NCBI RefSeq assembly: GCF_016786355.1
Contig: NZ_JADWYX010000031.1
Span: 1-64,000, forward strand
Direction of reading: 5' to 3'
DNA length: 64,000 nt
Source of the DNA: Frankia sp. AgB1.9
GTDB taxonomy: Bacteria > Actinomycetota > Actinomycetes > Frankiales > Frankiaceae
Each line of letters starts with the position of its first letter. Position 1 is the first letter of the stretch. The notes under the pieces are model-generated. The model ran no database searches, was not told the DNA's origin, and saw only the letters and a program-made list of their open reading frames with translations. This document shows, in pieces, positions 1 through 64,000 of the stretch. A program made the translations under genes and the position numbers.

Positions 1-93
1 CGCGCCGCGCCCGGGCCCCCCCCCCCCCCCCCGCGGCGCGCCGCGCCCCGCCCCCCCCCGCCCCCGCCGCCCGCCGGGGCCGGTGCGGTCCGG
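1..93. other. C-rich low-complexity window edge
   Basis: This stretch is nearly all C and G. It has a run of 17 C at 16-32 and one of 9 C at 51-59. No gene or promoter can be read here. Together with the poly-G tracts at 249-274 it looks like either a natural low-complexity segment or poor base calling near a contig edge. Confidence 0.7.
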
Positions 94-870
94 GTGGGCT
101 CGCGGTGGCCGGCGATTCGTCGGAATCGCTATGGTTGGCGCCGGGTTGAACCGGCGCGGCAGGCGCGCCCGCAGCGAGATGGGGAGATCATCGTGGGGCG
201 GGGTGGGCTGGTGGACGTCGAGGCGCAGGCTGACGCGATGGCGCACATGGGGGGGGGGGCCCTTGGGGGGGGGGCGTCGTCCGTCGACCCCTCCCCCGTG
301 CACGCCGCGGGCCCGCGCCCGGGCCGGGACCCGGAGCCCGGCAGCGACGGCGACCACGCGGTCGTCGCGGCCGGCGCGCTCATCACCGCCTGCACGACGT
401 TCGTCGACGACCTGTGCGTCGACATCGCCGCGCTGCTGATGACCAGGGTGGACGCCGTGGCCGCCGACGTGGTCGGGCGCGAGGACGGGCCGCTGTCCCG
501 GCTGCCCCAGGCCTACGGAGACCACTACACGGTCGACTTCGCCAGGCGGCTGCTCGTCGCGACGGTCAGCGTCACCGGCCGGCTGGCCGAGCCGGACTGG
601 ATCCCGATCGCCTGCCTGGCCGAGCAGCTGGCCCTCTACCTCGTGGTCGAGGAGGCGGCGAGCCTGCTGGACCGTTACGGGCTCGACGACGACCCGCGGG
701 CGCGCTACCAGTTCTTCGAGGAGCAGGCGTTCGAGAACGACGCCCACCTGCGCCTGTTCGACGAGGCCCCCGAGCTCGCCGGTTCACGGGCCGCGGACCC
801 GATCAGCGTCTGGTTCACCCCGTTCTACGACGGCTTCTACGTCCACCCGTACGTCGAGCCGCGATTCTGA
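94..870 (+). CDS. Hypothetical protein, family not recognised
   Basis: The frame stays open for 258 codons, and from about residue 85 (VVAAGALITACTTFVDDL) it reads like a real alpha-helical globular protein ending in VHPYVEPRF. I see no known motif, signal peptide or membrane segment. The first ~80 residues are low complexity and cross two poly-G tracts (11 and 10 G), so the start and even the upstream frame are uncertain; an ATG at 238 in the same frame is an alternative. It converges on the SGNH hydrolase gene to its right. No function is proposed. Confidence 0.5.
   Translation: MGSRWPAIRRNRYGWRRVEPARQARPQRDGEIIVGRGGLVDVEAQADAMAHMGGGALGGGASSVDPSPVHAAGPRPGRDPEPGSDGDHAVVAAGALITACTTFVDDLCVDIAALLMTRVDAVAADVVGREDGPLSRLPQAYGDHYTVDFARRLLVATVSVTGRLAEPDWIPIACLAEQLALYLVVEEAASLLDRYGLDDDPRARYQFFEEQAFENDAHLRLFDEAPELAGSRAADPISVWFTPFYDGFYVHPYVEPRF
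249..274. repeat. Two poly-G tracts
   Basis: There are 11 G at 249-259 and 10 G at 265-274, separated by five bases. They lie inside the 5' part of the open frame starting at 94. A one-base slip in either tract would join a different upstream frame to the conserved C-terminal part, so the reading frame here should be treated as provisional. Confidence 0.7.
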
Positions 871-897
871 CGTCGAGCCCGTGGCGGCCGGCGGCGG

Positions 898-2028
898 CTA
901 CGCGCGGCTGCTGGGCACGTTGATCTCGACGGCCGGCCCCGGTTGGCCGGTCATCCACGCCTTCACCGGGATCACCCGGTAGTAGACGGTGCTGCCTCGC
1001 GACAGGTTCTCCGTGGTGAAGGTCAGGCCCTTGATCTGCGCGGGCCATCGGACGTAGGTCTGCGTGTCTGTCGACCCGGTCCGGCGTTCGATCAGGTAGG
1101 CGGTCGCTCCGGGCGCCGCCGGCCACGTCACCGTGTAGTGGGTGCCACCGGCCGGCGCGGCCACCGGCACCCCGCCCTTCTCGGGCCAGGTGAGGTTGCC
1201 GAAGACGGCCCCGAACCTGCCGCCGATGCCGAGGTCGTGCAGCGCGTTCGCGAAGCCACGGGCGATCAGCATCTCGCCGTTCGGGTTCGGGTGGGAGCCG
1301 TCCCAGGTGTCCTCGCGCGGGTTCCAGCCCAGGTCCGTCGGCGCGGTGATTACCTGCGACGTGGACGTCGACCAGCCGGGAGCCGCCTGGTCGAGCAGCT
1401 TGTTGTAGGCCACCGCCTGCGGGAGCGCGATCGCGTTGAACTCGGGGTTCCAGCGGGTCAGTACGTGGCCCAGCACGAACGTCAGCTTCGGGTTGGCCTT
1501 GCGGGCGTTGTCGATGAACTGCTTGATCTTGACGACCGTCTGCGGCGCGTTGGTCCGGAACTCCAGGTCGTTCCCGCCGAGCAGGACCAGCGCGACGTCG
1601 GCCGGAACCTTCCGCAGCACGCTCTCGACCTTGGGGGTCTCCAGGTAGAGCGAGTCGCCCCAGACGGACGAGTGCTGGCTGTCGAACATCGGGTTGAGGT
1701 AGGCGTGTGACCCGGCCGTGTCGGAGACGTTGTCGTGCACGTCGTCGCGGGTGCCGACGAAGTCGACCCGGCCGGGCGCGGAGAACGACAGGTGCGCGGC
1801 CAGCCGGTAGCGCCAGGTGTAGTCGCCGGCCGTCTCCTGCGTGGTCGAGTCGCCGAAGATCATGACCCGCAGTCGTGGCTGCGCCGACGCCGAAGGCTGT
1901 CCGTCCGCCGCCTTCGCCGCGCCGCCGCAACCGGCCGCCGCGACCGCCACCACGGCCAGCAGGAGCGTGGTCAGCCACGCGGCCGAGGGCCGGCCGCCGT
2001 TACCTGCATCACGCCCGAGCTGTGTCAT
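898..2028 (-). CDS. SGNH/GDSL-family hydrolase lipoprotein with FN3-like C-terminus
   Basis: A 376-residue exported esterase-like protein. The N-terminus has a hydrophobic segment and a lipobox ending AAGC (Cys34), so it is probably a membrane-anchored lipoprotein. SGNH blocks follow: FGDS with nucleophile Ser61, LGGND (block III), and SHPNPNGE carrying the catalytic His. The last ~90 residues (THYTVTWPAAPGATAYLIERR onward) look like a fibronectin type III fold. ATG at 2028 is chosen; a GTG at 2037 (GTG-TCC-GGC-ATG) is an alternative because the paralogue downstream has the same GTG-TCC-GG-ATG arrangement. No clear Shine-Dalgarno is seen. The substrate (acetylated glycan, lipid or other ester) is unknown. 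It lies downstream of its tandem paralogue on the same strand. Confidence 0.85.
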   Translation of the reverse strand: MTQLGRDAGNGGRPSAAWLTTLLLAVVAVAAAGCGGAAKAADGQPSASAQPRLRVMIFGDSTTQETAGDYTWRYRLAAHLSFSAPGRVDFVGTRDDVHDNVSDTAGSHAYLNPMFDSQHSSVWGDSLYLETPKVESVLRKVPADVALVLLGGNDLEFRTNAPQTVVKIKQFIDNARKANPKLTFVLGHVLTRWNPEFNAIALPQAVAYNKLLDQAAPGWSTSTSQVITAPTDLGWNPREDTWDGSHPNPNGEMLIARGFANALHDLGIGGRFGAVFGNLTWPEKGGVPVAAPAGGTHYTVTWPAAPGATAYLIERRTGSTDTQTYVRWPAQIKGLTFTTENLSRGSTVYYRVIPVKAWMTGQPGPAVEINVPSSRA

Positions 2029-2176
2029 GCCGGACACACTAGAGGGGCGGATTGCGACATTCACCCCGTGGTGTCGCCTTTGCCGTAGCCGTCCGTGTCC
2101 TGACCGTCCGTCCGGCGACACCCGGTCGCGCCGGCCGGCACCGCGGGCACGGGCGCCCTTCCCGCTGCCGGCGACC

Positions 2177-3292
2177 CTACTGGCCGGGAACGGCGAACTC
2201 GACCGCCGGGCCCGGCTGGCCGGCCATCCAGAACTTGAGCGGGATGATCCGGTAGGCGACGGTGGCGCCGGCCGGAAGGCTGTCCGTCGTCCAGCTCGTG
2301 CCCTTCACCGAGCCGGGCAGCCGGGTGAACGAGGCCTCGTTCGCGGACGAGATCCGCCGCTCGACGATGAAGTCGTCCGTCCCGGCGGCGGCCGGCCAGC
2401 TCAGCGTGTAACGGGTGCCGCCGGCCGGGGTGGCCGTCGGTGTCCCGCCCTTCTCCGGCCAGGTCAGCCCGCCGTACACCGGTCCGAACGGGCCGCCGAT
2501 CCCGAGGCTGTGCAGCGCGTTCGCGAAGCCCCGGGCGATCAGCATCTCGCCGTCCGGGTTCGGGTGGGTGCCGTCCCAGGTGTCCTTCTGCGGGTCCCAG
2601 CCCTGGTCGGTCAGCGCGAGGACGACCTTCGACGTCGGCGTCGACCAGCGCGGCACCTGCGCGTCGAGCAGCCGGTTGTAGTCGGTGGCAATCGGCAGGC
2701 CGAGGTCGTCCCGCAGGTAGTCCCACCTGGTCAGCACGTGGCCGAGGACGATGGTGATGTTCGGGTTGGCCTTGCGGGCGTTGTCGATGAACTGCTTCGT
2801 CAGCGCGACGGTCTCGGCCGGCTTGGTCCAGTACGTCAGGTCGTTCTCGCCCAGCTCGACCAGGAGGACGTCCGCCGGCACCTTGCGCAGCAGGCCCGCG
2901 ACCTTCGGGATCTCGAGGCGGAACGCGTCACGCCAGTCCGCGTGGTGGTCGGTGTCGAACTTCGGGTCCAGGTAGGCGTGCGAGCCGGCGTCGTCGGTCA
3001 GCGGGTCGTAGAGATCGGTGCGGTCGCCGACGAGGTCGACCCGCCCCGGCGCCGTGAGCGTGAGGTGACCGGCCAGCCGGTAGCGCCAGGTGTAGTCGCC
3101 GGCCGTCCCCTGGGCGAGCGAGTCACCGATGATCATGATCCGGGTCCGGGAGCCCGGAGACGTCTTGCCGCCCGCCGCGCCGGAGCCACCGCAGGCCGCC
3201 GCGGTGACCGCCACGGCGAGCCCGACCACGGTCGCCCGTAACGCCGTCGGTCGCCACCGCCTGAGGCTGAAGCCACGGCCAACCTCACCCAT
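2177..3292 (-). CDS. SGNH/GDSL-family hydrolase lipoprotein, tandem paralogue
   Basis: A 371-residue paralogue of the gene at 898-2028, and the upstream member of the pair. It has the same layout: an N-terminal hydrophobic segment with lipobox TAAAC, a SGNH domain with block I GDSLAQ, block III ELGEND and GTHPNPDGE, then an FN3-like tail ending in QPGPAVEFAVPGQ. The two proteins share long stretches (GDYTWRYRLA, RKVPADV, DNARKANP, HPNPDGEMLIARGFANALH), so this is a tandem duplication that has diverged. A GGAG lies 11 nt before the ATG at 3292; GTG at 3301 is the other possible start. The 148-nt gap to the second copy shows no clear terminator, so co-transcription is plausible. Confidence 0.85.
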   Translation of the reverse strand: MGEVGRGFSLRRWRPTALRATVVGLAVAVTAAACGGSGAAGGKTSPGSRTRIMIIGDSLAQGTAGDYTWRYRLAGHLTLTAPGRVDLVGDRTDLYDPLTDDAGSHAYLDPKFDTDHHADWRDAFRLEIPKVAGLLRKVPADVLLVELGENDLTYWTKPAETVALTKQFIDNARKANPNITIVLGHVLTRWDYLRDDLGLPIATDYNRLLDAQVPRWSTPTSKVVLALTDQGWDPQKDTWDGTHPNPDGEMLIARGFANALHSLGIGGPFGPVYGGLTWPEKGGTPTATPAGGTRYTLSWPAAAGTDDFIVERRISSANEASFTRLPGSVKGTSWTTDSLPAGATVAYRIIPLKFWMAGQPGPAVEFAVPGQ

Positions 3293-3427
3293 ACCGGACA
3301 CGCTCCGATTCTAGGAAGCGACGTTGTGGCGCCGCGCCCAGCCCACCCCTCCACATAGTCTGCGATCAAAGCGGTCCTGCGGGACCGTTGCCGAGATGGC
3401 TGTCGGTCGCGACGTGCCCTCGATCGG

Positions 3428-3478
3428 ATTGTCGGAATTTCGGATGTCGGAATATTGCATTGTCGGAACTTCGGAATG
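3428..3478 (+). promoter_or_regulatory. Three phased TGTCGGAA boxes upstream of peroxiredoxin
   Basis: TGTCGGAA occurs at 3430-3437, 3445-3452 and 3461-3468, that is every 15-16 bp. The first and third belong to a longer near-identical repeat (ATTGTCGGAAYTTCGGA) starting at 3428 and 3459, 31 bp apart or about three helical turns. The array ends 12 bp before the peroxiredoxin ATG and overlaps its 5' leader. Phased direct repeats of this kind are typical operators; the binding protein is not known. Confidence 0.5.
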
Positions 3479-3489
3479 GAGGTGGGCTC

Positions 3490-3972
3490 ATGTCGGTCGC
3501 GGTCGGCGATCGGGTTCCGGACGTCGAGGTCCAGCTGATGGGCGAGGAGGGCCCGGTGACCGTGCGCAGCGCCGAGCTGCTCGGTTCCGGGAAGGTGGTG
3601 CTGTTCGCGGTCCCCGGCGCGTTCACGCCCGGCTGCTCGAAGATCCACCTGCCGGGCTTCGTCGCGCAGGCGGACGAGCTCGCGTCGAAGGGCGTCGACA
3701 GGATCGCCTGCGTCGCGGTGAACGACCCGTGGGTGATGCAGGCGTGGGCCGCCTCGCAGGGCGTCGGCGACAAGATCGTGATGGTCGCCGACGGCAGCGC
3801 GAGGTTCACCGAGGCGATGGGCCTGGCCGGTGACATGACGGCGGCCGGCCTGGGCGTCCGGTCCCAGCGCTACGCCGCCGTGATCGAGGACGGCGTCATC
3901 CGCAACCTCGACGTCGAACCCAAGCGGGGCGTCGAGGTCAGCTCGTGCGAGGCCGTCCTCACCCGGCTGTAG
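3490..3972 (+). CDS. Type-5 peroxiredoxin (Prx5 subfamily)
   Basis: A 160-residue thiol peroxidase that reduces H2O2 and organic hydroperoxides in the cytoplasm. The Prx5 active-site signature PGAFTPGCS is present, with the peroxidatic Cys at residue 49; Cys74 and Cys153 are the other cysteines, and either could resolve. Start ATG at 3490 is preceded by GGAGGTG. A longer in-frame extension to 3388 would run through the TGTCGGAA boxes and is rejected. The gene ends 10 bp before the convergent MarR-GNAT gene. The three boxes just upstream suggest specific, probably redox-linked, regulation (inference). Confidence 0.9.
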   Translation: MSVAVGDRVPDVEVQLMGEEGPVTVRSAELLGSGKVVLFAVPGAFTPGCSKIHLPGFVAQADELASKGVDRIACVAVNDPWVMQAWAASQGVGDKIVMVADGSARFTEAMGLAGDMTAAGLGVRSQRYAAVIEDGVIRNLDVEPKRGVEVSSCEAVLTRL

Positions 3973-3982
3973 CTGTCATCCG

Positions 3983-4876
3983 TCAGCTGTCACTCGTCGG
4001 GGCCGTGAGGGTCTTCTCGAAGAAGTGGGTGGCGTAGGGGTTGTCGTTGTAACGGGCGGTGCGGCGGTAGCCGGCGCGCCCGTACAGGGCGATCGCCGCG
4101 GCGAGGGACTCGTTGGTGTCGAGGCGGGCGGCCCGGTGGCCCAGTGCCCGGGCCGCGTCCTCGAGCTGGCGCAGCAGGCGGGAGCCGAGACCCACCCCGC
4201 GCCACCTGTCGTCGACCCACATGCGTTTCACCTCGCCGACGCCGTCGGCGATCGTCCGCACGCCGCCACAGGCGACCGGCTGGCCGTCATCGCGGGCCAC
4301 GAGGAAGATCCCATGCGGCGCGGCCAGCTGGACGCCGTCCTGCTCGGCCTGGCCGGTCGCCTCGAAGCCGAACCGGCGGCCGATCTCGGCGAAGTACCGG
4401 TCGACCGCGACCCGAGCCACCGGCCCGCGCGGATCGACCGGCTCGAACGTCACCGTCGCCGCGCGGACCAGCAGGTCGGCCTCGCTCAGCGCCGCCGCCA
4501 GCCGGGCCCGCTGCCGCTCGGAGAGGGGCTCGACCAGCCGGCGGGCCCGCTCCTCGGACCTGTCGTCCAGCTCCTGCCAGCGTCGCCGGCCGGTCTCGGT
4601 CAGCCCGACCAGCCGGCGTCTGCGGTCGTCCGGATCCGGCTTGACCACGACCAGCCCGTCCTCCTCCAGTCGGCGCAGCAGGCGGCTCAGATACCCCGAG
4701 TCCAGGCCGAGGCGTGCTCGCAGCGCCTGCGTCGTCGTCGGCCCCGACCCGATCTCGAACAGCAGCCGCGCGGTCCCGAGCGGCAGCCCCATCCCGAGAA
4801 ACGACTCCTCCAACGCACCGATCCGCTGCGTGTAGGCCCGATTGAACCGCCGCACCACAGCCGTAGCGTCCTCCAT
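3983..4876 (-). CDS. MarR-type regulator fused to GNAT acetyltransferase
   Basis: 297 residues with two domains. Residues ~1-140 are a MarR winged helix (TTTQALRARLGLDSGYLSRLLRRLEEDGLV, then the DPDDRRRRLVGLTETG wing). Residues ~150-297 are a GNAT N-acetyltransferase with the acetyl-CoA loop RGVGLGSRLL and the C-terminal NESLAAAIALYGRAGY segment. This MarR-GNAT fusion is a known bacterial architecture; the ligand and acetyl acceptor are unknown. Start ATG at 4876 lies 3 bp from a perfect palindrome, so the mRNA is probably leaderless or nearly so and autorepressed. Confidence 0.9.
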   Translation of the reverse strand: MEDATAVVRRFNRAYTQRIGALEESFLGMGLPLGTARLLFEIGSGPTTTQALRARLGLDSGYLSRLLRRLEEDGLVVVKPDPDDRRRRLVGLTETGRRRWQELDDRSEERARRLVEPLSERQRARLAAALSEADLLVRAATVTFEPVDPRGPVARVAVDRYFAEIGRRFGFEATGQAEQDGVQLAAPHGIFLVARDDGQPVACGGVRTIADGVGEVKRMWVDDRWRGVGLGSRLLRQLEDAARALGHRAARLDTNESLAAAIALYGRAGYRRTARYNDNPYATHFFEKTLTAPTSDS

Positions 4877-4879
4877 ATC

Positions 4880-4897
4880 CTCTGACTCTAGTCAGAG
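4880..4897. promoter_or_regulatory. Palindromic operator of the MarR-GNAT gene
   Basis: CTCTGACT-CT-AGTCAGAG is a perfect 8-bp inverted repeat with a 2-bp spacer. It begins 3 bp upstream of the MarR-GNAT start codon on the minus strand. MarR proteins usually bind palindromes of 16-20 bp in their own promoters, so autoregulation is the likely role. No match was noticed elsewhere in the window. Confidence 0.65.
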
Positions 4898-5265
4898 AAA
4901 TCCGGCCACGGCACGCCCCGGGCCGACGGGCGTGGGGCCGATGGCTTGTGGCCGGGTCGGAGAGTGTCCGAGGGTCGGTGGACGTCGAGGCGAGGGCTTC
5001 ATGCCCGGGTCGGAGCGGTTGCGCCGTTCGGCGGACGGCTTAGGCGAGGCCTGTCCCCAAGGGCGACCGCGTACGTGGGTTGTCGGCGCCTCAGACGTCT
5101 GCGCCTGCGCGTCCGCAGGTCGTTGGCGACTGTTGCCGGACTCGGCCCGGTAGCCGGGTGCTCCGGGCCGATCGGCCCGAGGCGGTTTTCCACCGACCCG
5201 CTGCTTGTCCACAGCTGTCGGTGACCGGTTTGCCTGCCCTGGCCCCTTCGCGAAGCCTTTGGGCC
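4898..5265. other. Intergenic region with a single DnaA-box match
   Basis: 368 bp between the divergent MarR-GNAT and AbiEi/DUF559 genes. I see no small gene. TTGTCCACA at 5205-5213 matches the actinobacterial DnaA-box consensus, with a weaker TTTTCCACC ~20 bp upstream. A single good box is not an origin of replication. Confidence 0.4.
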
Positions 5266-6210
5266 ATGACCGATCGAGAACGCCGCCGCCAGGCGGACCT
5301 GACCCTGGCCGAGTCCCTGCGCGTGGCCCGCCGCCAGGACGGAATGATCACACGCCAACAGGCACTGCAGGCCGGGCTCACCGACGGTCGGCTCAGGTGG
5401 CTGGTTCGCTCGGGCGCTTGGACGCGGGCGGCTCGGGCGACCTACCTGGTCCCCGGCGCCGACCCGGTGCGGGGACGGGCGCGCGCGGCGATCCACCGGC
5501 GACCGGACGCGGTGGTCTGCGGAGTCACGGCGGCCCGGCTGGCTGGCCTGGACGCGCTTCCGTTGGCCGGCCCCGCCGAGCCCGTGCATCTGTTGGTCAG
5601 CCGCCGCGGCACGCGAGATCCTGTCCAGGGAGCCGTCATCCATGTCGGCGAGATCGAGGCCCGTGACGTTCACAGCTTGGCTGGAATACCCATGACGTCG
5701 CCGGCACGGACGCTTGCGGACCTCGCGCTGTCCTTCGACCGGGCGCGCGCGGTGGCGGCACTCGATGCCGGGTTGCGAGCGGGCTGGGTCCCTGACACGG
5801 GGCCGGTTCTCGCGCAGTTGTTCGGCCGGCGAGGCGCGGTCGGCCGTCGTCCTTGGCTCGCGGAGGTGGATGGGCGGTCCGAATCGCCGCTCGAGACCCA
5901 CGTGCGGCTGATCGTCGTAGATGCGGGCCTTCGGCCCGAGGAACTGCAATACGAAATCCTCAGCGACGAGGGCGGATTCGTGGCCCGTGTTGACATGGCC
6001 TGGCCGTCGCGCAGGGTGTGCCTGGAAGCGGACGGCGTCGGATATCACTCGGCCCCCGCTCCCGCGTATCGCGACCGTGATCGACAGAACGCGCTGGTCA
6101 GGCTCCGCTGGCGGTTGCAGCGTGTCACCTGGCGGGACGTGGAGCACCGGCCTGGCTGGATCATCGCCCAGCTGGCTTCCCTGTTGGCGACTCCTCCGGC
6201 GACCTTCTAA
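5266..6210 (+). CDS. AbiEi-type antitoxin-domain protein with DUF559 (Vsr-like) nuclease fold
   Basis: 314 residues. The N-terminus (RRQDGMITRQQALQAGLTDG, then RWLVRSGAWTRAARATYLV) is the winged-helix domain seen in AbiEi antitoxins. The C-terminus (SPLETHVR, then RVDMAWPSRRVCLEADG, then DRDRQNALVRLRW) matches the DUF559/Vsr-like PD-(D/E)XK pattern, with E, D and ExD in the expected order. Such stand-alone proteins are common in actinomycetes; no AbiEii toxin gene lies next to it. ATG at 5266 is chosen because the 62 upstream in-frame codons look non-coding. Defence or DNA-repair roles are possible but unproven. Confidence 0.75.
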   Translation: MTDRERRRQADLTLAESLRVARRQDGMITRQQALQAGLTDGRLRWLVRSGAWTRAARATYLVPGADPVRGRARAAIHRRPDAVVCGVTAARLAGLDALPLAGPAEPVHLLVSRRGTRDPVQGAVIHVGEIEARDVHSLAGIPMTSPARTLADLALSFDRARAVAALDAGLRAGWVPDTGPVLAQLFGRRGAVGRRPWLAEVDGRSESPLETHVRLIVVDAGLRPEELQYEILSDEGGFVARVDMAWPSRRVCLEADGVGYHSAPAPAYRDRDRQNALVRLRWRLQRVTWRDVEHRPGWIIAQLASLLATPPATF

Positions 6211-6313
6211 GCCGGTACGTCTTCGACCGCGGGTCACCGTCCGGTGGCCCGGCTTGACCAAACTGCGCCCGGCCTGCCTGCGCCGTCTCGGCCGATTTCG
6301 TGGCGCCGACCTG

Positions 6314-6380
6314 CCTGCGCAGACGCCGATCATCCGGCTGGCTGGGCAGGCTGCTGCACCTTGATCGAGAACTGCGCAGG
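6314..6380. repeat. Family B palindromic element, copy 1
   Basis: 67 bp. The left arm is CCTGCGCAGACGCCGATCAT and the right arm TTGATCGAGAACTGCGCAGG. The outer 9 bp pair perfectly and both arms carry GATC. The two GATC sites start at 6328 and 6363, 35 bp apart, as in every other family B copy. It lies after the 3' end of the AbiEi/DUF559 gene. Confidence 0.7.
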
Positions 6381-6418
6381 AAAAAAGTGGACAAATTGGG
6401 GTACGCAACGCCGTTTTG

Positions 6419-6485
6419 CCTGCGCAACGAGTGATCAAGGCGTCCCGGTGGGGTGTGAGGCCGCCTTGATCACTCGTTGCGCAGG
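6419..6485. repeat. Family B palindromic element, copy 2 (perfect 24-bp arms)
   Basis: 67 bp. The left arm starts CCTGCGCAACGAGTGATCAA and the right arm ends TTGATCACTCGTTGCGCAGG; the complementarity is perfect over 24 bp (6419-6442 with 6462-6485) around a 19-bp loop. GATC sites start at 6433 and 6468. It could fold as a strong hairpin and act as a terminator for the upstream gene, though no T-tract follows. Confidence 0.8.
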
Positions 6486-6604
6486 GGAATTGTGAGCAGT
6501 GGGGGCTGGGGTGGCGCCCCGATCGAGCCTGATGTGGCACCCCCGCTGCGCGCCGGATGGTCGAGGTGGTCGGAGCTTGAGTGTGAGGGAGAAGGTGGTG
6601 GAAT

Positions 6605-6620
6605 CTTACGTTGACGTGAG
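6605..6620. promoter_or_regulatory. Possible MerR-type operator upstream of the MFS gene
   Basis: CTTACG-TTGA-CGTGAG is an inverted repeat with one mismatch. It overlaps a TTGACG hexamer and lies 24 bp before the MFS start. MerR regulators often bind such GTTGACGT-containing palindromes, and a MerR gene lies directly downstream of the MFS gene. The regulator-site link is inferred. Confidence 0.4.
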
Positions 6621-6644
6621 ATAGAGGTAGTAGCGTCGGGGATC

Positions 6645-8555
6645 GTGACGACGTCGGAGAGCGCAGCGCTGAACGGGACCGGGTCACGACCGCGGGGTGC
6701 GGCGGTGCCTCCGGGGGACGCGGAGGTCCGCGGCGACGGCTACAAGTGGACCGTGCTGATCAACACGACCATCGGCATCCTGATGGCCACGGTGAACGCG
6801 TCGATCCTGCTGATCGCGTTGCCGGACATCTTTCGCGGGATCGGCATCGATCCGCTGGCTCCGGGCAACACCTCGTACTTCCTGTGGATCCTGATGGGCT
6901 TCATGCTCGTCACGTCGGTGCTGGTGGTGAGCCTCGGCCGGGTCGGCGACATGTTCGGCCGGGTGCGCTGCTACAACCTCGGCTTCGCGGTGTTCACGGC
7001 CGCGTCGATCCTGCTGGCCGTCACCTGGATGCACGGCGACGCGGCGGCACTGTGGATCATCATTGTCCGGGTCGTGCAGGGCGTCGGCGGCGCGATGCTG
7101 ATGGCCAACTCCTCGGCGATCATCACGGACGCCTTCCCGGCGAACGAGCGGGGCTTCGCCATCGGCGTCAACGGTGTCGCGGCGATCTCGGGGTCGTTCC
7201 TCGGGCTGCTGATCGGCGGTCTGCTCGCCCCGATCGAATGGCACCTGGTCTTCATCGTCTCGGTGCCGTTCGGCGTCTTCGGCACCGTGTGGGCGTACGT
7301 GAAGCTCAAGGACAACGGCGTGCGGACCCCGGCGAAGATCGACTGGTGGGGCAACCTGACCTTCGCCGCCGGGCTCATCTCGGTGCTGGTCGGCATCGTC
7401 TACGGCCTGCAGCCCTACGGCGGCCACACGATGGGCTGGACGAACCCGTGGGTGCTCACGGCGATGATCGGCGGCGTCGCCGTGCTGGTCCTGTTCTGCT
7501 TCATCGAGACCCGGGTCAGCGACCCGATGTTCGCCCTGGAGCTTTTCAAGAACCGTGGCTTCACCATGGGCGTGATCGCCGGCCTGCTGGGGGCGCTCGC
7601 CCGTGGTGGCCTGCAGTTCATGTTGATCATCTGGTTGCAGGGCATCTGGCTGCCGCTGCACGGCTACAGCTTCGAGCGGACGCCGCTGTGGGCTGGCATC
7701 TACATGATCCCGATGACGGTCGGCTTCCTGATCTCCGGGCCGATCGCCGGCCGGCTTTCCGACCGCTACGGTGCCCGGCCCTTCGCGACCGTCGGCATGC
7801 TCGTCAGCGCGGCCGGCTTCGGGATCTTCGACGTCATCCCGATCGACTTCAACTACATCGGGTTCGCGCTCGCCCTGATGCTCATCGGGATGTCGATGGG
7901 CCTGTTCGCGGCCCCGAACACCGCGGCCGTGATGAACGGGCTGCCGCCGAACCGGCGGGGCGCCGGCGCCGGCATGCTCAACACGTTCCAGAACTCCGCG
8001 CAGGTGCTCTCGATCGGCGTCTTCTTCACCGTGATCGGCCTGGGGCTCGCGGCCTCGCTGCCGCACACGCTGTTCTCGGGTCTGGCCGCCCAGGGGGTCC
8101 CGGCCGCGAAGGCACACGAGATCGCCGGCATCCCGCCGGTCGGCAGCCTCTTCGCCGCGTTCCTCGGCTACAACCCGATCCAGCAGCTGATCGGCTCGTC
8201 GACGCTGTCGACCCTGCCGCCGGACCGGGCCAGCTACCTGACCGGCCAGGAGTTCTTCCCGCACCTGATCTCCGGTCCGTTCGGCGACGGACTGCACCTC
8301 GCGTTCGCGTTCGCGGCGCTCGCCTGCGTGATCGGCGCGGTGGTCTCCTGGCTGCGCGGCGGCCAGGACCAGCCCGTGCACCGCTCGCTCGCCGTGGAGA
8401 CGGCCGCGGGCCTGGCCGGCGCGGGTGACGCCGCCGCTGCGGAGGCCGGGGCCGGTGGGGTGGGCGGCATCGACCCGGCCGAGGCGACGGACCCGGCCGA
8501 GGCGACGGACGCGGTCGGCGCGCTGGGGCTGCCGGCCGCGAACCCGGCGACATGA
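6645..8555 (+). CDS. MFS drug/proton antiporter, DHA2 (EmrB/QacA) family
   Basis: A 636-residue inner-membrane exporter with about 14 hydrophobic helices. It opens WTVLINTTIGILMATVNASI and carries GRVGDMFGRVR (motif A) after helix 2, RVVQGVGGAML, and GSFLGLLIGGLL (motif C, typical of antiporters). The last ~70 residues are an Ala/Gly/Glu-rich cytoplasmic tail with a PAEATDPAEATDA repeat. The start is GTG at 6645. The downstream MerR gene probably regulates it. The substrate is unknown; drug or metabolite export is the family role. Confidence 0.9.
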   Translation: MTTSESAALNGTGSRPRGAAVPPGDAEVRGDGYKWTVLINTTIGILMATVNASILLIALPDIFRGIGIDPLAPGNTSYFLWILMGFMLVTSVLVVSLGRVGDMFGRVRCYNLGFAVFTAASILLAVTWMHGDAAALWIIIVRVVQGVGGAMLMANSSAIITDAFPANERGFAIGVNGVAAISGSFLGLLIGGLLAPIEWHLVFIVSVPFGVFGTVWAYVKLKDNGVRTPAKIDWWGNLTFAAGLISVLVGIVYGLQPYGGHTMGWTNPWVLTAMIGGVAVLVLFCFIETRVSDPMFALELFKNRGFTMGVIAGLLGALARGGLQFMLIIWLQGIWLPLHGYSFERTPLWAGIYMIPMTVGFLISGPIAGRLSDRYGARPFATVGMLVSAAGFGIFDVIPIDFNYIGFALALMLIGMSMGLFAAPNTAAVMNGLPPNRRGAGAGMLNTFQNSAQVLSIGVFFTVIGLGLAASLPHTLFSGLAAQGVPAAKAHEIAGIPPVGSLFAAFLGYNPIQQLIGSSTLSTLPPDRASYLTGQEFFPHLISGPFGDGLHLAFAFAALACVIGAVVSWLRGGQDQPVHRSLAVETAAGLAGAGDAAAAEAGAGGVGGIDPAEATDPAEATDAVGALGLPAANPAT

Positions 8556-8609
8556 CGACGAACCGGGCGGCGACATGACGACGAACCGGGCGACATGACG
8601 ACCGGGCGG
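8546..8609. repeat. Short tandem repeat across the MFS stop codon
   Basis: GGCGACATGACGACGAACCG occurs at 8546, 8569 and 8589; the last copy is truncated to GGCGACATGACGACCGGG. Units are 20-23 bp. The first copy contains the TGA stop of the MFS gene, so unit loss or gain would not change the protein. The rest of the gap to 8794 shows no gene. Confidence 0.7.
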
Positions 8610-8794
8610 CGCCAGCCGGCGTTACCGCGCCGGCGCCCAGCGCTCGCCGAGGCCGCTCGCCGGGCGGTCAGGCCGACCAACCGCCCGACGCCCGGCGAGG
8701 CCGCTCGCCTGCTGAGCGGGCCTGGCAGGCCGACATGCGGCCCCCGGCGGCGCACAGCGCGCGCTCAGCGCCACCCGCTGGGAATACTTAGGTC

Positions 8795-9355
8795 ATGACG
8801 GACAGTGGGACGATCGCCGCCGTTCGCGGCGACCAGGCCGGCGGCCCGGCCTTAGCCGGGAGTCCCGGTGCAGATACCTCTGCCGCGGCCGATGGCGCGA
8901 CCAACCCCGCCGCCGTCGACGCGGCCGCGGAGCGGGCCCTGCTCGCGATCGGGCCGGCGTCCCGCGAGGTGGGCGTCTCGGTGCGCTCGCTGCGGTACTA
9001 CGAGGAGATGGGCCTGCTCACCCCATCGGGGCGCACCAGCGGCGGGAACCGGCTCTACGGCCCGGACGACCTGGCCCGCGTCCGCCGCATCCGGGAACTG
9101 CAGCAGCTGCTCGGCTTCAACCTGGACGAGGTGCGCGACATCCTCGGCCACGAGGACCGGCTGGCCCGGGTCCGCCAGGACTGGGCGGTGGCGAGCACCG
9201 AGGACCGGGTCCGCCTGCTGGACGAGGCCCGCGAGGTGTACCTGAACCTGCGCGACCAGGTCGAAGGGAAGATCAAGGGCCTGGTCTCGTTCCGCGACGA
9301 GCTGGATGCCCGCGTTGCCCGCAACGACCGGCTCCGCGAGACCCTCCCCGGCTGA
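8795..9355 (+). CDS. MerR-family transcriptional regulator
   Basis: 186 residues. After ~48 low-complexity residues comes a MerR winged helix: SREVGVSVRSLRYYEEMGLL, RTSGGNRLYGPDDLARVRRI, and LLGFNLDEVRDIL. A coiled-coil dimerisation helix and a short C-terminal part follow. There is no cysteine cluster, so a metal sensor is unlikely; a small-molecule sensor is more plausible. A TACTTA -10-like hexamer ends 4 bp before the ATG, which suggests a leaderless transcript. Its position directly after the MFS exporter suggests that it controls export. Confidence 0.9.
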   Translation: MTDSGTIAAVRGDQAGGPALAGSPGADTSAAADGATNPAAVDAAAERALLAIGPASREVGVSVRSLRYYEEMGLLTPSGRTSGGNRLYGPDDLARVRRIRELQQLLGFNLDEVRDILGHEDRLARVRQDWAVASTEDRVRLLDEAREVYLNLRDQVEGKIKGLVSFRDELDARVARNDRLRETLPG

Positions 9356-9563
9356 CAGGCGGGCAGACCGGGTCCGCGGCCCGGCCCGGAACCTCAGACC
9401 AGCGGAAATTCCGTGGACGTCACGGGCCGGGTGTCGTGGACTTGGGACGTCCCGCAACCACCCGCCGCCCAGTGTGAGCGACAGATGCCCGGACCGGACC
9501 CGACGGGGTCGGCCCGGTCTGTGTCGCGCTCCTCGGTGGCCGACGCCGGCTCAGGAGGCTCGC

Positions 9564-10349
9564 GTGACCGCCCCGACGGCCGGCGACTTCGACTACGAGA
9601 CCCATGGCGGCGGCTACGCGCTGCGCCGGCGTACCGACCCGCGCATCGCCGCGTTCGTGCATGCCGCCCTGGGTGACGCGTGCACGGTCGTCAACGTGGG
9701 AGCGGGGGCCGGCTCCTACGAGCCGCTGGGCCGGTGCGTCGTCGCGGTCGAGCCGTCGGCGCGGATGCGGGCGCAGCGCCTCGCCGGCCAGGCCCAGGTC
9801 GTCGCCGCGGTCGCGGAGGCGCTGCCGTTCGCCGACGGTGCGTTCGCCGCGGCGATGGCGACGAACACGGTCCATCAGTGGGCCGACCTGGAGCGCGGCC
9901 TGGGCGAGCTGCGCCGGGTCAGCCGCGGCCCGGTCGTCCTGCTCACCTTCGACGGCGACGCCTTCGACCGGAACTGGCTCGTGGAGTACGTCCCCGAGCT
10001 GGTCGCCTACGAGCAGCGCCGGATGCCCTCGATCGGGCGCATCGTGGCAGCCCTCGGCGGTACGACGGTTGTCACGCCCGTGCCGGTACCGGCCGACTGT
10101 TGCGACGGCTTCATCGAGGCCTTCCTCGGCCGGCCCGAATGCTTCCTCGACCCGATGATCCGGCGGGCCCAGTCCCCGTGGGTCTTCGTCGGGCCCGAGA
10201 TCGTGGCCCGTGGCGTGGCCCAGCTGCGCGCCGACCTGGTGTCCGGCGCCTGGGACCGCCGCCACGCCGCGCTGCGCCTCCAGAACGAGTTCACCGGCGC
10301 CCTGCGCCTGATCACCGCCTACCCCGCGAGTACGCCCGCACGTCCATGA
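9564..10349 (+). CDS. Class I SAM-dependent methyltransferase
   Basis: 261 residues of the Methyltransf_11 type. Motif I is VVNVGAGAGSYEPLG; the acidic residue ending strand 2 is VVAVEPS; LPFADGAFAAAMATNTVHQW is the post-II/III region. A perfect AGGAGG lies 5 nt before GTG 9564, which sets the start; the longer open frame from 9306 overlaps the MerR gene and is rejected. The substrate is unknown. The stop codon TGA (10347-10349) lies inside the family A repeat. Confidence 0.88.
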   Translation: MTAPTAGDFDYETHGGGYALRRRTDPRIAAFVHAALGDACTVVNVGAGAGSYEPLGRCVVAVEPSARMRAQRLAGQAQVVAAVAEALPFADGAFAAAMATNTVHQWADLERGLGELRRVSRGPVVLLTFDGDAFDRNWLVEYVPELVAYEQRRMPSIGRIVAALGGTTVVTPVPVPADCCDGFIEAFLGRPECFLDPMIRRAQSPWVFVGPEIVARGVAQLRADLVSGAWDRRHAALRLQNEFTGALRLITAYPASTPARP

Positions 10350-10421
10350 TCGCCGTTTTGGCCCTCGCGCGGTCGTGATTCCACCCTGATCGCAGCCACC
10401 GGAGGGCCAGGGCGGCGATCA
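10346..10421. repeat. Family A palindromic element, copy 1
   Basis: 76 bp. The left arm ATGATCGCCGTTTTGGCCCTC pairs with GAGGGCCAGGGCGGCGATCA (17 of 20 positions). GATC sites start at 10348 and 10417, 69 bp apart. It lies between two convergent genes and supplies the methyltransferase stop codon. Confidence 0.85.
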
Positions 10422-10432
10422 GGACACGCAGG

Positions 10433-11209
10433 TCAGTCCATGCCGCGGCGTCCCGGCGTCCAGAACGGGTGGGTGAGGACGTTGCGGCGCGGCCAGCCGC
10501 GCTCCTCGACCAGATGGCGGCGCGCGCTCTGGATCGCGCGGGCCTCGCCGGCCAGGTAGGCGATGCCGGGCTCGGCCGGCAGCGGCAGGTCGGCGAGCGC
10601 GGCCGGCAGCCGTGGCGAGTCGGCGGCTGGCGCGCCCTCGCGGTAGACGAAGGTCAGCTCGCCGCCGCGCGGCAGCGGCAGCGCGTCGCCCGGGGTGTCG
10701 TGCTCGACCGCCCCGAACACGGGCGCCGTCGTGGGCGGGGCCCGCAGGATCGCGCCGAAGGCGACCGCGGCGGTGTCGTCCCCGGCGAACAGGTGGTACG
10801 GCGCGTCGGGCTGGGCCACGAGGTGCCCCTCGGGGCCTTTGACCAGGACGCCCCGGCCGGCGGTGGCCTCGCGGGCCCACCGGGCGCCGGGACCGTCGCC
10901 GCCGTGGTCGTAGACGGCGAGGTCGAGCCGGCCGTCGGGGGCGTAGTCCCACACCGAGTAGGTGCGCTTGAGGTCGCGCGGGCTGCGCAGCCAGGAGCCG
11001 GGCACCGAGGGGTCGGCGAGCACGACGCTCACGTGCTGGCCGGGCGTCCAGTCCAGGCCGGCGAGGGCGTCGCCGGTCAGCGTGATCCGGCGGGTGCGGG
11101 CGGCCAGCTGCTCGACGGCCGCCACCTGCGCCCGGTGTAGCACGCGCGCCAGGGGATTGCGCGACGAGCGGCCGGGCCGGGCCGTCGGGGCGGGGGTTGT
11201 CACGTCCAT
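10433..11209 (-). CDS. Siderophore-interacting protein (ViuB/SIP-type ferric reductase)
   Basis: 258 residues. FAD-binding part: TRRITLTGDALAGLDWTPGQHVSV and RDLKRTYSVWDY (FAD contact RxYS/T). NAD(P)H part: HLFAGDDTAAVAFGAIL and PGIAYLAGEARAIQSARRHLVEERG. The family releases iron from ferric siderophores in the cytoplasm by reduction. Start ATG 11209 is preceded by CCGGAGGAGT. It is divergent from an RHH/HTH regulator across a palindrome-rich promoter. No siderophore synthesis or uptake gene lies nearby. Confidence 0.92.
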   Translation of the reverse strand: MDVTTPAPTARPGRSSRNPLARVLHRAQVAAVEQLAARTRRITLTGDALAGLDWTPGQHVSVVLADPSVPGSWLRSPRDLKRTYSVWDYAPDGRLDLAVYDHGGDGPGARWAREATAGRGVLVKGPEGHLVAQPDAPYHLFAGDDTAAVAFGAILRAPPTTAPVFGAVEHDTPGDALPLPRGGELTFVYREGAPAADSPRLPAALADLPLPAEPGIAYLAGEARAIQSARRHLVEERGWPRRNVLTHPFWTPGRRGMD

Positions 11210-11235
11210 GACTCCTCCGGAGGTACGGATCCTGC

Positions 11236-11259
11236 TAGCTAGCTATACGATAGCTATCG
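11236..11259. promoter_or_regulatory. Nested palindromes in a divergent promoter
   Basis: The segment holds TAGCTAT-ACG-ATAGCTA (perfect, 11240-11256) and the overlapping perfect 12-mer CGATAGCTATCG (11248-11259), in a locally A/T-richer patch. It lies between the siderophore-interacting protein gene (minus) and the RHH/HTH gene (plus) and could serve both promoters. It does not match the usual DtxR/IdeR iron box. Confidence 0.5.
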
Positions 11260-11328
11260 ATCGAGTCGGTCCGTGCGGGGGTTGCCCGCATTCGGGGCCG
11301 CTTCGCACGGAAACCTCAGGAGGCCGGG

Positions 11329-11850
11329 ATGACCCCGTCCGAACCGACCAGGGCCGTCTACGTCCGGATGCCGGACAAGCTCGCGCAGAAGCTCGACAAG
11401 GCCGCCGAACGCTTCGGTGTCAGCAAGCGCGACCTGCTCGCCACGCTGGTCTCCGACCACCTCGACATCGAGGGCGACGAGATCGTCTTTCGCCCGCACG
11501 GCCGGGACGGCAACAGCCAGGGCAGGCCCGAGGGCGCGCCCCGGCCCCCGCGTCCGGGTGACCTGTGGCGCAAGCGTTCGAGTGCCGACGACCCGGACGC
11601 AGAAGCGGCCGGGCCGAAGGTGCGGATGAGCAAGGCCGCGGCGCCCGAGCCGGAGGCGCCCGCCGCGCCGTTGAGCGAGGTGCTGACGCTCGAGGAGGCC
11701 GCGGAGCTGGTGCGCGTTCCCGTCGACGACCTACGAACGCTGGTCGAGTCCGGCGAGCTTCCGGCTCGCCGCATCGGCGAGAGCTGGCGCCTCACCCGCA
11801 CCGCGGTTCTCGCCTGGCTGGCCGGCCCAGGCCCGGCCCCGGCCGGCTGA
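11329..11850 (+). CDS. RHH plus excisionase-type HTH DNA-binding protein
   Basis: 173 residues with two DNA-binding parts joined by a Pro/Ala/Asp linker. Residues ~8-45 (RAVYVRMPDKLAQKLDKAAERFGVSKRDLLATLVSDHL) look like a ribbon-helix-helix. Residues ~115-165 (LTLEEAAELVRVPVDDLRTLVESGELPARRIGESWRLTRTAVLAWL) are an HTH_17/excisionase-type domain. The linker contains DLWRKRSSADDP. AGGAGG precedes the ATG. It may regulate the divergent siderophore-interacting gene (inference). Confidence 0.8.
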   Translation: MTPSEPTRAVYVRMPDKLAQKLDKAAERFGVSKRDLLATLVSDHLDIEGDEIVFRPHGRDGNSQGRPEGAPRPPRPGDLWRKRSSADDPDAEAAGPKVRMSKAAAPEPEAPAAPLSEVLTLEEAAELVRVPVDDLRTLVESGELPARRIGESWRLTRTAVLAWLAGPGPAPAG

Positions 11851-11863
11851 CCCGGCTCGCGCG

Positions 11864-12202
11864 TCAGCCCAGCAGGATGGCGACGAGTCCGGTGACGCAC
11901 AGCGCGGCCGTCAGGGCGGCGGTGACGGCCAGGGCGCGGTGGTCCTCGGGGGAGCGGTCGAGGCGGATCGCGGCCACGGTCGAGCGGTAGCGCAGCTGGG
12001 CCCGGCCGACGAGCAGGGCGGTGACGACCAGCGCGATCAGTCCGGGGACGACGAGCGGCGTCCGGCCGTCGAGGGCGGCGTGCAGCAGCAGGGCGCCGTT
12101 GGCGGCGAAGCCGAGGCCGGTGCGCTGCCAGGCGAGATAGGTGCGCTCGCTCTGCATCCCGGAGTCGAGGATCTCGGCGGGGTGCTCCGGCCGGTCGGTC
12201 AT
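11864..12202 (-). CDS. DUF202 small membrane protein
   Basis: 112 residues with three hydrophobic segments. The family hallmark is at the start: ERTYLAWQRTGLGFAANGALL. The function of DUF202/YidH-like proteins is not settled. Its ATG overlaps the TGA of the upstream DUF202 gene by 4 nt (12199-12202), so the two are translated from one mRNA and may form a hetero-oligomer. Confidence 0.85.
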   Translation of the reverse strand: MTDRPEHPAEILDSGMQSERTYLAWQRTGLGFAANGALLLHAALDGRTPLVVPGLIALVVTALLVGRAQLRYRSTVAAIRLDRSPEDHRALAVTAALTAALCVTGLVAILLG

Positions 12203-12606
12203 CGGCGGCCCCGGGCCACGTCGACCAGGATGAACGCCATGGCGCTGATCATGACGACGGAGATGCCCAGGCCGACCAGGCGGGGGAGCAGCGACGGGGG
12301 CAGCGGCGCCCCTTCGCGGATCGCGCGCTCGCGGCGTTCCCAGCGGGTGTAGCTGGTCGCGGCGATCAGGATCGCCAGCACGATCAGCGCGATCCCGAGA
12401 ATGTGACGGGCCCAGCCGATCGAGAAGCTCGGCACGATCTGGACGACCGCGATCCCACCGGCCAACAGCGCCAGCGCGGTGCGGATCCAGGCCAGAAAGG
12501 TGCGTTCGTTCGCCAGGCTGAACCGATAGTCAGGTTCAGTGCCGACGGTGTGCACGGGCGGCTTGCCGCCGCCGGTCTGTCCGGCGTGCCGCCGCAACCA
12601 GTCCAC
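12199..12606 (-). CDS. DUF202/YidH-type membrane protein
   Basis: 135 residues. The cytoplasmic N-terminus is followed by the DUF202 motif DYRFSLANERTFLAWIRTALALLAGGIAV and three predicted membrane helices. It is the longer member of the tandem pair, which is a common two-gene arrangement in Actinobacteria. No biochemical role can be assigned from sequence. Confidence 0.87.
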   Translation of the reverse strand: MDWLRRHAGQTGGGKPPVHTVGTEPDYRFSLANERTFLAWIRTALALLAGGIAVVQIVPSFSIGWARHILGIALIVLAILIAATSYTRWERRERAIREGAPLPPSLLPRLVGLGISVVMISAMAFILVDVARGRR

Positions 12607-12727
12607 GGCGTCAACCTAGCCGGGTCGTTTCGGGCCCGCCTTGGCGAACTTTTCACGTCGGCCAGGTGGGATTTCGGGCATCGCGCCAAGTCCCGGCTTC
12701 CAGGACGGTGCTTCGGGACCGGCGCGG

Positions 12728-14542
12728 CTACAGCCAGGCGGGGTCGGTGTCGAGGGTGGTGCGGTCGAGGCTCGCGAGCAGGTCGAGCTGCGGCGCGGTC
12801 CTGGGCAGCTCGTATCGGTAGAAGAAGCGGGCGGCCGCGCGCTTGCCGTCATAGAACGGCCCCTGCTTGCCGGCGGCGGCGAGCGCCTGCTCCAGCCATA
12901 GCCAGGCGATCACGGCGTGGCCGACCGCCTCGAGGTAGACGCTCGCGTTCGCCAGCGTGACGTCGGGGTCGCCGGCGCCCCACAGCTTCGCCGTGACCTC
13001 GACGACGCGCTCGACGGTCGAGCCGAGCAGGCCGGCGAGCTCGGCCAGCTCGCCGCCCGCGGCCGTCGCCGTGGCCACGGTCGCGTTCATCGCCTCGGCC
13101 AGCGCGGCCAGTCCCGCCCCGCCCCGCAGCGCCACCTTGCGTCCCAGCAGGTCCAGGCCCTGAATGCCGTGCGTGCCCTCATGGATCGGGTTCAGCCGGT
13201 TGTCGCGGAAGTGCAGCTCGACGTCGTACTCGCGGGTGTAGCCGTAGCCGCCGTGGACCTGGATCGCGAGGTTGTTGGCCTCCAGGCACCACTGCGACGG
13301 CCAGCTCTTCACGATCGGGGTGAGCGTGTCCAGCAGCAGGTGGGCCCGGTCGCGCTCCTGCTCCGTCGGCGCGGTCCGCTCGTCGTCCAGCAGCTTCCCG
13401 GCGTAGAGGACGAGCGCGAGCGCCCCCTCCACGTAGGACTTCTGCGCGAGCAGCATCCGCCGCACGTCCGCGTGCTCGATGATCGGGATCTGCGGGGCAC
13501 GGGCGTCCTTGCCGGCCGGCGGGCGGCCCTGCGGGCGGTCCTTGGCGTACTTGAGCGACTTCAGGTAGCCGGTGTAGCCGAGCGCCATCGCGCCCGCGCC
13601 GACCTTGATCCGGGCCTCGTTCATCATCGTGAACATGTACGAAAGGCCCTGGTGCGGCTGGCCGACCAGGTAGCCGACCGCGCCCGGCTCGCCGCCGGGG
13701 GTGTACTTGCCCTCGCCGAAGTTCAGCAGCGTGTTGGTGGTGCCGCGGTAGCCCATCTTGTGGTTCAGGCCGGCGAGGACCACGTCGTTGCGCTCGCCGA
13801 CGGAGCCGTCCGCGTTGACCAGGAACTTCGGGACGACGAACAGACTGATGCCCTTGACGCCGGCCGGGCCGCCGGGGATCTTCGCCAGGACCAGATGGAC
13901 GATGTTCTCACCCAGCTCGTGGTCGCCGGCCGAGATCCACATCTTGTTGCCGAAGACCCGGTAGCTGCCGTCCGGGCGTGGCTCGGCCCTGGTGATGATG
14001 TCCGAAAGCGACGACCCGGCCTGCGGCTCCGACAGGCACATCGTGCCGTGGAAGCGGCCGTCGAGCTGCGGGCGGACGTAGGCGTCGATCTGCTCGGGGC
14101 TGCCGTGCGCGAGCAGCAGGTTCGAGTTGCCGATCGTCAGGAACGGATAGCTGAACGTCGAGACGTTGGCCGCCATCAGCCACGAGAAGCAGGCGTCCGC
14201 GACCACGACGGGCAGCTGCGCGCCGCCGACCTCGGCGTCCATCGTGGCGGCGATCAGCCCGGTCTTCGCGAACACGTCGACGGCCGCCCCGATCTCGGGG
14301 ATCAGGTGCACCCGCTCGCCGTCGAACGTCGGCTCGTTCAGGTCCGAGCGGCGCAGGTGCGGGTAGAAGTGCTCGGTCGCGACCTGCTCGGCGAGGTCAA
14401 GGAGCGCGTCAAACGTCTCCCGGTCGTGCTCGGCGAACCGTTCCCGCGCCGTCAGCGCCGTCACGTCGAGCCACTCGTACAGCAGGAAGTCCAGATCCCG
14501 CCGCGAGAAGATCACTGACTCGGCACTGCCACCTGGCGGCAT
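12728..14542 (-). CDS. Acyl-CoA dehydrogenase
   Basis: 604 residues, the long class with an extra C-terminal domain. N-terminal helical domain, then the FAD/substrate strand CLSEPQAGSSLSDI, then VHGGYGYTREYDVELHFRD and NPIHEGTHGIQGLDLLGRKV, where the Glu in HEGT is the expected catalytic base. FAD-dependent alpha-beta desaturation of an acyl-CoA is the family reaction; chain length cannot be told. ATG 14542 is chosen because GAGGGG lies 6 nt upstream; a TTG at 14548 is too close to that site. There is no electron-transfer flavoprotein gene nearby. Confidence 0.92.
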   Translation of the reverse strand: MPPGGSAESVIFSRRDLDFLLYEWLDVTALTARERFAEHDRETFDALLDLAEQVATEHFYPHLRRSDLNEPTFDGERVHLIPEIGAAVDVFAKTGLIAATMDAEVGGAQLPVVVADACFSWLMAANVSTFSYPFLTIGNSNLLLAHGSPEQIDAYVRPQLDGRFHGTMCLSEPQAGSSLSDIITRAEPRPDGSYRVFGNKMWISAGDHELGENIVHLVLAKIPGGPAGVKGISLFVVPKFLVNADGSVGERNDVVLAGLNHKMGYRGTTNTLLNFGEGKYTPGGEPGAVGYLVGQPHQGLSYMFTMMNEARIKVGAGAMALGYTGYLKSLKYAKDRPQGRPPAGKDARAPQIPIIEHADVRRMLLAQKSYVEGALALVLYAGKLLDDERTAPTEQERDRAHLLLDTLTPIVKSWPSQWCLEANNLAIQVHGGYGYTREYDVELHFRDNRLNPIHEGTHGIQGLDLLGRKVALRGGAGLAALAEAMNATVATATAAGGELAELAGLLGSTVERVVEVTAKLWGAGDPDVTLANASVYLEAVGHAVIAWLWLEQALAAAGKQGPFYDGKRAAARFFYRYELPRTAPQLDLLASLDRTTLDTDPAWL

Positions 14543-14668
14543 GGACAACCCCTCGCGGCACTCGAAGACGGCCCGGACAGCCGGTCGGCCGGCCCAGCGC
14601 TCGGCCGCCGCCCGGGACCAGTTTTATCCAGTATCCAATGATGTGCCCCGCTGCCGCGACCGCTGGGG

Positions 14669-14896
14669 CTAGGCCCTGACCTCGACCGTTCTGATCGTTC
14701 GCCAGGACACGACGACCTGGCCGCCGCCGTCGAGGGGGAGTGCCGTCACCTCGCTCTGGGCGATCCACCCCTGAATCGTCTGGGTCAGCGCGGCGAGCTG
14801 TGCCTTCCAGGGCTCGGCGCTGTCCAGGAGGCCGCTGATGTCGATCCGGTGCTCGATCGTGCCGTCGATGATGAGGGAGACGCCCACGGTTGCCAC
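14669..14896 (-). CDS. Small conserved-type hypothetical protein
   Basis: 75 residues starting MATVGVSLIIDGTIEHRIDI and ending VVVSWRTIRTVEVRA. It is beta-rich with one helix and has no recognised domain. It begins 4 bp after the stop of the gltX-like gene on the same strand, so it is probably the second gene of that operon. No function is proposed. Confidence 0.6.
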   Translation of the reverse strand: MATVGVSLIIDGTIEHRIDISGLLDSAEPWKAQLAALTQTIQGWIAQSEVTALPLDGGGQVVVSWRTIRTVEVRA

Positions 14897-14900
14897 GGCT

Positions 14901-16580
14901 TCAGCCTGCCAGGACCGCGCCGAGGCGGCGGCGGGTTTCGGGCTCGCCCAGGGCCTGGGTGACGAGGTGGAACGCCGGGCTGCGGTTCGAGCCGGTGAGC
15001 AGGACGCGGAAGACCTGCGCCGCCTCCTTCGTCGAGCCGACGAACGAGTCCTTGTCGGCCTTGTACTCCTTCGGGCTACCGGCGAACCTGTTCGCGACCG
15101 CGGCGGCCCGGATCTGCCCGAACCATTCGTCGCTGTCGTCCACGTGCCGGTAGTCGCGCAGGAAGTCCTCGCACAGCGCGCGGACCACGTCCGCCGGCAG
15201 GGCGCCGAGCCGCGGGTCGGCCGGGTCGGTGACCGGCTCGAAGAGCGCCGCGAAGAAGTAGCCGTAGACCGAACGGAAGTCCGACCACTTGCGCAGGTCC
15301 TTGCGGGGGTTCTCGACGCCGGTCCGCTCGATGTCCAGGGCGCGCAGCGCGACCCGCGGCTCGGCGCGGACCGCCGAAGCGAGCTCCGTGTCGTGGACGT
15401 CGGCCCAGCCGAGCACCTCGTCCACGATCGTCTGGCCGGACAGGGTCGCGATGTGGTCGGCCGCGATGTCCTCCAGCTTGACCAGGTCGACCAGGGCGCC
15501 TGAGACGCCGGCCTCCGAGAGGCGCAGCGGCTCGGCGAGCGCCTGGTCCATCGGCAGCACGGCCAGCCGGCCGTTGATCAGCCCGCGCAGGTAGTAGAGG
15601 ACGGCGTCCGCCGGGTAGCCGGCGGCGATGTAGAACTCGACCGACGCCTCCGGGTCCTTGCGCTTGGACAGCTTCCGCTTGCTCGACCCGTCCCCCTTGA
15701 GCAGCGGCGCGATGTGGGCGTACGGGATCCGCTCGAAGCCGGCCGCGTCGAACAGCTGCAGATGCAGGGGCACCGACGACAGCCACTCGTCGGCGCGGAT
15801 CACGTGGGTGACCCGCATCAGGTGGTCGTCGACGGCGTGCGCGAAGTGGTAGGTCGGCAGCCGCAGCGGGCTGTCCGAGGACTTCAGCAGGACGACGTCG
15901 TTGCGGTTGGCGTCCGCGGTGATCTCGCCGCGGATCAGGTCGGTGTAGGTGACCCTGGAGCCGCCGGGGGAGCGGAACCGGACGACGTACGGCCGGCCCG
16001 CCGCGAGCGCCTCCCGGACCTGCTCGTCCGGGGCGTCGCGCCACAGCGCCCACCGGGCGTAGTACCCGGTCGGCACCTTCGCGGCCCGCTGCTGCTCGGC
16101 CGACGCGGCCAGCTCCTCCTTGGTGGCGAAGCACAGGTACGCCCGGCCGTCCCGCAGGAACTCGCGGGCGTACGAGAGGTAGATCTCGGCCCGTTCGGAC
16201 TGGGTGTACGGGCCGTAGGCGCCCTTCTCCGGCGTCTCGTCGGCGTGGACCCCGAAGTAGGTGAACGCCGCGTCGAACTGCAGGAGCGCGCCCTCGACGG
16301 TCCTGGCCTGGTCGGTGTCCTCGACCCGGATGAAGTAGGCGCCGCCGGAGTGCCGGGCGAGGTCCTTGTCGAGCATCGCCACGTAGACGCCGCCGAGGTG
16401 GGCGGCGCCGGTCGGGCTCGGCGAGAACCGGGTGACCATCGCGCCCGCGGGCAGGTCCCGGGGCGGGTAGCGCTGCTCCCAGTACTCCGGACCGGGCAGA
16501 TCGCCGTCCGGCCGGTCCGCGGAAGCCGGTCCGGCCGGGACCCTGGGGAACAGGGCGTCGATCTCGTCCCGCTCAAGCAT
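14901..16580 (-). CDS. gltX: Glutamyl-tRNA synthetase, long clostridial-like type
   Basis: 559 residues, a class I synthetase that attaches Glu to tRNA. The HIGH-like motif is FSPSPTGAAHLGG (residues 52-64), followed by FIRVEDTDQAR; IRADEWLSSVPLH precedes the KMSKS-like KLSKR (303-307). Unlike the usual ~480-residue actinobacterial enzyme it has a ~48-residue N-terminal leader (ALFPRV, YWEQRYPPRDLPAGAMVTRF) and a GYYARWALWRDA segment, which resemble the long GluRS of Clostridia. It may be a second, acquired copy; the normal gltX would lie elsewhere. GGAAGGA precedes the ATG. A self-resistance or specialised role is possible but unsupported. Confidence 0.87.
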   Translation of the reverse strand: MLERDEIDALFPRVPAGPASADRPDGDLPGPEYWEQRYPPRDLPAGAMVTRFSPSPTGAAHLGGVYVAMLDKDLARHSGGAYFIRVEDTDQARTVEGALLQFDAAFTYFGVHADETPEKGAYGPYTQSERAEIYLSYAREFLRDGRAYLCFATKEELAASAEQQRAAKVPTGYYARWALWRDAPDEQVREALAAGRPYVVRFRSPGGSRVTYTDLIRGEITADANRNDVVLLKSSDSPLRLPTYHFAHAVDDHLMRVTHVIRADEWLSSVPLHLQLFDAAGFERIPYAHIAPLLKGDGSSKRKLSKRKDPEASVEFYIAAGYPADAVLYYLRGLINGRLAVLPMDQALAEPLRLSEAGVSGALVDLVKLEDIAADHIATLSGQTIVDEVLGWADVHDTELASAVRAEPRVALRALDIERTGVENPRKDLRKWSDFRSVYGYFFAALFEPVTDPADPRLGALPADVVRALCEDFLRDYRHVDDSDEWFGQIRAAAVANRFAGSPKEYKADKDSFVGSTKEAAQVFRVLLTGSNRSPAFHLVTQALGEPETRRRLGAVLAG

Positions 16581-16968
16581 GACGGGTCCTTCCAGGGGCC
16601 GGTTGTCGTCCGGGCGTGTTCGGGATCGTTCTCGTCCGAACCCGCCTGGTCCCCGCCGAGCGGCCTACCGGCCCGCGTCGGCGCTGAACGTTCGGATGGG
16701 TGGGGCTCGGCGGATCAGTCCTGGCCACCGCGGACCCATGTCGATGTTAGTACGCGGCGCCGCGACCCCGGCGGCCCGCGCGTCCCGGCCGCGCCCAGCC
16801 GCTCGGGCTGAGGAGGGGCCCCGGCCGCGGGCTGGCCCGGCTCACGCTGCCAGCCCGGCACTTTTGGTGATCGTCCTGTCGCGTGGCCTGGCCGGTCACG
16901 GGCCCGCGGGTGTCCCGATTCGACCGAGCGGTCCAACTGCGCCGAGGACCCTCGTAAACTGCCCCTTT
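16581..16968. other. Intergenic region between divergent gltX-like and paaX-like genes
   Basis: 388 bp with no credible small gene. No T-box (no TGGNACCGCG on the minus strand) was found upstream of gltX. A TAAACT hexamer at 16955-16960 lies 8 bp before the PaaX GTG and fits a -10 element of a leaderless transcript. Confidence 0.45.
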
Positions 16969-17976
16969 GTGACCTCGCCGCGCCGGACAATCGGGCCGGA
17001 CCACCTTCCGGCCCATCCGCTGGTACCCCCACAGCGGCCAGCCCTGCGCGCGCTGCCCACGCACCCCGAGGTCGACCTACCGCGCACCCAGGAAGGCCCG
17101 CAGCCGCAGCGGCTGTTGACCACCCTGCTCGGCGACTACTGGTACGGCCGGCGCGAGCACCTGCCCTCCGCCGCCCTCGTCGCGCTGCTGGGCGACTTCG
17201 GCGTGACCACCGTCGGCGCCCGCGCGGCACTGTCCAGGCTGGCCCGGCGCGGTGTCCTGGAGTCCTCCAAGGTCGGTCGCCACACCTACTACGGGCTGAC
17301 CGCCGCCGCGTCCGAGGTCGTCCTGGAGAACGTGCACCGGCTCCGGTCCTTCGGTGAGCGGCACGAGCCGTGGGATGGCCGGTGGACCGTCGCGGCCTTC
17401 TCGCTGCCCGAGGATCTGCGCGACGTCCGGCACACCGTGCGCAGCCGGCTGCGCTGGCTCGGGTTCGCCCCGCTCTACGACGGCATGTGGGTCAGTCCCC
17501 GCCCGGTCGCGGAGCCCGCCCGCCGGGTGTTCGCCGAGCTGGGGGTGCTGGCGTCCACCGTGCTGACCACGACCGTCGACGCCCGCCGCAGTGACCCGCG
17601 CCCGCCGATGGCCGCCTGGGACCTCTCCGAGCTCCGTGGCCAGTACGAGGAGTTCGTCGCGACCACCGCCCCGCTGCGAGACCAGGTCCGCGCCGGCGGC
17701 GTCGCCGGCGCGCCGGCCCTGGTCGCCAGGACCGCGCTGCTCAACGCCTGGTGGCGCTTCCCCAGCCTCGACCCGGACCTCCCGCTCGACCTGCTGCCCG
17801 AGCGCTGGCCGCGCCGTGGCGCCCGCGACCTGTTCGCCGAGACCTACGACGCTCTGGGCCCGCTGGCCGTCGAGCGGTTCCGCGCGGTCGTCGGCGAGTC
17901 GGCGCCAGAGCTGGCCGCGCTGGCCGGCTACCAGCGTTCCGAAGGCTCCACCGGCGGCCCATCGGCCCGGCGCTAG
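16969..17976 (+). CDS. PaaX-family transcriptional regulator
   Basis: 335 residues. The N-terminal winged helix (LTTLLGDYWYGRREHLPSAALVALLGDFGVTTVGARAALSRLARRGVLESSKVGRHTYYGLT) is followed by the central PaaX domain (WDGRWTVAAFSLPEDLRDVRHTVRSRLRWLGFAPLYDGMWVSP) and a C-terminal domain. PaaX repressors of this kind respond to aryl-CoA esters in phenylacetate degradation, but no paa gene is in the window. GTG 16969 is chosen from the -10-like hexamer 8 bp upstream; the open frame extends further but the extension looks non-coding. Confidence 0.85.
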   Translation: MTSPRRTIGPDHLPAHPLVPPQRPALRALPTHPEVDLPRTQEGPQPQRLLTTLLGDYWYGRREHLPSAALVALLGDFGVTTVGARAALSRLARRGVLESSKVGRHTYYGLTAAASEVVLENVHRLRSFGERHEPWDGRWTVAAFSLPEDLRDVRHTVRSRLRWLGFAPLYDGMWVSPRPVAEPARRVFAELGVLASTVLTTTVDARRSDPRPPMAAWDLSELRGQYEEFVATTAPLRDQVRAGGVAGAPALVARTALLNAWWRFPSLDPDLPLDLLPERWPRRGARDLFAETYDALGPLAVERFRAVVGESAPELAALAGYQRSEGSTGGPSARR

Positions 17977-18032
17977 CCGCTTTCCGCAGTCAGGGTGGCC
18001 AGTTCGCCCTGCTGATCATCTTCTGTCGACAG

Positions 18033-18106
18033 TGATCGCGATTTGGACCCTCCGGTGGTCGTGGAAACGCCCTGATCACAGCCGTGGGAGGGCCAAAAAG
18101 CGATCA
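18033..18106. repeat. Family A palindromic element, copy 2
   Basis: 74 bp. TGATCGCGATTTGGACCCTC pairs with GAGGGCCAAAAAGCGATCA. GATC sites start at 18034 and 18102 (68 bp). It lies between the paaX-like gene and rarA, 57 bp after the paaX stop. Confidence 0.8.
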
Positions 18107-18232
18107 CCGGCCAGTAGGCGGTGGTTCCGCGGGCGCCGCTCCTGTGGCAGCGGCCGTCGGCGAACCGCGTCGAGCAGGTCGGCGATGCAGGTTGCCAGCA
18201 CCGCCTGGTGACCGTCGCCGTACGGTTGGTGG

Positions 18233-20128
18233 GTGAGCCTGTTCGACACGGTTGCTCCCTTCCCCGACGCCTCACCAGGCGGCGCGCCGGGTGCCGGCCC
18301 CACCGCGCCTGCCTCGGCCGGCGGTGGCGCACCGGCGGGCCAGGCTGCCGGGTCCCGCCCGGCTGGGCAGCCTGGCGGACCGGCCCCGCTTCCCGCGCCG
18401 ACAGGTCCACTCGCCGACCGGCTGCGCCCGCGCGGGCTCGACGAGCTCGTCGGCCAGCGGCACCTGCTCGGCCCCGGCAGCCCGCTGCGCCGGCTCGTCG
18501 AGGGCGGCGGGACGACCTCGGTCGTGCTGTGGGGGCCGCCGGGCACCGGGAAGACGACGCTCGCGCACATCGTGTCGCGCGCGACCGGCCGGCGGTTCCG
18601 TGAGCTCTCGGCGGTCACGGCCGGCGTCAAGGACGTCCGGGCGGTGATCGACGAGGCGCGGGAGGCGCTGTCGAGCAGCCGGTCGAACCAGTCGCGACGG
18701 ATGGTCCGCGAGCCCGGCCTGTTCAGTGACGCGACCCAGCCGGCCGGCGGGGAGGTGCCTGTCGACCTGCGGACCGTGCTGTTCATCGACGAGGTGCACC
18801 GGTTCACCCGGACCCAGCAGGACGCGCTGCTGCCGGCCGTCGAGCGGGGCTGGGTCACGCTGGTCGCCGCGACCACGGAGAACCCGTCGTTCTCGGTGGT
18901 GGCCCCGCTGCTGTCGCGCTCGCTGCTGTTCACGCTCACGCCGCTGACCGACGACGACATCCGCGCCCTGGTCCGCCGCGCTCTGGTCGACCCGCGCGGC
19001 TACGGCGGCCGGGTACGGATCGCCGACGACGCCCTGGAGCACCTGGTCCGGCTGGCCGGTGGCGACGCCCGCCGCGCGCTCACGGCGCTGGAGGCGAGCG
19101 CCGAGGCGGCCCTCGCGGTCGCGCAGACCGCGGCACCCTCGCTGGCCACGGCGCCGACGCCGTCCGCGCAGGCGGCTGCCGAGGGCGGCTCGCCGGGCAA
19201 GGTCGAGCTGGGCCCGGCCGTCGCCGGGGCGGGAACCGACACCGCGGCTCCGCCGGCCGCGAGCCGGGCGACGAGCGACCTGACTGCGGCCGAGCCGCCG
19301 CCGGCCGATCCGACCGTCGCTGACCTGACCACAGCTGACCTGACCACGGCCGATCCGACCAGGGCCGACCTGACCACGGCCGATCCGGCCGTCGACGGCG
19401 CGGCTCCCGAGGCGCCGGAGCAGGCGCAGGCGCCGACGGCTGCGGTGGACCTCGCCCTGCTGGAGCAGTCGATCAACCGTGCGGCCGTCCGCTACGACCG
19501 GGACGGCGACCAGCACTACGACGTCGTCAGCGCCTTCATCAAGTCGATGCGCGGCGGCGATGCCGACGCCTCGCTGCACTATCTGGCCCGAATGATCGAG
19601 GCGGGCGAGGACCCGCGCTTCATCGCCCGCCGCATGATCATCCTGGCCAGCGAGGACATCGGCATGGCCGACCCGGGCGCGCTCGGTGTCGCCGTCTCGG
19701 CCGCCCAGGCGCTGGAGCTGATCGGCCTGCCGGAGGCCCGGCTCGCCCTCGCCCAGGCTGTGATTCACCTCGCGCTTGCCCCGAAGTCCAACGCGGTGAT
19801 CCGGGCGATGGACGCGGCCACCGCCGACGTCCGCGCCGGGAAGGCCGGGCCCGTTCCGCGCCACCTGCGCGACGCGCACTATCAGGGTGCCCGCCGGCTC
19901 GGTCACGGCGACGGCTACCGCTACCCGCACGACTATCCCGAAGGTGTGGCCCGCCAGCAGTACCCGCCGGACGAGCTGGTCGGCGTCGACTACTACCGCC
20001 CGGGTGACCTCGGCTTCGAGCGCCGGGCCGCCGCGCGGGCGGCGGAGCTGCGCGCGGTGCTGCGGGCCTCGACGTCCGCCGACGCCCCGCCTGACCCCCT
20101 TGACGGGGCTCGCGGGGAGGGGTCCTGA
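18233..20128 (+). CDS. rarA: Replication-associated recombination protein RarA (MgsA/WRNIP1 family)
   Basis: 631 residues, a clamp-loader-like AAA+ ATPase acting at stalled forks. After a Pro/Gly-rich leader: [18 protein letters not shown], Walker [14 protein letters not shown], Walker [10 protein letters not shown], sensor 1 [12 protein letters not shown], and [12 protein letters not shown]. The C-terminal MgsA domain ([27 protein letters not shown]) is intact. Between them is a ~100-residue insertion (about 300-402) of Ala/Thr/Asp repeats such as [20 protein letters not shown]. The usual length is ~450, so leader and insertion explain the excess. Start is GTG 18233. Confidence 0.93.
19311..19395 (+). 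repeat. In-frame degenerate repeat in rarA
   Basis: A ~15-nt unit close to GACCTGACCACGGCC / GATCCGACC is repeated about six times and encodes [17 protein letters not shown] and ADLTTADP. It lies in the linker between the AAA+ lid and the MgsA domain and looks like replication-slippage expansion tolerated in a disordered linker. Confidence 0.65.
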
Positions 20129-20301
20129 CACGACCCGGTCTGCGGGCCATGCCGTGCTGGGGGCCGTCCGGTCGGTAAGGTCCTCTCACGACCGGTGTTC
20201 GCGGTCCGGGCAGAACCGGGCGGTGACCTTCGGGCACGACACCGGCCGGTCAGATACCGGCCGGTCGGGTACTGGCCGACCCGCATTGGAGGCGCGTGAC
20301 G

Positions 20302-20811
20302 ATGTCCGCTGGCGCGATGGCCGGCCTGATCGCGTCGGGTGCCTTCGCGGTGCTCGTGCTCTTCGGCTGCTACGCCCTCTACAAGCTGGGCAAGATCTTC
20401 GACGAGACCGCCGCCCGGGTCCGTCAGACCGGCATCGCCATCGACGAGGGCACCGCGCGGGTCCGGCAGGCGGGCGCGACCGTCGACGAGGTCAACGTCG
20501 CGCTCGCGCACGTGAACAAGGAGCTCGACCGGATCGACGCGATCACGGAGAACGTCCAGACGATCACCACCAACGTGTCGTCGATGTCGTCGCTGTTCGC
20601 GGCGACCATCGGCGGGCCGATCGTGCGGGTCGCGGCCTTCTCCTACGGAGTGCGCCAGGCGGCCTCCAAGCGGGCCAGGGCCGAGGTCAGCTCCCGGGTC
20701 GAGGCCGAGATCAAGGCCGAGAAGACGGCGGCCAGGCGGTCGCGACGCGCCGCGACGGCGCCGGCGCAGCCGACCGGCACCGACGTCGACGAGCCGGTCC
20801 GGGGCCGCTAG
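20302..20811 (+). CDS. DUF948 domain-containing membrane protein
   Basis: 169 residues. One N-terminal membrane helix ([23 protein letters not shown]) is followed by a long coiled coil ([45 protein letters not shown]) and a charged Lys/Arg tail. DUF948 proteins are of unknown function. GGAGG at 20288-20292 is 9 bp before ATG 20302 and only 3 bp before an in-frame GTG at 20296, so ATG is preferred. The gene sits between rarA and alaS, a conserved actinobacterial position, and abuts the next gene. Confidence 0.82.
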
Positions 20812-21099
20812 ATGCCGCGCCGGCTGTTCTACGTCACCTTCGGCGCGGTCGCCGGGGTCCTCGCCGTGCGCCAGGCGGCCAAGGCCGCCGCCGCGATGGC
20901 CCCGGGCAGTGTCGCCGGCTCGCTGGTCGCGTCGGTCCAGGAGTTCGTGGCCGACGTCCGCGCGTTCATGGCCGAGCGGGAGGACGAGATCCGCGAGGCG
21001 CTCGGTCTGTACGAGGCCGACGAGGACGAGCCGTCCGCCGAGCTCCGCGCCGCCGTGTCCGAGGACACCGTCCGCCTGGAGCGGCTGCGCCAGCGCTAG
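20812..21099 (+). CDS. DUF6167-like small membrane-associated protein
   Basis: 95 residues starting [21 protein letters not shown], with one N-terminal hydrophobic helix, then an acidic helix ([30 protein letters not shown]) and a charged C-terminus. It starts in the base directly after the DUF948 stop codon. The DUF948-DUF6167 pair before alaS recurs in Actinobacteria; its role is unknown. Confidence 0.8.
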
Positions 21100-21224
21100 C
21101 CCGAAACTCCTTGGAGCCGCGGCGGGCGGCGGCGGTACGGTTGCGGTGGTCGGCCGGGCGCGCTGCGCGCCGAACCTCACGTACTAAGTTGGACGGCGTC
21201 ACCCCGGCGACCCGCCTGCCCGGT

Positions 21225-21310
21225 CGGTCGCCGCCGGCGCCCGCCGCACCCTGCCCGCCGCACCCTCTGCTCGCTGCAACCCCTGACCGCCGCAACCTCG
21301 ACCCTGGACG
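21225..21310. repeat. Degenerate CCGCCGCAACCCTG repeats before alaS
   Basis: About four loosely repeated units of ~16 bp (GCCCGCCGCACCCTG, CTCGCTGCAACCCCTG, CCGCCGCAACCTCG) fill part of the alaS leader. No riboswitch fold was recognised. Confidence 0.4.
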
Positions 21311-21323
21311 ACGTGAGAAACCG

Positions 21324-23975
<2,652 letters not shown>

Positions 23976-23992
23976 TCGGGCCGGGGCGAGGA

Positions 23993-24586
23993 GTGGCGGC
24001 AGGCGGTCCCGGCGACCCGTCGGTGGGCCGCTCGGCCGATCCGTCCGGATCGGCCGGGTCCGGGGCCGCGGCGGGCCGGCCGCGCAAGCCGCGCCAGCGG
24101 GCCACCCGGCGGCCGCTGCCGCTGGGGGTCTGGCTCGGGGTCGACGTCGGCACGGTTCGGATCGGTGTCTCGGTGAGTGACCCGGATGGGGTTCTCGCAC
24201 TACCGATAGGTACGCTTCGTCGCGACGTGTCAGACAACAGCGATCTCGCGCAGCTGGCCGAGCTCGTACACGAACGGCGGGCGGTAGCGGTGGTGGTCGG
24301 TCTGCCGATGACCCTCTCTGGTGAAGAGGGTCTGGCAGCCCAGCGGATCCGCCAATACGCACAGTCGCTGTCCGCTCGCGTCGCCCCGATTCCGGTCCGT
24401 CTCGTCGACGAGCGGCTGACGACGGCGGCGGCGCATCGCAGAATGGCCGAGCGAGGGCTGAGCTCACGAGCCCGCCGCGGTCTCGTCGACCAGGAGGCAG
24501 CCGTGCAGATCCTGCAACACGCGCTGGACGTGCGGCGCGGCGCGCCGGGCGCGACCGCCGCCGGCGGTCCGACGGAAGATCGGTGA
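23993..24586 (+). CDS. ruvX: Holliday-junction resolvase homologue RuvX/YqgF
   Basis: 197 residues if started at GTG 23993; the first ~45 are low complexity and GTG 24023 is an alternative. Core: WLGVDVGTVRIGVSVSD (DxG nucleotide/metal strand), VVVGLPMTLSG, VRLVDERLTTAAAHRRM and the terminal DQEAAVQILQ with its acidic residue. The RNase-H-like fold acts in 16S rRNA 5'-end maturation and possibly recombination. It is the second gene of the alaS-ruvX-mltG-aroE set and overlaps mltG by 4 nt (GTGA). Confidence 0.93.
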   Translation: MAAGGPGDPSVGRSADPSGSAGSGAAAGRPRKPRQRATRRPLPLGVWLGVDVGTVRIGVSVSDPDGVLALPIGTLRRDVSDNSDLAQLAELVHERRAVAVVVGLPMTLSGEEGLAAQRIRQYAQSLSARVAPIPVRLVDERLTTAAAHRRMAERGLSSRARRGLVDQEAAVQILQHALDVRRGAPGATAAGGPTEDR

Positions 24587-27501
24587 GCGAGCGCTGGGAC
24601 CTCGACAACGGTGTCGGGGGCGCGGCCGGGTACGGGAATGATCCGTGGGCCGCGCACCGGACGGGCGCACGCCCGATAGACCCGTTCGCCGTGGAGTCGC
24701 CTGACCAGGTGGCCGACATCTCGGTCAGTGGCGGCCCAGTCCGTGGCGGCCCAGTTCTGGGCGGAACGCCCGGCGGCCAGCCCGTGGGCGGCCCCACCGG
24801 TGGCTACCCGGCGGCCGGCGGCGGATACGGCGGCGACGCCTTCAGCGTCGGCGACCAGGGCTACGGCACCGGCGGGTACCCGGCGGCCAGCGCGCCCGCG
24901 CCAGCCGCGACCCCGGCGTACAGCGACACCACCGCGGCCTTCTTCGGCGCGGGGACCGGGGTCTGGCCCAGCTACCAGGCACCCGAGGCACCCGGCGGGT
25001 ACGAGATACCCGGTCCGGCGGTCGCCGCCCCGTATGTCGGCGGCCCCTACCTCGGCGACTCGGCGGCCCGTGGGGCGGACAGCGCCGTCGCGTACACCGA
25101 GACCTCCACCGGGTACCACGCAGCGCTCGGCTACTCCGACGGTGGCCAGGGCACCGTGGTGCCCGGACAGGGCACGCTCGGGGGCGCGCAGCAGGCGGGC
25201 TACCAGCAGGCCGGCTACCCGACGGGCTACCTGGAGCCGGTCCAGACCGGTTATCTGGAACCAGTCCAACCAACCGGTTACCTGGAGGCGGTGCCCCAGA
25301 CGGGGTATCAGGAGGCCGTGCACCAGACCGGCTATCAGGAAGTCGCCCAGCAGACCGGCTACCAGCAGGCCGTCGGCTACCCGGACGCCTTCGGGCAGCA
25401 GGCGCAGGCAGCCGCCTACGACTACCAGTCCGGCTACCAACAGACCGGTGTCAACCCGCCGACCGGCTCCTTCTCGACCGCCGGCTACCAGCAGCCTGTT
25501 CCGGCCGTCGAACAGCACGGCTACCAGCAGCCTGTCCCGGCCGTGGAGCAGAGCGGCTACCAGCAGGCCGTCCCGGCCGTCGAGCACAGCGGGTACCAGC
25601 TTGCCGTTCCGGCCGACCAGCAGGCCGGCTACCAGACGGCCTACCCGTCCGGGCCCCATCCCGCGACGGGCGGTCACGTCGTCACCGGTGGCTACGCCAC
25701 CCAGCAGTACCTCGCCGACCCGTACCCGCGAACCGGTGGTCTCGCCCGGCCGGTCCTGCCGGCGCAGCCGACGAGCCCGGGCCTGGAGCCCGGCTACGCG
25801 GCCGTCGTCCCGGCCGGCTACCCCGACGCCGGTTACCCGGCGGCGCCCGAGCCGGCCGGCTACGAGGTGAGCGGCCAGGCCGCCGCGTTCGGAACGGCCG
25901 GTGGCGCCGCCCAGGTCGAGGGCTACCCGCCCGACGGCTACCCGCCGGGCACCGGCGGCTACCAGGTGCAGACCGCCCGTTACAGCGACGAGCCCAGGCA
26001 GGCTGGCACTGGACCCCGCCGGCCGGCCGACCTCCCCGCCCCGGGCGCGGTCCCGCCGCCGGCCGTTGAGCCCGGTGAGGGCGCGGCCCGCTCGGCCCGG
26101 CGCGGTCGGCGCCCCGCCGACCGGCGGACCGAGGCGCTGAACTTCCGGATCGACCCGCCCGAGGACCTGTACGCGCCGGCCGACGAGGACTTCGCGGACG
26201 AGCCGCGTGGCCGGTTCGACCAGGTCCCCGCCGCCGGCGCCCGGCGCGGGAGCAGGCCCGGGGCCCGCGGCCAGAACGGTCGGTTCGTCGCCGGGCGCGA
26301 CCACGCCGACAGCGGGCTGGACGAGCTCGAGGACGGCGCCGAGGACCGGCCGGGCGACAGAGCCCCCCGTTTCGAGCGGCCGCGGCGGGACGACCGTGGC
26401 GACCGTGGTGACCGGGCCCGTCGCCGTCGGGCGGCGCCGAAGCTCATCGCGATGCTGCTCGTGCTCGCGGTGCTGCTCGGCGGGGGCATCTACGCGGGTG
26501 GCAAGATGCTCGGCCGGATGACCGGCTCCAAGGCGATCCCGGACTACCCGGGACCTGGCTCCGGCACCGCCGACGTGAAGGTCGCCCAGGGCGCGACCGC
26601 GACCGACATCGCCGGGGCCCTGTTCGCGGCCGACGTCGTCAGGAGCAGGCAGTCGTTCATCACGGCCGCGGCCAACGACCCGAACTCGGTGAAGATCCAG
26701 CCGGGAACGTACCGGCTGAAGAAGCAGATGAGCGCCGTGGGAGCGTTGGCCGCGCTGCTGAACACGAACAACTCGATCTATCGCTTCACCCTGGCGCCCG
26801 GCCTGACCGCGGACACGCTGATCACCGCGCTCTCTCAGCGGTTGGGCGTGCCGAAGCAGACCTACCAGGACCTCATCGACCATCCGCAGGGCAAGCTGGA
26901 CCTGCCGTCGTACGCGAACGGGATGGTCGAGGGCTACCTGCTCCCGGGGACCTACGACCTCGACCCGAAGGCGACGCCGGCGCAGACCCTGAACCTGTTC
27001 ATCGACGCGTTCAAGGCGCAGGCCACGAAGATCAACCTTGAGGCGGTCGCGCAGCAGGACGGGATGACGCCGGCCCAGATCGTCACCGTCGCCTCCATCA
27101 TCCAGATGGAGGTGCCGCGCATCGACGACGGCCAGAAGGTGGCCCGGGTGATCTACAACCGGCTCAACGACAAGACGGGCAAGTACCAGAAGCTCGACAT
27201 GGACTCGACGACCCGGTACGCGGTCCACAAGCCCACCGGGACGCTGACCCAGAGCGACCTGAACAACCCCAGCCCGTACAACACCCGACTGCACACGGGC
27301 CTGCCGCCGGGCGCGATCGCGAGCCCCGACCTGTGGGCGCTGACCTCGGCCCTGCACCCGTACACCGGGCCGCAGGGGGCCGACGGGCAGCCGTGGTACT
27401 ACTTCGTCGCGCTGCCCAAGTCGAATGTCACGATCTTCGCGAGCGAGTCGGAGTGGCCGGCGGCGCACGCCAGGTTCGTAGCCGAGGGCGGCGTTGGCTG
27501 A
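24583..27501 (+). CDS. mltG: Endolytic murein transglycosylase MltG with giant Tyr/Gln-rich N-terminus
   Basis: 972 residues versus ~350 in most bacteria. Residues 1-~600 are a predicted disordered cytoplasmic region rich in Gly, Tyr, Gln and Pro with two repeat blocks; residues ~620-640 are a membrane helix (AMLLVLAVLLGGGIYAGG); the rest is the YceG/MltG domain. The catalytic Glu (second Glu of the usual EKE, E218 in E. coli) is kept as Glu843 in SIIQMEVP, although the first Glu is Gln. TTRYAVHKP, NPYNTRLHTGLPPG-type signatures follow. It cuts nascent glycan strands at the membrane. A paralogue lies after aroE. Confidence 0.9.
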   Translation: MSERWDLDNGVGGAAGYGNDPWAAHRTGARPIDPFAVESPDQVADISVSGGPVRGGPVLGGTPGGQPVGGPTGGYPAAGGGYGGDAFSVGDQGYGTGGYPAASAPAPAATPAYSDTTAAFFGAGTGVWPSYQAPEAPGGYEIPGPAVAAPYVGGPYLGDSAARGADSAVAYTETSTGYHAALGYSDGGQGTVVPGQGTLGGAQQAGYQQAGYPTGYLEPVQTGYLEPVQPTGYLEAVPQTGYQEAVHQTGYQEVAQQTGYQQAVGYPDAFGQQAQAAAYDYQSGYQQTGVNPPTGSFSTAGYQQPVPAVEQHGYQQPVPAVEQSGYQQAVPAVEHSGYQLAVPADQQAGYQTAYPSGPHPATGGHVVTGGYATQQYLADPYPRTGGLARPVLPAQPTSPGLEPGYAAVVPAGYPDAGYPAAPEPAGYEVSGQAAAFGTAGGAAQVEGYPPDGYPPGTGGYQVQTARYSDEPRQAGTGPRRPADLPAPGAVPPPAVEPGEGAARSARRGRRPADRRTEALNFRIDPPEDLYAPADEDFADEPRGRFDQVPAAGARRGSRPGARGQNGRFVAGRDHADSGLDELEDGAEDRPGDRAPRFERPRRDDRGDRGDRARRRRAAPKLIAMLLVLAVLLGGGIYAGGKMLGRMTGSKAIPDYPGPGSGTADVKVAQGATATDIAGALFAADVVRSRQSFITAAANDPNSVKIQPGTYRLKKQMSAVGALAALLNTNNSIYRFTLAPGLTADTLITALSQRLGVPKQTYQDLIDHPQGKLDLPSYANGMVEGYLLPGTYDLDPKATPAQTLNLFIDAFKAQATKINLEAVAQQDGMTPAQIVTVASIIQMEVPRIDDGQKVARVIYNRLNDKTGKYQKLDMDSTTRYAVHKPTGTLTQSDLNNPSPYNTRLHTGLPPGAIASPDLWALTSALHPYTGPQGADGQPWYYFVALPKSNVTIFASESEWPAAHARFVAEGGVG
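25198..25626 (+). repeat. Tyr/Gln-rich in-frame repeats in mltG
   Basis: Block 1 (from 25198) encodes 8-9-residue units GYLEPVQT, GYLEPVQPT, GYLEAVPQT, GYQEAVHQT, GYQEVAQQT. Block 2 (25483-25626) is four 36-bp units encoding GYQQPVPAVEQH, GYQQPVPAVEQS, GYQQAVPAVEHS, GYQLAVPADQQA. The tyrosine spacing resembles low-complexity sequences that phase separate or are phosphorylated (inference). Confidence 0.85.
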
Positions 27502-28540
27502 CCCTGTCCCGGCGGGGCCGTCGGACGCCGGATCGGGACAGCCCGATCCGGCCGAGGCCCAGCCGGGACGACGGGCTGCGGTGCTCGGATCGCCGATCGC
27601 GCACTCGCTGTCCCCAGTGCTGCACCGGGCCGCCTACCAGGCGCTCGGGCTCGACGACTGGTCCTATACGGCCATCGAGACCGACGAGGCCGGGCTGGCG
27701 GGCGTCCTGGACCAGGTCCGGTCGCAGCCCGGCTGGGCCGGCCTGTCACTGACGATGCCGCTGAAGACGGCGGCGGTACCGCTGGTCGACCGCCTCGACG
27801 CGAGCGTCGAGGCGGTCGGCGCGCTCAACACGATCGTCGTCGAGCCGGACGGCTCGCTCGCCGGCTACAACACCGACATCGCCGGCATCCGGTACGCCGT
27901 CCGCCAGGTCCTCGGCGCGGCCCGTCCCGGCGGGCATGAGGCGCTCCCGGCGGCCGCGGCGCCCGCGCCGCCGGCCGGCGGCGGCGGGTCCCAGTCGCCG
28001 GTGCCCCAGTCGCCGGTGCCGCCGCTGGCGGCGCCGCCGGTACGTCCGTTGCTGCTCGGCGCGGGCGGGACGGCGCGGGCCGCCGTCGCGGCGCTCGCCG
28101 CCGTCGGGGTGCGCCGGGTCGGAGTGGTCGCCAGGCGCGCGGCCGCGGTCGTCCCGTTGACCGAGATCGGTGCGGGCCTGGGGATCGAGGTCGTGGCGCT
28201 GCCCTGGGAGACGATCGCCGGCGGGCTGCCACGCGGGGTGGATCTCGTCGTCGCGACCACTCCGGCGGGCGTGACTGACCAGCTCGCCGAATGGGCCTGG
28301 CCCGCAGGCTGCCCGCTCGTCGAGCTGCTGTACCACCCGTGGCCGACGGCGCTGGCGGTCACCGCGTACCGCGCGGGTGCCCGGGTCGGCGGCGGGATGG
28401 CCGTCCTCGCGGCTCAGGCGGCCGAGCAGGTCACCCTGTTCACTGGCCGACCGGTCCGCGTCGAGGTCCTGTTGACCGCCGGGACGCAGGCTCTCACCCG
28501 CCGCGCGGCCGTCGACGCCTTCTCACCCGTCAAGAGCTGA
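27494..28540 (+). CDS. aroE: Shikimate dehydrogenase
   Basis: 348 residues, NADP-dependent reduction of 3-dehydroshikimate. Substrate-binding: VLGSPIAHSLSPVLHR, SLTMPLKTAAV with the catalytic Lys, LNTIV and GYNTDIAG with the catalytic Asp. Cofactor-binding: LLLGAGGTARAAVAALAAVGVRRVGVVARR. A Pro/Gly/Ser linker of ~30 residues between the lobes makes it longer than the usual ~280. The TTG start at 27494 overlaps the mltG stop by 8 nt, which indicates translational coupling. Confidence 0.93.
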   Translation: MADPVPAGPSDAGSGQPDPAEAQPGRRAAVLGSPIAHSLSPVLHRAAYQALGLDDWSYTAIETDEAGLAGVLDQVRSQPGWAGLSLTMPLKTAAVPLVDRLDASVEAVGALNTIVVEPDGSLAGYNTDIAGIRYAVRQVLGAARPGGHEALPAAAAPAPPAGGGGSQSPVPQSPVPPLAAPPVRPLLLGAGGTARAAVAALAAVGVRRVGVVARRAAAVVPLTEIGAGLGIEVVALPWETIAGGLPRGVDLVVATTPAGVTDQLAEWAWPAGCPLVELLYHPWPTALAVTAYRAGARVGGGMAVLAAQAAEQVTLFTGRPVRVEVLLTAGTQALTRRAAVDAFSPVKS

Positions 28541-28654
28541 ATCCGGCTTGTCCGCCTGAGTTTTTCGCCTCGGTCGGGCGACTCCGCACCGGTTCGAAGC
28601 GACCATGAATGGGCATCGCCCCGAGAACGGTCCCCTCACCACAGAAGAGCGCCG

Positions 28655-29821
28655 GTGAACTCGTACGACGATCTGGATGACAGTGAGCCGGACTACGACG
28701 GCTACGACGGGCGCGTTGCTGGCTTCCGCTCGGATGACGGTCGTCGTCGAAGGTCACGCCGAAGCCGGGCGCTGACGAAGCTGCTGGTCCTGCTCGTCGT
28801 CCTCGCCGCCCTGCTCGGCGGTGGCATCTACGCCGTCGGCTCATTGATTCCCCAGATCGGTGGATCGACAGCCGCCAAGGACTATCCCGGCCCCGGCACG
28901 GGCTCGGTCGAGGTCAGGGTGGGCTTCGGCGACAGCGCCAGCGACATCGCCGCCTCGCTGCACAAGGCCGGGGTGATCGCGAGTACCCGCGCCTTCGTGT
29001 CCATCGCGCGTGCCGACCCGCGGTCGGAGCGGATCCAGCCGGGGGCCTACCTGCTGGCCCGGCAGATGAGCGCGCGGGAGGCCCTCCTGGCGCTGCTCGA
29101 CCCGGCCAACAACCACCTGCGGCTGACGATCACCGAGGGGGAGACCGTCCAGCAGGTGCTCAAGGACCTCTCGAAGCGGATGGGCGTGCCGGTCGCGACC
29201 TACGAGGCCATCGTGCGCAGCCCGGCCGGGAAGCTGGACCTGCCGAGCTACGCGAACGGCCTGGTCGAGGGCTACCTGTTCCCGGACACCTACCTGCTCG
29301 ACCCGCAGGCGTCCCCGGCGGAGACCCTGCAGATGTTCATTGGCGAGTTCTCCGACAAGGCGGCCGGCCTCAACCTGGAAAGCGGTGCGGCCCGGCTCGG
29401 CCTCACCCCGGCCCAGGTCGTCATCGTCGCGTCGATCCTGGAGAAGGAGGTCAAGAACCCGCCGGAGTACCCGATGGCGGCCAGGGTCATCTACAACCGG
29501 CTGGCCGACCCGCAGGACTTCCCGACGCTCGGTATGGACTCGACGACGCGCTACGCCGAGAACAACTACGAAGGCCCGCTCACCCAGAGCCAGCTCACGT
29601 CGAACAACCCGTACAACACCCGCAAGATCAAGGGCCTGCCGCCCGGCCCGATCTCCAACCCCGGCGAGCTGGCCCTGACCTCGGCGCTGAACCCGGCCGC
29701 GGGCCCGTGGAACTACTTCGTCTCGATGCCGAACGGCCAGACGAGGTTCGCGACCACCGAGCAGGAGTTCGAAAAGCTGCTCGCCGAGTACCACGCGGCC
29801 GGCGGGACCGCGGGCGGCTGA
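28655..29821 (+). CDS. Second MltG paralogue
   Basis: 388 residues, close to normal MltG length. A short acidic cytoplasmic N-terminus (YDDLDDSEPDYDGYDG), membrane helix at ~43-62 (KLLVLLVVLAALLGGGIYAV), LysM-like part (VEVRVGFGDSASDIAASLHKAGVI), then the catalytic domain with SILEKEVKN (catalytic Glu265), MDSTTRYAENN and NPYNTRKIKGLPPGPI. Sequence similarity with the upstream mltG is high outside the N-terminus, so this is a local duplication split by aroE. GTG 28655 follows GAAGAG. Confidence 0.92.
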   Translation: MNSYDDLDDSEPDYDGYDGRVAGFRSDDGRRRRSRRSRALTKLLVLLVVLAALLGGGIYAVGSLIPQIGGSTAAKDYPGPGTGSVEVRVGFGDSASDIAASLHKAGVIASTRAFVSIARADPRSERIQPGAYLLARQMSAREALLALLDPANNHLRLTITEGETVQQVLKDLSKRMGVPVATYEAIVRSPAGKLDLPSYANGLVEGYLFPDTYLLDPQASPAETLQMFIGEFSDKAAGLNLESGAARLGLTPAQVVIVASILEKEVKNPPEYPMAARVIYNRLADPQDFPTLGMDSTTRYAENNYEGPLTQSQLTSNNPYNTRKIKGLPPGPISNPGELALTSALNPAAGPWNYFVSMPNGQTRFATTEQEFEKLLAEYHAAGGTAGG

Positions 29822-29848
29822 AGTCGCCCGTTCGGCCACAATGGCGAC

Positions 29849-30403
29849 ATGGAGGTCGCCGGGGAGCGCGCGAACGCGGTCGAGGGTCTGGCTGCCCGGG
29901 ATGAGCCGGTGGAGGGCCCGAAGATCTGGCAGCACCTGTACGTGCTGGACCACGTCCACGAGCTCGATGACGTCTACCGGGACGTGAAGGGCCTGGGAGC
30001 GTTCTCGTCGCTCGCCGCGGCCCGCTCGGCGATCTGGGCGGCACTGGACCTACCCGGATTCCGGGACGCCCCTGAGGGTTTCCGGATCACGCCACTGGAG
30101 ATCACGGGCGAGCCGAGGACCGGCGAGACGGTTCACCTCGTCCTCCACGTACTGGAGAACGAGGACCTCGAGGACCAGGCCGTCGACTATCTGGGCGCCT
30201 ACCGGGACGAGGCGCAGGCCGAACGTGTCACGGCCGAGCAAGAAGGCGCGCGGGTGCTCCGGGCCGGCGAGAGCTACTGGTCCGGCGCCTATGTGCTCGA
30301 CGAACGAAAGTGGCTCGAGGGATACGTCTCCGCCCCGCCGGACGATGCCCGGACCGACGACGAAAGGTCGGACACGAGCTCTTCCGGTCCGGCAGGCCGG
30401 TGA
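29849..30403 (+). CDS. Hypothetical protein, possibly DUF7336-like
   Basis: 184 residues. The pattern LYVLDHVHE, then LGAFSSLAAARSAIWAALDLPGFRDAPEGFRIT, and finally LDERKWLEGYVSA resembles small proteins of the DUF7336 type (YVL-H, GVYSS-A, PGFRDxPxGF, HWTEGF). An extra middle segment (GETVHLVLHVLENEDLEDQAVDYLGAYRDEAQAE) looks like a second copy of the same half, so the protein may be an internal duplication. It has no signal peptide. Its TGA overlaps the GTG of the prepilin peptidase. Confidence 0.65.
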   Translation: MEVAGERANAVEGLAARDEPVEGPKIWQHLYVLDHVHELDDVYRDVKGLGAFSSLAAARSAIWAALDLPGFRDAPEGFRITPLEITGEPRTGETVHLVLHVLENEDLEDQAVDYLGAYRDEAQAERVTAEQEGARVLRAGESYWSGAYVLDERKWLEGYVSAPPDDARTDDERSDTSSSGPAGR

Positions 30404-31089
30404 GGCTGGCTGTCGCCGCGCTTCTGGCGGCGGCCGCGGTCGCACTGACCGCGGTCTACGGACCGCGGCTGGTCGGCGCGTTCGAGCCGTACGCAGGCGA
30501 GCCGGTCCGTCGGAAGGTCCCTTCGCGGCTGACGCTCGGGATCATGGAAACGGCGGCGGTAGCCGGCGTGACCGTGGCGGTGACGAGTTGGGGCGACATC
30601 AGGCTGCTCCCCGCCTACCTGTACCTGAGCGTCATCGGTGTTGTGCTGGCCGCCGTCGACCTGCGGGTTCACCGGCTCCCGGACGCGATCGTGCTCCCGT
30701 CCTACCTGATCCTCGCCGCGCTGTTCGCCCTCGCCGCCGTCGCCGACCGGATCACTTACGGCTACTGGGGCTGCCCGCTTGGCCGGACAAGCCACCTGGC
30801 ATTACGAGCCGCGGTCGGCGCGGCGATCCCCTTGATCTTCTTCGGGCTGCTTCACCTGATGCCACGCAGCGGCTTGGGCCTCGGCGACGTGAAGGTCGCC
30901 GGGTTGCTGGGCGCGGCCCTCGGCTGGGTCAATCTCGTTCTCGTCCCGGTTGGTCTGATGATCGGCGTCCTGACCGCCGGACTGTGGGCCGCCATCCTGC
31001 TCGTCACCCGGCGCGCCCGTCGAACGGACCCCATCCCCTACGGTCCCCACCTCCTCCTCGGCGCGTTCCTGGCCCTCTTGATCTCATGA
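30400..31089 (+). CDS. Prepilin peptidase (A24 family)
   Basis: 229 residues with six or seven membrane helices. The two catalytic aspartates are in VDLRVHRLPD and GLGLGDVK (GxGD). It lacks the N-terminal methyltransferase domain of PilD, as in TadV/CpaA-type enzymes. GTG 30400 gives a 4-nt overlap with the gene before. Pilin and secretion genes are not in the window. The stop codon TGA (31087-31089) is the first triplet of the family A repeat arm. Confidence 0.88.
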   Translation: MRLAVAALLAAAAVALTAVYGPRLVGAFEPYAGEPVRRKVPSRLTLGIMETAAVAGVTVAVTSWGDIRLLPAYLYLSVIGVVLAAVDLRVHRLPDAIVLPSYLILAALFALAAVADRITYGYWGCPLGRTSHLALRAAVGAAIPLIFFGLLHLMPRSGLGLGDVKVAGLLGAALGWVNLVLVPVGLMIGVLTAGLWAAILLVTRRARRTDPIPYGPHLLLGAFLALLIS

Positions 31090-31161
31090 TCGCCATTTCG
31101 GCCCTGAGGTGGTCGTAAAAACGTCCCGGTCATGACCATCGCAGGGCCAAAACAGCGATCA
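31087..31161. repeat. Family A palindromic element, copy 3
   Basis: 75 bp. TGATCGCCATTTCGGCCCTG pairs with CAGGGCCAAAACAGCGATCA (17 of 20). An inner stem TGGTCGTA / CATGACCA is also present. GATC sites start at 31088 and 31157 (69 bp). It overlaps the prepilin peptidase stop codon. Confidence 0.85.
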
Positions 31162-31255
31162 AGGTCACCCGAGCCGCCGCGCGGCGCCTGGCGGAAGGAT
31201 CAAGAGAGGGCCCGTCCCGGCCGGCCATCGGGCGGCGCGTGAAAGACTGAGCGGC

Positions 31256-32455
31256 ATGGTGAGGTGGTTGACGGCAGGGGAGTCGCACGGGCCCGCGCTG
31301 GTTGCGACCGTGGAGGGCCTGCCGGCGGGGATCCGGGTGACCAGTTCGGACATCGGGGACGACCTGGCGCGCCGCCGGCTCGGCTACGGCCGCGGCGCGC
31401 GGATGAAGTTCGAGCGCGACGAGGTCGAGCTGCTCGGCGGGCTGCGCCACGGGGTGAGCCTCGGCGGGCCGGTCAGCATCGTGGTGCGCAACACCGAGTG
31501 GCCCAAGTGGCAGAAGGTCATGTCGCCCGACCCGGTCGACCCGGCGGAGCTCGAGGGGCTCGGGCGTAACGCGCCGCTGACCCGGCCGCGGCCCGGCCAC
31601 GCGGACCTGGCCGGGATGCAGAAGTACGGGTTCGACGACGCCCGGCCGGTGCTGGAGCGGGCGAGCGCGCGGGAGACCGCCGCGCGGGTCGCGCTCGGCC
31701 GGGTCGCGAAGGCGTTCCTGGCGCAGGCCTACGGCGTCGAGATCCTGTCGCACGTGCTGTCGATCGGGGCCGTCGCCGTCCCGGCGGACGCGCCCCTGCC
31801 GGCGCCCGGCACGCTCGCGGCGATCGACGACGATCCCTGCCGGTGCGCCGACGCCGAGACGTCCGCCCGGATGGTCGCCGAGATCGACGCGGCCCAGAAG
31901 GACGCGGACACGCTCGGCGGCGTCGTCGAGGTGGTCGTCTACGGCCTGCCGCCGGGCCTCGGCAGCTACGTCATGGGCGACCGGCGGCTCGACGCGCGCC
32001 TCGCCGGCGAGCTGATGGGCATCCAGGCGGTCAAGGGCGTCGAGTTCGGCGACGGGTTCGAGACGGCGCGCCGTCGCGGGTCGGCGGCGCACGACGAGAT
32101 CGAGGTGCTCGCCCCCGAAGGAGGCGTGCAGCGGGTCCGGCGGGCGACCGATCGGGCCGGCGGGGTCGAGGGCGGCATGACCAACGGCGAGGTGCTGCGG
32201 GTCCGGGCCGCGATGAAGCCGATCTCGACGCTGTCCCGGCCGCTGTCGACCGTCGACGTCGCCACCGGCGAGACCGCCGTCGCGATCGCCCAGCGCTCGG
32301 ACGTCTGCGCGGTGCCGGCGGCGGCCGTCGTCGCCGAGGCGATGGTCGCGCTGGTGCTGGCGGGCACGGCGCTGGAGAAGTTCGGCGGTGACTCGGTCGA
32401 GGAGACCCGGCGCAACTACGAGGCCTACCTCAAGTCACTGACGGTGCTCTCGTGA
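31256..32455 (+). CDS. aroC: Chorismate synthase
   Basis: 399 residues. [25 protein letters not shown] is the classic N-terminal signature; [23 protein letters not shown] and [16 protein letters not shown], then [21 protein letters not shown], complete the FMN/EPSP site. It makes chorismate from EPSP with reduced FMN. It opens the overlapping set aroC-aroK-aroB-aroQ and is probably transcribed from a promoter after the family A repeat. Confidence 0.97.
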
Positions 32456-32985
32456 CGGCGGCAGGGCCCTCAAGGCCGGTGGCGGTTCTGGTCGGGTCGC
32501 CGGGGGCGGGGAAGACCACAGTCGGCGCGCTGCTCGCCGCCCGACTCGGTGTCACCTTGCGTGACACCGATGCCGACGTCGAGGCCGCGCTCGGGATGAG
32601 CGTGTCCGACGTCTTCATCGAGAAGGGCGAGGACGCCTTCCGGGCCGCCGAACGCGACGCCGTCGACGCCGCGCTCGCCGGGCACCCGGGGGTGCTCGCG
32701 CTGGGCGGGGGCGCGGTGCTCGCCGAGCGGACGCGGGCGGCGCTGGCCGGGCACACCGTCGTCTACCTGGACGTCGACCTCTCCGACGCGGCCAAGCGGG
32801 TCGGGCTGGCCCGGGACCGGCCGCTGCTCGTCGAGGCGCCGCGCACCCGGCTGGCCGTTCTGCTGCGCGAGCGCAAGCCGCTCTACGAGCAGGTCGCGAC
32901 CATCGTGGTCGAGACCGCCGGTCGCGGCCCCGAAGAGATCGTCGACGAGATCCTGGCCAAGCTGCCGACAGGGGGAGCCGAGTGA
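32452..32985 (+). CDS. aroK: Shikimate kinase
   Basis: 177 residues. Walker [17 protein letters not shown], the shikimate-binding [16 protein letters not shown] and ALGGGAVL, and the lid RDRPLL...R. Its GTG overlaps the aroC stop by 4 nt. ATP-dependent phosphorylation of shikimate. Confidence 0.96.
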
Positions 32986-34094
32986 CCGTGACGCGGGGCG
33001 TGCCCGGGGAGCTGGTCCGGGTGCCGGTGGCGCCCGCGGGGGACCGGCCGTACGAGGTGCTGGTCGGCGACGGCCTGGTCGGGCGGCTGGCCGCCACCGT
33101 GGCCGGGCGGACCAGGGCCGCTGTGATCCACCCCGCGGCGCTCGCCACGGCCGCGGCGGCGGTGGTCGCCGACCTGCGCGCCGCCGGTGTCGAGACGTAT
33201 CCGATCCAGGTGCCCGACGGCGAGGCCGCGAAGGAGCTGGCCGTCGCCGGGCGCTGCTGGGACGAGCTGGGCCGGCTCGGATTCACCCGCGACGACGTGG
33301 TGATCGGCTTCGGCGGTGGCACGGTGACCGACCTGGCCGGGTTCGTCGCCGCCTGCTGGCTGCGCGGGGTGGACGTCGTGCAGGTGCCGACCACCGTGCT
33401 CGCGATGGTCGACGCGGCCGTCGGCGGCAAGACCGGCATCGACACCGCCGCTGGCAAGAACCTGGTCGGCGCGTTCCACCAGCCGCTGACCGTGCTGTGC
33501 GACACGGCGCTGCTCGGCACGCTGCCACCAGTCGAGGTGCGGGCCGGGCTGGCCGAGGTCGTGAAGGCCGGCTTCATCGCCGACCCGGTGATCCTTGATC
33601 TGTTGGACGCGGACCCGACCGGGGCCGCCGACCTGCCCGAGCTGATCGAGCGGGCCATCCGGGTCAAGGCCGAGGTGGTCTCCGGCGACCCGCGCGAGGC
33701 CGGCCGCCGCGAGATCCTGAACTACGGCCACACCCTGGGGCACGCGATCGAGAAGGTCGAGCACTACCGCTGGCGGCACGGCGCGGCGATCTCCGTGGGC
33801 ATGGTCTACGCGGCCGAGCTGTCCCGGCTCGCGGCCGGCCTGGACGCGGACGTCGCCGCCCGCCATCGGGAGCTGCTCGTCCGGGTCGGCCTGCCGGTCG
33901 GGTACCCGGAGCAGGCCTGGCCCGAGCTGCTCGCCGCGATGCGGGTCGACAAGAAGTCGCGCGGCCGGATGCTGCGTTTCGTCGTCCTGGACGCGCTCGG
34001 GGCGCCGCGGCTGCTCGCCGACCCGGACCCGGCCCTCGTCCGCGCCGCGTTCGACGCGGTCGCGACGGCCTCGCAGACCGGGGCCGCGACGTGA
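32982..34094 (+). CDS. aroB: 3-Dehydroquinate synthase
   Basis: 370 residues. NAD-binding [33 protein letters not shown], metal and substrate residues in [23 protein letters not shown], and [13 protein letters not shown] (zinc His). Converts DAHP to 3-dehydroquinate. GTGA overlaps on both sides couple it to aroK and aroQ. Confidence 0.96.
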
Positions 34095-34552
34095 CCGCGA
34101 TCCTGGTCCTGTCGGGGGTCAACCTGGGCCGGCTCGGCAAGCGCGAGCCGGCGGTCTACGGCCGCACGACCTACCCCGAGCTGGTCGCCCGGGTCGAGAA
34201 GGCCGCGGCCGAGCTCGGCGTCGCCGTCGACTGCCGGCAGACCGACGACGAGGCCACGATGATCGGCTGGCTGCACGAGGCCGCCGACACGGGCGCCGCC
34301 GTCGTGCTCAACCCGGGCGCCTGGACGCACTACTCCTACGCGCTGCGGGACGCGGCCGCCGCGCTCACCGGCCCGCTGGTCGAGGTGCACCTGTCCCAGG
34401 TGGCGGCGCGGGAGGCGTTCCGCCATGTCAGCGTCATCGGCCCGGTCGCGACCGGCACCATCACCGGCCTCGGCGTCGACAGCTACCTGCTCGCCGTGCG
34501 CGCGCTCGTGGCACGCGGCTCAGAGCCGATTCCGGCGAACACGATCCAGTAA
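34091..34552 (+). CDS. aroQ: 3-Dehydroquinate dehydratase, type II
   Basis: 153 residues, normal for the dodecameric type II enzyme. [17 protein letters not shown] carries the catalytic Arg and Tyr; [15 protein letters not shown] and [18 protein letters not shown] complete the active site. The usual QSNHEG is replaced by QTDDEATM, an actinobacterial variation. Last gene of the aro set; a 132-nt gap with repeats follows. Confidence 0.95.
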
Positions 34553-34585
34553 GTAAACTCGTCCGCGACCTCGACGACGCGGCTT

Positions 34586-34672
34586 GCACAGGCCCGCAGT
34601 CGGCCTAAATCCGTACAGGCCCGGACCGGGTCCGCATCGGCACAGGCCCGCAAGCGGCCTAGATTGGCACAG
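34586..34672 (+). repeat. 27-nt tandem repeat in the efp leader
   Basis: Units start at 34586, 34613, 34640 and 34667, exactly 27 nt apart. Copies 1 and 3 (GCACAGGCCCGCARKCGGCC) are near identical and end in CCTAAAT or CCTAGAT; copy 2 is degenerate; copy 4 is cut to GCACAGGAG and provides the Shine-Dalgarno AGGAG of efp. The TAAAT/TAGAT ends could act as -10 elements. Confidence 0.75.
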
Positions 34673-34684
34673 GAGACACCCCAC

Positions 34685-35248
34685 GTGGCTACCACGAACG
34701 ACCTGAAGAACGGCCTGACGCTCGACATCGACGGCGTCCTGTGGAACGTGGTCGCGTTCCAGCACGTCAAGCCGGGCAAGGGCGGGGCGTTCGTCCGCAC
34801 CACCCTGAAGAACGTGCTGACCGGCAAGGTGGTCGACCGGACCTTCAACGCCGGCGTCAAGGTGGAGTTCGCGACCGTCGACAAGCGGGAGATGACCTAC
34901 CTCTACCGCGACGGCACCGACTTCGTCTTCATGGACAGCGAGTCCTACGACCAGATCCCGGTCGGTCCCGACGTCGTCGGCACGGTGGCCGACTACATGC
35001 TGGAGAACACGATCGCGACGGTCGCGCTGCACGACGGGGCGGCGCTGTACGTCGAGCTCCCGGCCAGCGTCGAGCTGACGATCTCGCACACCGACCCGGG
35101 CCTGCAGGGCGACCGGTCGACCGGTGGCACCAAGCCGGCGGAGCTGGAGACCGGCGCGACGATCCAGGTCCCGCTGTTCGTCACGACCGGCGAGCGCGTG
35201 AAGGTCGACACCCGCGACGGGCGTTACCTCGGCCGGGTGACGAGCTGA
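34685..35248 (+). CDS. efp: Elongation factor P
   Basis: 187 residues. KOW-like domain I ([41 protein letters not shown], with the tip Lys in PGKGGAF), then OB domains ending [25 protein letters not shown] and [17 protein letters not shown]. It rescues ribosomes at polyproline. GTG 34685 is set by AGGAG ~9 nt upstream; the family also starts at ATTNDLK. Its stop overlaps the probable start of nusB. Confidence 0.96.
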
Positions 35249-35652
35249 GCGCCAGGTCCAAGTCCCGCAAGCGCGCGCTCGACATTCTCTACGAGGCCGA
35301 CCTCAGGTCGGCGTCCCCGCTGGAGATCCTGGCCGCGCGGTCGGTGCAGAACGACCCGCCGGTCAACGAGTACACCAGTGGCCTGGTCCGTGACGTCACC
35401 GAGCACCTGGACCGGATCGACGGCTTCATCGGCGAGCACGCCGAGGGCTGGACGCTGGAGCGGATGCCGGCGGTGGACCGCAACATCCTGCGGATAGCGG
35501 TGCTGGAAATGATGTGGCGGGACGACGTCCCCGACCGGGTGGCGATCGACGAGGCGGTGGAGCTGGCCAAGTCGGTCTCCACTGACCGCTCGCCAGCCTT
35601 CGTCAACGGCCTGCTGGCCAGCCTGCTGCACGTCAAGCCGGCGGCAGACTAG
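35245..35652 (+). CDS. nusB: Transcription antitermination factor NusB, apparent CTG start
   Basis: 135 residues. [20 protein letters not shown] is the conserved N-terminus; [21 protein letters not shown] and [27 protein letters not shown] are NusB hallmarks. No ATG, GTG or TTG lies in frame between the efp domain and this N-terminus. The codon at the expected start is CTG (35245-35247), overlapping the efp TGA as CTGA. The next GTG is ~30 codons in and would delete the conserved helix. NusB binds boxA RNA with NusE. Confidence 0.9.
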
Positions 35653-35668
35653 CGAATCGCCCGGTTTT

Positions 35669-35699
35669 CCCGGTACGCCGCCCGACGCGGCGTACCGGG
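35669..35699 (+). terminator. Perfect 13-bp hairpin after nusB
   Basis: CCCGGTACGCCGC-CCGAC-GCGGCGTACCGGG is a perfect 13-bp stem with a 5-nt loop, 17 bp after the nusB stop. No U-tract follows, which is common for actinobacterial terminators. It also faces the 3' end of bldD. Confidence 0.75.
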
Positions 35700-35804
35700 T
35701 GGCCCCGGCGCTGGTGCCTTGCCCTGCTGGTCTGGTGCCTGCCCTGCTGTGTTGATCATTTGCTGCTGGGTGGCGCTGCTTGCTGAGCCGCGTGGGGCCC
35801 GACG

Positions 35805-36302
35805 TTAAACGTCGGACGGGGTGGCCTCCTGGCCGGCCTCCGGGGACAGCACGCCCCAGGAGACGAGCTGCTCGGTCAGCTTGCTCGGGGAGGTGTCGTA
35901 GATCACCGCGAGAGACCGCAGGTCCTCGTAGCGGATCGACAGGACACGGCCGTTGTAGTCGCCGCGCTGGCTCTGGATCGTGGCCGCGTACCGGGCGAGC
36001 GGGCCGCCCTGCTCCTTGGGGACCTGCGAGAGCCGCTCGAGGTCAAGGACGATGCGGGGAGACTGCTCCAGCGGAGCGACGGTCGAGCCCTCGGGAAGGA
36101 GCTCTCCTACCGGCACGCCGTAGAACTCGGCGAGCTCGGACAGGCGCTGAACGGTGACGGCGCGGTCCCCACGTTCGTAGGAGCCCACGACGACGGCCTT
36201 CCACCGACCGTGCGACTTCTCCTCCACGCCATGCAGCGAGAGCCCCTGCTGGGTGCGTATTGCCCGCAGCCGAGCACCGAGCGCCTTCGCATAGTCGGAC
36301 AT
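35805..36302 (-). CDS. bldD: Developmental master regulator BldD
   Basis: 165 residues. N-terminal XRE HTH (MSDYAKALGARLRAIRTQQG, then EKSHGRWKAVVVGSYERGDR). The C-terminal domain keeps the cyclic di-GMP signature RGD-X8-RxxD: Arg113-Gly-Asp115 and Arg124-Asp127. In Streptomyces BldD-(c-di-GMP) represses sporulation genes; a role in hyphal or spore development is expected here. ATG 36302 matches the family start; a GTG at 36314 is the alternative. It is divergent from pyrR. Confidence 0.95.
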   Translation of the reverse strand: MSDYAKALGARLRAIRTQQGLSLHGVEEKSHGRWKAVVVGSYERGDRAVTVQRLSELAEFYGVPVGELLPEGSTVAPLEQSPRIVLDLERLSQVPKEQGGPLARYAATIQSQRGDYNGRVLSIRYEDLRSLAVIYDTSPSKLTEQLVSWGVLSPEAGQEATPSDV

Positions 36303-36770
36303 CGGAGTGCCCACTCCTGTCGTGGTCTGAGTCAGATGAAGCCGAGGGCTCTTGCCGACGGCGGTTACCGATAGTAGTGCCCAGGCGGTTGCGACCTGAC
36401 ATGAGGGGGTCGTGTCGCCTCTTTCTTTGTACCACTTTCTGTAGCCCCGTCGTCGCTCCCGGCGCTACTCCCGTGGGACTTCCGGCTATCGGACCGCCCC
36501 GGCCCGCCGTCCTGCAACGGTAACGCCATGTGATGCGGGTTGAACCAGGGCTTGTCGCGTCCGCACGCCCCATCGTCATCCGGATGTGTCAGGTGACCGG
36601 ACGCACTGGTCTCGTCATCGAGAGTGTGGGCAGCGGCGCGTGAGCGTACCGCCGTGGCGTCTGCGTGTGCACGCTGCGGCACAGGACGGTGTGACATCTC
36701 GTGCCCGCCCAGTGGCCCCGGTCGCGACGGCGGGTAGCGACAGTGCCTGCTGGTACCGTCTTGCGGACCG
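36303..36770. promoter_or_regulatory. bldD promoter and pyrR upstream region
   Basis: This gene-free interval separates bldD (minus) and pyrR (plus). On the minus strand TGTCAG (36396-36401) and TACTAT (36371-36376) with a 19-bp gap form a plausible bldD promoter. TAACGCCATGTGA at 36521-36533 partly resembles a BldD box (ACNC-N-GTNA) and could be an autoregulatory site. No gene was found. Confidence 0.4.
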
Positions 36771-36812
36771 CTCCTTTAAGGACCGTCCCGTGAGGCGGGG
36801 AAGGAGGGATAG
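36771..36812 (+). promoter_or_regulatory. PyrR-binding translational attenuator of the pyr operon
   Basis: GTCCCGTGAGGCGGGG (36785-36800) fits the PyrR RNA motif (UCC-N-GNGAGGC hairpin loop). It lies directly before the Shine-Dalgarno AAGGAGGG (36801-36808). CTCCTT at 36771-36776 is complementary to AAGGAG and could sequester it. PyrR-UMP binding would favour one of the two folds and control pyrR translation, as described for other Actinobacteria. Confidence 0.75.
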
Positions 36813-37565
36813 GTGGCTGACGCTGCTCGCCGTAACTACGGCTTCCCGAAAAACCCAGAGGCTGGCCCGCCAGAGAACTCCCCGACCGACCCGCTGACGC
36901 GGATCCCCGGGGATGTCGGCGCGCGGCGCTCCGGCACCGACGGCACCGCCGCGCCCAGCGCCGCCCTGCCCAGTGCCACGGAGCCCAATGCCGGGGAGCC
37001 CAGTGCCACGGAGCCCGGCCCCGACGCGACAAGCCGAACCGTGCTGGCCCAGGCCGACATCGCCAGGGTCGTCAGCCGGATGGCGCACCAGATTCTCGAG
37101 AAGACCTCCGGCGGTGCCGACGTCGTGCTGCTCGGGATCCAGACCCGAGGGGTGCCACTCGCCCAGCGCCTCGCCGGCCGAATCCGCGACGTCGAGGGTG
37201 TGACCGTTCCCACCGGTTCGCTGGACCCGACGATGTACCGCGACGACCTGCGGCTGAAGGCGGTCCGCCCGTTGCGGGTGACCGACATCCCCGACGGCGG
37301 CATCGACGGCCGCGTCGTCATTCTCGTCGACGACGTCCTGTACTCCGGGCGCACCGTGCGGGCCGCGCTCGACGCGCTCGCCGAATACGGCCGCCCGCGC
37401 GCGGTACAGCTCGCAGTCCTGGTCGACCGCGGCCACCGGGAGCTGCCGATCCGCGCCGACTACGTCGGCAAGAACATGCCGACGTCGCGGCGGGAGACGG
37501 TGGCTGTCCGGCTCGCCGAGACCGACGGCACCGACGCGGTGCTGATCCTGGGAGCGAAGCCGTGA
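36813..37565 (+). CDS. pyrR: Bifunctional PyrR regulator / uracil phosphoribosyltransferase
   Basis: 250 residues versus ~180-190 usual; the first ~70 are an acidic/Pro-rich extension with SATEP repeats. Core: [35 protein letters not shown], the PRPP loop [22 protein letters not shown], and [19 protein letters not shown]. It senses UMP/UTP through leader RNA and opens the operon pyrR-pyrB-pyrC-(PH-like)-carA-carB-pyrF. GTG 36813 lies 4 nt after AAGGAGGG. Confidence 0.94.
36957..37016 (+). repeat. 15-nt in-frame repeats in the pyrR 5' end
   Basis: Four 15-nt units: AGCGCCGCCCTGCCC, AGTGCCACGGAGCCC, AATGCCGGGGAGCCC, AGTGCCACGGAGCCC. They encode [20 protein letters not shown] in the nonconserved N-terminal extension. 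Confidence 0.8.
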
Positions 37566-37662
37566 GCGCGTTGCGCGGCCGTCCGGGAGAGGCACTTCCG
37601 GGACGGGCATCTCCGGGACAGGCGCTGTGGTACGCGCTCCCGCGCGAGAGGGAAATGGTTCG

Positions 37663-38697
37663 GTGAACCGCCACCTGCTGAGCACCGCCAACCTCAGCCG
37701 CGACGACGCGCTGCTCATCCTCGACACCGCCGAGCAGATGGCGCGCCTCGCCGACCGGTCGGTGAAGAAGCTGCCGACCCTGCGCGGCCGGACCGTCGTC
37801 AACCTTTTCTTCGAGGACTCGACCCGCACCCGCACGTCCTTCGAGGTCGCGGCCAAGCGCCTGTCCGCCGACGTCATCAACTTCTCGGCCAAGGGCTCCA
37901 GCGTCTCCAAGGGCGAGAGCCTCAAGGACACCGCGCAGACCCTGGAGGCGATGGGCGCCGACGCGGTCGTCATCCGTCACCCCGCCTCCGGCGCGCCGCA
38001 CCGGCTGGCCGGCTGGGTCCGCGGCACCGTGCTCAACGCCGGCGACGGCACCCACGAGCACCCGACCCAGGCGCTGCTGGACGCGTTCACGATGCGCCGG
38101 CGCCTCGGCCGGGTCGACGGGCTCGCGGTGACGATCGTCGGCGACGTCCTGCACTCGCGGGTCGCCCGGTCGAACGTCTGGCTGCTGCGCACGCTCGGGG
38201 CGAAGGTGACGCTGGTCGCCCCGCCGACGCTGCTGCCGCACGCGGTGGCGAGCTGGCCGGTCGAGGTGTCCTACGACCTGGACGCGGTGCTGCCGGCGTC
38301 GGACGTCGTGATGATGCTGCGGGTGCAGCGGGAGCGGATGTCCGACGCGTTCTTCCCGACCGAGCGGGAGTACAGCCGCCGCTACGGCCTGGACGCCGAC
38401 CGGGCCGCGAAGCTGCCCGACCACGCGCTCGTGATGCACCCGGGGCCGATGGTGCGCGGCATGGAGATCGCCTCCGACGTCGCCGACTCGGCGCGCTCGA
38501 CGGTCGTCGAGCAGGTGGCGAACGGCGTCAGCGTCCGGATGGCCTGCCTCTACCTGCTGCTGGGCGGCGCGGACGGCCCCGGCGACGAGCGATCCGGCGA
38601 CCAGCGGCCCGGCGACCAGCGGCCCGATGACCAGCGACTGGGTGACCAGCAGGCACCCGACCGGCGACCACACGAGCAGCGGGAGGTCTCTCGATGA
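37663..38697 (+). CDS. pyrB: Aspartate carbamoyltransferase catalytic chain
   Basis: 344 residues. [19 protein letters not shown] is the carbamoyl-phosphate site; [26 protein letters not shown] and [10 protein letters not shown] bind aspartate; [11 protein letters not shown] is near the C-terminus. The last ~35 residues are a repeat tail (GDQRP units) not found in normal PyrB. GTG 37663 sets [12 protein letters not shown]-like N-terminus. It overlaps pyrC by 4 nt. Confidence 0.95.
38581..38655 (+). repeat. 15-nt in-frame repeats at the pyrB 3' end
   Basis: Five units of 15 nt, best copies GGCGACCAGCGGCCC (38596 and 38611), encode [25 protein letters not shown] in a tail after the conserved PyrB fold. 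Confidence 0.8.
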
Positions 38698-40064
38698 CGC
38701 GCACAGATGAGGCCGCCGACCCGCGGGGCCACGACCAGCGGGGCCACGATCTTCGGGGCCACGGCACCTGGCTGCTGCGTGGCGTCCGGCCGCTCGGCGC
38801 CGAACCTGTGGACCTGCTGCTGGCCGGCGGCCGGATCGCGGAGCGCGGCGCGCCCGGCACCCTCGACGCGGCCGGCGCCGGCGTGGTCGACGCGGGTGAG
38901 CTGTACGCCCTGCCCGGCTTCGTGGACCTGCACACGCACCTGCGCGAGCCGGGCCGGGAAGACGCCGAGACGGTCGAGTCCGGCACCCGCGCCGCCGCGC
39001 TCGGCGGCTACACCACCGTGTTCGCCATGGCGAACACCGACCCGGTGGCCGACACTGCCGGCGTCGTCGAGCAGGTCTGGCGGCTGGGCCGGGACGCCGG
39101 GCACTGCGAGGTGCGCCCGGTCGGCGCCGTCACCGAGGGTCTCGCCGGCAAGCGCCTGGCCGAGCTGGGTGCGATGGCCACGTCGGCCGCGGCCGTCCGG
39201 GTGTTCTCCGACGACGGCCACTGCGTCGCCGACCCGCTGCTGATGCGCCGGGCCCTGGAGTACGTGAAGGCGTTCGACGGGGTGATCGCGCAGCACGCGG
39301 AGGAGCCACGGCTCACCGAGGGCGCCCAGATGAACGAGGGCGCCTGCTCGGCCCGGCTGGGGATGATCGGCTGGCCCGCCGTGGCCGAGGAGGCGGTGAT
39401 CGCCCGGGACGTGCTGCTGGCCGGCCATGTCGGCTCCCGGCTGCACATCTGCCACGTCTCGACGGCCGGCTCGGTCGAGATCATCCGGTGGGCGAAGTCG
39501 AAGGGCTGGCGGGTCAGCGCCGAGGTCACCCCGCACCACCTGCTGCTCACAGACGAGCTGGCCGCGTCCTACGACCCGGTCTACAAGGTCAACCCGCCGC
39601 TGCGCACCGCCGAGGACGTCGCCGCGCTGCGGGCCGGGCTCGCCGACGGCACGATTGACGCCGTCGCGACCGACCACGCCCCGCACGCGCCCCAGGACAA
39701 GGACACCGAGTGGTCCGCCGCCCGACCCGGCATGCTCGGCTTGCAGACCGCGCTGTCCATCGTCATCGACACGATGGTCGAGACCGGGCTGCTCGACTGG
39801 GCCGGTGTCGCCGACCGGATGGCGCTCGCGCCCGCGCGGATCGGTGGGCTGCCCGACGTGCCGGTTGACGCGTCCAGTTCGATGGACGTCGGCGCCGCCG
39901 CGACGCTGACCCTCGTCGACCCGGCGACGCGCTGGGTTGTCGACCCCGCCGGGTTCGCCAGCCGCAGCCGGAACTCGCCCTACCGGGGGATGACGTTGCC
40001 AGCGCAGGTGCACGCCACCTTCCGCGCCGGGCGGCCCACGGTGCTCGACGGGAAGGTCGTATGA
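38694..40064 (+). CDS. pyrC: Dihydroorotase
   Basis: 456 residues, type I zinc enzyme. [21 protein letters not shown] has the HxH metal pair; further ligands are in [28 protein letters not shown] and [13 protein letters not shown]. The first ~25 residues carry RGHDQ repeats. ATGA overlap with pyrB upstream and with the PH-like gene downstream. Confidence 0.95.
38724..38765 (+). repeat. 15-nt in-frame repeats at the pyrC 5' end
   Basis: CGGGGCCACGACCAG, CGGGGCCACGATCTT and a partial CGGGGCCACGGC encode [14 protein letters not shown]. The GACCAGCGG core is shared with the pyrB tail repeats 70-140 bp upstream. Confidence 0.75.
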
Positions 40065-41641
40065 AGCTGGCCGACGGTCGCGTCCTCGCCTCGGGCGGGG
40101 GCTCGGGCCTCCTCGGAGTGCGTCTGCTGCTGGTCTTCGGCGTGCTGCTGCTGATCGTCGCGGTGATCGGTTTCCTGCGGCAGGCGTGGCGGCGGCGGGC
40201 GACCCGGGACGAGGAGGACCTGCCCGAGCTGCTCTCGCCGCCCGAGGACCCCGGCACGGTGCTCGCCGCTCCGCTGCGTGGGGCATACCTGGGGACCGCC
40301 GACGCGGGCCACTGGCTGGAATGGTTCTCGGCCAGCGGCCTCGGCGGCAAAGAGGGCAGCTACATCAGCGTGTACGAGTCCGGGGTGCAGGTCGACCGCG
40401 CCGGCCGGTCGTTCTGGATTCCGCGGGACGCGGTGCGCGGCGCCCGGTTCGAGCGCGCCCACGTCGGCAAGGTGGCCGCGCCCGGCCGGCTGCTCGTGAT
40501 CGCCTGGTCGCTGGAGGGCCGGGAGCTGGAGACCGGCTTCCGCGGTGAGGACCGGGTCCGCCAGCCGAAGGTGATGCGCTCGGTGCACGACCTGATCGGC
40601 CCGCCGTCGGCGCCGTCGGACGGCGAGATCACCTCGCCGCGCCCGGCCGTGCGCTCGCTGCGCCAGCTGCGGCCGCGTCGTCACCACCCGGCCGGCGTCG
40701 CCGCGGGCCCGGGCGCCGGACCCGGCCCCGGCGTGGGGGCCGCCGTCGAGGGCCAGCCGGCCGGCCGTGGCCGCGGCGGGCACATCGCCCACGCCGGTCG
40801 CAGCATCCGGCCGCGCCGGCGGGAACGGCCGCGCTCGCTGGAGCAGGAGATCGCCGACCGGCGCGGCGACGACCCGTACGGCACCGGTCCCCGCGCGGCG
40901 GCCCCGCCCGGTGTGGACCCCTACGTGACGAACCCGCGCAACGTGCCCTATGGCGCAGGACTCGGCCGGCCGGCCTCCGGCGGCACGCCGCAGGGCCCGG
41001 CACCGTCCGGTCGCCCTCGCGTCGCCGGGCCGCCGTCGGCCCCAGGCCGGCAGCCGGGGACCGGGCAGCAGCCGCGCGCCGGCCAGTACCCGCCCGCCGC
41101 CGGTCCGCGCGGCGGCGGCGCGCCGCCGTCCGATGCCTATCCGTCGACCGGTCCGCGCGGGGGCGGCCAGTACCCCGCCGACCGGCACCCGGCCGCGCAG
41201 CCGACGGCCCCGCGGGCCTATCCCGCGCCGGTGGCGCCTCCCGCGCCGCCGGGCGCCTACGGCGCGGGAGGTCCCGGCGCGGGCCAGCCCGGCGGCCAGT
41301 ACCCCGAGCAGCGACCGGACGCCCGGTATCCCGACCCGGGCCAGTACCCCCGGCACCCGGGCCCGGCTGCCGACCGGTCGCTGGACCCGTACGCGAACAC
41401 CCAGAACCCGCCGACGGGCTGGCGCGACCCGAACGCGGCCAGGCCGGGTGCCTCGGACGACCGGTACCCGCCGGCTCCGGGTGACCAGCACCGGTGGGAG
41501 CCGGAGGCCTACAGGCAGCAGGACCCGTACGCCGACCCCTACGCGGCGGCCGGGCCGGGCGGAACGGCCCCCGGCGAGCCTTACGCGGACCCGTACGGGC
41601 AGTACGACGCTGGGCGGCGGCGCCCGCGTCCCGAAGAGTGA
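40061..41641 (+). CDS. PH-like-domain membrane protein with long proline-rich tail
   Basis: 526 residues. One membrane helix near the N-terminus ([23 protein letters not shown]), then a basic stop-transfer, a compact domain ([45 protein letters not shown]) of the PH-like kind found between pyrC and carA in Actinobacteria, then ~340 residues rich in Pro, Gly, Tyr, Gln and Arg (GQYP, DPYA motifs). Function unknown. The tail is far longer than in the usual ~180-residue homologues. Overlaps pyrC by ATGA, so it belongs to the pyr operon. Confidence 0.8.
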
Positions 41642-41725
41642 ACCCGGTGACCGCGGTCGCGGCCGGGAACGGCGTGGTGAGGACGCGGTTTCGGTGACGG
41701 AGCTGGCTGTGACACGGAGCGGGCT

Positions 41726-42903
41726 GTGACGGAGCAGGGAACGAGGGCACAGGTGGGAGCAGGAGTACAGGCCAGGCCAGGGCAGCCGGCCGTGCTGGTC
41801 CTGGAGGACGGCCGCGCGTTCGCCGGTGAGGCGTTCGGTGCCGTCGGCGAGACGTTCGGTGAGGCGGTGTTCTCGACCGGGATGACCGGATACCAGGAGA
41901 CACTGACCGACCCGTCCTACCATCGGCAGGTCGTGGTGATGACCGCGCCGCATATCGGCAACACCGGGGTCAACGACCGCGACTACGAGTCCGACCGGAT
42001 TCACGTCGCCGGGTACGTGGTGCGCGAGCCGAGCCGGATCACTTCGAACTGGCGCTCGCAGCGCGACCTCGGCGGCGAGCTGGCGAACGCGGGCGTCGTC
42101 GGGATCAGCGGGGTCGACACCCGCGCGCTGACCCGCCACCTGCGCGAGCGCGGCGCGATGCGCTGCGGGATCTCCAGCCTCGACGCGAGCGCCCCGGCGC
42201 TGCTGGAGAAGGTGCTGGCGAGCCCGGAGATGCTCGGCGCTGACCTCGCGCCGGCGGTGAGCACCCAGGCCCCGTATGTCGTCGCCCCACGCGACGGTGA
42301 GCGGCGGTTCCGCGTCGCGGCGCTTGACCTCGGGATCAAGCGCAACACCCCGCTGTCGATGGCGGCCCGCGGCTGCGAGGTGCACGTGCTGCCGGCGACG
42401 GCGACCGCGGACGAACTGCTGGCGATCGAGCCGGACGGAGTTTTCTTCTCCAACGGCCCGGGCGACCCGGCGACCGCCGACTACGCCGTGGCCGCGGCGA
42501 CCGGGGTGCTGCGGGCCGGGGTGCCGCTGTTCGGGATCTGCTTCGGCAACCAGGTGCTCGGCCGCGCGCTCGGCTTCGGGACCTACAAGCTGACCTACGG
42601 CCATCGCGGCATCAACCAGCCGGTCAAGGACCTCGCGACCGGCCAGATCGCCGTGACCAGCCACAACCACGGCTTCGCGGTCGACGCGCCCACGGATGGA
42701 ACGCACGTCGACACCCCGTTCGGCCGGGTCGCCGTCAGCCACATCGCGCTGAACGACGACGTCGTCGAGGGCATCGCCTGCCTGGACGTCCCGGCGTTCA
42801 GCGTCCAGTACCACCCCGAGGCCGCGGCGGGCCCGCACGACGCCAGCAGCCTGTTCGACCGGTTCTGCGAGCTCATGGCCTCGGCCGGGAAGGGTGGTGC
42901 CTG

Positions 42904-42904
<1 letters not shown>
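41726..42904 (+). CDS. carA: Carbamoyl-phosphate synthase small subunit
   Basis: 392 residues. N-terminal domain [35 protein letters not shown]; class I glutamine amidotransferase with [26 protein letters not shown] (nucleophile Cys) and [12 protein letters not shown] (His/Glu). Supplies ammonia to CarB. The start is GTG 41726 and the stop overlaps the carB ATG by one base (TGATG). Confidence 0.96.
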
Positions 42905-46227
<3,323 letters not shown>

Positions 46228-46495
46228 CTGCGGCCCGCATTCCGTCCCAGCGGACGTCTGGCCCACATCCGGTGTCAGCGGGACGGTCGGCCGGTATTCG
46301 GCCTCAGAGGGGGACCTGGCCCGCGTTTGGCTCCTGCGGGCCAGGTCCGCGTTGGATGCTGGAGCGGTTGGCTACCGAGAACATGGCCCGAGGTTGGCCA
46401 CCGGGAACACATGGCCCGAGGTTGGCCACCGGGAACACATGGCCCGAGGTTGGCCACCGGAAACACATGGCCCGAGGTTGGCCACCGGAAACACA
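46228..46495. repeat. 28-bp tandem repeat array between carB and pyrF
   Basis: Four near-perfect 28-bp units start at 46381, 46409, 46437 and 46465 (ACATGGCCCGAGGTTGGCCA plus CCGGGAAC or CCGGAAAC), with half units on both sides. From 46228 to 46365 degenerate 27-30-bp relatives (CTGGCCCGCGTTTGGCTCCT and similar) suggest an older, decayed part of the array. Units abut without spacers. Each unit contains GGGAACACATG, like a weak ribosome site plus ATG. Confidence 0.85.
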
Positions 46496-46505
46496 GGGAG
46501 CGCGG

Positions 46506-47291
46506 ATGGGTGTCGGGGTGGATGAGGGCCTGCGGACCGGGCGGGCGCCCGTGGCGGTCCCCCTGGACACGTCGGACGTGGCGACCGCGCTGCGCTGGGC
46601 GCGGGCCGTGGCGCCGCACGTGGCCGTTCTCAAGGTCGGGATGGAGCTCTTCTACCGGGAGGGCCCCGCGGTCGTCGCCACGCTGCGCGCCGAGGGCCTG
46701 CTCGCCGACCCGGGGGAGCCGGGGTCGCCCGACGCGCCAGGGCTCTTCCTTGATCTCAAGCTGCACGACATCCCGGCGACCGTCGCCGGTGCGATCCGGT
46801 CGGTCGCCCGGCTGCGGCCTCAGTTCGTCACCGTGCACGCCGCGGGCGGGCCGGCGATGCTGCGCGCCGCCGTCGAGGCCGCGAACGAGGTGGCCGCCGA
46901 GGCCGGAACCGCGCCCCTCGCCGTCGCCGGCGTGACCGTGCTGACCTCCCTGAGTGAGGCTGATCTCACCATCGTGGGGCTTGCCGGGCCGGCTCTCGAC
47001 GCCGCGAGAAGGCTTGCTCGACTGGCCGTCGAGGCTGGTGCCACTGCGCTGGTGGCAAGCCCCTGGGAGGCTGAAAAGCTTCGCGAAGAGGTCGGAAACA
47101 ATGTGACTCTAATCACTCCCGGGGTGCGCCCGGCGGGCGGTGAACGGGCTGACCAGGCGCGTGTCGCAACTCCGGAGGAGGCCCTCGCGGCCGGGGCCGA
47201 CCTGGTCGTGATGGGCCGCCCGATCACGGGTGCGGCTGACCCCGGAGCCGTCGCCGCCGCCCTCGCGGCGACCCTCGGCCACCTGCTTTAG
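46506..47291 (+). CDS. pyrF: Orotidine 5'-phosphate decarboxylase
   Basis: 261 residues, class I OMP decarboxylase. VAVPLDTSD, VLKVGMELFYREG, FLDLKLHDIPATV (catalytic Asp83-Lys85-Asp88), TVHAAGGPAMLRAA, VLTSLSEADL and ITPGVRPAGGERADQ. Final step to UMP. ATG 46506 follows GGGAG; the open frame upstream passes through the repeat array but is not thought to be translated as part of PyrF. The repeats separate it from carB by 278 bp. Confidence 0.95.
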   Translation: MGVGVDEGLRTGRAPVAVPLDTSDVATALRWARAVAPHVAVLKVGMELFYREGPAVVATLRAEGLLADPGEPGSPDAPGLFLDLKLHDIPATVAGAIRSVARLRPQFVTVHAAGGPAMLRAAVEAANEVAAEAGTAPLAVAGVTVLTSLSEADLTIVGLAGPALDAARRLARLAVEAGATALVASPWEAEKLREEVGNNVTLITPGVRPAGGERADQARVATPEEALAAGADLVVMGRPITGAADPGAVAAALAATLGHLL

Positions 47292-47536
47292 GCCTCTGAC
47301 CTGCATAAACGTCTCGGATGGCCCGGCGGGCCCGGGCGCGGTCGCCACGCGGTGCCGTCACAGCGTGGCGCCGCGCTACGGACTGGCCCCGGTCGGTCGC
47401 AACCGGTCCGGTCCGGTGCTCCGATGCGCGTTTCGGGGCGGTAAACCCGCTTCAGGGTGAGGTGACCCCCGCTAGACCAGCGCGACAGTCCTCGCTAGGT
47501 TGCGCGTCGCGATCACCCCATTTGAGGAGGCGTACC

Positions 47537-47857
47537 GTGCCCCTGCCGCCCCTGACGCCCGAGCAGCGGGCAGCCGCTCTCGAGAAGGCCGCGCTTGCTC
47601 GCAAGCAGCGCGCGGATCTCAAGGAGCGACTCAAGAAGGCGGAGACGACCCTGGCCGCGGTCTTGACCCAGGCCGAAGAGGACGAGGTCGTCGGCAAGAT
47701 GAAGGTTTCGGCGGTGCTTGAGGCGCTGCCGGGTGTGGGCCGTGTGCGGGCCCAACGCATCCGGGAGCGGCTCGGTATCAGCCCCACCCGCCGGCTGCGT
47801 GGCCTCGGTGCCAAGCAGCGTGCCGCGCTCCTGGAGGAGTTCGGCGCGGCATCCTGA
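47537..47857 (+). CDS. mihF: Actinobacterial integration host factor mIHF
   Basis: 106 residues, a basic nucleoid protein. PLPPLTPEQRAAALEKAALARKQRADLKERLK is the N-terminal helix, VSAVLEALPGVGRVRAQRIRERLGI is the H2TH DNA-binding part, and GLGAKQRAALLEEFG ends it. GTG 47537 lies after GAGGAGG. The mihF-gmk-rpoZ-coaBC-metK-priA order is conserved in Actinobacteria. Confidence 0.95.
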   Translation: MPLPPLTPEQRAAALEKAALARKQRADLKERLKKAETTLAAVLTQAEEDEVVGKMKVSAVLEALPGVGRVRAQRIRERLGISPTRRLRGLGAKQRAALLEEFGAAS

Positions 47858-48347
47858 TCATCGGTGCCGGCGGCCCGTTCCCGTGTCACAGCGGGGGGCG
47901 GGACGCCGGTGGCGGTGACGGGAGTCGAGCGCCTCGGCCAGGTTCACGGCCGAGGACCTCTGGTGGGGTTCTGACCCGGCGAGATTGCTCGCGTCGCCCG
48001 GTCAGGCCCTGACACCGCAAGTAGGCCGGTGCCCGCGGGAGCGTCCCAGCATGATCGGGATACTCCCGGGCTCCGGCCGGGGCCGTCCCTCCTGGCCCGC
48101 GTCTCCCGAGCCGCGCCCTGGGCGCGACCCGGGACGCACGGCGCGGCGCCAGGCCGGGACAACCTGCTTCGCACCGTGACGCGGTCACGGACGGCCCGGG
48201 ACGCCGACAGCGGCCCGGGCCGGCGAAGCGCCCGCGCTGGCACGTGAACGCCCGCGTCGGCACGTGGACGCCGGGATCAGGCCGCTGTGGCCGCCGCAGG
48301 CGTGAGCTGGCAACCCGGCCTGTTGGTTCACCCCCTAAGGTTGGCCG
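47858..48347. other. Gene-free interval between mihF and gmk
   Basis: 490 bp without a convincing gene. It holds an imperfect hairpin near 48036-48069 (GGGAGCGTCCC / GGGATACTCCC) and a 20-bp direct repeat at 48229-48268 (CGCCCGCGCTGGCACGTGAA / CGCCCGCGTCGGCACGTGGA). A promoter or small RNA could lie here but nothing decisive is visible. Confidence 0.4.
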
Positions 48348-48893
48348 ATGGGACTCACCGTCTTGTCCGGGCCGTCCGGGGTGGGCAAAGGAACCGTCGT
48401 CGCCGCCGTGCGCCGGCTTTTCCCCGATGTCTGGGTATCGGTGAGCGCGACGACCCGGTCGCCCCGGCCGGGTGAGACCGAGGGCGTCGAGTACCACTTC
48501 GTCGACCGGGACCACTTCGTGCGGATGGCCAAGGACGGCGAGCTGGTCGAGCACGCCGAGTTCGCCGGCAACTGGTACGGCACGCCCCGAGCGCCGCTGG
48601 AGCAGCGGCTCACCGCCGGGCTGCCCGCGCTGCTGGAGATCGAGCTGCAGGGTGCCCGCCAGGTCCGTGCGTCGATGCCGTCCGCCCGGTTCGTCTTCCT
48701 CACCCCGCCCACCTGGGAGGAGCTCGTCCGCCGGCTGACCGGCCGGGGCACCGAGCCGCCCGCGGTGATCGAGCGCCGTCTCGACCGGGCCCGCGTCGAG
48801 CTGGCCGCCGAGAAGGAGTTTGACGCGGTCGTCGTCAACGACGACGTCGAGGCCGCCGCGGCGCGGTTGGTATCCTTGATGACTGACTCATGA
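48348..48893 (+). CDS. gmk: Guanylate kinase
   Basis: 181 residues. Walker [20 protein letters not shown]-binding [22 protein letters not shown] and [10 protein letters not shown], then [12 protein letters not shown]. Phosphorylates GMP/dGMP. Start ATG 48348; upstream genes end 490 bp away. Confidence 0.96.
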
Positions 48894-48932
48894 CAGGCGG
48901 CGCCGAGCCGCCCGCGGGGGGCGATCCCCGCA

Positions 48933-49001
48933 CCCCCGAGACACCGCATTTCCGGCAGTACGGCATTTCCTGAAGCACCGCAAGCCCCCGAAACACCGCA
49001 T
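48933..49001. repeat. Direct repeat in the rpoZ leader
   Basis: CCCCCGAGACACCGCAT at 48933-48949 and CCCCCGAAACACCGCAT at 48985-49001 are 52 bp apart, with shorter GCACCGCA and GGCATTTCC echoes between. They lie in the 203-bp gap between gmk and rpoZ. Confidence 0.6.
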
Positions 49002-49096
49002 GCCCGCGCGACCGGAACACCGTTCGGTGTCGCCCGCCCCACACTCGTGACCGGCCGATCGGAAGCCGATCGACCCGTCCCACCGGAAGGAACACC

Positions 49097-49381
49097 TTGT
49101 CCGGTACGCCGGCCCAGCCCGAGGGCATCACCAACCCGCCGATCGACGAGCTGCTCGAGGCCACTGACTCGAAGTACAGCCTGGTGATCTACGCGGCCAA
49201 GCGCGCCCGTCAGATCAACGCCTACTACTCCCAGCTCGGCGAGGGCCTGCTGGAGTACGTCGGCCCGCTGGTGGAGCCGACCAGCGCCCAGGAGAAGCCG
49301 CTGTCGATCGCGCTGCGCGAGATCAACGCGGGGCTGCTCACGCACGAGGCGGCTCCCGAGTCGCTGCCGCCCGTCTCCTGA
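49097..49381 (+). CDS. rpoZ: RNA polymerase omega subunit
   Basis: 94 residues. [40 protein letters not shown] is the omega signature; [14 protein letters not shown] follows. The start is TTG 49097, with GGAAGGA upstream. It is 2 bp from coaBC. Confidence 0.95.
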
Positions 49382-49383
49382 CG

Positions 49384-50646
49384 GTGTCCGGCGCAGCGCC
49401 GGACGGCGGTCGTCCGCGCGTCGTCCTCGGGGTGGCCGGTGGCATCGCCGCCTACAAGGCGCTGGAGGTGCTGCGCCGGCTCACCGAGACCGGGCACGAC
49501 GTCCGGGTGGTCCCGACGCCGGCCGCGCTGCGGTTCGTGGGCGAGACGACCTTCGCCGCGCTGTCGGGCCACCCCGTCCACACCGACGTGTGGGCCGACG
49601 CCGACGAGGTCGCCCACGTGCGGATCGGCCGTGAGGCCGACCTGGTGCTCATCGTCCCGGCGACCGCCGACCTGATGGCCAGGGCCGCGGCCGGGCGCGC
49701 CGACGACCTGCTCACCGGCACGCTGCTGACCGCCCGCTGCCCGGTCGTCTACGCCCCCGCGATGCACACCGAGATGTGGGAGCACCCGGCGACGAGGGCC
49801 AACGTCGCGACGCTGCGCGAACGGGGCGCGGTCGTCATCGAGCCCGCCGTCGGCCGGCTTACCGGTCCCGACTCCGGCGCCGGCCGGCTGCCCGAGCCCG
49901 TCGAGATCGCCGCCGTCGCCCGCGCCGTGCTCGCCCTCGGGCCGCGGGCCGCGAGCCCGGACCTGGGCGGCCGCCACGTCGTCGTGAGCGCGGGCGGCAC
50001 CCGGGAGCACCTCGACCCGGTGCGTTTCCTCGGGAACTCCTCCAGCGGCCGGCAGGGCTACGCGCTGGCCCGCGCCGCCGTCGCCCGCGGGGCCAGGGTG
50101 ACGCTCGTCGCGGCGAACGTCGCGCTGCCGGACCCGGCCGGCGCGGGCGTCGTGCGGGTCGTGTCCGCGCTCGACCTGCGGGAGGCCGTGCACGCCGCGG
50201 CGGCCGACGCCGACGTGGTCGTCATGACGGCCGCCGTCGCCGACTTCCGGCCGGCCAAGCGGGTCGACCACAAGATCAAGAAAGAGGCCGGCGTCCCGGC
50301 TCCGGTGGAGCTGGAGGCGAACCCGGACGTGCTCGCCGAGCTGGTCGCCACCCGGGCCACCCGCCCGCCCGGGCAGGTACTGGTCGGCTTCGCCGCGGAG
50401 ACCGGCGGCCCGGACGGCGACGTGCTCAGCCTGGGCCGGGCGAAACTGGCCCGCAAGCCCGCGGACCTGCTGGTCGTCAACGAGGTCGGCGCGGGCCTCG
50501 GCTTCGAGGTCGACCACAACGCCGCGGTGGTCCTGGGATCCGACGGCTCGACGACCACGATCGAGCGCACGACCAAGGACCTGCTGGCCCATCGCGTCCT
50601 GGACCTCGTGGCCGCGCGGCTGCGGCGAGATATTTCACCAGTGTGA
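49384..50646 (+). CDS. coaBC: Phosphopantothenoylcysteine decarboxylase / phosphopantothenate-cysteine ligase
   Basis: 420 residues. CoaC half: VVLGVAGGIAAYKALEVLR, TADLMARAAAGRADDLL, YAPAMHTEMWEHPATRAN (the usual PAMN loop has His). CoaB half: HVVVSAGGTREHLDPVRFLGNSSSG, TAAVADFRP, and KIKK (intersubunit lysine). Two steps of coenzyme A synthesis. GTG 49384. Confidence 0.95.
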   Translation: MSGAAPDGGRPRVVLGVAGGIAAYKALEVLRRLTETGHDVRVVPTPAALRFVGETTFAALSGHPVHTDVWADADEVAHVRIGREADLVLIVPATADLMARAAAGRADDLLTGTLLTARCPVVYAPAMHTEMWEHPATRANVATLRERGAVVIEPAVGRLTGPDSGAGRLPEPVEIAAVARAVLALGPRAASPDLGGRHVVVSAGGTREHLDPVRFLGNSSSGRQGYALARAAVARGARVTLVAANVALPDPAGAGVVRVVSALDLREAVHAAAADADVVVMTAAVADFRPAKRVDHKIKKEAGVPAPVELEANPDVLAELVATRATRPPGQVLVGFAAETGGPDGDVLSLGRAKLARKPADLLVVNEVGAGLGFEVDHNAAVVLGSDGSTTTIERTTKDLLAHRVLDLVAARLRRDISPV

Positions 50647-50763
50647 GCGGCGCTGGGCGCGAGAGTGAAAGCCTGGCCACGTCCGCCGGTAGCGCTCGAT
50701 GCTCCGCGACGCGCATCGGTAAACTTCGTCGGAATCTGTCGGATCTTTCAGGGAGACCACCAA

Positions 50764-51960
50764 GTGGCGACGCGCCTGTTCACGTCCGAGTCCGTCACCG
50801 AGGGACACCCGGACAAGATCGCTGACCAGATCAGCGACTCCATCCTCGACGCGATGCTCAAGGACGACCCGAAGAGCCGGGTCGCCGTCGAGACGCTGAT
50901 CACCACCGGTCAGGTGCACGTCGCGGGCGAGGTCACCACCAAGACCTACGTCGACATCGCCTCGGTCGTCCGGGAGAAGATCCTGGAGATCGGGTACGAC
51001 TCGTCCAAGAAGGGCTTCGACGGGGCCTCCTGCGGCGTCAGCGTCTCGATCGGCTCGCAGTCGCCCGACATCGCGCAGGGCGTCGACGCCGCCTACGAGG
51101 CCCGCGTCGAGGGCTCCGTCGAGGACGAGCTCGAGAAGCAGGGCGCCGGCGACCAGGGCCTCATGTTCGGCTTCGCCTGCGACGAGACCCCCGAGCTGAT
51201 GCCGCTGCCGATCGCGCTCGCGCACCGGTTGGCCCGTCGGCTGTCCGCGGTCCGCAAGGACGGCCAGGTCGGCTACCTGCGCCCGGACGGCAAGACCCAG
51301 GTCACGATCGAGTACGTCGACGGCCGGCCGGTCCGGCTCGACACCGTCGTCGTCTCCAGCCAGCACGCGGCCGACATCGACCTCGAGACGCTGCTGGCGC
51401 CCGACGTCAAGGAGTACGTCGTCGACCCCGAGCTGGCGACGCTGGAAATCGCCACCGAAGGCGTCCGGCTGCTGGTGAACCCGACCGGCCGCTTCGAGAT
51501 CGGCGGCCCGATGGGCGACGCCGGCCTGACCGGCCGCAAGATCATCGTTGACACCTACGGTGGCTACGCCCGTCACGGCGGCGGCGCGTTCTCCGGCAAG
51601 GACCCGTCCAAGGTCGACCGGTCCGCCGCCTACGCGATGCGCTGGGTCGCCAAGAACGTCGTCGCCGCGGGCCTCGCCACCAAGTGCGAGGTCCAGGTCG
51701 CCTACGCGATCGGCAAGGCGCACCCGGTCGGTCTGTTCGTCGAGACCTTCGGCACCGGCGTCGTCCCGGACGAGCAGATCTCCGACGCGATCACCACGGT
51801 CTTCGACCTGCGGCCGGCCGCGATCATCCGCGACCTCGACCTGCTCCGCCCGATCTACGCGCCGACCGCGGCGTACGGCCACTTCGGCCGCCCCGAGCTG
51901 GACTTCACCTGGGAGTCCACCGGCCGCGCCGAGGCCCTCGCCAAGATCGTCAAGGGCTGA
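50764..51960 (+). CDS. metK: S-adenosylmethionine synthetase
   Basis: 398 residues. [64 protein letters not shown] and the C-terminal KIVKG. Makes SAM from Met and ATP. GTG 50764 follows CAGGGAGA. The 117-bp upstream gap shows no SAM riboswitch; it has TAAACT and a GTCGGAAT-TGTCGGA pair reminiscent of the peroxiredoxin boxes. Confidence 0.97.
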
Positions 51961-52015
51961 TCGGGACGCGCCACCCGCCGCCCCTGACAGGGCTAGCCCC
52001 GATTCGGTCTCCTCA

Positions 52016-52090
52016 TGATCGCCGTTTCGGCCCTCTGCTGGTTGTATCCGGGCGTGTTTTACAACCACTAGAGGGCCAGAACGGCAGTCA
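52016..52090. repeat. Family A palindromic element, copy 4
   Basis: 75 bp. TGATCGCCGTTTCGGCCCTC pairs with GAGGGCCAGAACGGCAGTCA, and an inner stem TGGTTGTA / TACAACCA is perfect. The right GATC is changed to AGTC, so one arm has lost the motif. It lies between metK and priA. Confidence 0.82.
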
Positions 52091-52221
52091 AGGCGGCTGG
52101 CCGACCTTGTCAGGGAGCGGCGAATCGCTCCGACCTCGGCCCGGTCCCACATCGTGGGGCCGGGCCGTCGTACGTCCGGGTGGTGGTAGGCCTGTCTCAG
52201 GCGGCTGGTACGAATGCGGGC

Positions 52222-54696
52222 ATGGACCTGCTGCCTGGGCTCGACCTGCCCGGCGGCGACCTGTCCGCGGCCCCGGCGCCGCCCGGCCAGCCGCTGCCTG
52301 ACGAGCGGTCCCCCGGGAGCCAGCCGCCCGGAAGCCATGCCTCCGCGCGCCGGGCGCCAGGGCGGGCGACGGCCGACGGCGGTGGCCGCACCGCCGAGCC
52401 CGCGGGTCAACGGCCGGCTCGCAAGCGCCCGGCCAGCCGGGACGCGGAGATCTCCAGCGAGCTGCCGGTGGCCCGGGTGGCGGCCATGGTCGGGTTCGCC
52501 CATCTGGACCGGCCGTTCGACTACCTCGTCCCGGCCTCGATGGCCGCCGGCGCCGTGCCCGGGGCCCGGGTGCGGGTCCGGTTCGCGGGGCGGCTCGTCG
52601 ACGGCTTCGTGCTGGAGCGGCTGGAGCGCTCGGACCATGACGGCAGGCTCGCCCCGCTGGCCAAGGTGATCTCCCCGGAACCGGTGCTGTCCGCGCCGGT
52701 GGCCCGGCTGGCCAGGGCCGTCGCCGACCGCTACGCGGGCACCCTCGCCGATGTCCTGCGCCTCGCGATCCCGCCCCGGCACGCCGCGGCCGAACGGGCG
52801 GCCACCGTCCCGACCGCGACCTCCAGGCAACCGGCTCCCTCGGCCACCGAGGCCCCGGGCTCGGCCTCGCTCGAGGCCCCGACGCCGGGCGTGGCCTCGA
52901 CCGAGGCCCCGACGGGCGCCACGTCGCCGGGCGTGGCCGAACCCGCCGCGGCGCCGGCGCCGGTCGAGCCGGGGGAGTGGCGGCGCTACCCGGCCGGTCC
53001 CAGCCTGCTGGCCGCGCTCACCGCGGGACGCGCGCCGCGCGCGGTGTGGTGGGCGCCGCCCGGCCCGGCCTGGCCGGCGATGATCACGACGGCCGCGCGC
53101 GCGACCCTGGCTGGCGGGCGCGGCGTCCTGGTGGTCGTCCCGGATCATCGGGACGTCGACCGGCTCGCGGATGTCCTCACCGCGGATCTGGCCGCCGCCG
53201 GGGCCGAGAAGCCGCTGGTCGCGGTGCTGCGAGCCGACCTCGGGCCGGCCGAGCGCTACCGCCGGTTCCTGGCCGTGGCCCGGGGCGAGGCCCGGGTCGT
53301 GGTCGGTACGCGGGCAGCCGGGTTCGCCCCCGTCGCCGACCTGGGCCTGATCGTCGTCTGGGACGACGGCGACGACCTGCACGCCGAGCCCCGCGCTCCC
53401 TACCCACATACCCGGGACGTGGCGGCGCTGCGCAGCCACCTGGAGGACACGGCCCTGCTCGTCGGCGGGCACGCGCCGTCCGCTGATGCCGAGGCGCTGA
53501 CCCGCTCCGGCTGGGCGCACCCGCTGGTCCTGCCCAGGGGCACGGTCCGGGCGCTGGCCCCGCTGGTCCGGGCGACCGGGTCGGACTGGGAGGCGGCCCG
53601 CGACGAGGCCGCCCGGATAGCGCGTATCCCGTCGCTGGCGGCCCGGACAGCTCGGGAGGCGCTGGCCGCCGGCCATCCCGTGCTCGTCCAGGTGCCGCGA
53701 CGCGGCTACCAGCCGTCGCTCGCGTGCGCGTCCTGCCGCCGCCCGGCCCGCTGCGCGCACTGCCACGGCCCGCTGGGCCGGCCCGCCGGCGGGCGTGTCC
53801 CGGTCTGCGGCTGGTGCGGCCGCCCCGCGCCCACGGCGGACACCACCGACGCAGGCGCGGCTGCCGCCGTGGGAACGGCCCGGGCAGGCAAGACGGTCGG
53901 TAGAGGCCCGGCGGCACGCTCGGTGCCCGGCGTGTCGTGGGCCTGCCCGGCCTGTGGGGACACCCGCCTACGGGTGTCGGTGACGGGTGACCGGCGCACC
54001 GCCGAGGAGCTGGGCCGAGCCTTCCCCGGGGTCGCGCTTCGTACCTCCGGGCGCGACGAGGTGCTCGCCGCGGTCTCGGCGGCCCCCACGCTGGTCGTCG
54101 CCACACCCGGGGCCGAGCCGGTCGCCGAGGGCGGCTACGGCGCGGTGCTGCTGCTCGACGGCTGGGCGATGCTCGGCCGCCCCGACCTGCGCGCGGGCGA
54201 GGAAACTCTGCGCCGCTGGGCGAACGCTGCCGCGCTCGCGCGGCCCGGGCCGTCCGGCGGCCGGGTCGTGGTCGTCGCCGACGAGGGCTTGGCCCCCGTG
54301 CAGGCGCTCATCCGCTGGGACCCGGCCTGGTTCGTCGCCAGGGAGGCGGACGACCGGGCCGAGCTGGGGTTCCCCCCGGCGGCGCGGATCGCGGCCGTCG
54401 AGGGCACTGCGCCGACCCTGCGTGAGTTCCTGGCCGCCGCCGCTCTGCCGCCGGACGCCGAGGTGCTCGGCCCGGTGCCGGTCGCCTCGCCGCCTCGCCG
54501 CCCCGCCGGCGACCCGGCCACCGGCCAGGGCGGACCCGAGTCCGACGGCGGTCCGCGAGAGCGGCTGCTGGTCCGGGTCCCCCGCAAGGAGGGCGCCGAG
54601 CTGGCCGACGCGCTGCGCGCCGCGCACGGCGTCCTCGACGCCCGCCGAGCCGCCGCCGGCCTGCGTGTCCAGCTGGACCCCGTGGTCCTCGGCTGA
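52222..54696 (+). CDS. priA: Primosomal protein PriA, actinobacterial degenerate-helicase type
   Basis: 824 residues from ATG 52222 (GTG 52180 is possible). N-terminal DNA-binding domain (VARVAAMVGFAHLDRPFDYLVPASM, ARVRVRFAGRLVDGFVL), then a helicase-like region in which the Walker A is not recognisable (WWAPPGPAWPAMITTAARATLAGGRGVLVVVPDH). Zinc cysteines are kept: CASCRRPARCAHCHG, CGWCGRPAP and WACPACGDTRL. Loss of ATPase motifs is known in actinobacterial PriA. Role: replication restart. A TACGAAT -10-like motif lies just before the chosen ATG. Confidence 0.88.
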   Translation: MDLLPGLDLPGGDLSAAPAPPGQPLPDERSPGSQPPGSHASARRAPGRATADGGGRTAEPAGQRPARKRPASRDAEISSELPVARVAAMVGFAHLDRPFDYLVPASMAAGAVPGARVRVRFAGRLVDGFVLERLERSDHDGRLAPLAKVISPEPVLSAPVARLARAVADRYAGTLADVLRLAIPPRHAAAERAATVPTATSRQPAPSATEAPGSASLEAPTPGVASTEAPTGATSPGVAEPAAAPAPVEPGEWRRYPAGPSLLAALTAGRAPRAVWWAPPGPAWPAMITTAARATLAGGRGVLVVVPDHRDVDRLADVLTADLAAAGAEKPLVAVLRADLGPAERYRRFLAVARGEARVVVGTRAAGFAPVADLGLIVVWDDGDDLHAEPRAPYPHTRDVAALRSHLEDTALLVGGHAPSADAEALTRSGWAHPLVLPRGTVRALAPLVRATGSDWEAARDEAARIARIPSLAARTAREALAAGHPVLVQVPRRGYQPSLACASCRRPARCAHCHGPLGRPAGGRVPVCGWCGRPAPTADTTDAGAAAAVGTARAGKTVGRGPAARSVPGVSWACPACGDTRLRVSVTGDRRTAEELGRAFPGVALRTSGRDEVLAAVSAAPTLVVATPGAEPVAEGGYGAVLLLDGWAMLGRPDLRAGEETLRRWANAAALARPGPSGGRVVVVADEGLAPVQALIRWDPAWFVAREADDRAELGFPPAARIAAVEGTAPTLREFLAAAALPPDAEVLGPVPVASPPRRPAGDPATGQGGPESDGGPRERLLVRVPRKEGAELADALRAAHGVLDARRAAAGLRVQLDPVVLG

Positions 54697-54755
54697 CCTC
54701 GGCTGACCTCGGCCCGAGCCAAGCCAGGCCCCGTAACCGAAACCAAGCCGGCCCC

Positions 54756-54787
54756 TTAGTTTCAGATATCGCGCAAGTGAAACTAGG
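54756..54787 (+). terminator. Hairpin after priA
   Basis: TAGTTTCA (54757-54764) and TGAAACTA (54778-54785) form a perfect 8-bp stem, flanked by CC/GG, around a 13-nt loop. It lies 60 bp after the priA stop. The A/T-rich stem is unusual for this genome and may be a terminator or an operator. Between it and priA the 10-mer CTCGGCTGAC is repeated across the stop codon. Confidence 0.5.
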
Positions 54788-54934
54788 ACGGGAGTGATCT
54801 CGGGTCGTGGGTGCCGTCCGCGACGGCGTCGCAGGCCTGGGTGGCGATCGCCTGTCTCGGGGAGGTGGCCGCCTGGTCAGCGGTTGTGTGGCGTGTCAGT
54901 TCTGGGAGGTCGGCCTTTCGCGGCTGCCGTTTCC

Positions 54935-55001
54935 CCTGCGCAATTGGCGATCATCGCGCCCTGGCACCGTCGAGGTTGTTCATGATCGCGGGTTGGGCAG
55001 G
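54935..55001. repeat. Family B palindromic element, copy 3
   Basis: 67 bp. CCTGCGCAATTGGCGATCAT faces ATGATCGCGGGTTGGGCAGG. GATC sites start at 54949 and 54984 (35 bp). The complementarity extends outward (TTTCC / GGAAA). Confidence 0.75.
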
Positions 55002-55040
55002 GGAAATCGTCGCCCGATGCCCCGTTTTGTCGTATTTATT

Positions 55041-55107
55041 CCTGCACATCTGGCGATCATGACTGTTACCTGCCGCCGGACAGTTCGAAGATCGCCAGAT
55101 GCGCAGG
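55041..55107. repeat. Family B palindromic element, copy 4
   Basis: 67 bp. CCTGCACATCTGGCGATCAT faces GATCGCCAGATGCGCAGG. GATC sites start at 55055 and 55090 (35 bp). Inner GACTGT / ACAGTT adds to the stem. Confidence 0.8.
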
Positions 55108-55197
55108 CGAACCGGGCGCGCGGACCCCGACCGCCCGACTGACCGACGACCCGCCCACCGCGCAACCGCCACCCAGGGCGCCCCGGCGCCCGAGGTA

Positions 55198-55284
55198 TTC
55201 CGCAGGGCGGCTGATCTCCGCGTTCCGCAGGGCGGCTGATCTGCGCGTTCCGCGGGACGGTGGATCTGCGCGTTCCGCGGCTCC
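55198..55284. repeat. 25-bp tandem repeat
   Basis: Units start at 55198, 55223, 55248 and 55273, exactly 25 bp apart: TTCCGCAGGGCGGCTGATCT plus SCGCG, the third unit diverged, the fourth cut to 12 bp. It lies between family B copies 4 and 5. Each unit has one GATC. Confidence 0.82.
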
Positions 55285-55286
55285 TT

Positions 55287-55371
55287 GACGGTTTCGATGC
55301 CAGGCCGGCGATCATCGGCGGTCGGTGGCCCGGTCACCCATCATGATCGCCAGTCTGGTATCGAAACCGTC
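55287..55371. repeat. Family B palindromic element, copy 5
   Basis: The 67-bp frame is 55296-55362 (GATGCCAGGCCGGCGATCAT facing ATGATCGCCAGTCTGGTATC), with GATC starts at 55310 and 55345 (35 bp). Pairing continues 9 bp outward as GACGGTTTC / GAAACCGTC. The outer arm differs from copies 1-4. Confidence 0.8.
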
Positions 55372-55399
55372 GCCCTGCGCCCGGTATGCGCCTTTTATC

Positions 55400-55466
55400 C
55401 ATACCAGGTCTGCGATCTTGTAGGTCGTGTCGGCCGGACATCGCCGAAGATCCACGACTGGGTATG
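55400..55466. repeat. Family B palindromic element, copy 6
   Basis: 67 bp. CATACCAGGTCTGCGATCTT faces AAGATCCACGACTGGGTATG. GATC sites start at 55414 and 55449 (35 bp). The outer arm is of the same class as copy 5. Confidence 0.72.
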
Positions 55467-55626
55467 GAAATCGGCGCCACCCCCGACCTGACGACCGACC
55501 GGCGGTGCGGCCCCGCCCCAGCCCCGCCCGACCCCCGCTCGCAGGAAGGCCCGGACCAGGCTCCCGTCCCACCCGCTGGCGACGTGCGGCGCCCAGTCCC
55601 TCGATCGCGGGCCACCCGACCGGTCA

Positions 55627-55701
55627 TGATCGCTGTTTCGGCCCCGCTGTGGTCCTGTTCGGCGCCATTTTGCGACCATCGGAGGGCCCGATCGCCGATC
55701 A
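55627..55701. repeat. Family A palindromic element, copy 5
   Basis: 75 bp. TGATCGCTGTTTCGGCCCCG pairs with GAGGGCCCGATCGCCGATCA (more diverged). GATC sites start at 55628 and 55697 (69 bp). It ends 26 bp before the rsmB 3' end and closes the 1-kb palindrome cluster between convergent priA and rsmB. Confidence 0.75.
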
Positions 55702-55727
55702 CTGGCGCCGAGGTGGCGCCAGCGCGG

Positions 55728-57188
55728 TCAGCTGTCCCGGCGCAGCAGCGCGAGGAACATCGCGTCGGTGCCGTGGCGGTGCGGCCACAGCTGTACGAAC
55801 GGGCCGTCGCCGAGTGCGGGGACGCCCGGCAGGGACTGACGGGCGTCGAGCAGGGTGACGGCGTCGTGCTGCTCGACCACCGAGGCGACCACCTCGACGG
55901 ACTCCGCTGGGTGCGGCGAGCAGGTCACGTAGGCGACGACCCCGCCGGGCCGGACCAGATCGAGCGCGCTGACCAGTAGCTGGCGCTGCAGCCGGGCGAG
56001 TGTGGTCGCGTCGGAGGCGAGCTTGCGCCAGCGGGCCTCCGGCCGGCGACGCAGCGCGCCCAGGCCGGTGCACGGCGCGTCCACGAGCACCCGGTCGACG
56101 CGGCCAGCCGGCAGCGGTGGATACCGTCCGTCGGCCCGCACCGCGAACGCGCCCGGCCGGCCGGCCAGCGCGGCGGCGACGAGACCCGCGCGCGACGCCC
56201 GCGGCTCGAAGGCCAGCAGCGCCGGCTCCGGCAGCCCGAGGGTCTCGCCGACCTGGCCCGAGGTGAGAAGCGCGGCCAGCAGCGCCGCCTTGCCGCCGGG
56301 GCCGGCGCACAGGTCGACGGTGACGCCGCTGTCCGGGCCGGCCGTCGGGGTGCGGGCCAGCGCCAGCGCCACCAGCTGGCTGCCCTCGTCCTGCACGGCG
56401 GCCCGCCGGGCGGCCACCGCCGGCAGCGTGCCGGGGTCGCCCCCGGCGAGGACGACGGCGAACGGCGAGTAGCGGCCCGGCTCGCCGGCGAGGCCGGCCT
56501 CGTGCACCTCGGCGAGCAGCTCGTCCCGACTCAGCTGGTCCGGCGGGGCGACCAGGTGGACGGCCGGGCGGGTGTCGTCGGCCTGCAGCGCCGCGCGGGT
56601 CTCGTCGAGGTCACCGTCGAGCGCGTCGGCGAATACCTCGACGATCCAGCGCGGATGGGCGGTCACCACGGCGAGGTGGCCGAACGGGTCGCGGTCGAAG
56701 GCGGGCGCGGACAGCATCGTGGCGATGTCGCCGCCGGTCTCGGCCACCCGGTCGGCGACCCGGCGCAGCACCGCGTTCGCGAACCGGACCGGCCGCTCGC
56801 CGGCGGTCGCCCGAACCAGGTCGACGGTGGTGCCGACGGCGGCCCGCGCCGGGACCCGGGTCCGCAGCAGCTGGTAGGTGCCCAGGCGCAGCGCGTCCCG
56901 CAGGCCGGGGTCGACGGTGGCGACGGGCCGGCTGGTGACCGTGTCGAGCAGGCCGTCGAGCAGGCCCTGGGCGCGCAGCGCGCCATAGGTCAGCTCGGTG
57001 GCGAAGCCGCGGTCCCGGCCGGTGAGCCGGCGCTGGGCGAGCAGGCTCGGCAGCAGCAGGTTCGCGTAGGCGCCGCGTTCGTCGACCGCCCGCAGCACCT
57101 CCCAGGCGAGCATCCGCGCGTCGTCGACCTTGGCCGTCGGCGGCCCGCCTCCGGCGCTGGGACGGGGCCGGCCGGTGGGACTGGTCAC
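55728..57188 (-). CDS. rsmB: 16S rRNA (cytosine-967-C5)-methyltransferase
   Basis: 486 residues. N-terminal NusB-like RNA-binding domain ([29 protein letters not shown]), then the methyltransferase with [17 protein letters not shown] (motif I), [21 protein letters not shown] (motif IV) and [17 protein letters not shown] (catalytic Cys, motif VI). GTG 57188 overlaps the fmt stop by 4 nt, so fmt-rsmB are co-translated. Confidence 0.94.
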
Positions 57189-58123
57189 GCGAAGGCCTCG
57201 CCGTCGGTGGGGCGGATACCGCGGGCCCAGGCCGCGGCGGGCATCGGTGCCTTGCCTTCCGGGCGGACCTCGCCGAGCAGCACCGCGGTGGTTCCGGTGC
57301 CGACCGCGACGGTGTCCTTACCCGCGATGACGAGCTGCCCCGGTGGCAGTGGGGTCTGGACAGCGCCGGCGGCCGGGCGGACCGGGGCGAGCTTCACCCG
57401 GGCGTCCCGGAAGGTCGTCCAGGCGCCGGGTGCCGGGGTGGCGGCCCGGACCAGCCGGTCGATCGCGAAGTCGGGCAGCGTCCAGTCGACCCGGACCTCC
57501 TCGACCGTGAGCTTGGGGGCGATCGTGACGCCGTCGGCCGGCTGCGGCCGCGGCTCCAGGACGCCGTCCTCGATCCCGTCCATGGTCGCGAGCAGTAGCT
57601 CCGCGCCGACGACGGCGAGCCGTTCGAGCAGGTCGCCGGAGGTGTCGCGGGGGCGGACCCGTTCGGTCAGGGTGCCGAAGACCGGGCCCGAGTCGAGGCC
57701 CTCCTCGATCTGGAAGACGCTCGCGCCGGTGATGTCCTCGCCGGCCAGGACCGCCCGCTGGACCGGCGCCGCGCCACGGTAGGCGGGCAGCAGCGAGAAG
57801 TGCAGGTTGACCCAGCCGTGCCGGGGGATGTCCAGCGCCGCCTTGGGCAGCAGTGCGCCGTAGGCGACGACCGGGGCGCAGTCCGCGGCGATCGCGGTGA
57901 GGCGGCTCAGGAAGTCCGGGTCGCGAGGCCGCTCCGGCGCGAGGACCTCCACGCCGGCCTCGTCCGCCAGCTCGGCGACCGGGGACCGGGCGATGTGGCG
58001 GCCCCGGCCGGCAGGCCGGTCCGGCCTGGTCACGACGGCGGCCACCTCGTGGCGCGGGCTGTCCAGCAGCCGGCGCAGGCTCGGGATGGCCACCGCCGGT
58101 GTGCCGGCGAAGACGAGTCGCAT
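57185..58123 (-). CDS. fmt: Methionyl-tRNA formyltransferase
   Basis: 312 residues. [20 protein letters not shown], then [36 protein letters not shown] (N10-formyl-THF site), then GLDSGPVF and the C-terminal OB fold with [11 protein letters not shown]. Formylates Met-tRNAi. Together with def (59.3 kb) it completes initiator Met processing. Confidence 0.96.
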
Positions 58124-58523
58124 GTAGCCGCACCGATCCGCCGGGCGCGCGGGGTCACGCCGCTGCCTCGGCCCGTTTCAGAGTTCGTGGATGTCCATCG
58201 TGGCGAAAGACGAAACCCTAACCTAGCGGCGCCGAGCCACCCCGACCCTCTCCGGACGCGCGCGATCTCGGCGTCACAGGCCTCTACCTGGTCCGGACCA
58301 GGGGCCGGTGTGGCACCGGGGACGTGGACCTGTCCGGCCGCCTCGCCCGCGAGCCGGATTCCGTCTGCCGCGTTTGCTACTGTTTGGTTAGTCAGTGTCT
58401 GACCCAACAGTCAGGTCCGAACTCCGTTCCTCGATGCGGGACGGCCTAGGAGGTACCATGGTGGAACTTCTCGCTACCAGGGTGGAACGACACCGTGGAG
58501 TATCGGCCCGGGGGTCGGGTGTC
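58124..58523. promoter_or_regulatory. fmt/vapBC divergent region with vapBC operator repeats
   Basis: GGTACCATGGTGGAAC (58452-58467) and GCTACCAGGGTGGAAC (58473-58488) are direct repeats exactly 21 bp apart, two helical turns; the first contains the perfect palindrome ACCATGGT. CACCGTGG follows at 58491. These lie 36-72 bp before the vapB ATG and are the likely VapBC operator. A loose palindrome TTGGTTAGTCAG-CTGACCCAA lies near 58385-58408. The rest of the 400 bp shows no gene. Confidence 0.55.
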
Positions 58524-58775
58524 ATGGCGCTGAACATCAAGAACGACGAGGCCCAGCGTCTCGGTCGTGAGCTCGCCGAGCTCACTGGCGAGAGCATCAC
58601 CACCGCCGTCATCGTGGCGTTGCGTGAACGGCTAGAGCGGGTGCGTGCCGGTGGCGAGCCACCGGAGCAGCGGGCGGACCGGATCGTCGGTCTCGGCCGC
58701 CAGATCGCGGCGGCGCTGCGCTCCCACGAGATGACCGTCGAGGATCTCTACGACGACCGTGGCCTGCCCGCATGA
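58524..58775 (+). CDS. vapB: VapB-type antitoxin
   Basis: 83 residues starting MALNIKNDEAQRLGRELAEL, the PSK/VapB-family start, then TGESITTAVIVALRERLERV (ribbon-helix-helix) and a C-terminal toxin-binding segment (LRSHEMTVEDLYDDRGLPA). ATG 58524 is chosen over the longer frame from 58395, which would include the operator repeats. It overlaps vapC by 4 nt. Confidence 0.9.
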   Translation: MALNIKNDEAQRLGRELAELTGESITTAVIVALRERLERVRAGGEPPEQRADRIVGLGRQIAAALRSHEMTVEDLYDDRGLPA

Positions 58776-59185
58776 TCGTCGATTCGTCGGCGCTTGTCGC
58801 CATCACGCGGGCTGAGCCGGACGCGGGCCGCTTCGCCGCCGCGCTGGTGGCGGCGCGGACACCCGCGATGTCAGCGGTGAACTACGTGGAGGCCGCCGTG
58901 GTGATCGACTCCGCACGTGACCCTGTCGCCAGCCGTCGGTTTGATGAACTCATCAGAGCCGCCGACATCGAGGTCGTCCCGGTGACCGTGGAGCAGGCGA
59001 TGCTGGCCAGGCGGGCATACCAGGACTTCGGGCGGGGCAGCGGCAGTCCCGCGCGGCTCAACTTCGGCGACTGCTTCGCCTACGCGCTCGCGTCGGTCCG
59101 CCGCGAACCGCTCCTCTTCAAAGGAGACGACTTCACTCACACCGACCTGGCCGCGGCGGATCTCCCGGCGATGGGGGAGAGCTGA
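58772..59185 (+). CDS. vapC: VapC-type PIN-domain ribonuclease toxin
   Basis: 137 residues. PIN acidic residues: MIVDSSALVAI (Asp4), SAVNYVEAAVV (Glu), LNFGDCFAYALA (Asp) and LLFKGDDFTHTDL (Asp). A Mg-dependent endoribonuclease held by VapB. ATGA overlap with vapB. A family A repeat lies 28 bp after its stop. Confidence 0.93.
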   Translation: MIVDSSALVAITRAEPDAGRFAAALVAARTPAMSAVNYVEAAVVIDSARDPVASRRFDELIRAADIEVVPVTVEQAMLARRAYQDFGRGSGSPARLNFGDCFAYALASVRREPLLFKGDDFTHTDLAAADLPAMGES

Positions 59186-59213
59186 CCTCGCTCGGCCGCG
59201 CTGCGTCAGCCCA

Positions 59214-59288
59214 AGATCGCCGTTTCGGCCCTCGACTGGTCGTAGCCCGGGCCGGATCGTGACCGCGCGAGGGCCAAAACGGCGATCA
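59214..59288. repeat. Family A palindromic element, copy 6
   Basis: 75 bp. AGATCGCCGTTTCGGCCCTC pairs with GAGGGCCAAAACGGCGATCA (18 of 20, the best right arm of the family). GATC sites start at 59215 and 59284 (69 bp). It lies between the convergent vapC and def genes. Confidence 0.88.
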
Positions 59289-59328
59289 CCCCGGTGATCA
59301 CCGTGCTGGGCCGGGCTGTTCGGCCGGT

Positions 59329-59880
59329 CTAGACGGCGCGGCCGAACAGGGGGTGTGGGGAGGCCTTGACCACGGGGGTGGGCTCGTTCGCCCACTCCGC
59401 CTCGCGGATGGCCTTCATCGCGGCCTTCTTGGTCTCGCGGTCCAGCTTGTCGATGAACAGGATGCCGTCGAGGTGGTCGGTCTCGTGCTGCAGGCAGCGG
59501 GAGACGATGCCGGAGCCCTCGACCTGGACCGGGTCGCCGTACATGTTCTGGCCGATCGCGAGCACCCGCTCGGGCCGCTTCAGCTCGAACGACAGGCCGG
59601 GCAGCGACAGGCAGCCCTCCTCGCCGTCCTGCAGCTCCTCGGAGAACGGGCCGAGCACCGGGTTGATCAGGTGGTCGACCTCGTCGTCGTCGTCGAGGAA
59701 GGTGAAGACCCGCAGCGAGACGCCGAGCTGCGGCGCGGCGAGGCCGGCGCCGCTGGCCTCCCACATCGTCTCGCCGAGGTCGTTGACGAGCTTGCGCAGC
59801 TCCTTGTCGAAGGTCGTCACCTGCTCGGCCTTCGTCCGCAGGACCGGATCTCCGAAGAGGCGAATGTCACGGACGGCCAA
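59329..59880 (-). CDS. def: Peptide deformylase
   Basis: 183 residues. Motif 1 GAGLAAPQLG, motif 2 EEGCLSLPG (metal Cys) and motif 3 QHETDHLDG (HExxH). Removes N-formyl from new proteins. TTG 59880 is set by AAGGAG 7 nt upstream. The C-terminus (EPTPVVKASPHPLFGRAV) is typical of actinobacterial Def. Confidence 0.95.
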   Translation of the reverse strand: MAVRDIRLFGDPVLRTKAEQVTTFDKELRKLVNDLGETMWEASGAGLAAPQLGVSLRVFTFLDDDDEVDHLINPVLGPFSEELQDGEEGCLSLPGLSFELKRPERVLAIGQNMYGDPVQVEGSGIVSRCLQHETDHLDGILFIDKLDRETKKAAMKAIREAEWANEPTPVVKASPHPLFGRAV

Positions 59881-59971
59881 GACGGAACTCCTTCAACGAG
59901 CGGATTAGCTCCATGCTACGGCCGGGCAAGCGTCCCGACGGCCGTCCCGGCGCCCGTCATACCCTCGCAGG

Positions 59972-60673
59972 GTGGCCATCGCGCAGATCTATCCCAGCCT
60001 GCTCGCCGCGGACTTCGGCCGGATCGCGGACGCGGCCCAGGCGGTCGAGGGCCGGGCGGACTGGCTGCACGTCGACGTCATGGACTACCACTTCGTCCCC
60101 AACCTGGCCTTCTCCGGCGACACCGTCACCGCGCTGCGCGCCGTGACCGAGACGCCGCTGGACTGCCACCTGATGATCTCCGACCCGGACCGCTGGGCCC
60201 CGGGCTTCGCGGAGCGGGGCGCGGCGAACGTCACCATCCACGCCGAGGCGGTCGAGAACCTGCCGCGGACCACCGAGGCGATCCGGGCCGCCGGTGCCCG
60301 CACCGGTCTCGCCGTCAAGCCGGCCACGCCGGTCGAGGGCTACGCCGACGACCTGCACCGCTTCGACCTGCTGCTGCTGATGACGATCGAGCCGGGCTTC
60401 GGCGGCCAGACCTTCATGGACAGCGTGCTGCCCAAGATCCAGGCGGCCAGGCGGCTGCTGGACCAGCGCGGCCTGGACCTGTGGCTGCAGATCGACGGCG
60501 GCGTCAACGCGGAGACGATCGAGCGGGCCGCCGCCGCCGGGGTGGACGTGTTCGTCGCCGGCACCGCCGTCTACGGCCTCGCGGACCCGGGCGCGGCTGT
60601 CGAGGCGCTGCGGGCGCAGGCGCTGCGCGCGGCGCCGCGGCTCTCGGCGCCCGACCGGGAGACGACGGCCTGA
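59972..60673 (+). CDS. rpe: Ribulose-phosphate 3-epimerase
   Basis: 233 residues, TIM barrel. [35 protein letters not shown] (metal His/Asp), [25 protein letters not shown] and [29 protein letters not shown]. Pentose phosphate pathway; it provides ribulose 5-phosphate, also the RibB substrate. GTG 59972. It is 1 bp from the deaminase gene. Confidence 0.96.
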
Positions 60674-60674
60674 C

Positions 60675-61145
60675 GTGGCCACCGAGACGGACGCGGGCGA
60701 CGTCGACGGGCGCTGGCTGGAGTACGCCGTCGAGCTGGCGCTGCGCTGCCCGCCGGCGCGGACGGCCTTCTCGGTCGGCGCGGTGATCGTCGGCCCGGAC
60801 GGGGAGACGGTGCTCGCCGAGGGCTGGTCCCGGGCGGGCGACCCGCGCGACCACGCGGAGGAGGCCGCCCTGCGCGGCTTCGCGCCCGGCGACCCACGGT
60901 TGGCCGGCGCCACCCTCTACAGCTCGCTGGAGCCGTGCAGCGCGCGGGCCTCCAGGCCGCGGACCTGCACCGAGCTGACGCTGGCCGCCGGGATCGGCCG
61001 GGTCGTGTTCGCCTGGCGCGAGCCCGCGCTCTTCGTCGACTGCCAGGGCGCCGAGCTGCTCGCCGCCGCGGGTGTCACGGTCGTCGAGCGGCCAGACCTC
61101 GCGGCCGGGGTACGCGCGGCTAACGCCCACCTGCTCGCCGACTGA
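60675..61145 (+). CDS. RibD-like / dCMP-type deaminase, deaminase domain only
   Basis: 156 residues. Zinc sites DHAEEAALRGF (HAE) and LEPCSARASRPRTC (PCxxxxxxxxxC), preceded by FSVGAVIVGPDGETVLAEGWS. The context (rpe, FMN switch, ribE, ribBA) suggests the pyrimidine deaminase step of riboflavin synthesis. The RibD reductase domain is missing, so reduction would be done by a separate enzyme. A cytidine or dCMP deaminase is the alternative. GTG 60675. Confidence 0.82.
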   Translation: MATETDAGDVDGRWLEYAVELALRCPPARTAFSVGAVIVGPDGETVLAEGWSRAGDPRDHAEEAALRGFAPGDPRLAGATLYSSLEPCSARASRPRTCTELTLAAGIGRVVFAWREPALFVDCQGAELLAAAGVTVVERPDLAAGVRAANAHLLAD

Positions 61146-61349
61146 CGTCGACGGCGACCGGTCGACGTGGCGCCGGGTGAGGTTCGTCACCCGACTGTTA
61201 CCGCTGAACCTCGCAAATGTGTCTACTGCGGCATATCTGGCCGGTGAGCTGCCGCGTTGGCCCGGCTTGTGTGCCAGACTTACCAGTAGGCAAGTTCCAA
61301 CACCTCCCAGCCGCGGCCACAACCGTCGGCGGGGAGACCACAGCAGCAC
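61146..61349. other. Leader region before the FMN riboswitch
   Basis: 204 bp without a gene. ACTTACC-AGTA-GGCAAGT (61278-61295) is an inverted repeat with one mismatch and could be an operator or part of the rib promoter; TTGTGT lies just upstream of it. Confidence 0.35.
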
Positions 61350-61480
61350 GCGCGCTCCGGGGTCGGTGAAATTCCGAGCCGGCGGTAACAGTCCGCGACC
61401 CGTCCCACCGTTGGTGGGCGGTGGACCTGGTGGAATTCCGGGACCGACGGTGAAAGTCCGGATGGGAGGCAGCGCGCGGG
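61350..61480 (+). promoter_or_regulatory. FMN riboswitch (RFN element)
   Basis: The conserved blocks occur in order: GGGGTCGGTGAAATTCCGA, CGGCGGTAACAGTCCGCGAC, GGACCTGGTGGAATTCCGGG, ACCGACGGTGAAAGTCCGGA and TGGGAGGCAGCGCGC. P1 closes as CGCGCGC near 61350 with GCGCGCG near 61476. It lies 157 bp before ribE and controls the ribE-ribBA-ribH genes in response to FMN. Confidence 0.97.
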
Positions 61481-61637
61481 GCCCCGTGGCGCTGGGCGGA
61501 TCCGTTCCGGCCGGCGTGCGTCGCGGCGTCGGCATCCGGCGATGCGCCGGATGGCCCGGTGCCGCCCGTGGACCCTGCGTGACGTCCTTCCCTCGCTCCC
61601 CCCGGCTCGGGCGCCGGACGGGAAGGACGCAGGTCGG

Positions 61638-62435
61638 ATGTTCACCGGCATCGTCGAGGAACTCGGCACTGTCGCAGCGGTCATCGAGCACGCGACCGCG
61701 GCCGAGCTGACCATCGGCTCCACGGCCGTACTGGAAGATGTGCGCCACGGCGCGTCGATCGCCGTCAACGGCGTCTGTCTCACTGTCACGTCCTTCACGC
61801 CGCCGGGCGAGGTCGATCCGCGCACCGGTACCCGCGTCTTCACCGCCGACGTGATGCTCGAGACGCTGCGGCGCTCGGCGCTCGGCGCGCTGACGGCCGG
61901 CGACCGGGTCAACCTGGAACGGCCGGTGCGCCTCGCCGACCGGCTCGGCGGCCACCTGGTCCAGGGGCACGTCGACGGCGTCGGCACGATCGCCGACCGG
62001 GCGCCGGACGAGCACTGGGAGGTCGTGCGGATCGCGCTGCCGGCCGGGCTCGACCGCTACCTCGTCGAGAAGGGCTCGATCACCGTCGACGGCGTGAGCC
62101 TCACCGTCGTCGACGTCACACCCGCCACCGCCGACGTGCCCGCGTCCTTCACCGTGAGCCTGATCCCGACGACGCTCGCCGACACGACGCTGGGCGCCCG
62201 GAATGTTGGCGCGCCGGTGAACCTTGAGGTCGACGTCGTCGCCAAGTACGTGGAGAAGCTCGCCGCTCCCGTCCTCGGCCAGGTGGCCGGCGCGGTTCTC
62301 GGCCAGCTGCCCACCACGGTGGGGCGGCTGGACCCGTCCCCGCTGTTGCCAGCACCACCCGTCGGCCCGCCGCGGGCGGACTCGCCCGAGGCCGCCCGCC
62401 CGACGGTCGCCAGCCTGAAGGGAGCCGACCGATGA
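61638..62435 (+). CDS. ribE: Riboflavin synthase alpha chain
   Basis: 265 residues, two lumazine-binding repeats: [12 protein letters not shown] and [10 protein letters not shown], then [15 protein letters not shown] and [13 protein letters not shown]. Converts lumazine to riboflavin. The last ~45 residues are a Pro/Ala tail. ATG 61638 is the classical MFTG start. Overlaps ribBA by ATGA. The gene is also called ribC in some species. Confidence 0.96.
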
Positions 62436-63976
62436 GCGCGACCACCGTGTGCGCGACACCGCCAGCCGAGGATCTGACCAGCGCCTTCGGCACGGTGGAG
62501 GACGCGGTGGCCGCGATCCGCGCCGGCCAGGCGGTCGTCGTCGTCGACGACGCGGACCGGGAGAACGAGGGCGACCTGATCTTCGCCGCCGAGATGGCGA
62601 CGCCGGAGCTGGTCGCGTTCATGGTGCGGCACACCTCCGGGGTGATCTGCGCGCCGCTGACCGAGCACGAGACCGACCGGCTCGACCTGGGCCAGATGGT
62701 CCCGACGAACACCGAGCGGATGGGCACGGCCTTCACCGTGTCGGTCGACGCCCGCGAGGGCGTCAGCACCGGGATCTCCGCCGCCGACCGGGCCCACACG
62801 CTGCGGCTGCTCGCCGGCGCGGCGACCGTGAGCACCGACCTGTCCCGGCCCGGCCACATCTTCCCGCTGCGTGCCCGCGAGGGCGGCGTGCTGCGCCGCC
62901 CCGGCCACACCGAGGCGGCCGTCGACCTGGCCCGGCTCGCCGGGCTGCGGCCCGCCGGGGCCATCTGCGAGATCGTCAACGACGACGGCACGATGGCCCG
63001 ACTGCCCCAGCTCGTCGTCTTCGCGCGCGAGCACGGGCTGGTCCTCATCTCGATCGCGGATCTCGTCGCCTACCGGCGGCGTACCGAGATGCAGGTCGTC
63101 CGCGTCGCGGAGGCGAGCCTGCCGACCAAGTACGGCGCCTTCCGCGCGGTCGGCTACCGGGGCACGCTCGACGGCGTCGAGCACGTCGCGCTCATCCGCG
63201 GCGACATCGGAGACGGCACCGACGTGCTGGTCCGGGTGCACAGCGAGTGCCTCACCGGCGACGTCTTCGGCTCGCTGCGCTGCGACTGCGGCACCCAGCT
63301 GGACGCCGCGCTGCGGATGGTCGCCGCCGAGGGCCGCGGCATCGTGCTCTACATGCGCGGGCACGAGGGCCGGGGCATCGGCCTCATGCACAAGCTCGCC
63401 GCCTACCAGCTGCAGGACGCCGGGCACGACACCGTGGACGCCAACCTGGCACTGGGCCTGCCGGCCGACGCCCGGGACTACGGCATCGGCGCGCAGGTCC
63501 TCGTCGACCTGGGCGTGCGGGGGATGCGCCTGCTCACCAACAACCCGGCCAAGCGGTCCGGGCTGGAGGGCTACGGGCTGAGCATCGTCGAGCGGGTCCC
63601 GCTGCCGGTCGCGCACACACCGGAGAACCTGCGCTACCTCACCACCAAGCGGGACCGGATGGGCCACGACATTCCCGGCCTCCCCGAGCTGCCCGAGGTG
63701 GTGGCCGACGCGGTCGCGGAGGCGGTCGCCGCCGCGGTGCCCGCCGTCCCGGTCAAGGTGGTCGCACAGGCCGTGGCCGAGGCGGTCGCCACGGCCGCCG
63801 ACGTCCTCGACGCTGACGCCGACGCCCGCGGCGAGGCGGCCGACGGCGCGGCCCCCGGGCGTGGGAACGTCAACGGCACCAGTGGCAATGGCACCAGTGG
63901 CAACGGGCGAGTTCGAGGGCGGCTCACCGGTCACCGTCGGGTGGCCGAGGCCAGCCGAGGAGGGGACGGTCGGTGA
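62432..63976 (+). CDS. ribBA: 3,4-DHBP synthase / GTP cyclohydrolase II
   Basis: 514 residues. RibB half: [57 protein letters not shown]. RibA half: [24 protein letters not shown] (zinc Cys), [38 protein letters not shown]. About 100 residues of Ala/Val/Gly-rich tail follow the normal end, with a GNGTSG repeat. Provides both entry substrates of riboflavin synthesis. Overlaps the next start by GTGA. Confidence 0.96.
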
Positions 63977-64000
63977 GTGGGTTCGGGGCACCACAGGAGG
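63973..64000 (+). CDS. ribH: Start of 6,7-dimethyl-8-ribityllumazine synthase (partial)
   Basis: GTG at 63973 overlaps the ribBA stop as GTGA, and the nine visible codons read MSGFGAPQE, similar to the usual actinobacterial RibH start (MSGxGAP). The gene runs off the window. Assignment rests on the start and on operon order. Confidence 0.6.

What the first reader, a model, noticed from the sequence alone, without database searches (positions are those of the whole stretch)
6314..55466. Family B: 67-bp palindromes with two GATC sites exactly 35 bp apart
Six elements (6314-6380, 6419-6485, 54935-55001, 55041-55107, 55296-55362, 55400-55466) share one geometry: GATC starts 14 bp from the left edge, a second GATC exactly 35 bp later, total 67 bp, with complementary outer arms. 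The outer arm differs between copies (CCTGCGCA in four, GATGCC/CATACC in two), yet left and right arms match within each copy; one has a perfect 24-bp arm. Constant spacing with covarying arms suggests a mobile or protein-bound palindrome (REP/MITE-like) rather than chance or a plain terminator. All copies lie downstream of gene 3' ends.
Basis: seen in the sequence. Interest (0 to 1): 0.8.

Follow-up and report, generated by a model that had tools for sequence, protein, structure and literature searches.

The report
Phased four-arm palindromic repeat in Frankia
The six palindromes are halves of three copies of one larger, regularly spaced DNA element scattered between genes across one group of Frankia-like soil bacteria; its geometry looks like a docking site for an unknown DNA-binding protein, and a mobile element sometimes uses it as a landing site.

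Summary
The six 67-bp palindromes form three pairs, each one directional element of about 194 bp (window 6306-6499 +, 54921-55115 -, 55282-55474 -). The family was found only in one genus: 37 end-to-end model matches of 95 bits or more here, at least 59 in one complete relative (capped list), none in 33 genomes outside the genus. GATC spacings are quantised: of 324 hairpins, 305 at 33-36, 16 at 24-26 or 14-15, 3 elsewhere. This, no G-U excess and no strand bias favour a double-stranded protein site over an RNA. An 8-base word recurs in all four arms, but by subfamily: a nearest-relative control removes the per-copy signal. In 21 of 25 orthologous pairs counted, elements keep 84% identity and flanks 70%; gapped bases are 1.0 and 11.1 per 100. 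The RAYT idea fails. In three genomes a serine recombinase gene lies beside an element broken at this word; in G002 the inserted DNA is AICE-like. The binding protein is unknown; helical phasing and a protein site are inferences. A MITE origin stays open.

The parts
6306..6499 (+). Element copy 1 (word type CCTGCGCA), between an AbiEi_4 protein gene (5080-6210 +) and an MFS transporter gene (6645-8555 +)
   Evidence: R1 model 183.6 bits, rank 1; a training sequence of the model; neighbours by Pfam
6314..6380 (+). Hairpin H1 of copy 1; GATC at 6328 and 6363
6381..6418 (+). Spacer of copy 1 with GGACAAATTGGGG
6419..6485 (+). Hairpin H2 of copy 1, perfect 24-bp arm; GATC at 6433 and 6468
54921..55115 (-). 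Element copy 2, convergent intergenic region between priA and rsmB
   Evidence: R1 model 179.7 bits, rank 2; training sequence; PriA_3primeBD and RsmB/F by Pfam
55041..55107 (-). Hairpin H1 of copy 2
54935..55001 (-). Hairpin H2 of copy 2
55282..55474 (-). Element copy 3 (word type CATACC), same orientation as copy 2
   Evidence: R1 model 142.5 bits, rank 20; training sequence
55400..55466 (-). Hairpin H1 of copy 3
55296..55362 (-). Hairpin H2 of copy 3

Best explanation
A genus-specific dispersed double-stranded DNA site. Each copy holds four half-sites, 5'-CNYRCNCA-N6-GATC, arranged as two inverted pairs at about 0, 35, 105 and 140 bp. Some copies, above all in G003, have a further outer inverted pair (CTTCCCGTGGATC / GATCCACGGGAAG). 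I propose that an unidentified protein binds the half-sites together. This would explain why each subfamily has the same word in all four arms, why spacing changes come in about one helical turn, and why retained copies stay intact at orthologous sites. The role would be chromosome organisation or a boundary between convergent genes, by analogy with BIMEs. Shown: geometry, copy number, distribution, spacing classes, intergenic position, better preservation than flanks. Inferred: helical phasing as the cause, the protein, the assembly, the role.
For: Spacings of 162 of 167 copies: d1+d3 = 324 values, 305 at 33-36, 16 at 24-26 or 14-15, 3 others (18 and 21 from the truncated copy L131, and 39); d2 at 67-72 in 160 of 162 (L131). 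Word types by subfamily agree in all four arms, paired or not. Paired arms: 49 doubly changed cells against 22.9 shuffled (0 of 500), and 0-12 when slid by 1-3 columns. Preservation: 21 of 25 orthologous pairs counted, element more identical than flank in 17, equal in 1, lower in 3. No orientation bias among 40 tandem-gene copies (18 same, 22 opposite). GU is below permutation expectation (118 vs 153 in H1; 289 vs 327 in H2).
Against: No binding protein was identified. The per-copy agreement of the word (z 4.8-7.6 in G000 and G001, 2.3-4.1 in G002, -0.1 to 2.5 in G003) disappears when the partner arm is taken from the nearest relative (t -1.1 to 2.4), so it reflects a few subfamilies, not copy-by-copy coevolution; the same holds for the 6-nt spacer. 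In G003 the H1 right arm agrees poorly with the others (0.65-0.69). Short-spacing copies are partly related; I estimate about seven separate changes. The script allowed d1 12-45 and d2 62-78 and penalised departures from 35 and 70 (not for d3), and copies were found with a model built from 35/36 spacings. Four orthologous pairs were dropped for offset; in three of them the element is no more conserved than the flank (0.59/0.60, 0.77/0.78, 0.68/0.72; the fourth 0.54/0.44). Pairs share loci and were found through model hits, which favours retained copies.
Confidence: 0.43

Rival explanations
1. A MITE: a non-autonomous DNA transposon whose half-sites are binding sites of a lost or unseen transposase; word types are transposase specificities carried by subfamilies.
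For: Interspersed, tens of copies per genome, outer inverted repeats in some copies, several word types side by side that follow subfamily, presence differs between species, shortened-spacing copies of 174 and 164 bp at several loci.
Against: No convincing direct repeat at the ends, ends ill-defined, no clean empty site, retained copies better preserved than flanks.
Confidence: 0.33
2. A structured RNA or bidirectional terminator hairpin pair.
For: Long stems with compensatory changes; more often between convergent genes than gaps without an element.
Against: No GU excess, no orientation bias to genes, no Rfam family over its gathering score on the elements searched, no T-run terminator, spacing steps near 10.
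Confidence: 0.1
3. Family of attachment sites for serine-recombinase mobile elements: they persist because integrases use them.
For: Recombinase directly beside a broken element in G000, G002, G003; in G002 the two halves lie 16.3 kb apart around FtsK- and RepSA-type genes.
Against: Few recombinases against dozens of sites; none at 1e-20 in G001, G006 or G007; two G005 relatives, one partial and one with a stop, show only a short GATCTGTAC likeness.
Confidence: 0.07

Closest known systems
REP/BIME elements with RAYT
   Same: Dispersed intergenic palindromes in alternating orientation, bound by proteins and used as targets by insertion sequences (PMC2817692, PMC1525189: title and start of abstract in the listing)
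   Different: 67-bp hairpins in a fixed 194-bp unit, no GTAG tag, no Y1 transposase in bearing genomes
MITEs such as ERIC or Correia elements (recalled)
   Same: 100-250 bp, palindromic, intergenic, tens of copies
   Different: Two inner inverted pairs with spacing steps of about 10 bp; no target duplication found
AICE attachment sites of Frankia (PMC3218068, passages seen)
   Same: Integration target of an AICE-like element
   Different: For its six Frankia strains that paper reports tRNA 3' ends, and a gene for the one AICE with a serine recombinase; here the target is a dispersed palindrome

Membership tests
REP mobilised by RAYT | Y1 (PF01797) transposase in the genome | tested here: not met
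   0 of 7 element-bearing genomes at E 0.001; only G007, without elements; several assemblies are drafts
REP mobilised by RAYT | GTAG or CGTC tag at the stem foot | tested here: not met
   GTAG/CTAC beside 2 of 324 hairpins, CGTC/GACG beside 17 of 324, no shuffled control
MITE | terminal inverted repeats | tested here: inconclusive
   outer motif within 4 mismatches: left 72, right 69 of 167 (reversed motif 20 and 27); both sides in 39 of 167, 23 of them among the 40 G003 copies, not all at the usual position
MITE | target-site duplication | tested here: inconclusive
   strongest signals lie inside the arms; best with a right word outside the element z 4.9, matches 0.33 against 0.30, out of about 13,000 combinations
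MITE | autonomous partner | not tested
   only Y1 transposases were searched
Intrinsic terminator | stem-loop followed by T-run | tested here: not met
   0 in both window regions, but the scan allows loops of 3-8 only
Known structured RNA | Rfam match | tested here: not met
   whole window: only an FMN riboswitch at 61348-61479; six loci: two tRNAs in L007 and matches below gathering score, one (mir-9242, 29.2 of 62 bits) over an element
Serine-recombinase attB | element split by an integrated element carrying the recombinase | tested here: met
   both halves seen in G002; recombinase-side part only in G000 and G003, far ends not found; 3 of 5 close recombinases

The most novel reading that the evidence does not exclude
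A previously undescribed chromosome-organising system of one actinobacterial genus: a helix-phased array of four to six GATC half-sites, dozens per genome, read by a multimeric protein whose word specificity differs between subfamilies and species, possibly tuned by the Dam-family methylase found in three of the genomes, and exploited by serine recombinases whose junctions follow the local word.
Probability: 0.12. Interest if true: 0.85.

Novelty: new variant of a known kind. Interest (0 to 1): 0.6.

Why it matters
REP-type dispersed palindromes are usually linked to RAYT transposases. Here a family of dozens of copies lacks that enzyme, is better preserved than its surroundings, and carries a geometry that makes direct predictions about a DNA-binding protein and its helical register. 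If the protein exists, it would be a handle on chromosome organisation in Frankia-like bacteria. The serine-recombinase junctions also show a mobile element that uses a dispersed repeat, not a tRNA gene, as its landing site.

Tried and rejected
RAYT/IS200: rejected. Known RNA families and T-run terminators: none on the elements. RNA-level pairing: no GU excess. Copy-by-copy coevolution of the arms: seen against random partners, gone against the nearest relative; I lowered the protein-site odds from 0.5 to 0.43 and raised MITE from 0.28 to 0.33 for this. Dam methylation as the reason for GATC: kept only as a lead. TIGR00571 is over its cut-off in G000-G002 but also in G009, G018 and G021, where no elements were found; it is below cut-off in G003 and absent from G005 and G006, which bear elements. 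Empty sites: L124 against L170 differ by 347 bp, the element plus about 74 bp and 90 bp; L102 against G001 by about 850 bp; neither is at the element's ends. L103 gave only one flank. Distribution outside the genus: the fixed pattern gave 71 stretches in the collection of 84,980 genomes; of 76 scored matches I printed the best 30, and the 13 most palindromic are 11 of Frankia nepalensis CN7 and 2 of Pseudofrankia sp. BMG5.36; rows 14-30 look like chance or tandem repeats. A twelfth CN7 stretch (L282) did not rank among the 30. Records near the window's genome may be left out by the tool. Literature: the rows shown by searches (several lists cut) held no description of this element; I saw passages of PMC4752239 (no Frankia in its main text) and PMC3218068. 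Rows dropped before counts: 5 of 167 copies without four GATC-like sites; 4 of 25 orthologous pairs; reverse-strand duplicates of model hits; the 75.6-bit match at C178 and weaker G000 matches.

Full report
What is there. Each of the six palindromes has two GATC exactly 35 bp apart. Chance is excluded: 6 of 7 GATC-N31-GATC in the window have complementary arms, against a mean of 0.01 in 100 shuffles. The palindromes come in pairs 104-106 bp apart, and an alignment of 17 copies shows one directional element: hairpin H1, spacer (GATAAA, GGGACAAA, TTGGGG, CGCCG), hairpin H2. A covariance model of 16 copies, the three window copies among them, gives 37 end-to-end matches of 95 bits or more in the genome; the window copies rank 1, 2 and 20. 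A few of the 37 are shortened.

Where it occurs. Of 41 genomes, 7 had matches at E 0.01, all of the same genus of eight; G007 had none and G004 one weak match. For the complete genome G001 I copied 59 distinct places from that listing; only 62 candidates per genome were scored, so this is a lower bound. A fixed-geometry pattern in a collection of 84,980 genomes gave clearly palindromic matches only in Frankia nepalensis CN7 and Pseudofrankia sp. BMG5.36 among the 30 rows printed. G001 and G002 match in length the Frankia strains EuI1c and DC12 as I recall them. In G001, 41 of the 59 copies lie in the outer half of the record (0-2.2 and 6.6-8.8 Mb), 35 of 52 after collapsing neighbours (p 0.018); the origin position was not tested.

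Anatomy. Of 324 hairpins in 162 measurable copies (of 167), GATC spacing is 33-36 in 305, 24-26 or 14-15 in 16, other in 3. The classes differ by about one helical turn. Some short copies are related (L114/L159 are orthologous, L119/L247 too), so I estimate about seven separate changes. Copies were found with a model of 35/36 spacing, and the script favoured 35 and 70 for d1 and d2, not for d3. The arm outside GATC holds an 8-base word: commonest are CCTGCGCA (G000, G002), CCTGCGCA and CATACCCA (G001), CGCACACA (G003), CATACCCG or CATACCCA (G005, G006); CNYRCNCA is my summary. In G000 and G001 all four arms of a copy agree in the word far beyond random partners, including arms that do not pair. 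A control run at the end shows that the arms of the nearest relative agree as well. The word is therefore a property of subfamilies: each has one word in four places, but few independent changes stand behind it. The 6-base stretch between word and GATC behaves alike. At the locus of copy 1 the G001 orthologue carries the CATACC type while G000 and G002 carry CCTGCGCA; replacement by another subfamily is as possible as change in place. An outer inverted pair is seen on both sides in 39 of 167 copies, 23 of them in G003.

Preservation and context. In 21 of 25 orthologous pairs, element identity is 0.837 and flank identity 0.696; gapped bases are 1.0 and 11.1 per 100 aligned. The element is more identical in 17, equal in 1, lower in 3; in the four dropped pairs it is lower in three. 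Flanks of fixed length inflate their gaps, pairs share loci, and all were found through model hits. None of 104 copies overlaps a called gene by more than 60 bp; 45 of 103 lie between convergent genes against 47 of 263 gaps without an element.

What it is not. No Y1/RAYT transposase in bearing genomes, no GTAG tag (2 of 324), no Rfam family over gathering score on the elements searched, no T-run terminator, no GU excess and no strand bias. A MITE origin stays possible: there are outer inverted repeats, subfamilies and presence differences, but no convincing duplications or clean empty sites.

A mobile element that lands on it. A half element in the window's genome (C83) lies directly upstream of a 503-aa serine recombinase (Resolvase, Recombinase, and a zinc ribbon below cut-off). 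Relatives of about 75-83% identity are in G002, G003 and twice in G005, there one partial and one with a stop. In G002 the element is split at the H1 right word, its halves 16.3 kb apart, with RepSA and FtsK-type genes between, as in AICEs. In G003 the break is at the H2 left word. For G000 and G003 the far ends were not found and the cargo was not examined. The two G005 copies share only GATCTGTAC at the junction, so this is 3 of 5. Junctions read GCAC where the local word is TGCGCA and GTAC where it is CGTACACA; that the integrase follows the word is inference.

Mechanism and standing. The best reading is an array of half-sites for an unknown multimeric protein, 0.43 after the last control. 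The MITE rival gets 0.33, RNA or terminator 0.1, recombinase-maintained sites 0.07. It resembles a BIME in place and form, but it is not a RAYT-linked REP, because two defining features were tested and not met.

Noticed in passing
L352 (G000:C83) 4887-6525; L350 (G002) 2170-18639: Serine-recombinase element integrated into the palindromic element at its arm word; RepSA and FtsK-type genes inside the G002 one
   Followed up: partly
G000:C11:65509-66258; G001:C1:8635786-8636541; G002:C1:3558742-3559494: Dam-family adenine methylase over the TIGR00571 cut-off; neighbours within about 1.5 kb were read by eye only, no restriction gene recognised
   Followed up: partly
window 61348-61479 +: FMN riboswitch (RF00050, 92.6 bits)
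   Followed up: no
window 55190-55290; L142, L146, L138, L148, L162: Short tandem repeats with GCGGAACGCGGAGATC-like units beside several elements
   Followed up: no
L124 and L170, right of the CATACC copy: A smaller hairpin TTCCCATCGATC..GATCCACGGGAA like the outer arms
   Followed up: no
L126 and L156, just left of the element: A long palindrome GTGGATACGCC..GGCGTATCCAC at orthologous loci
   Followed up: no
G007:C610:9267-9632: Only Y1 transposase found in the genus, in the genome without elements
   Followed up: no
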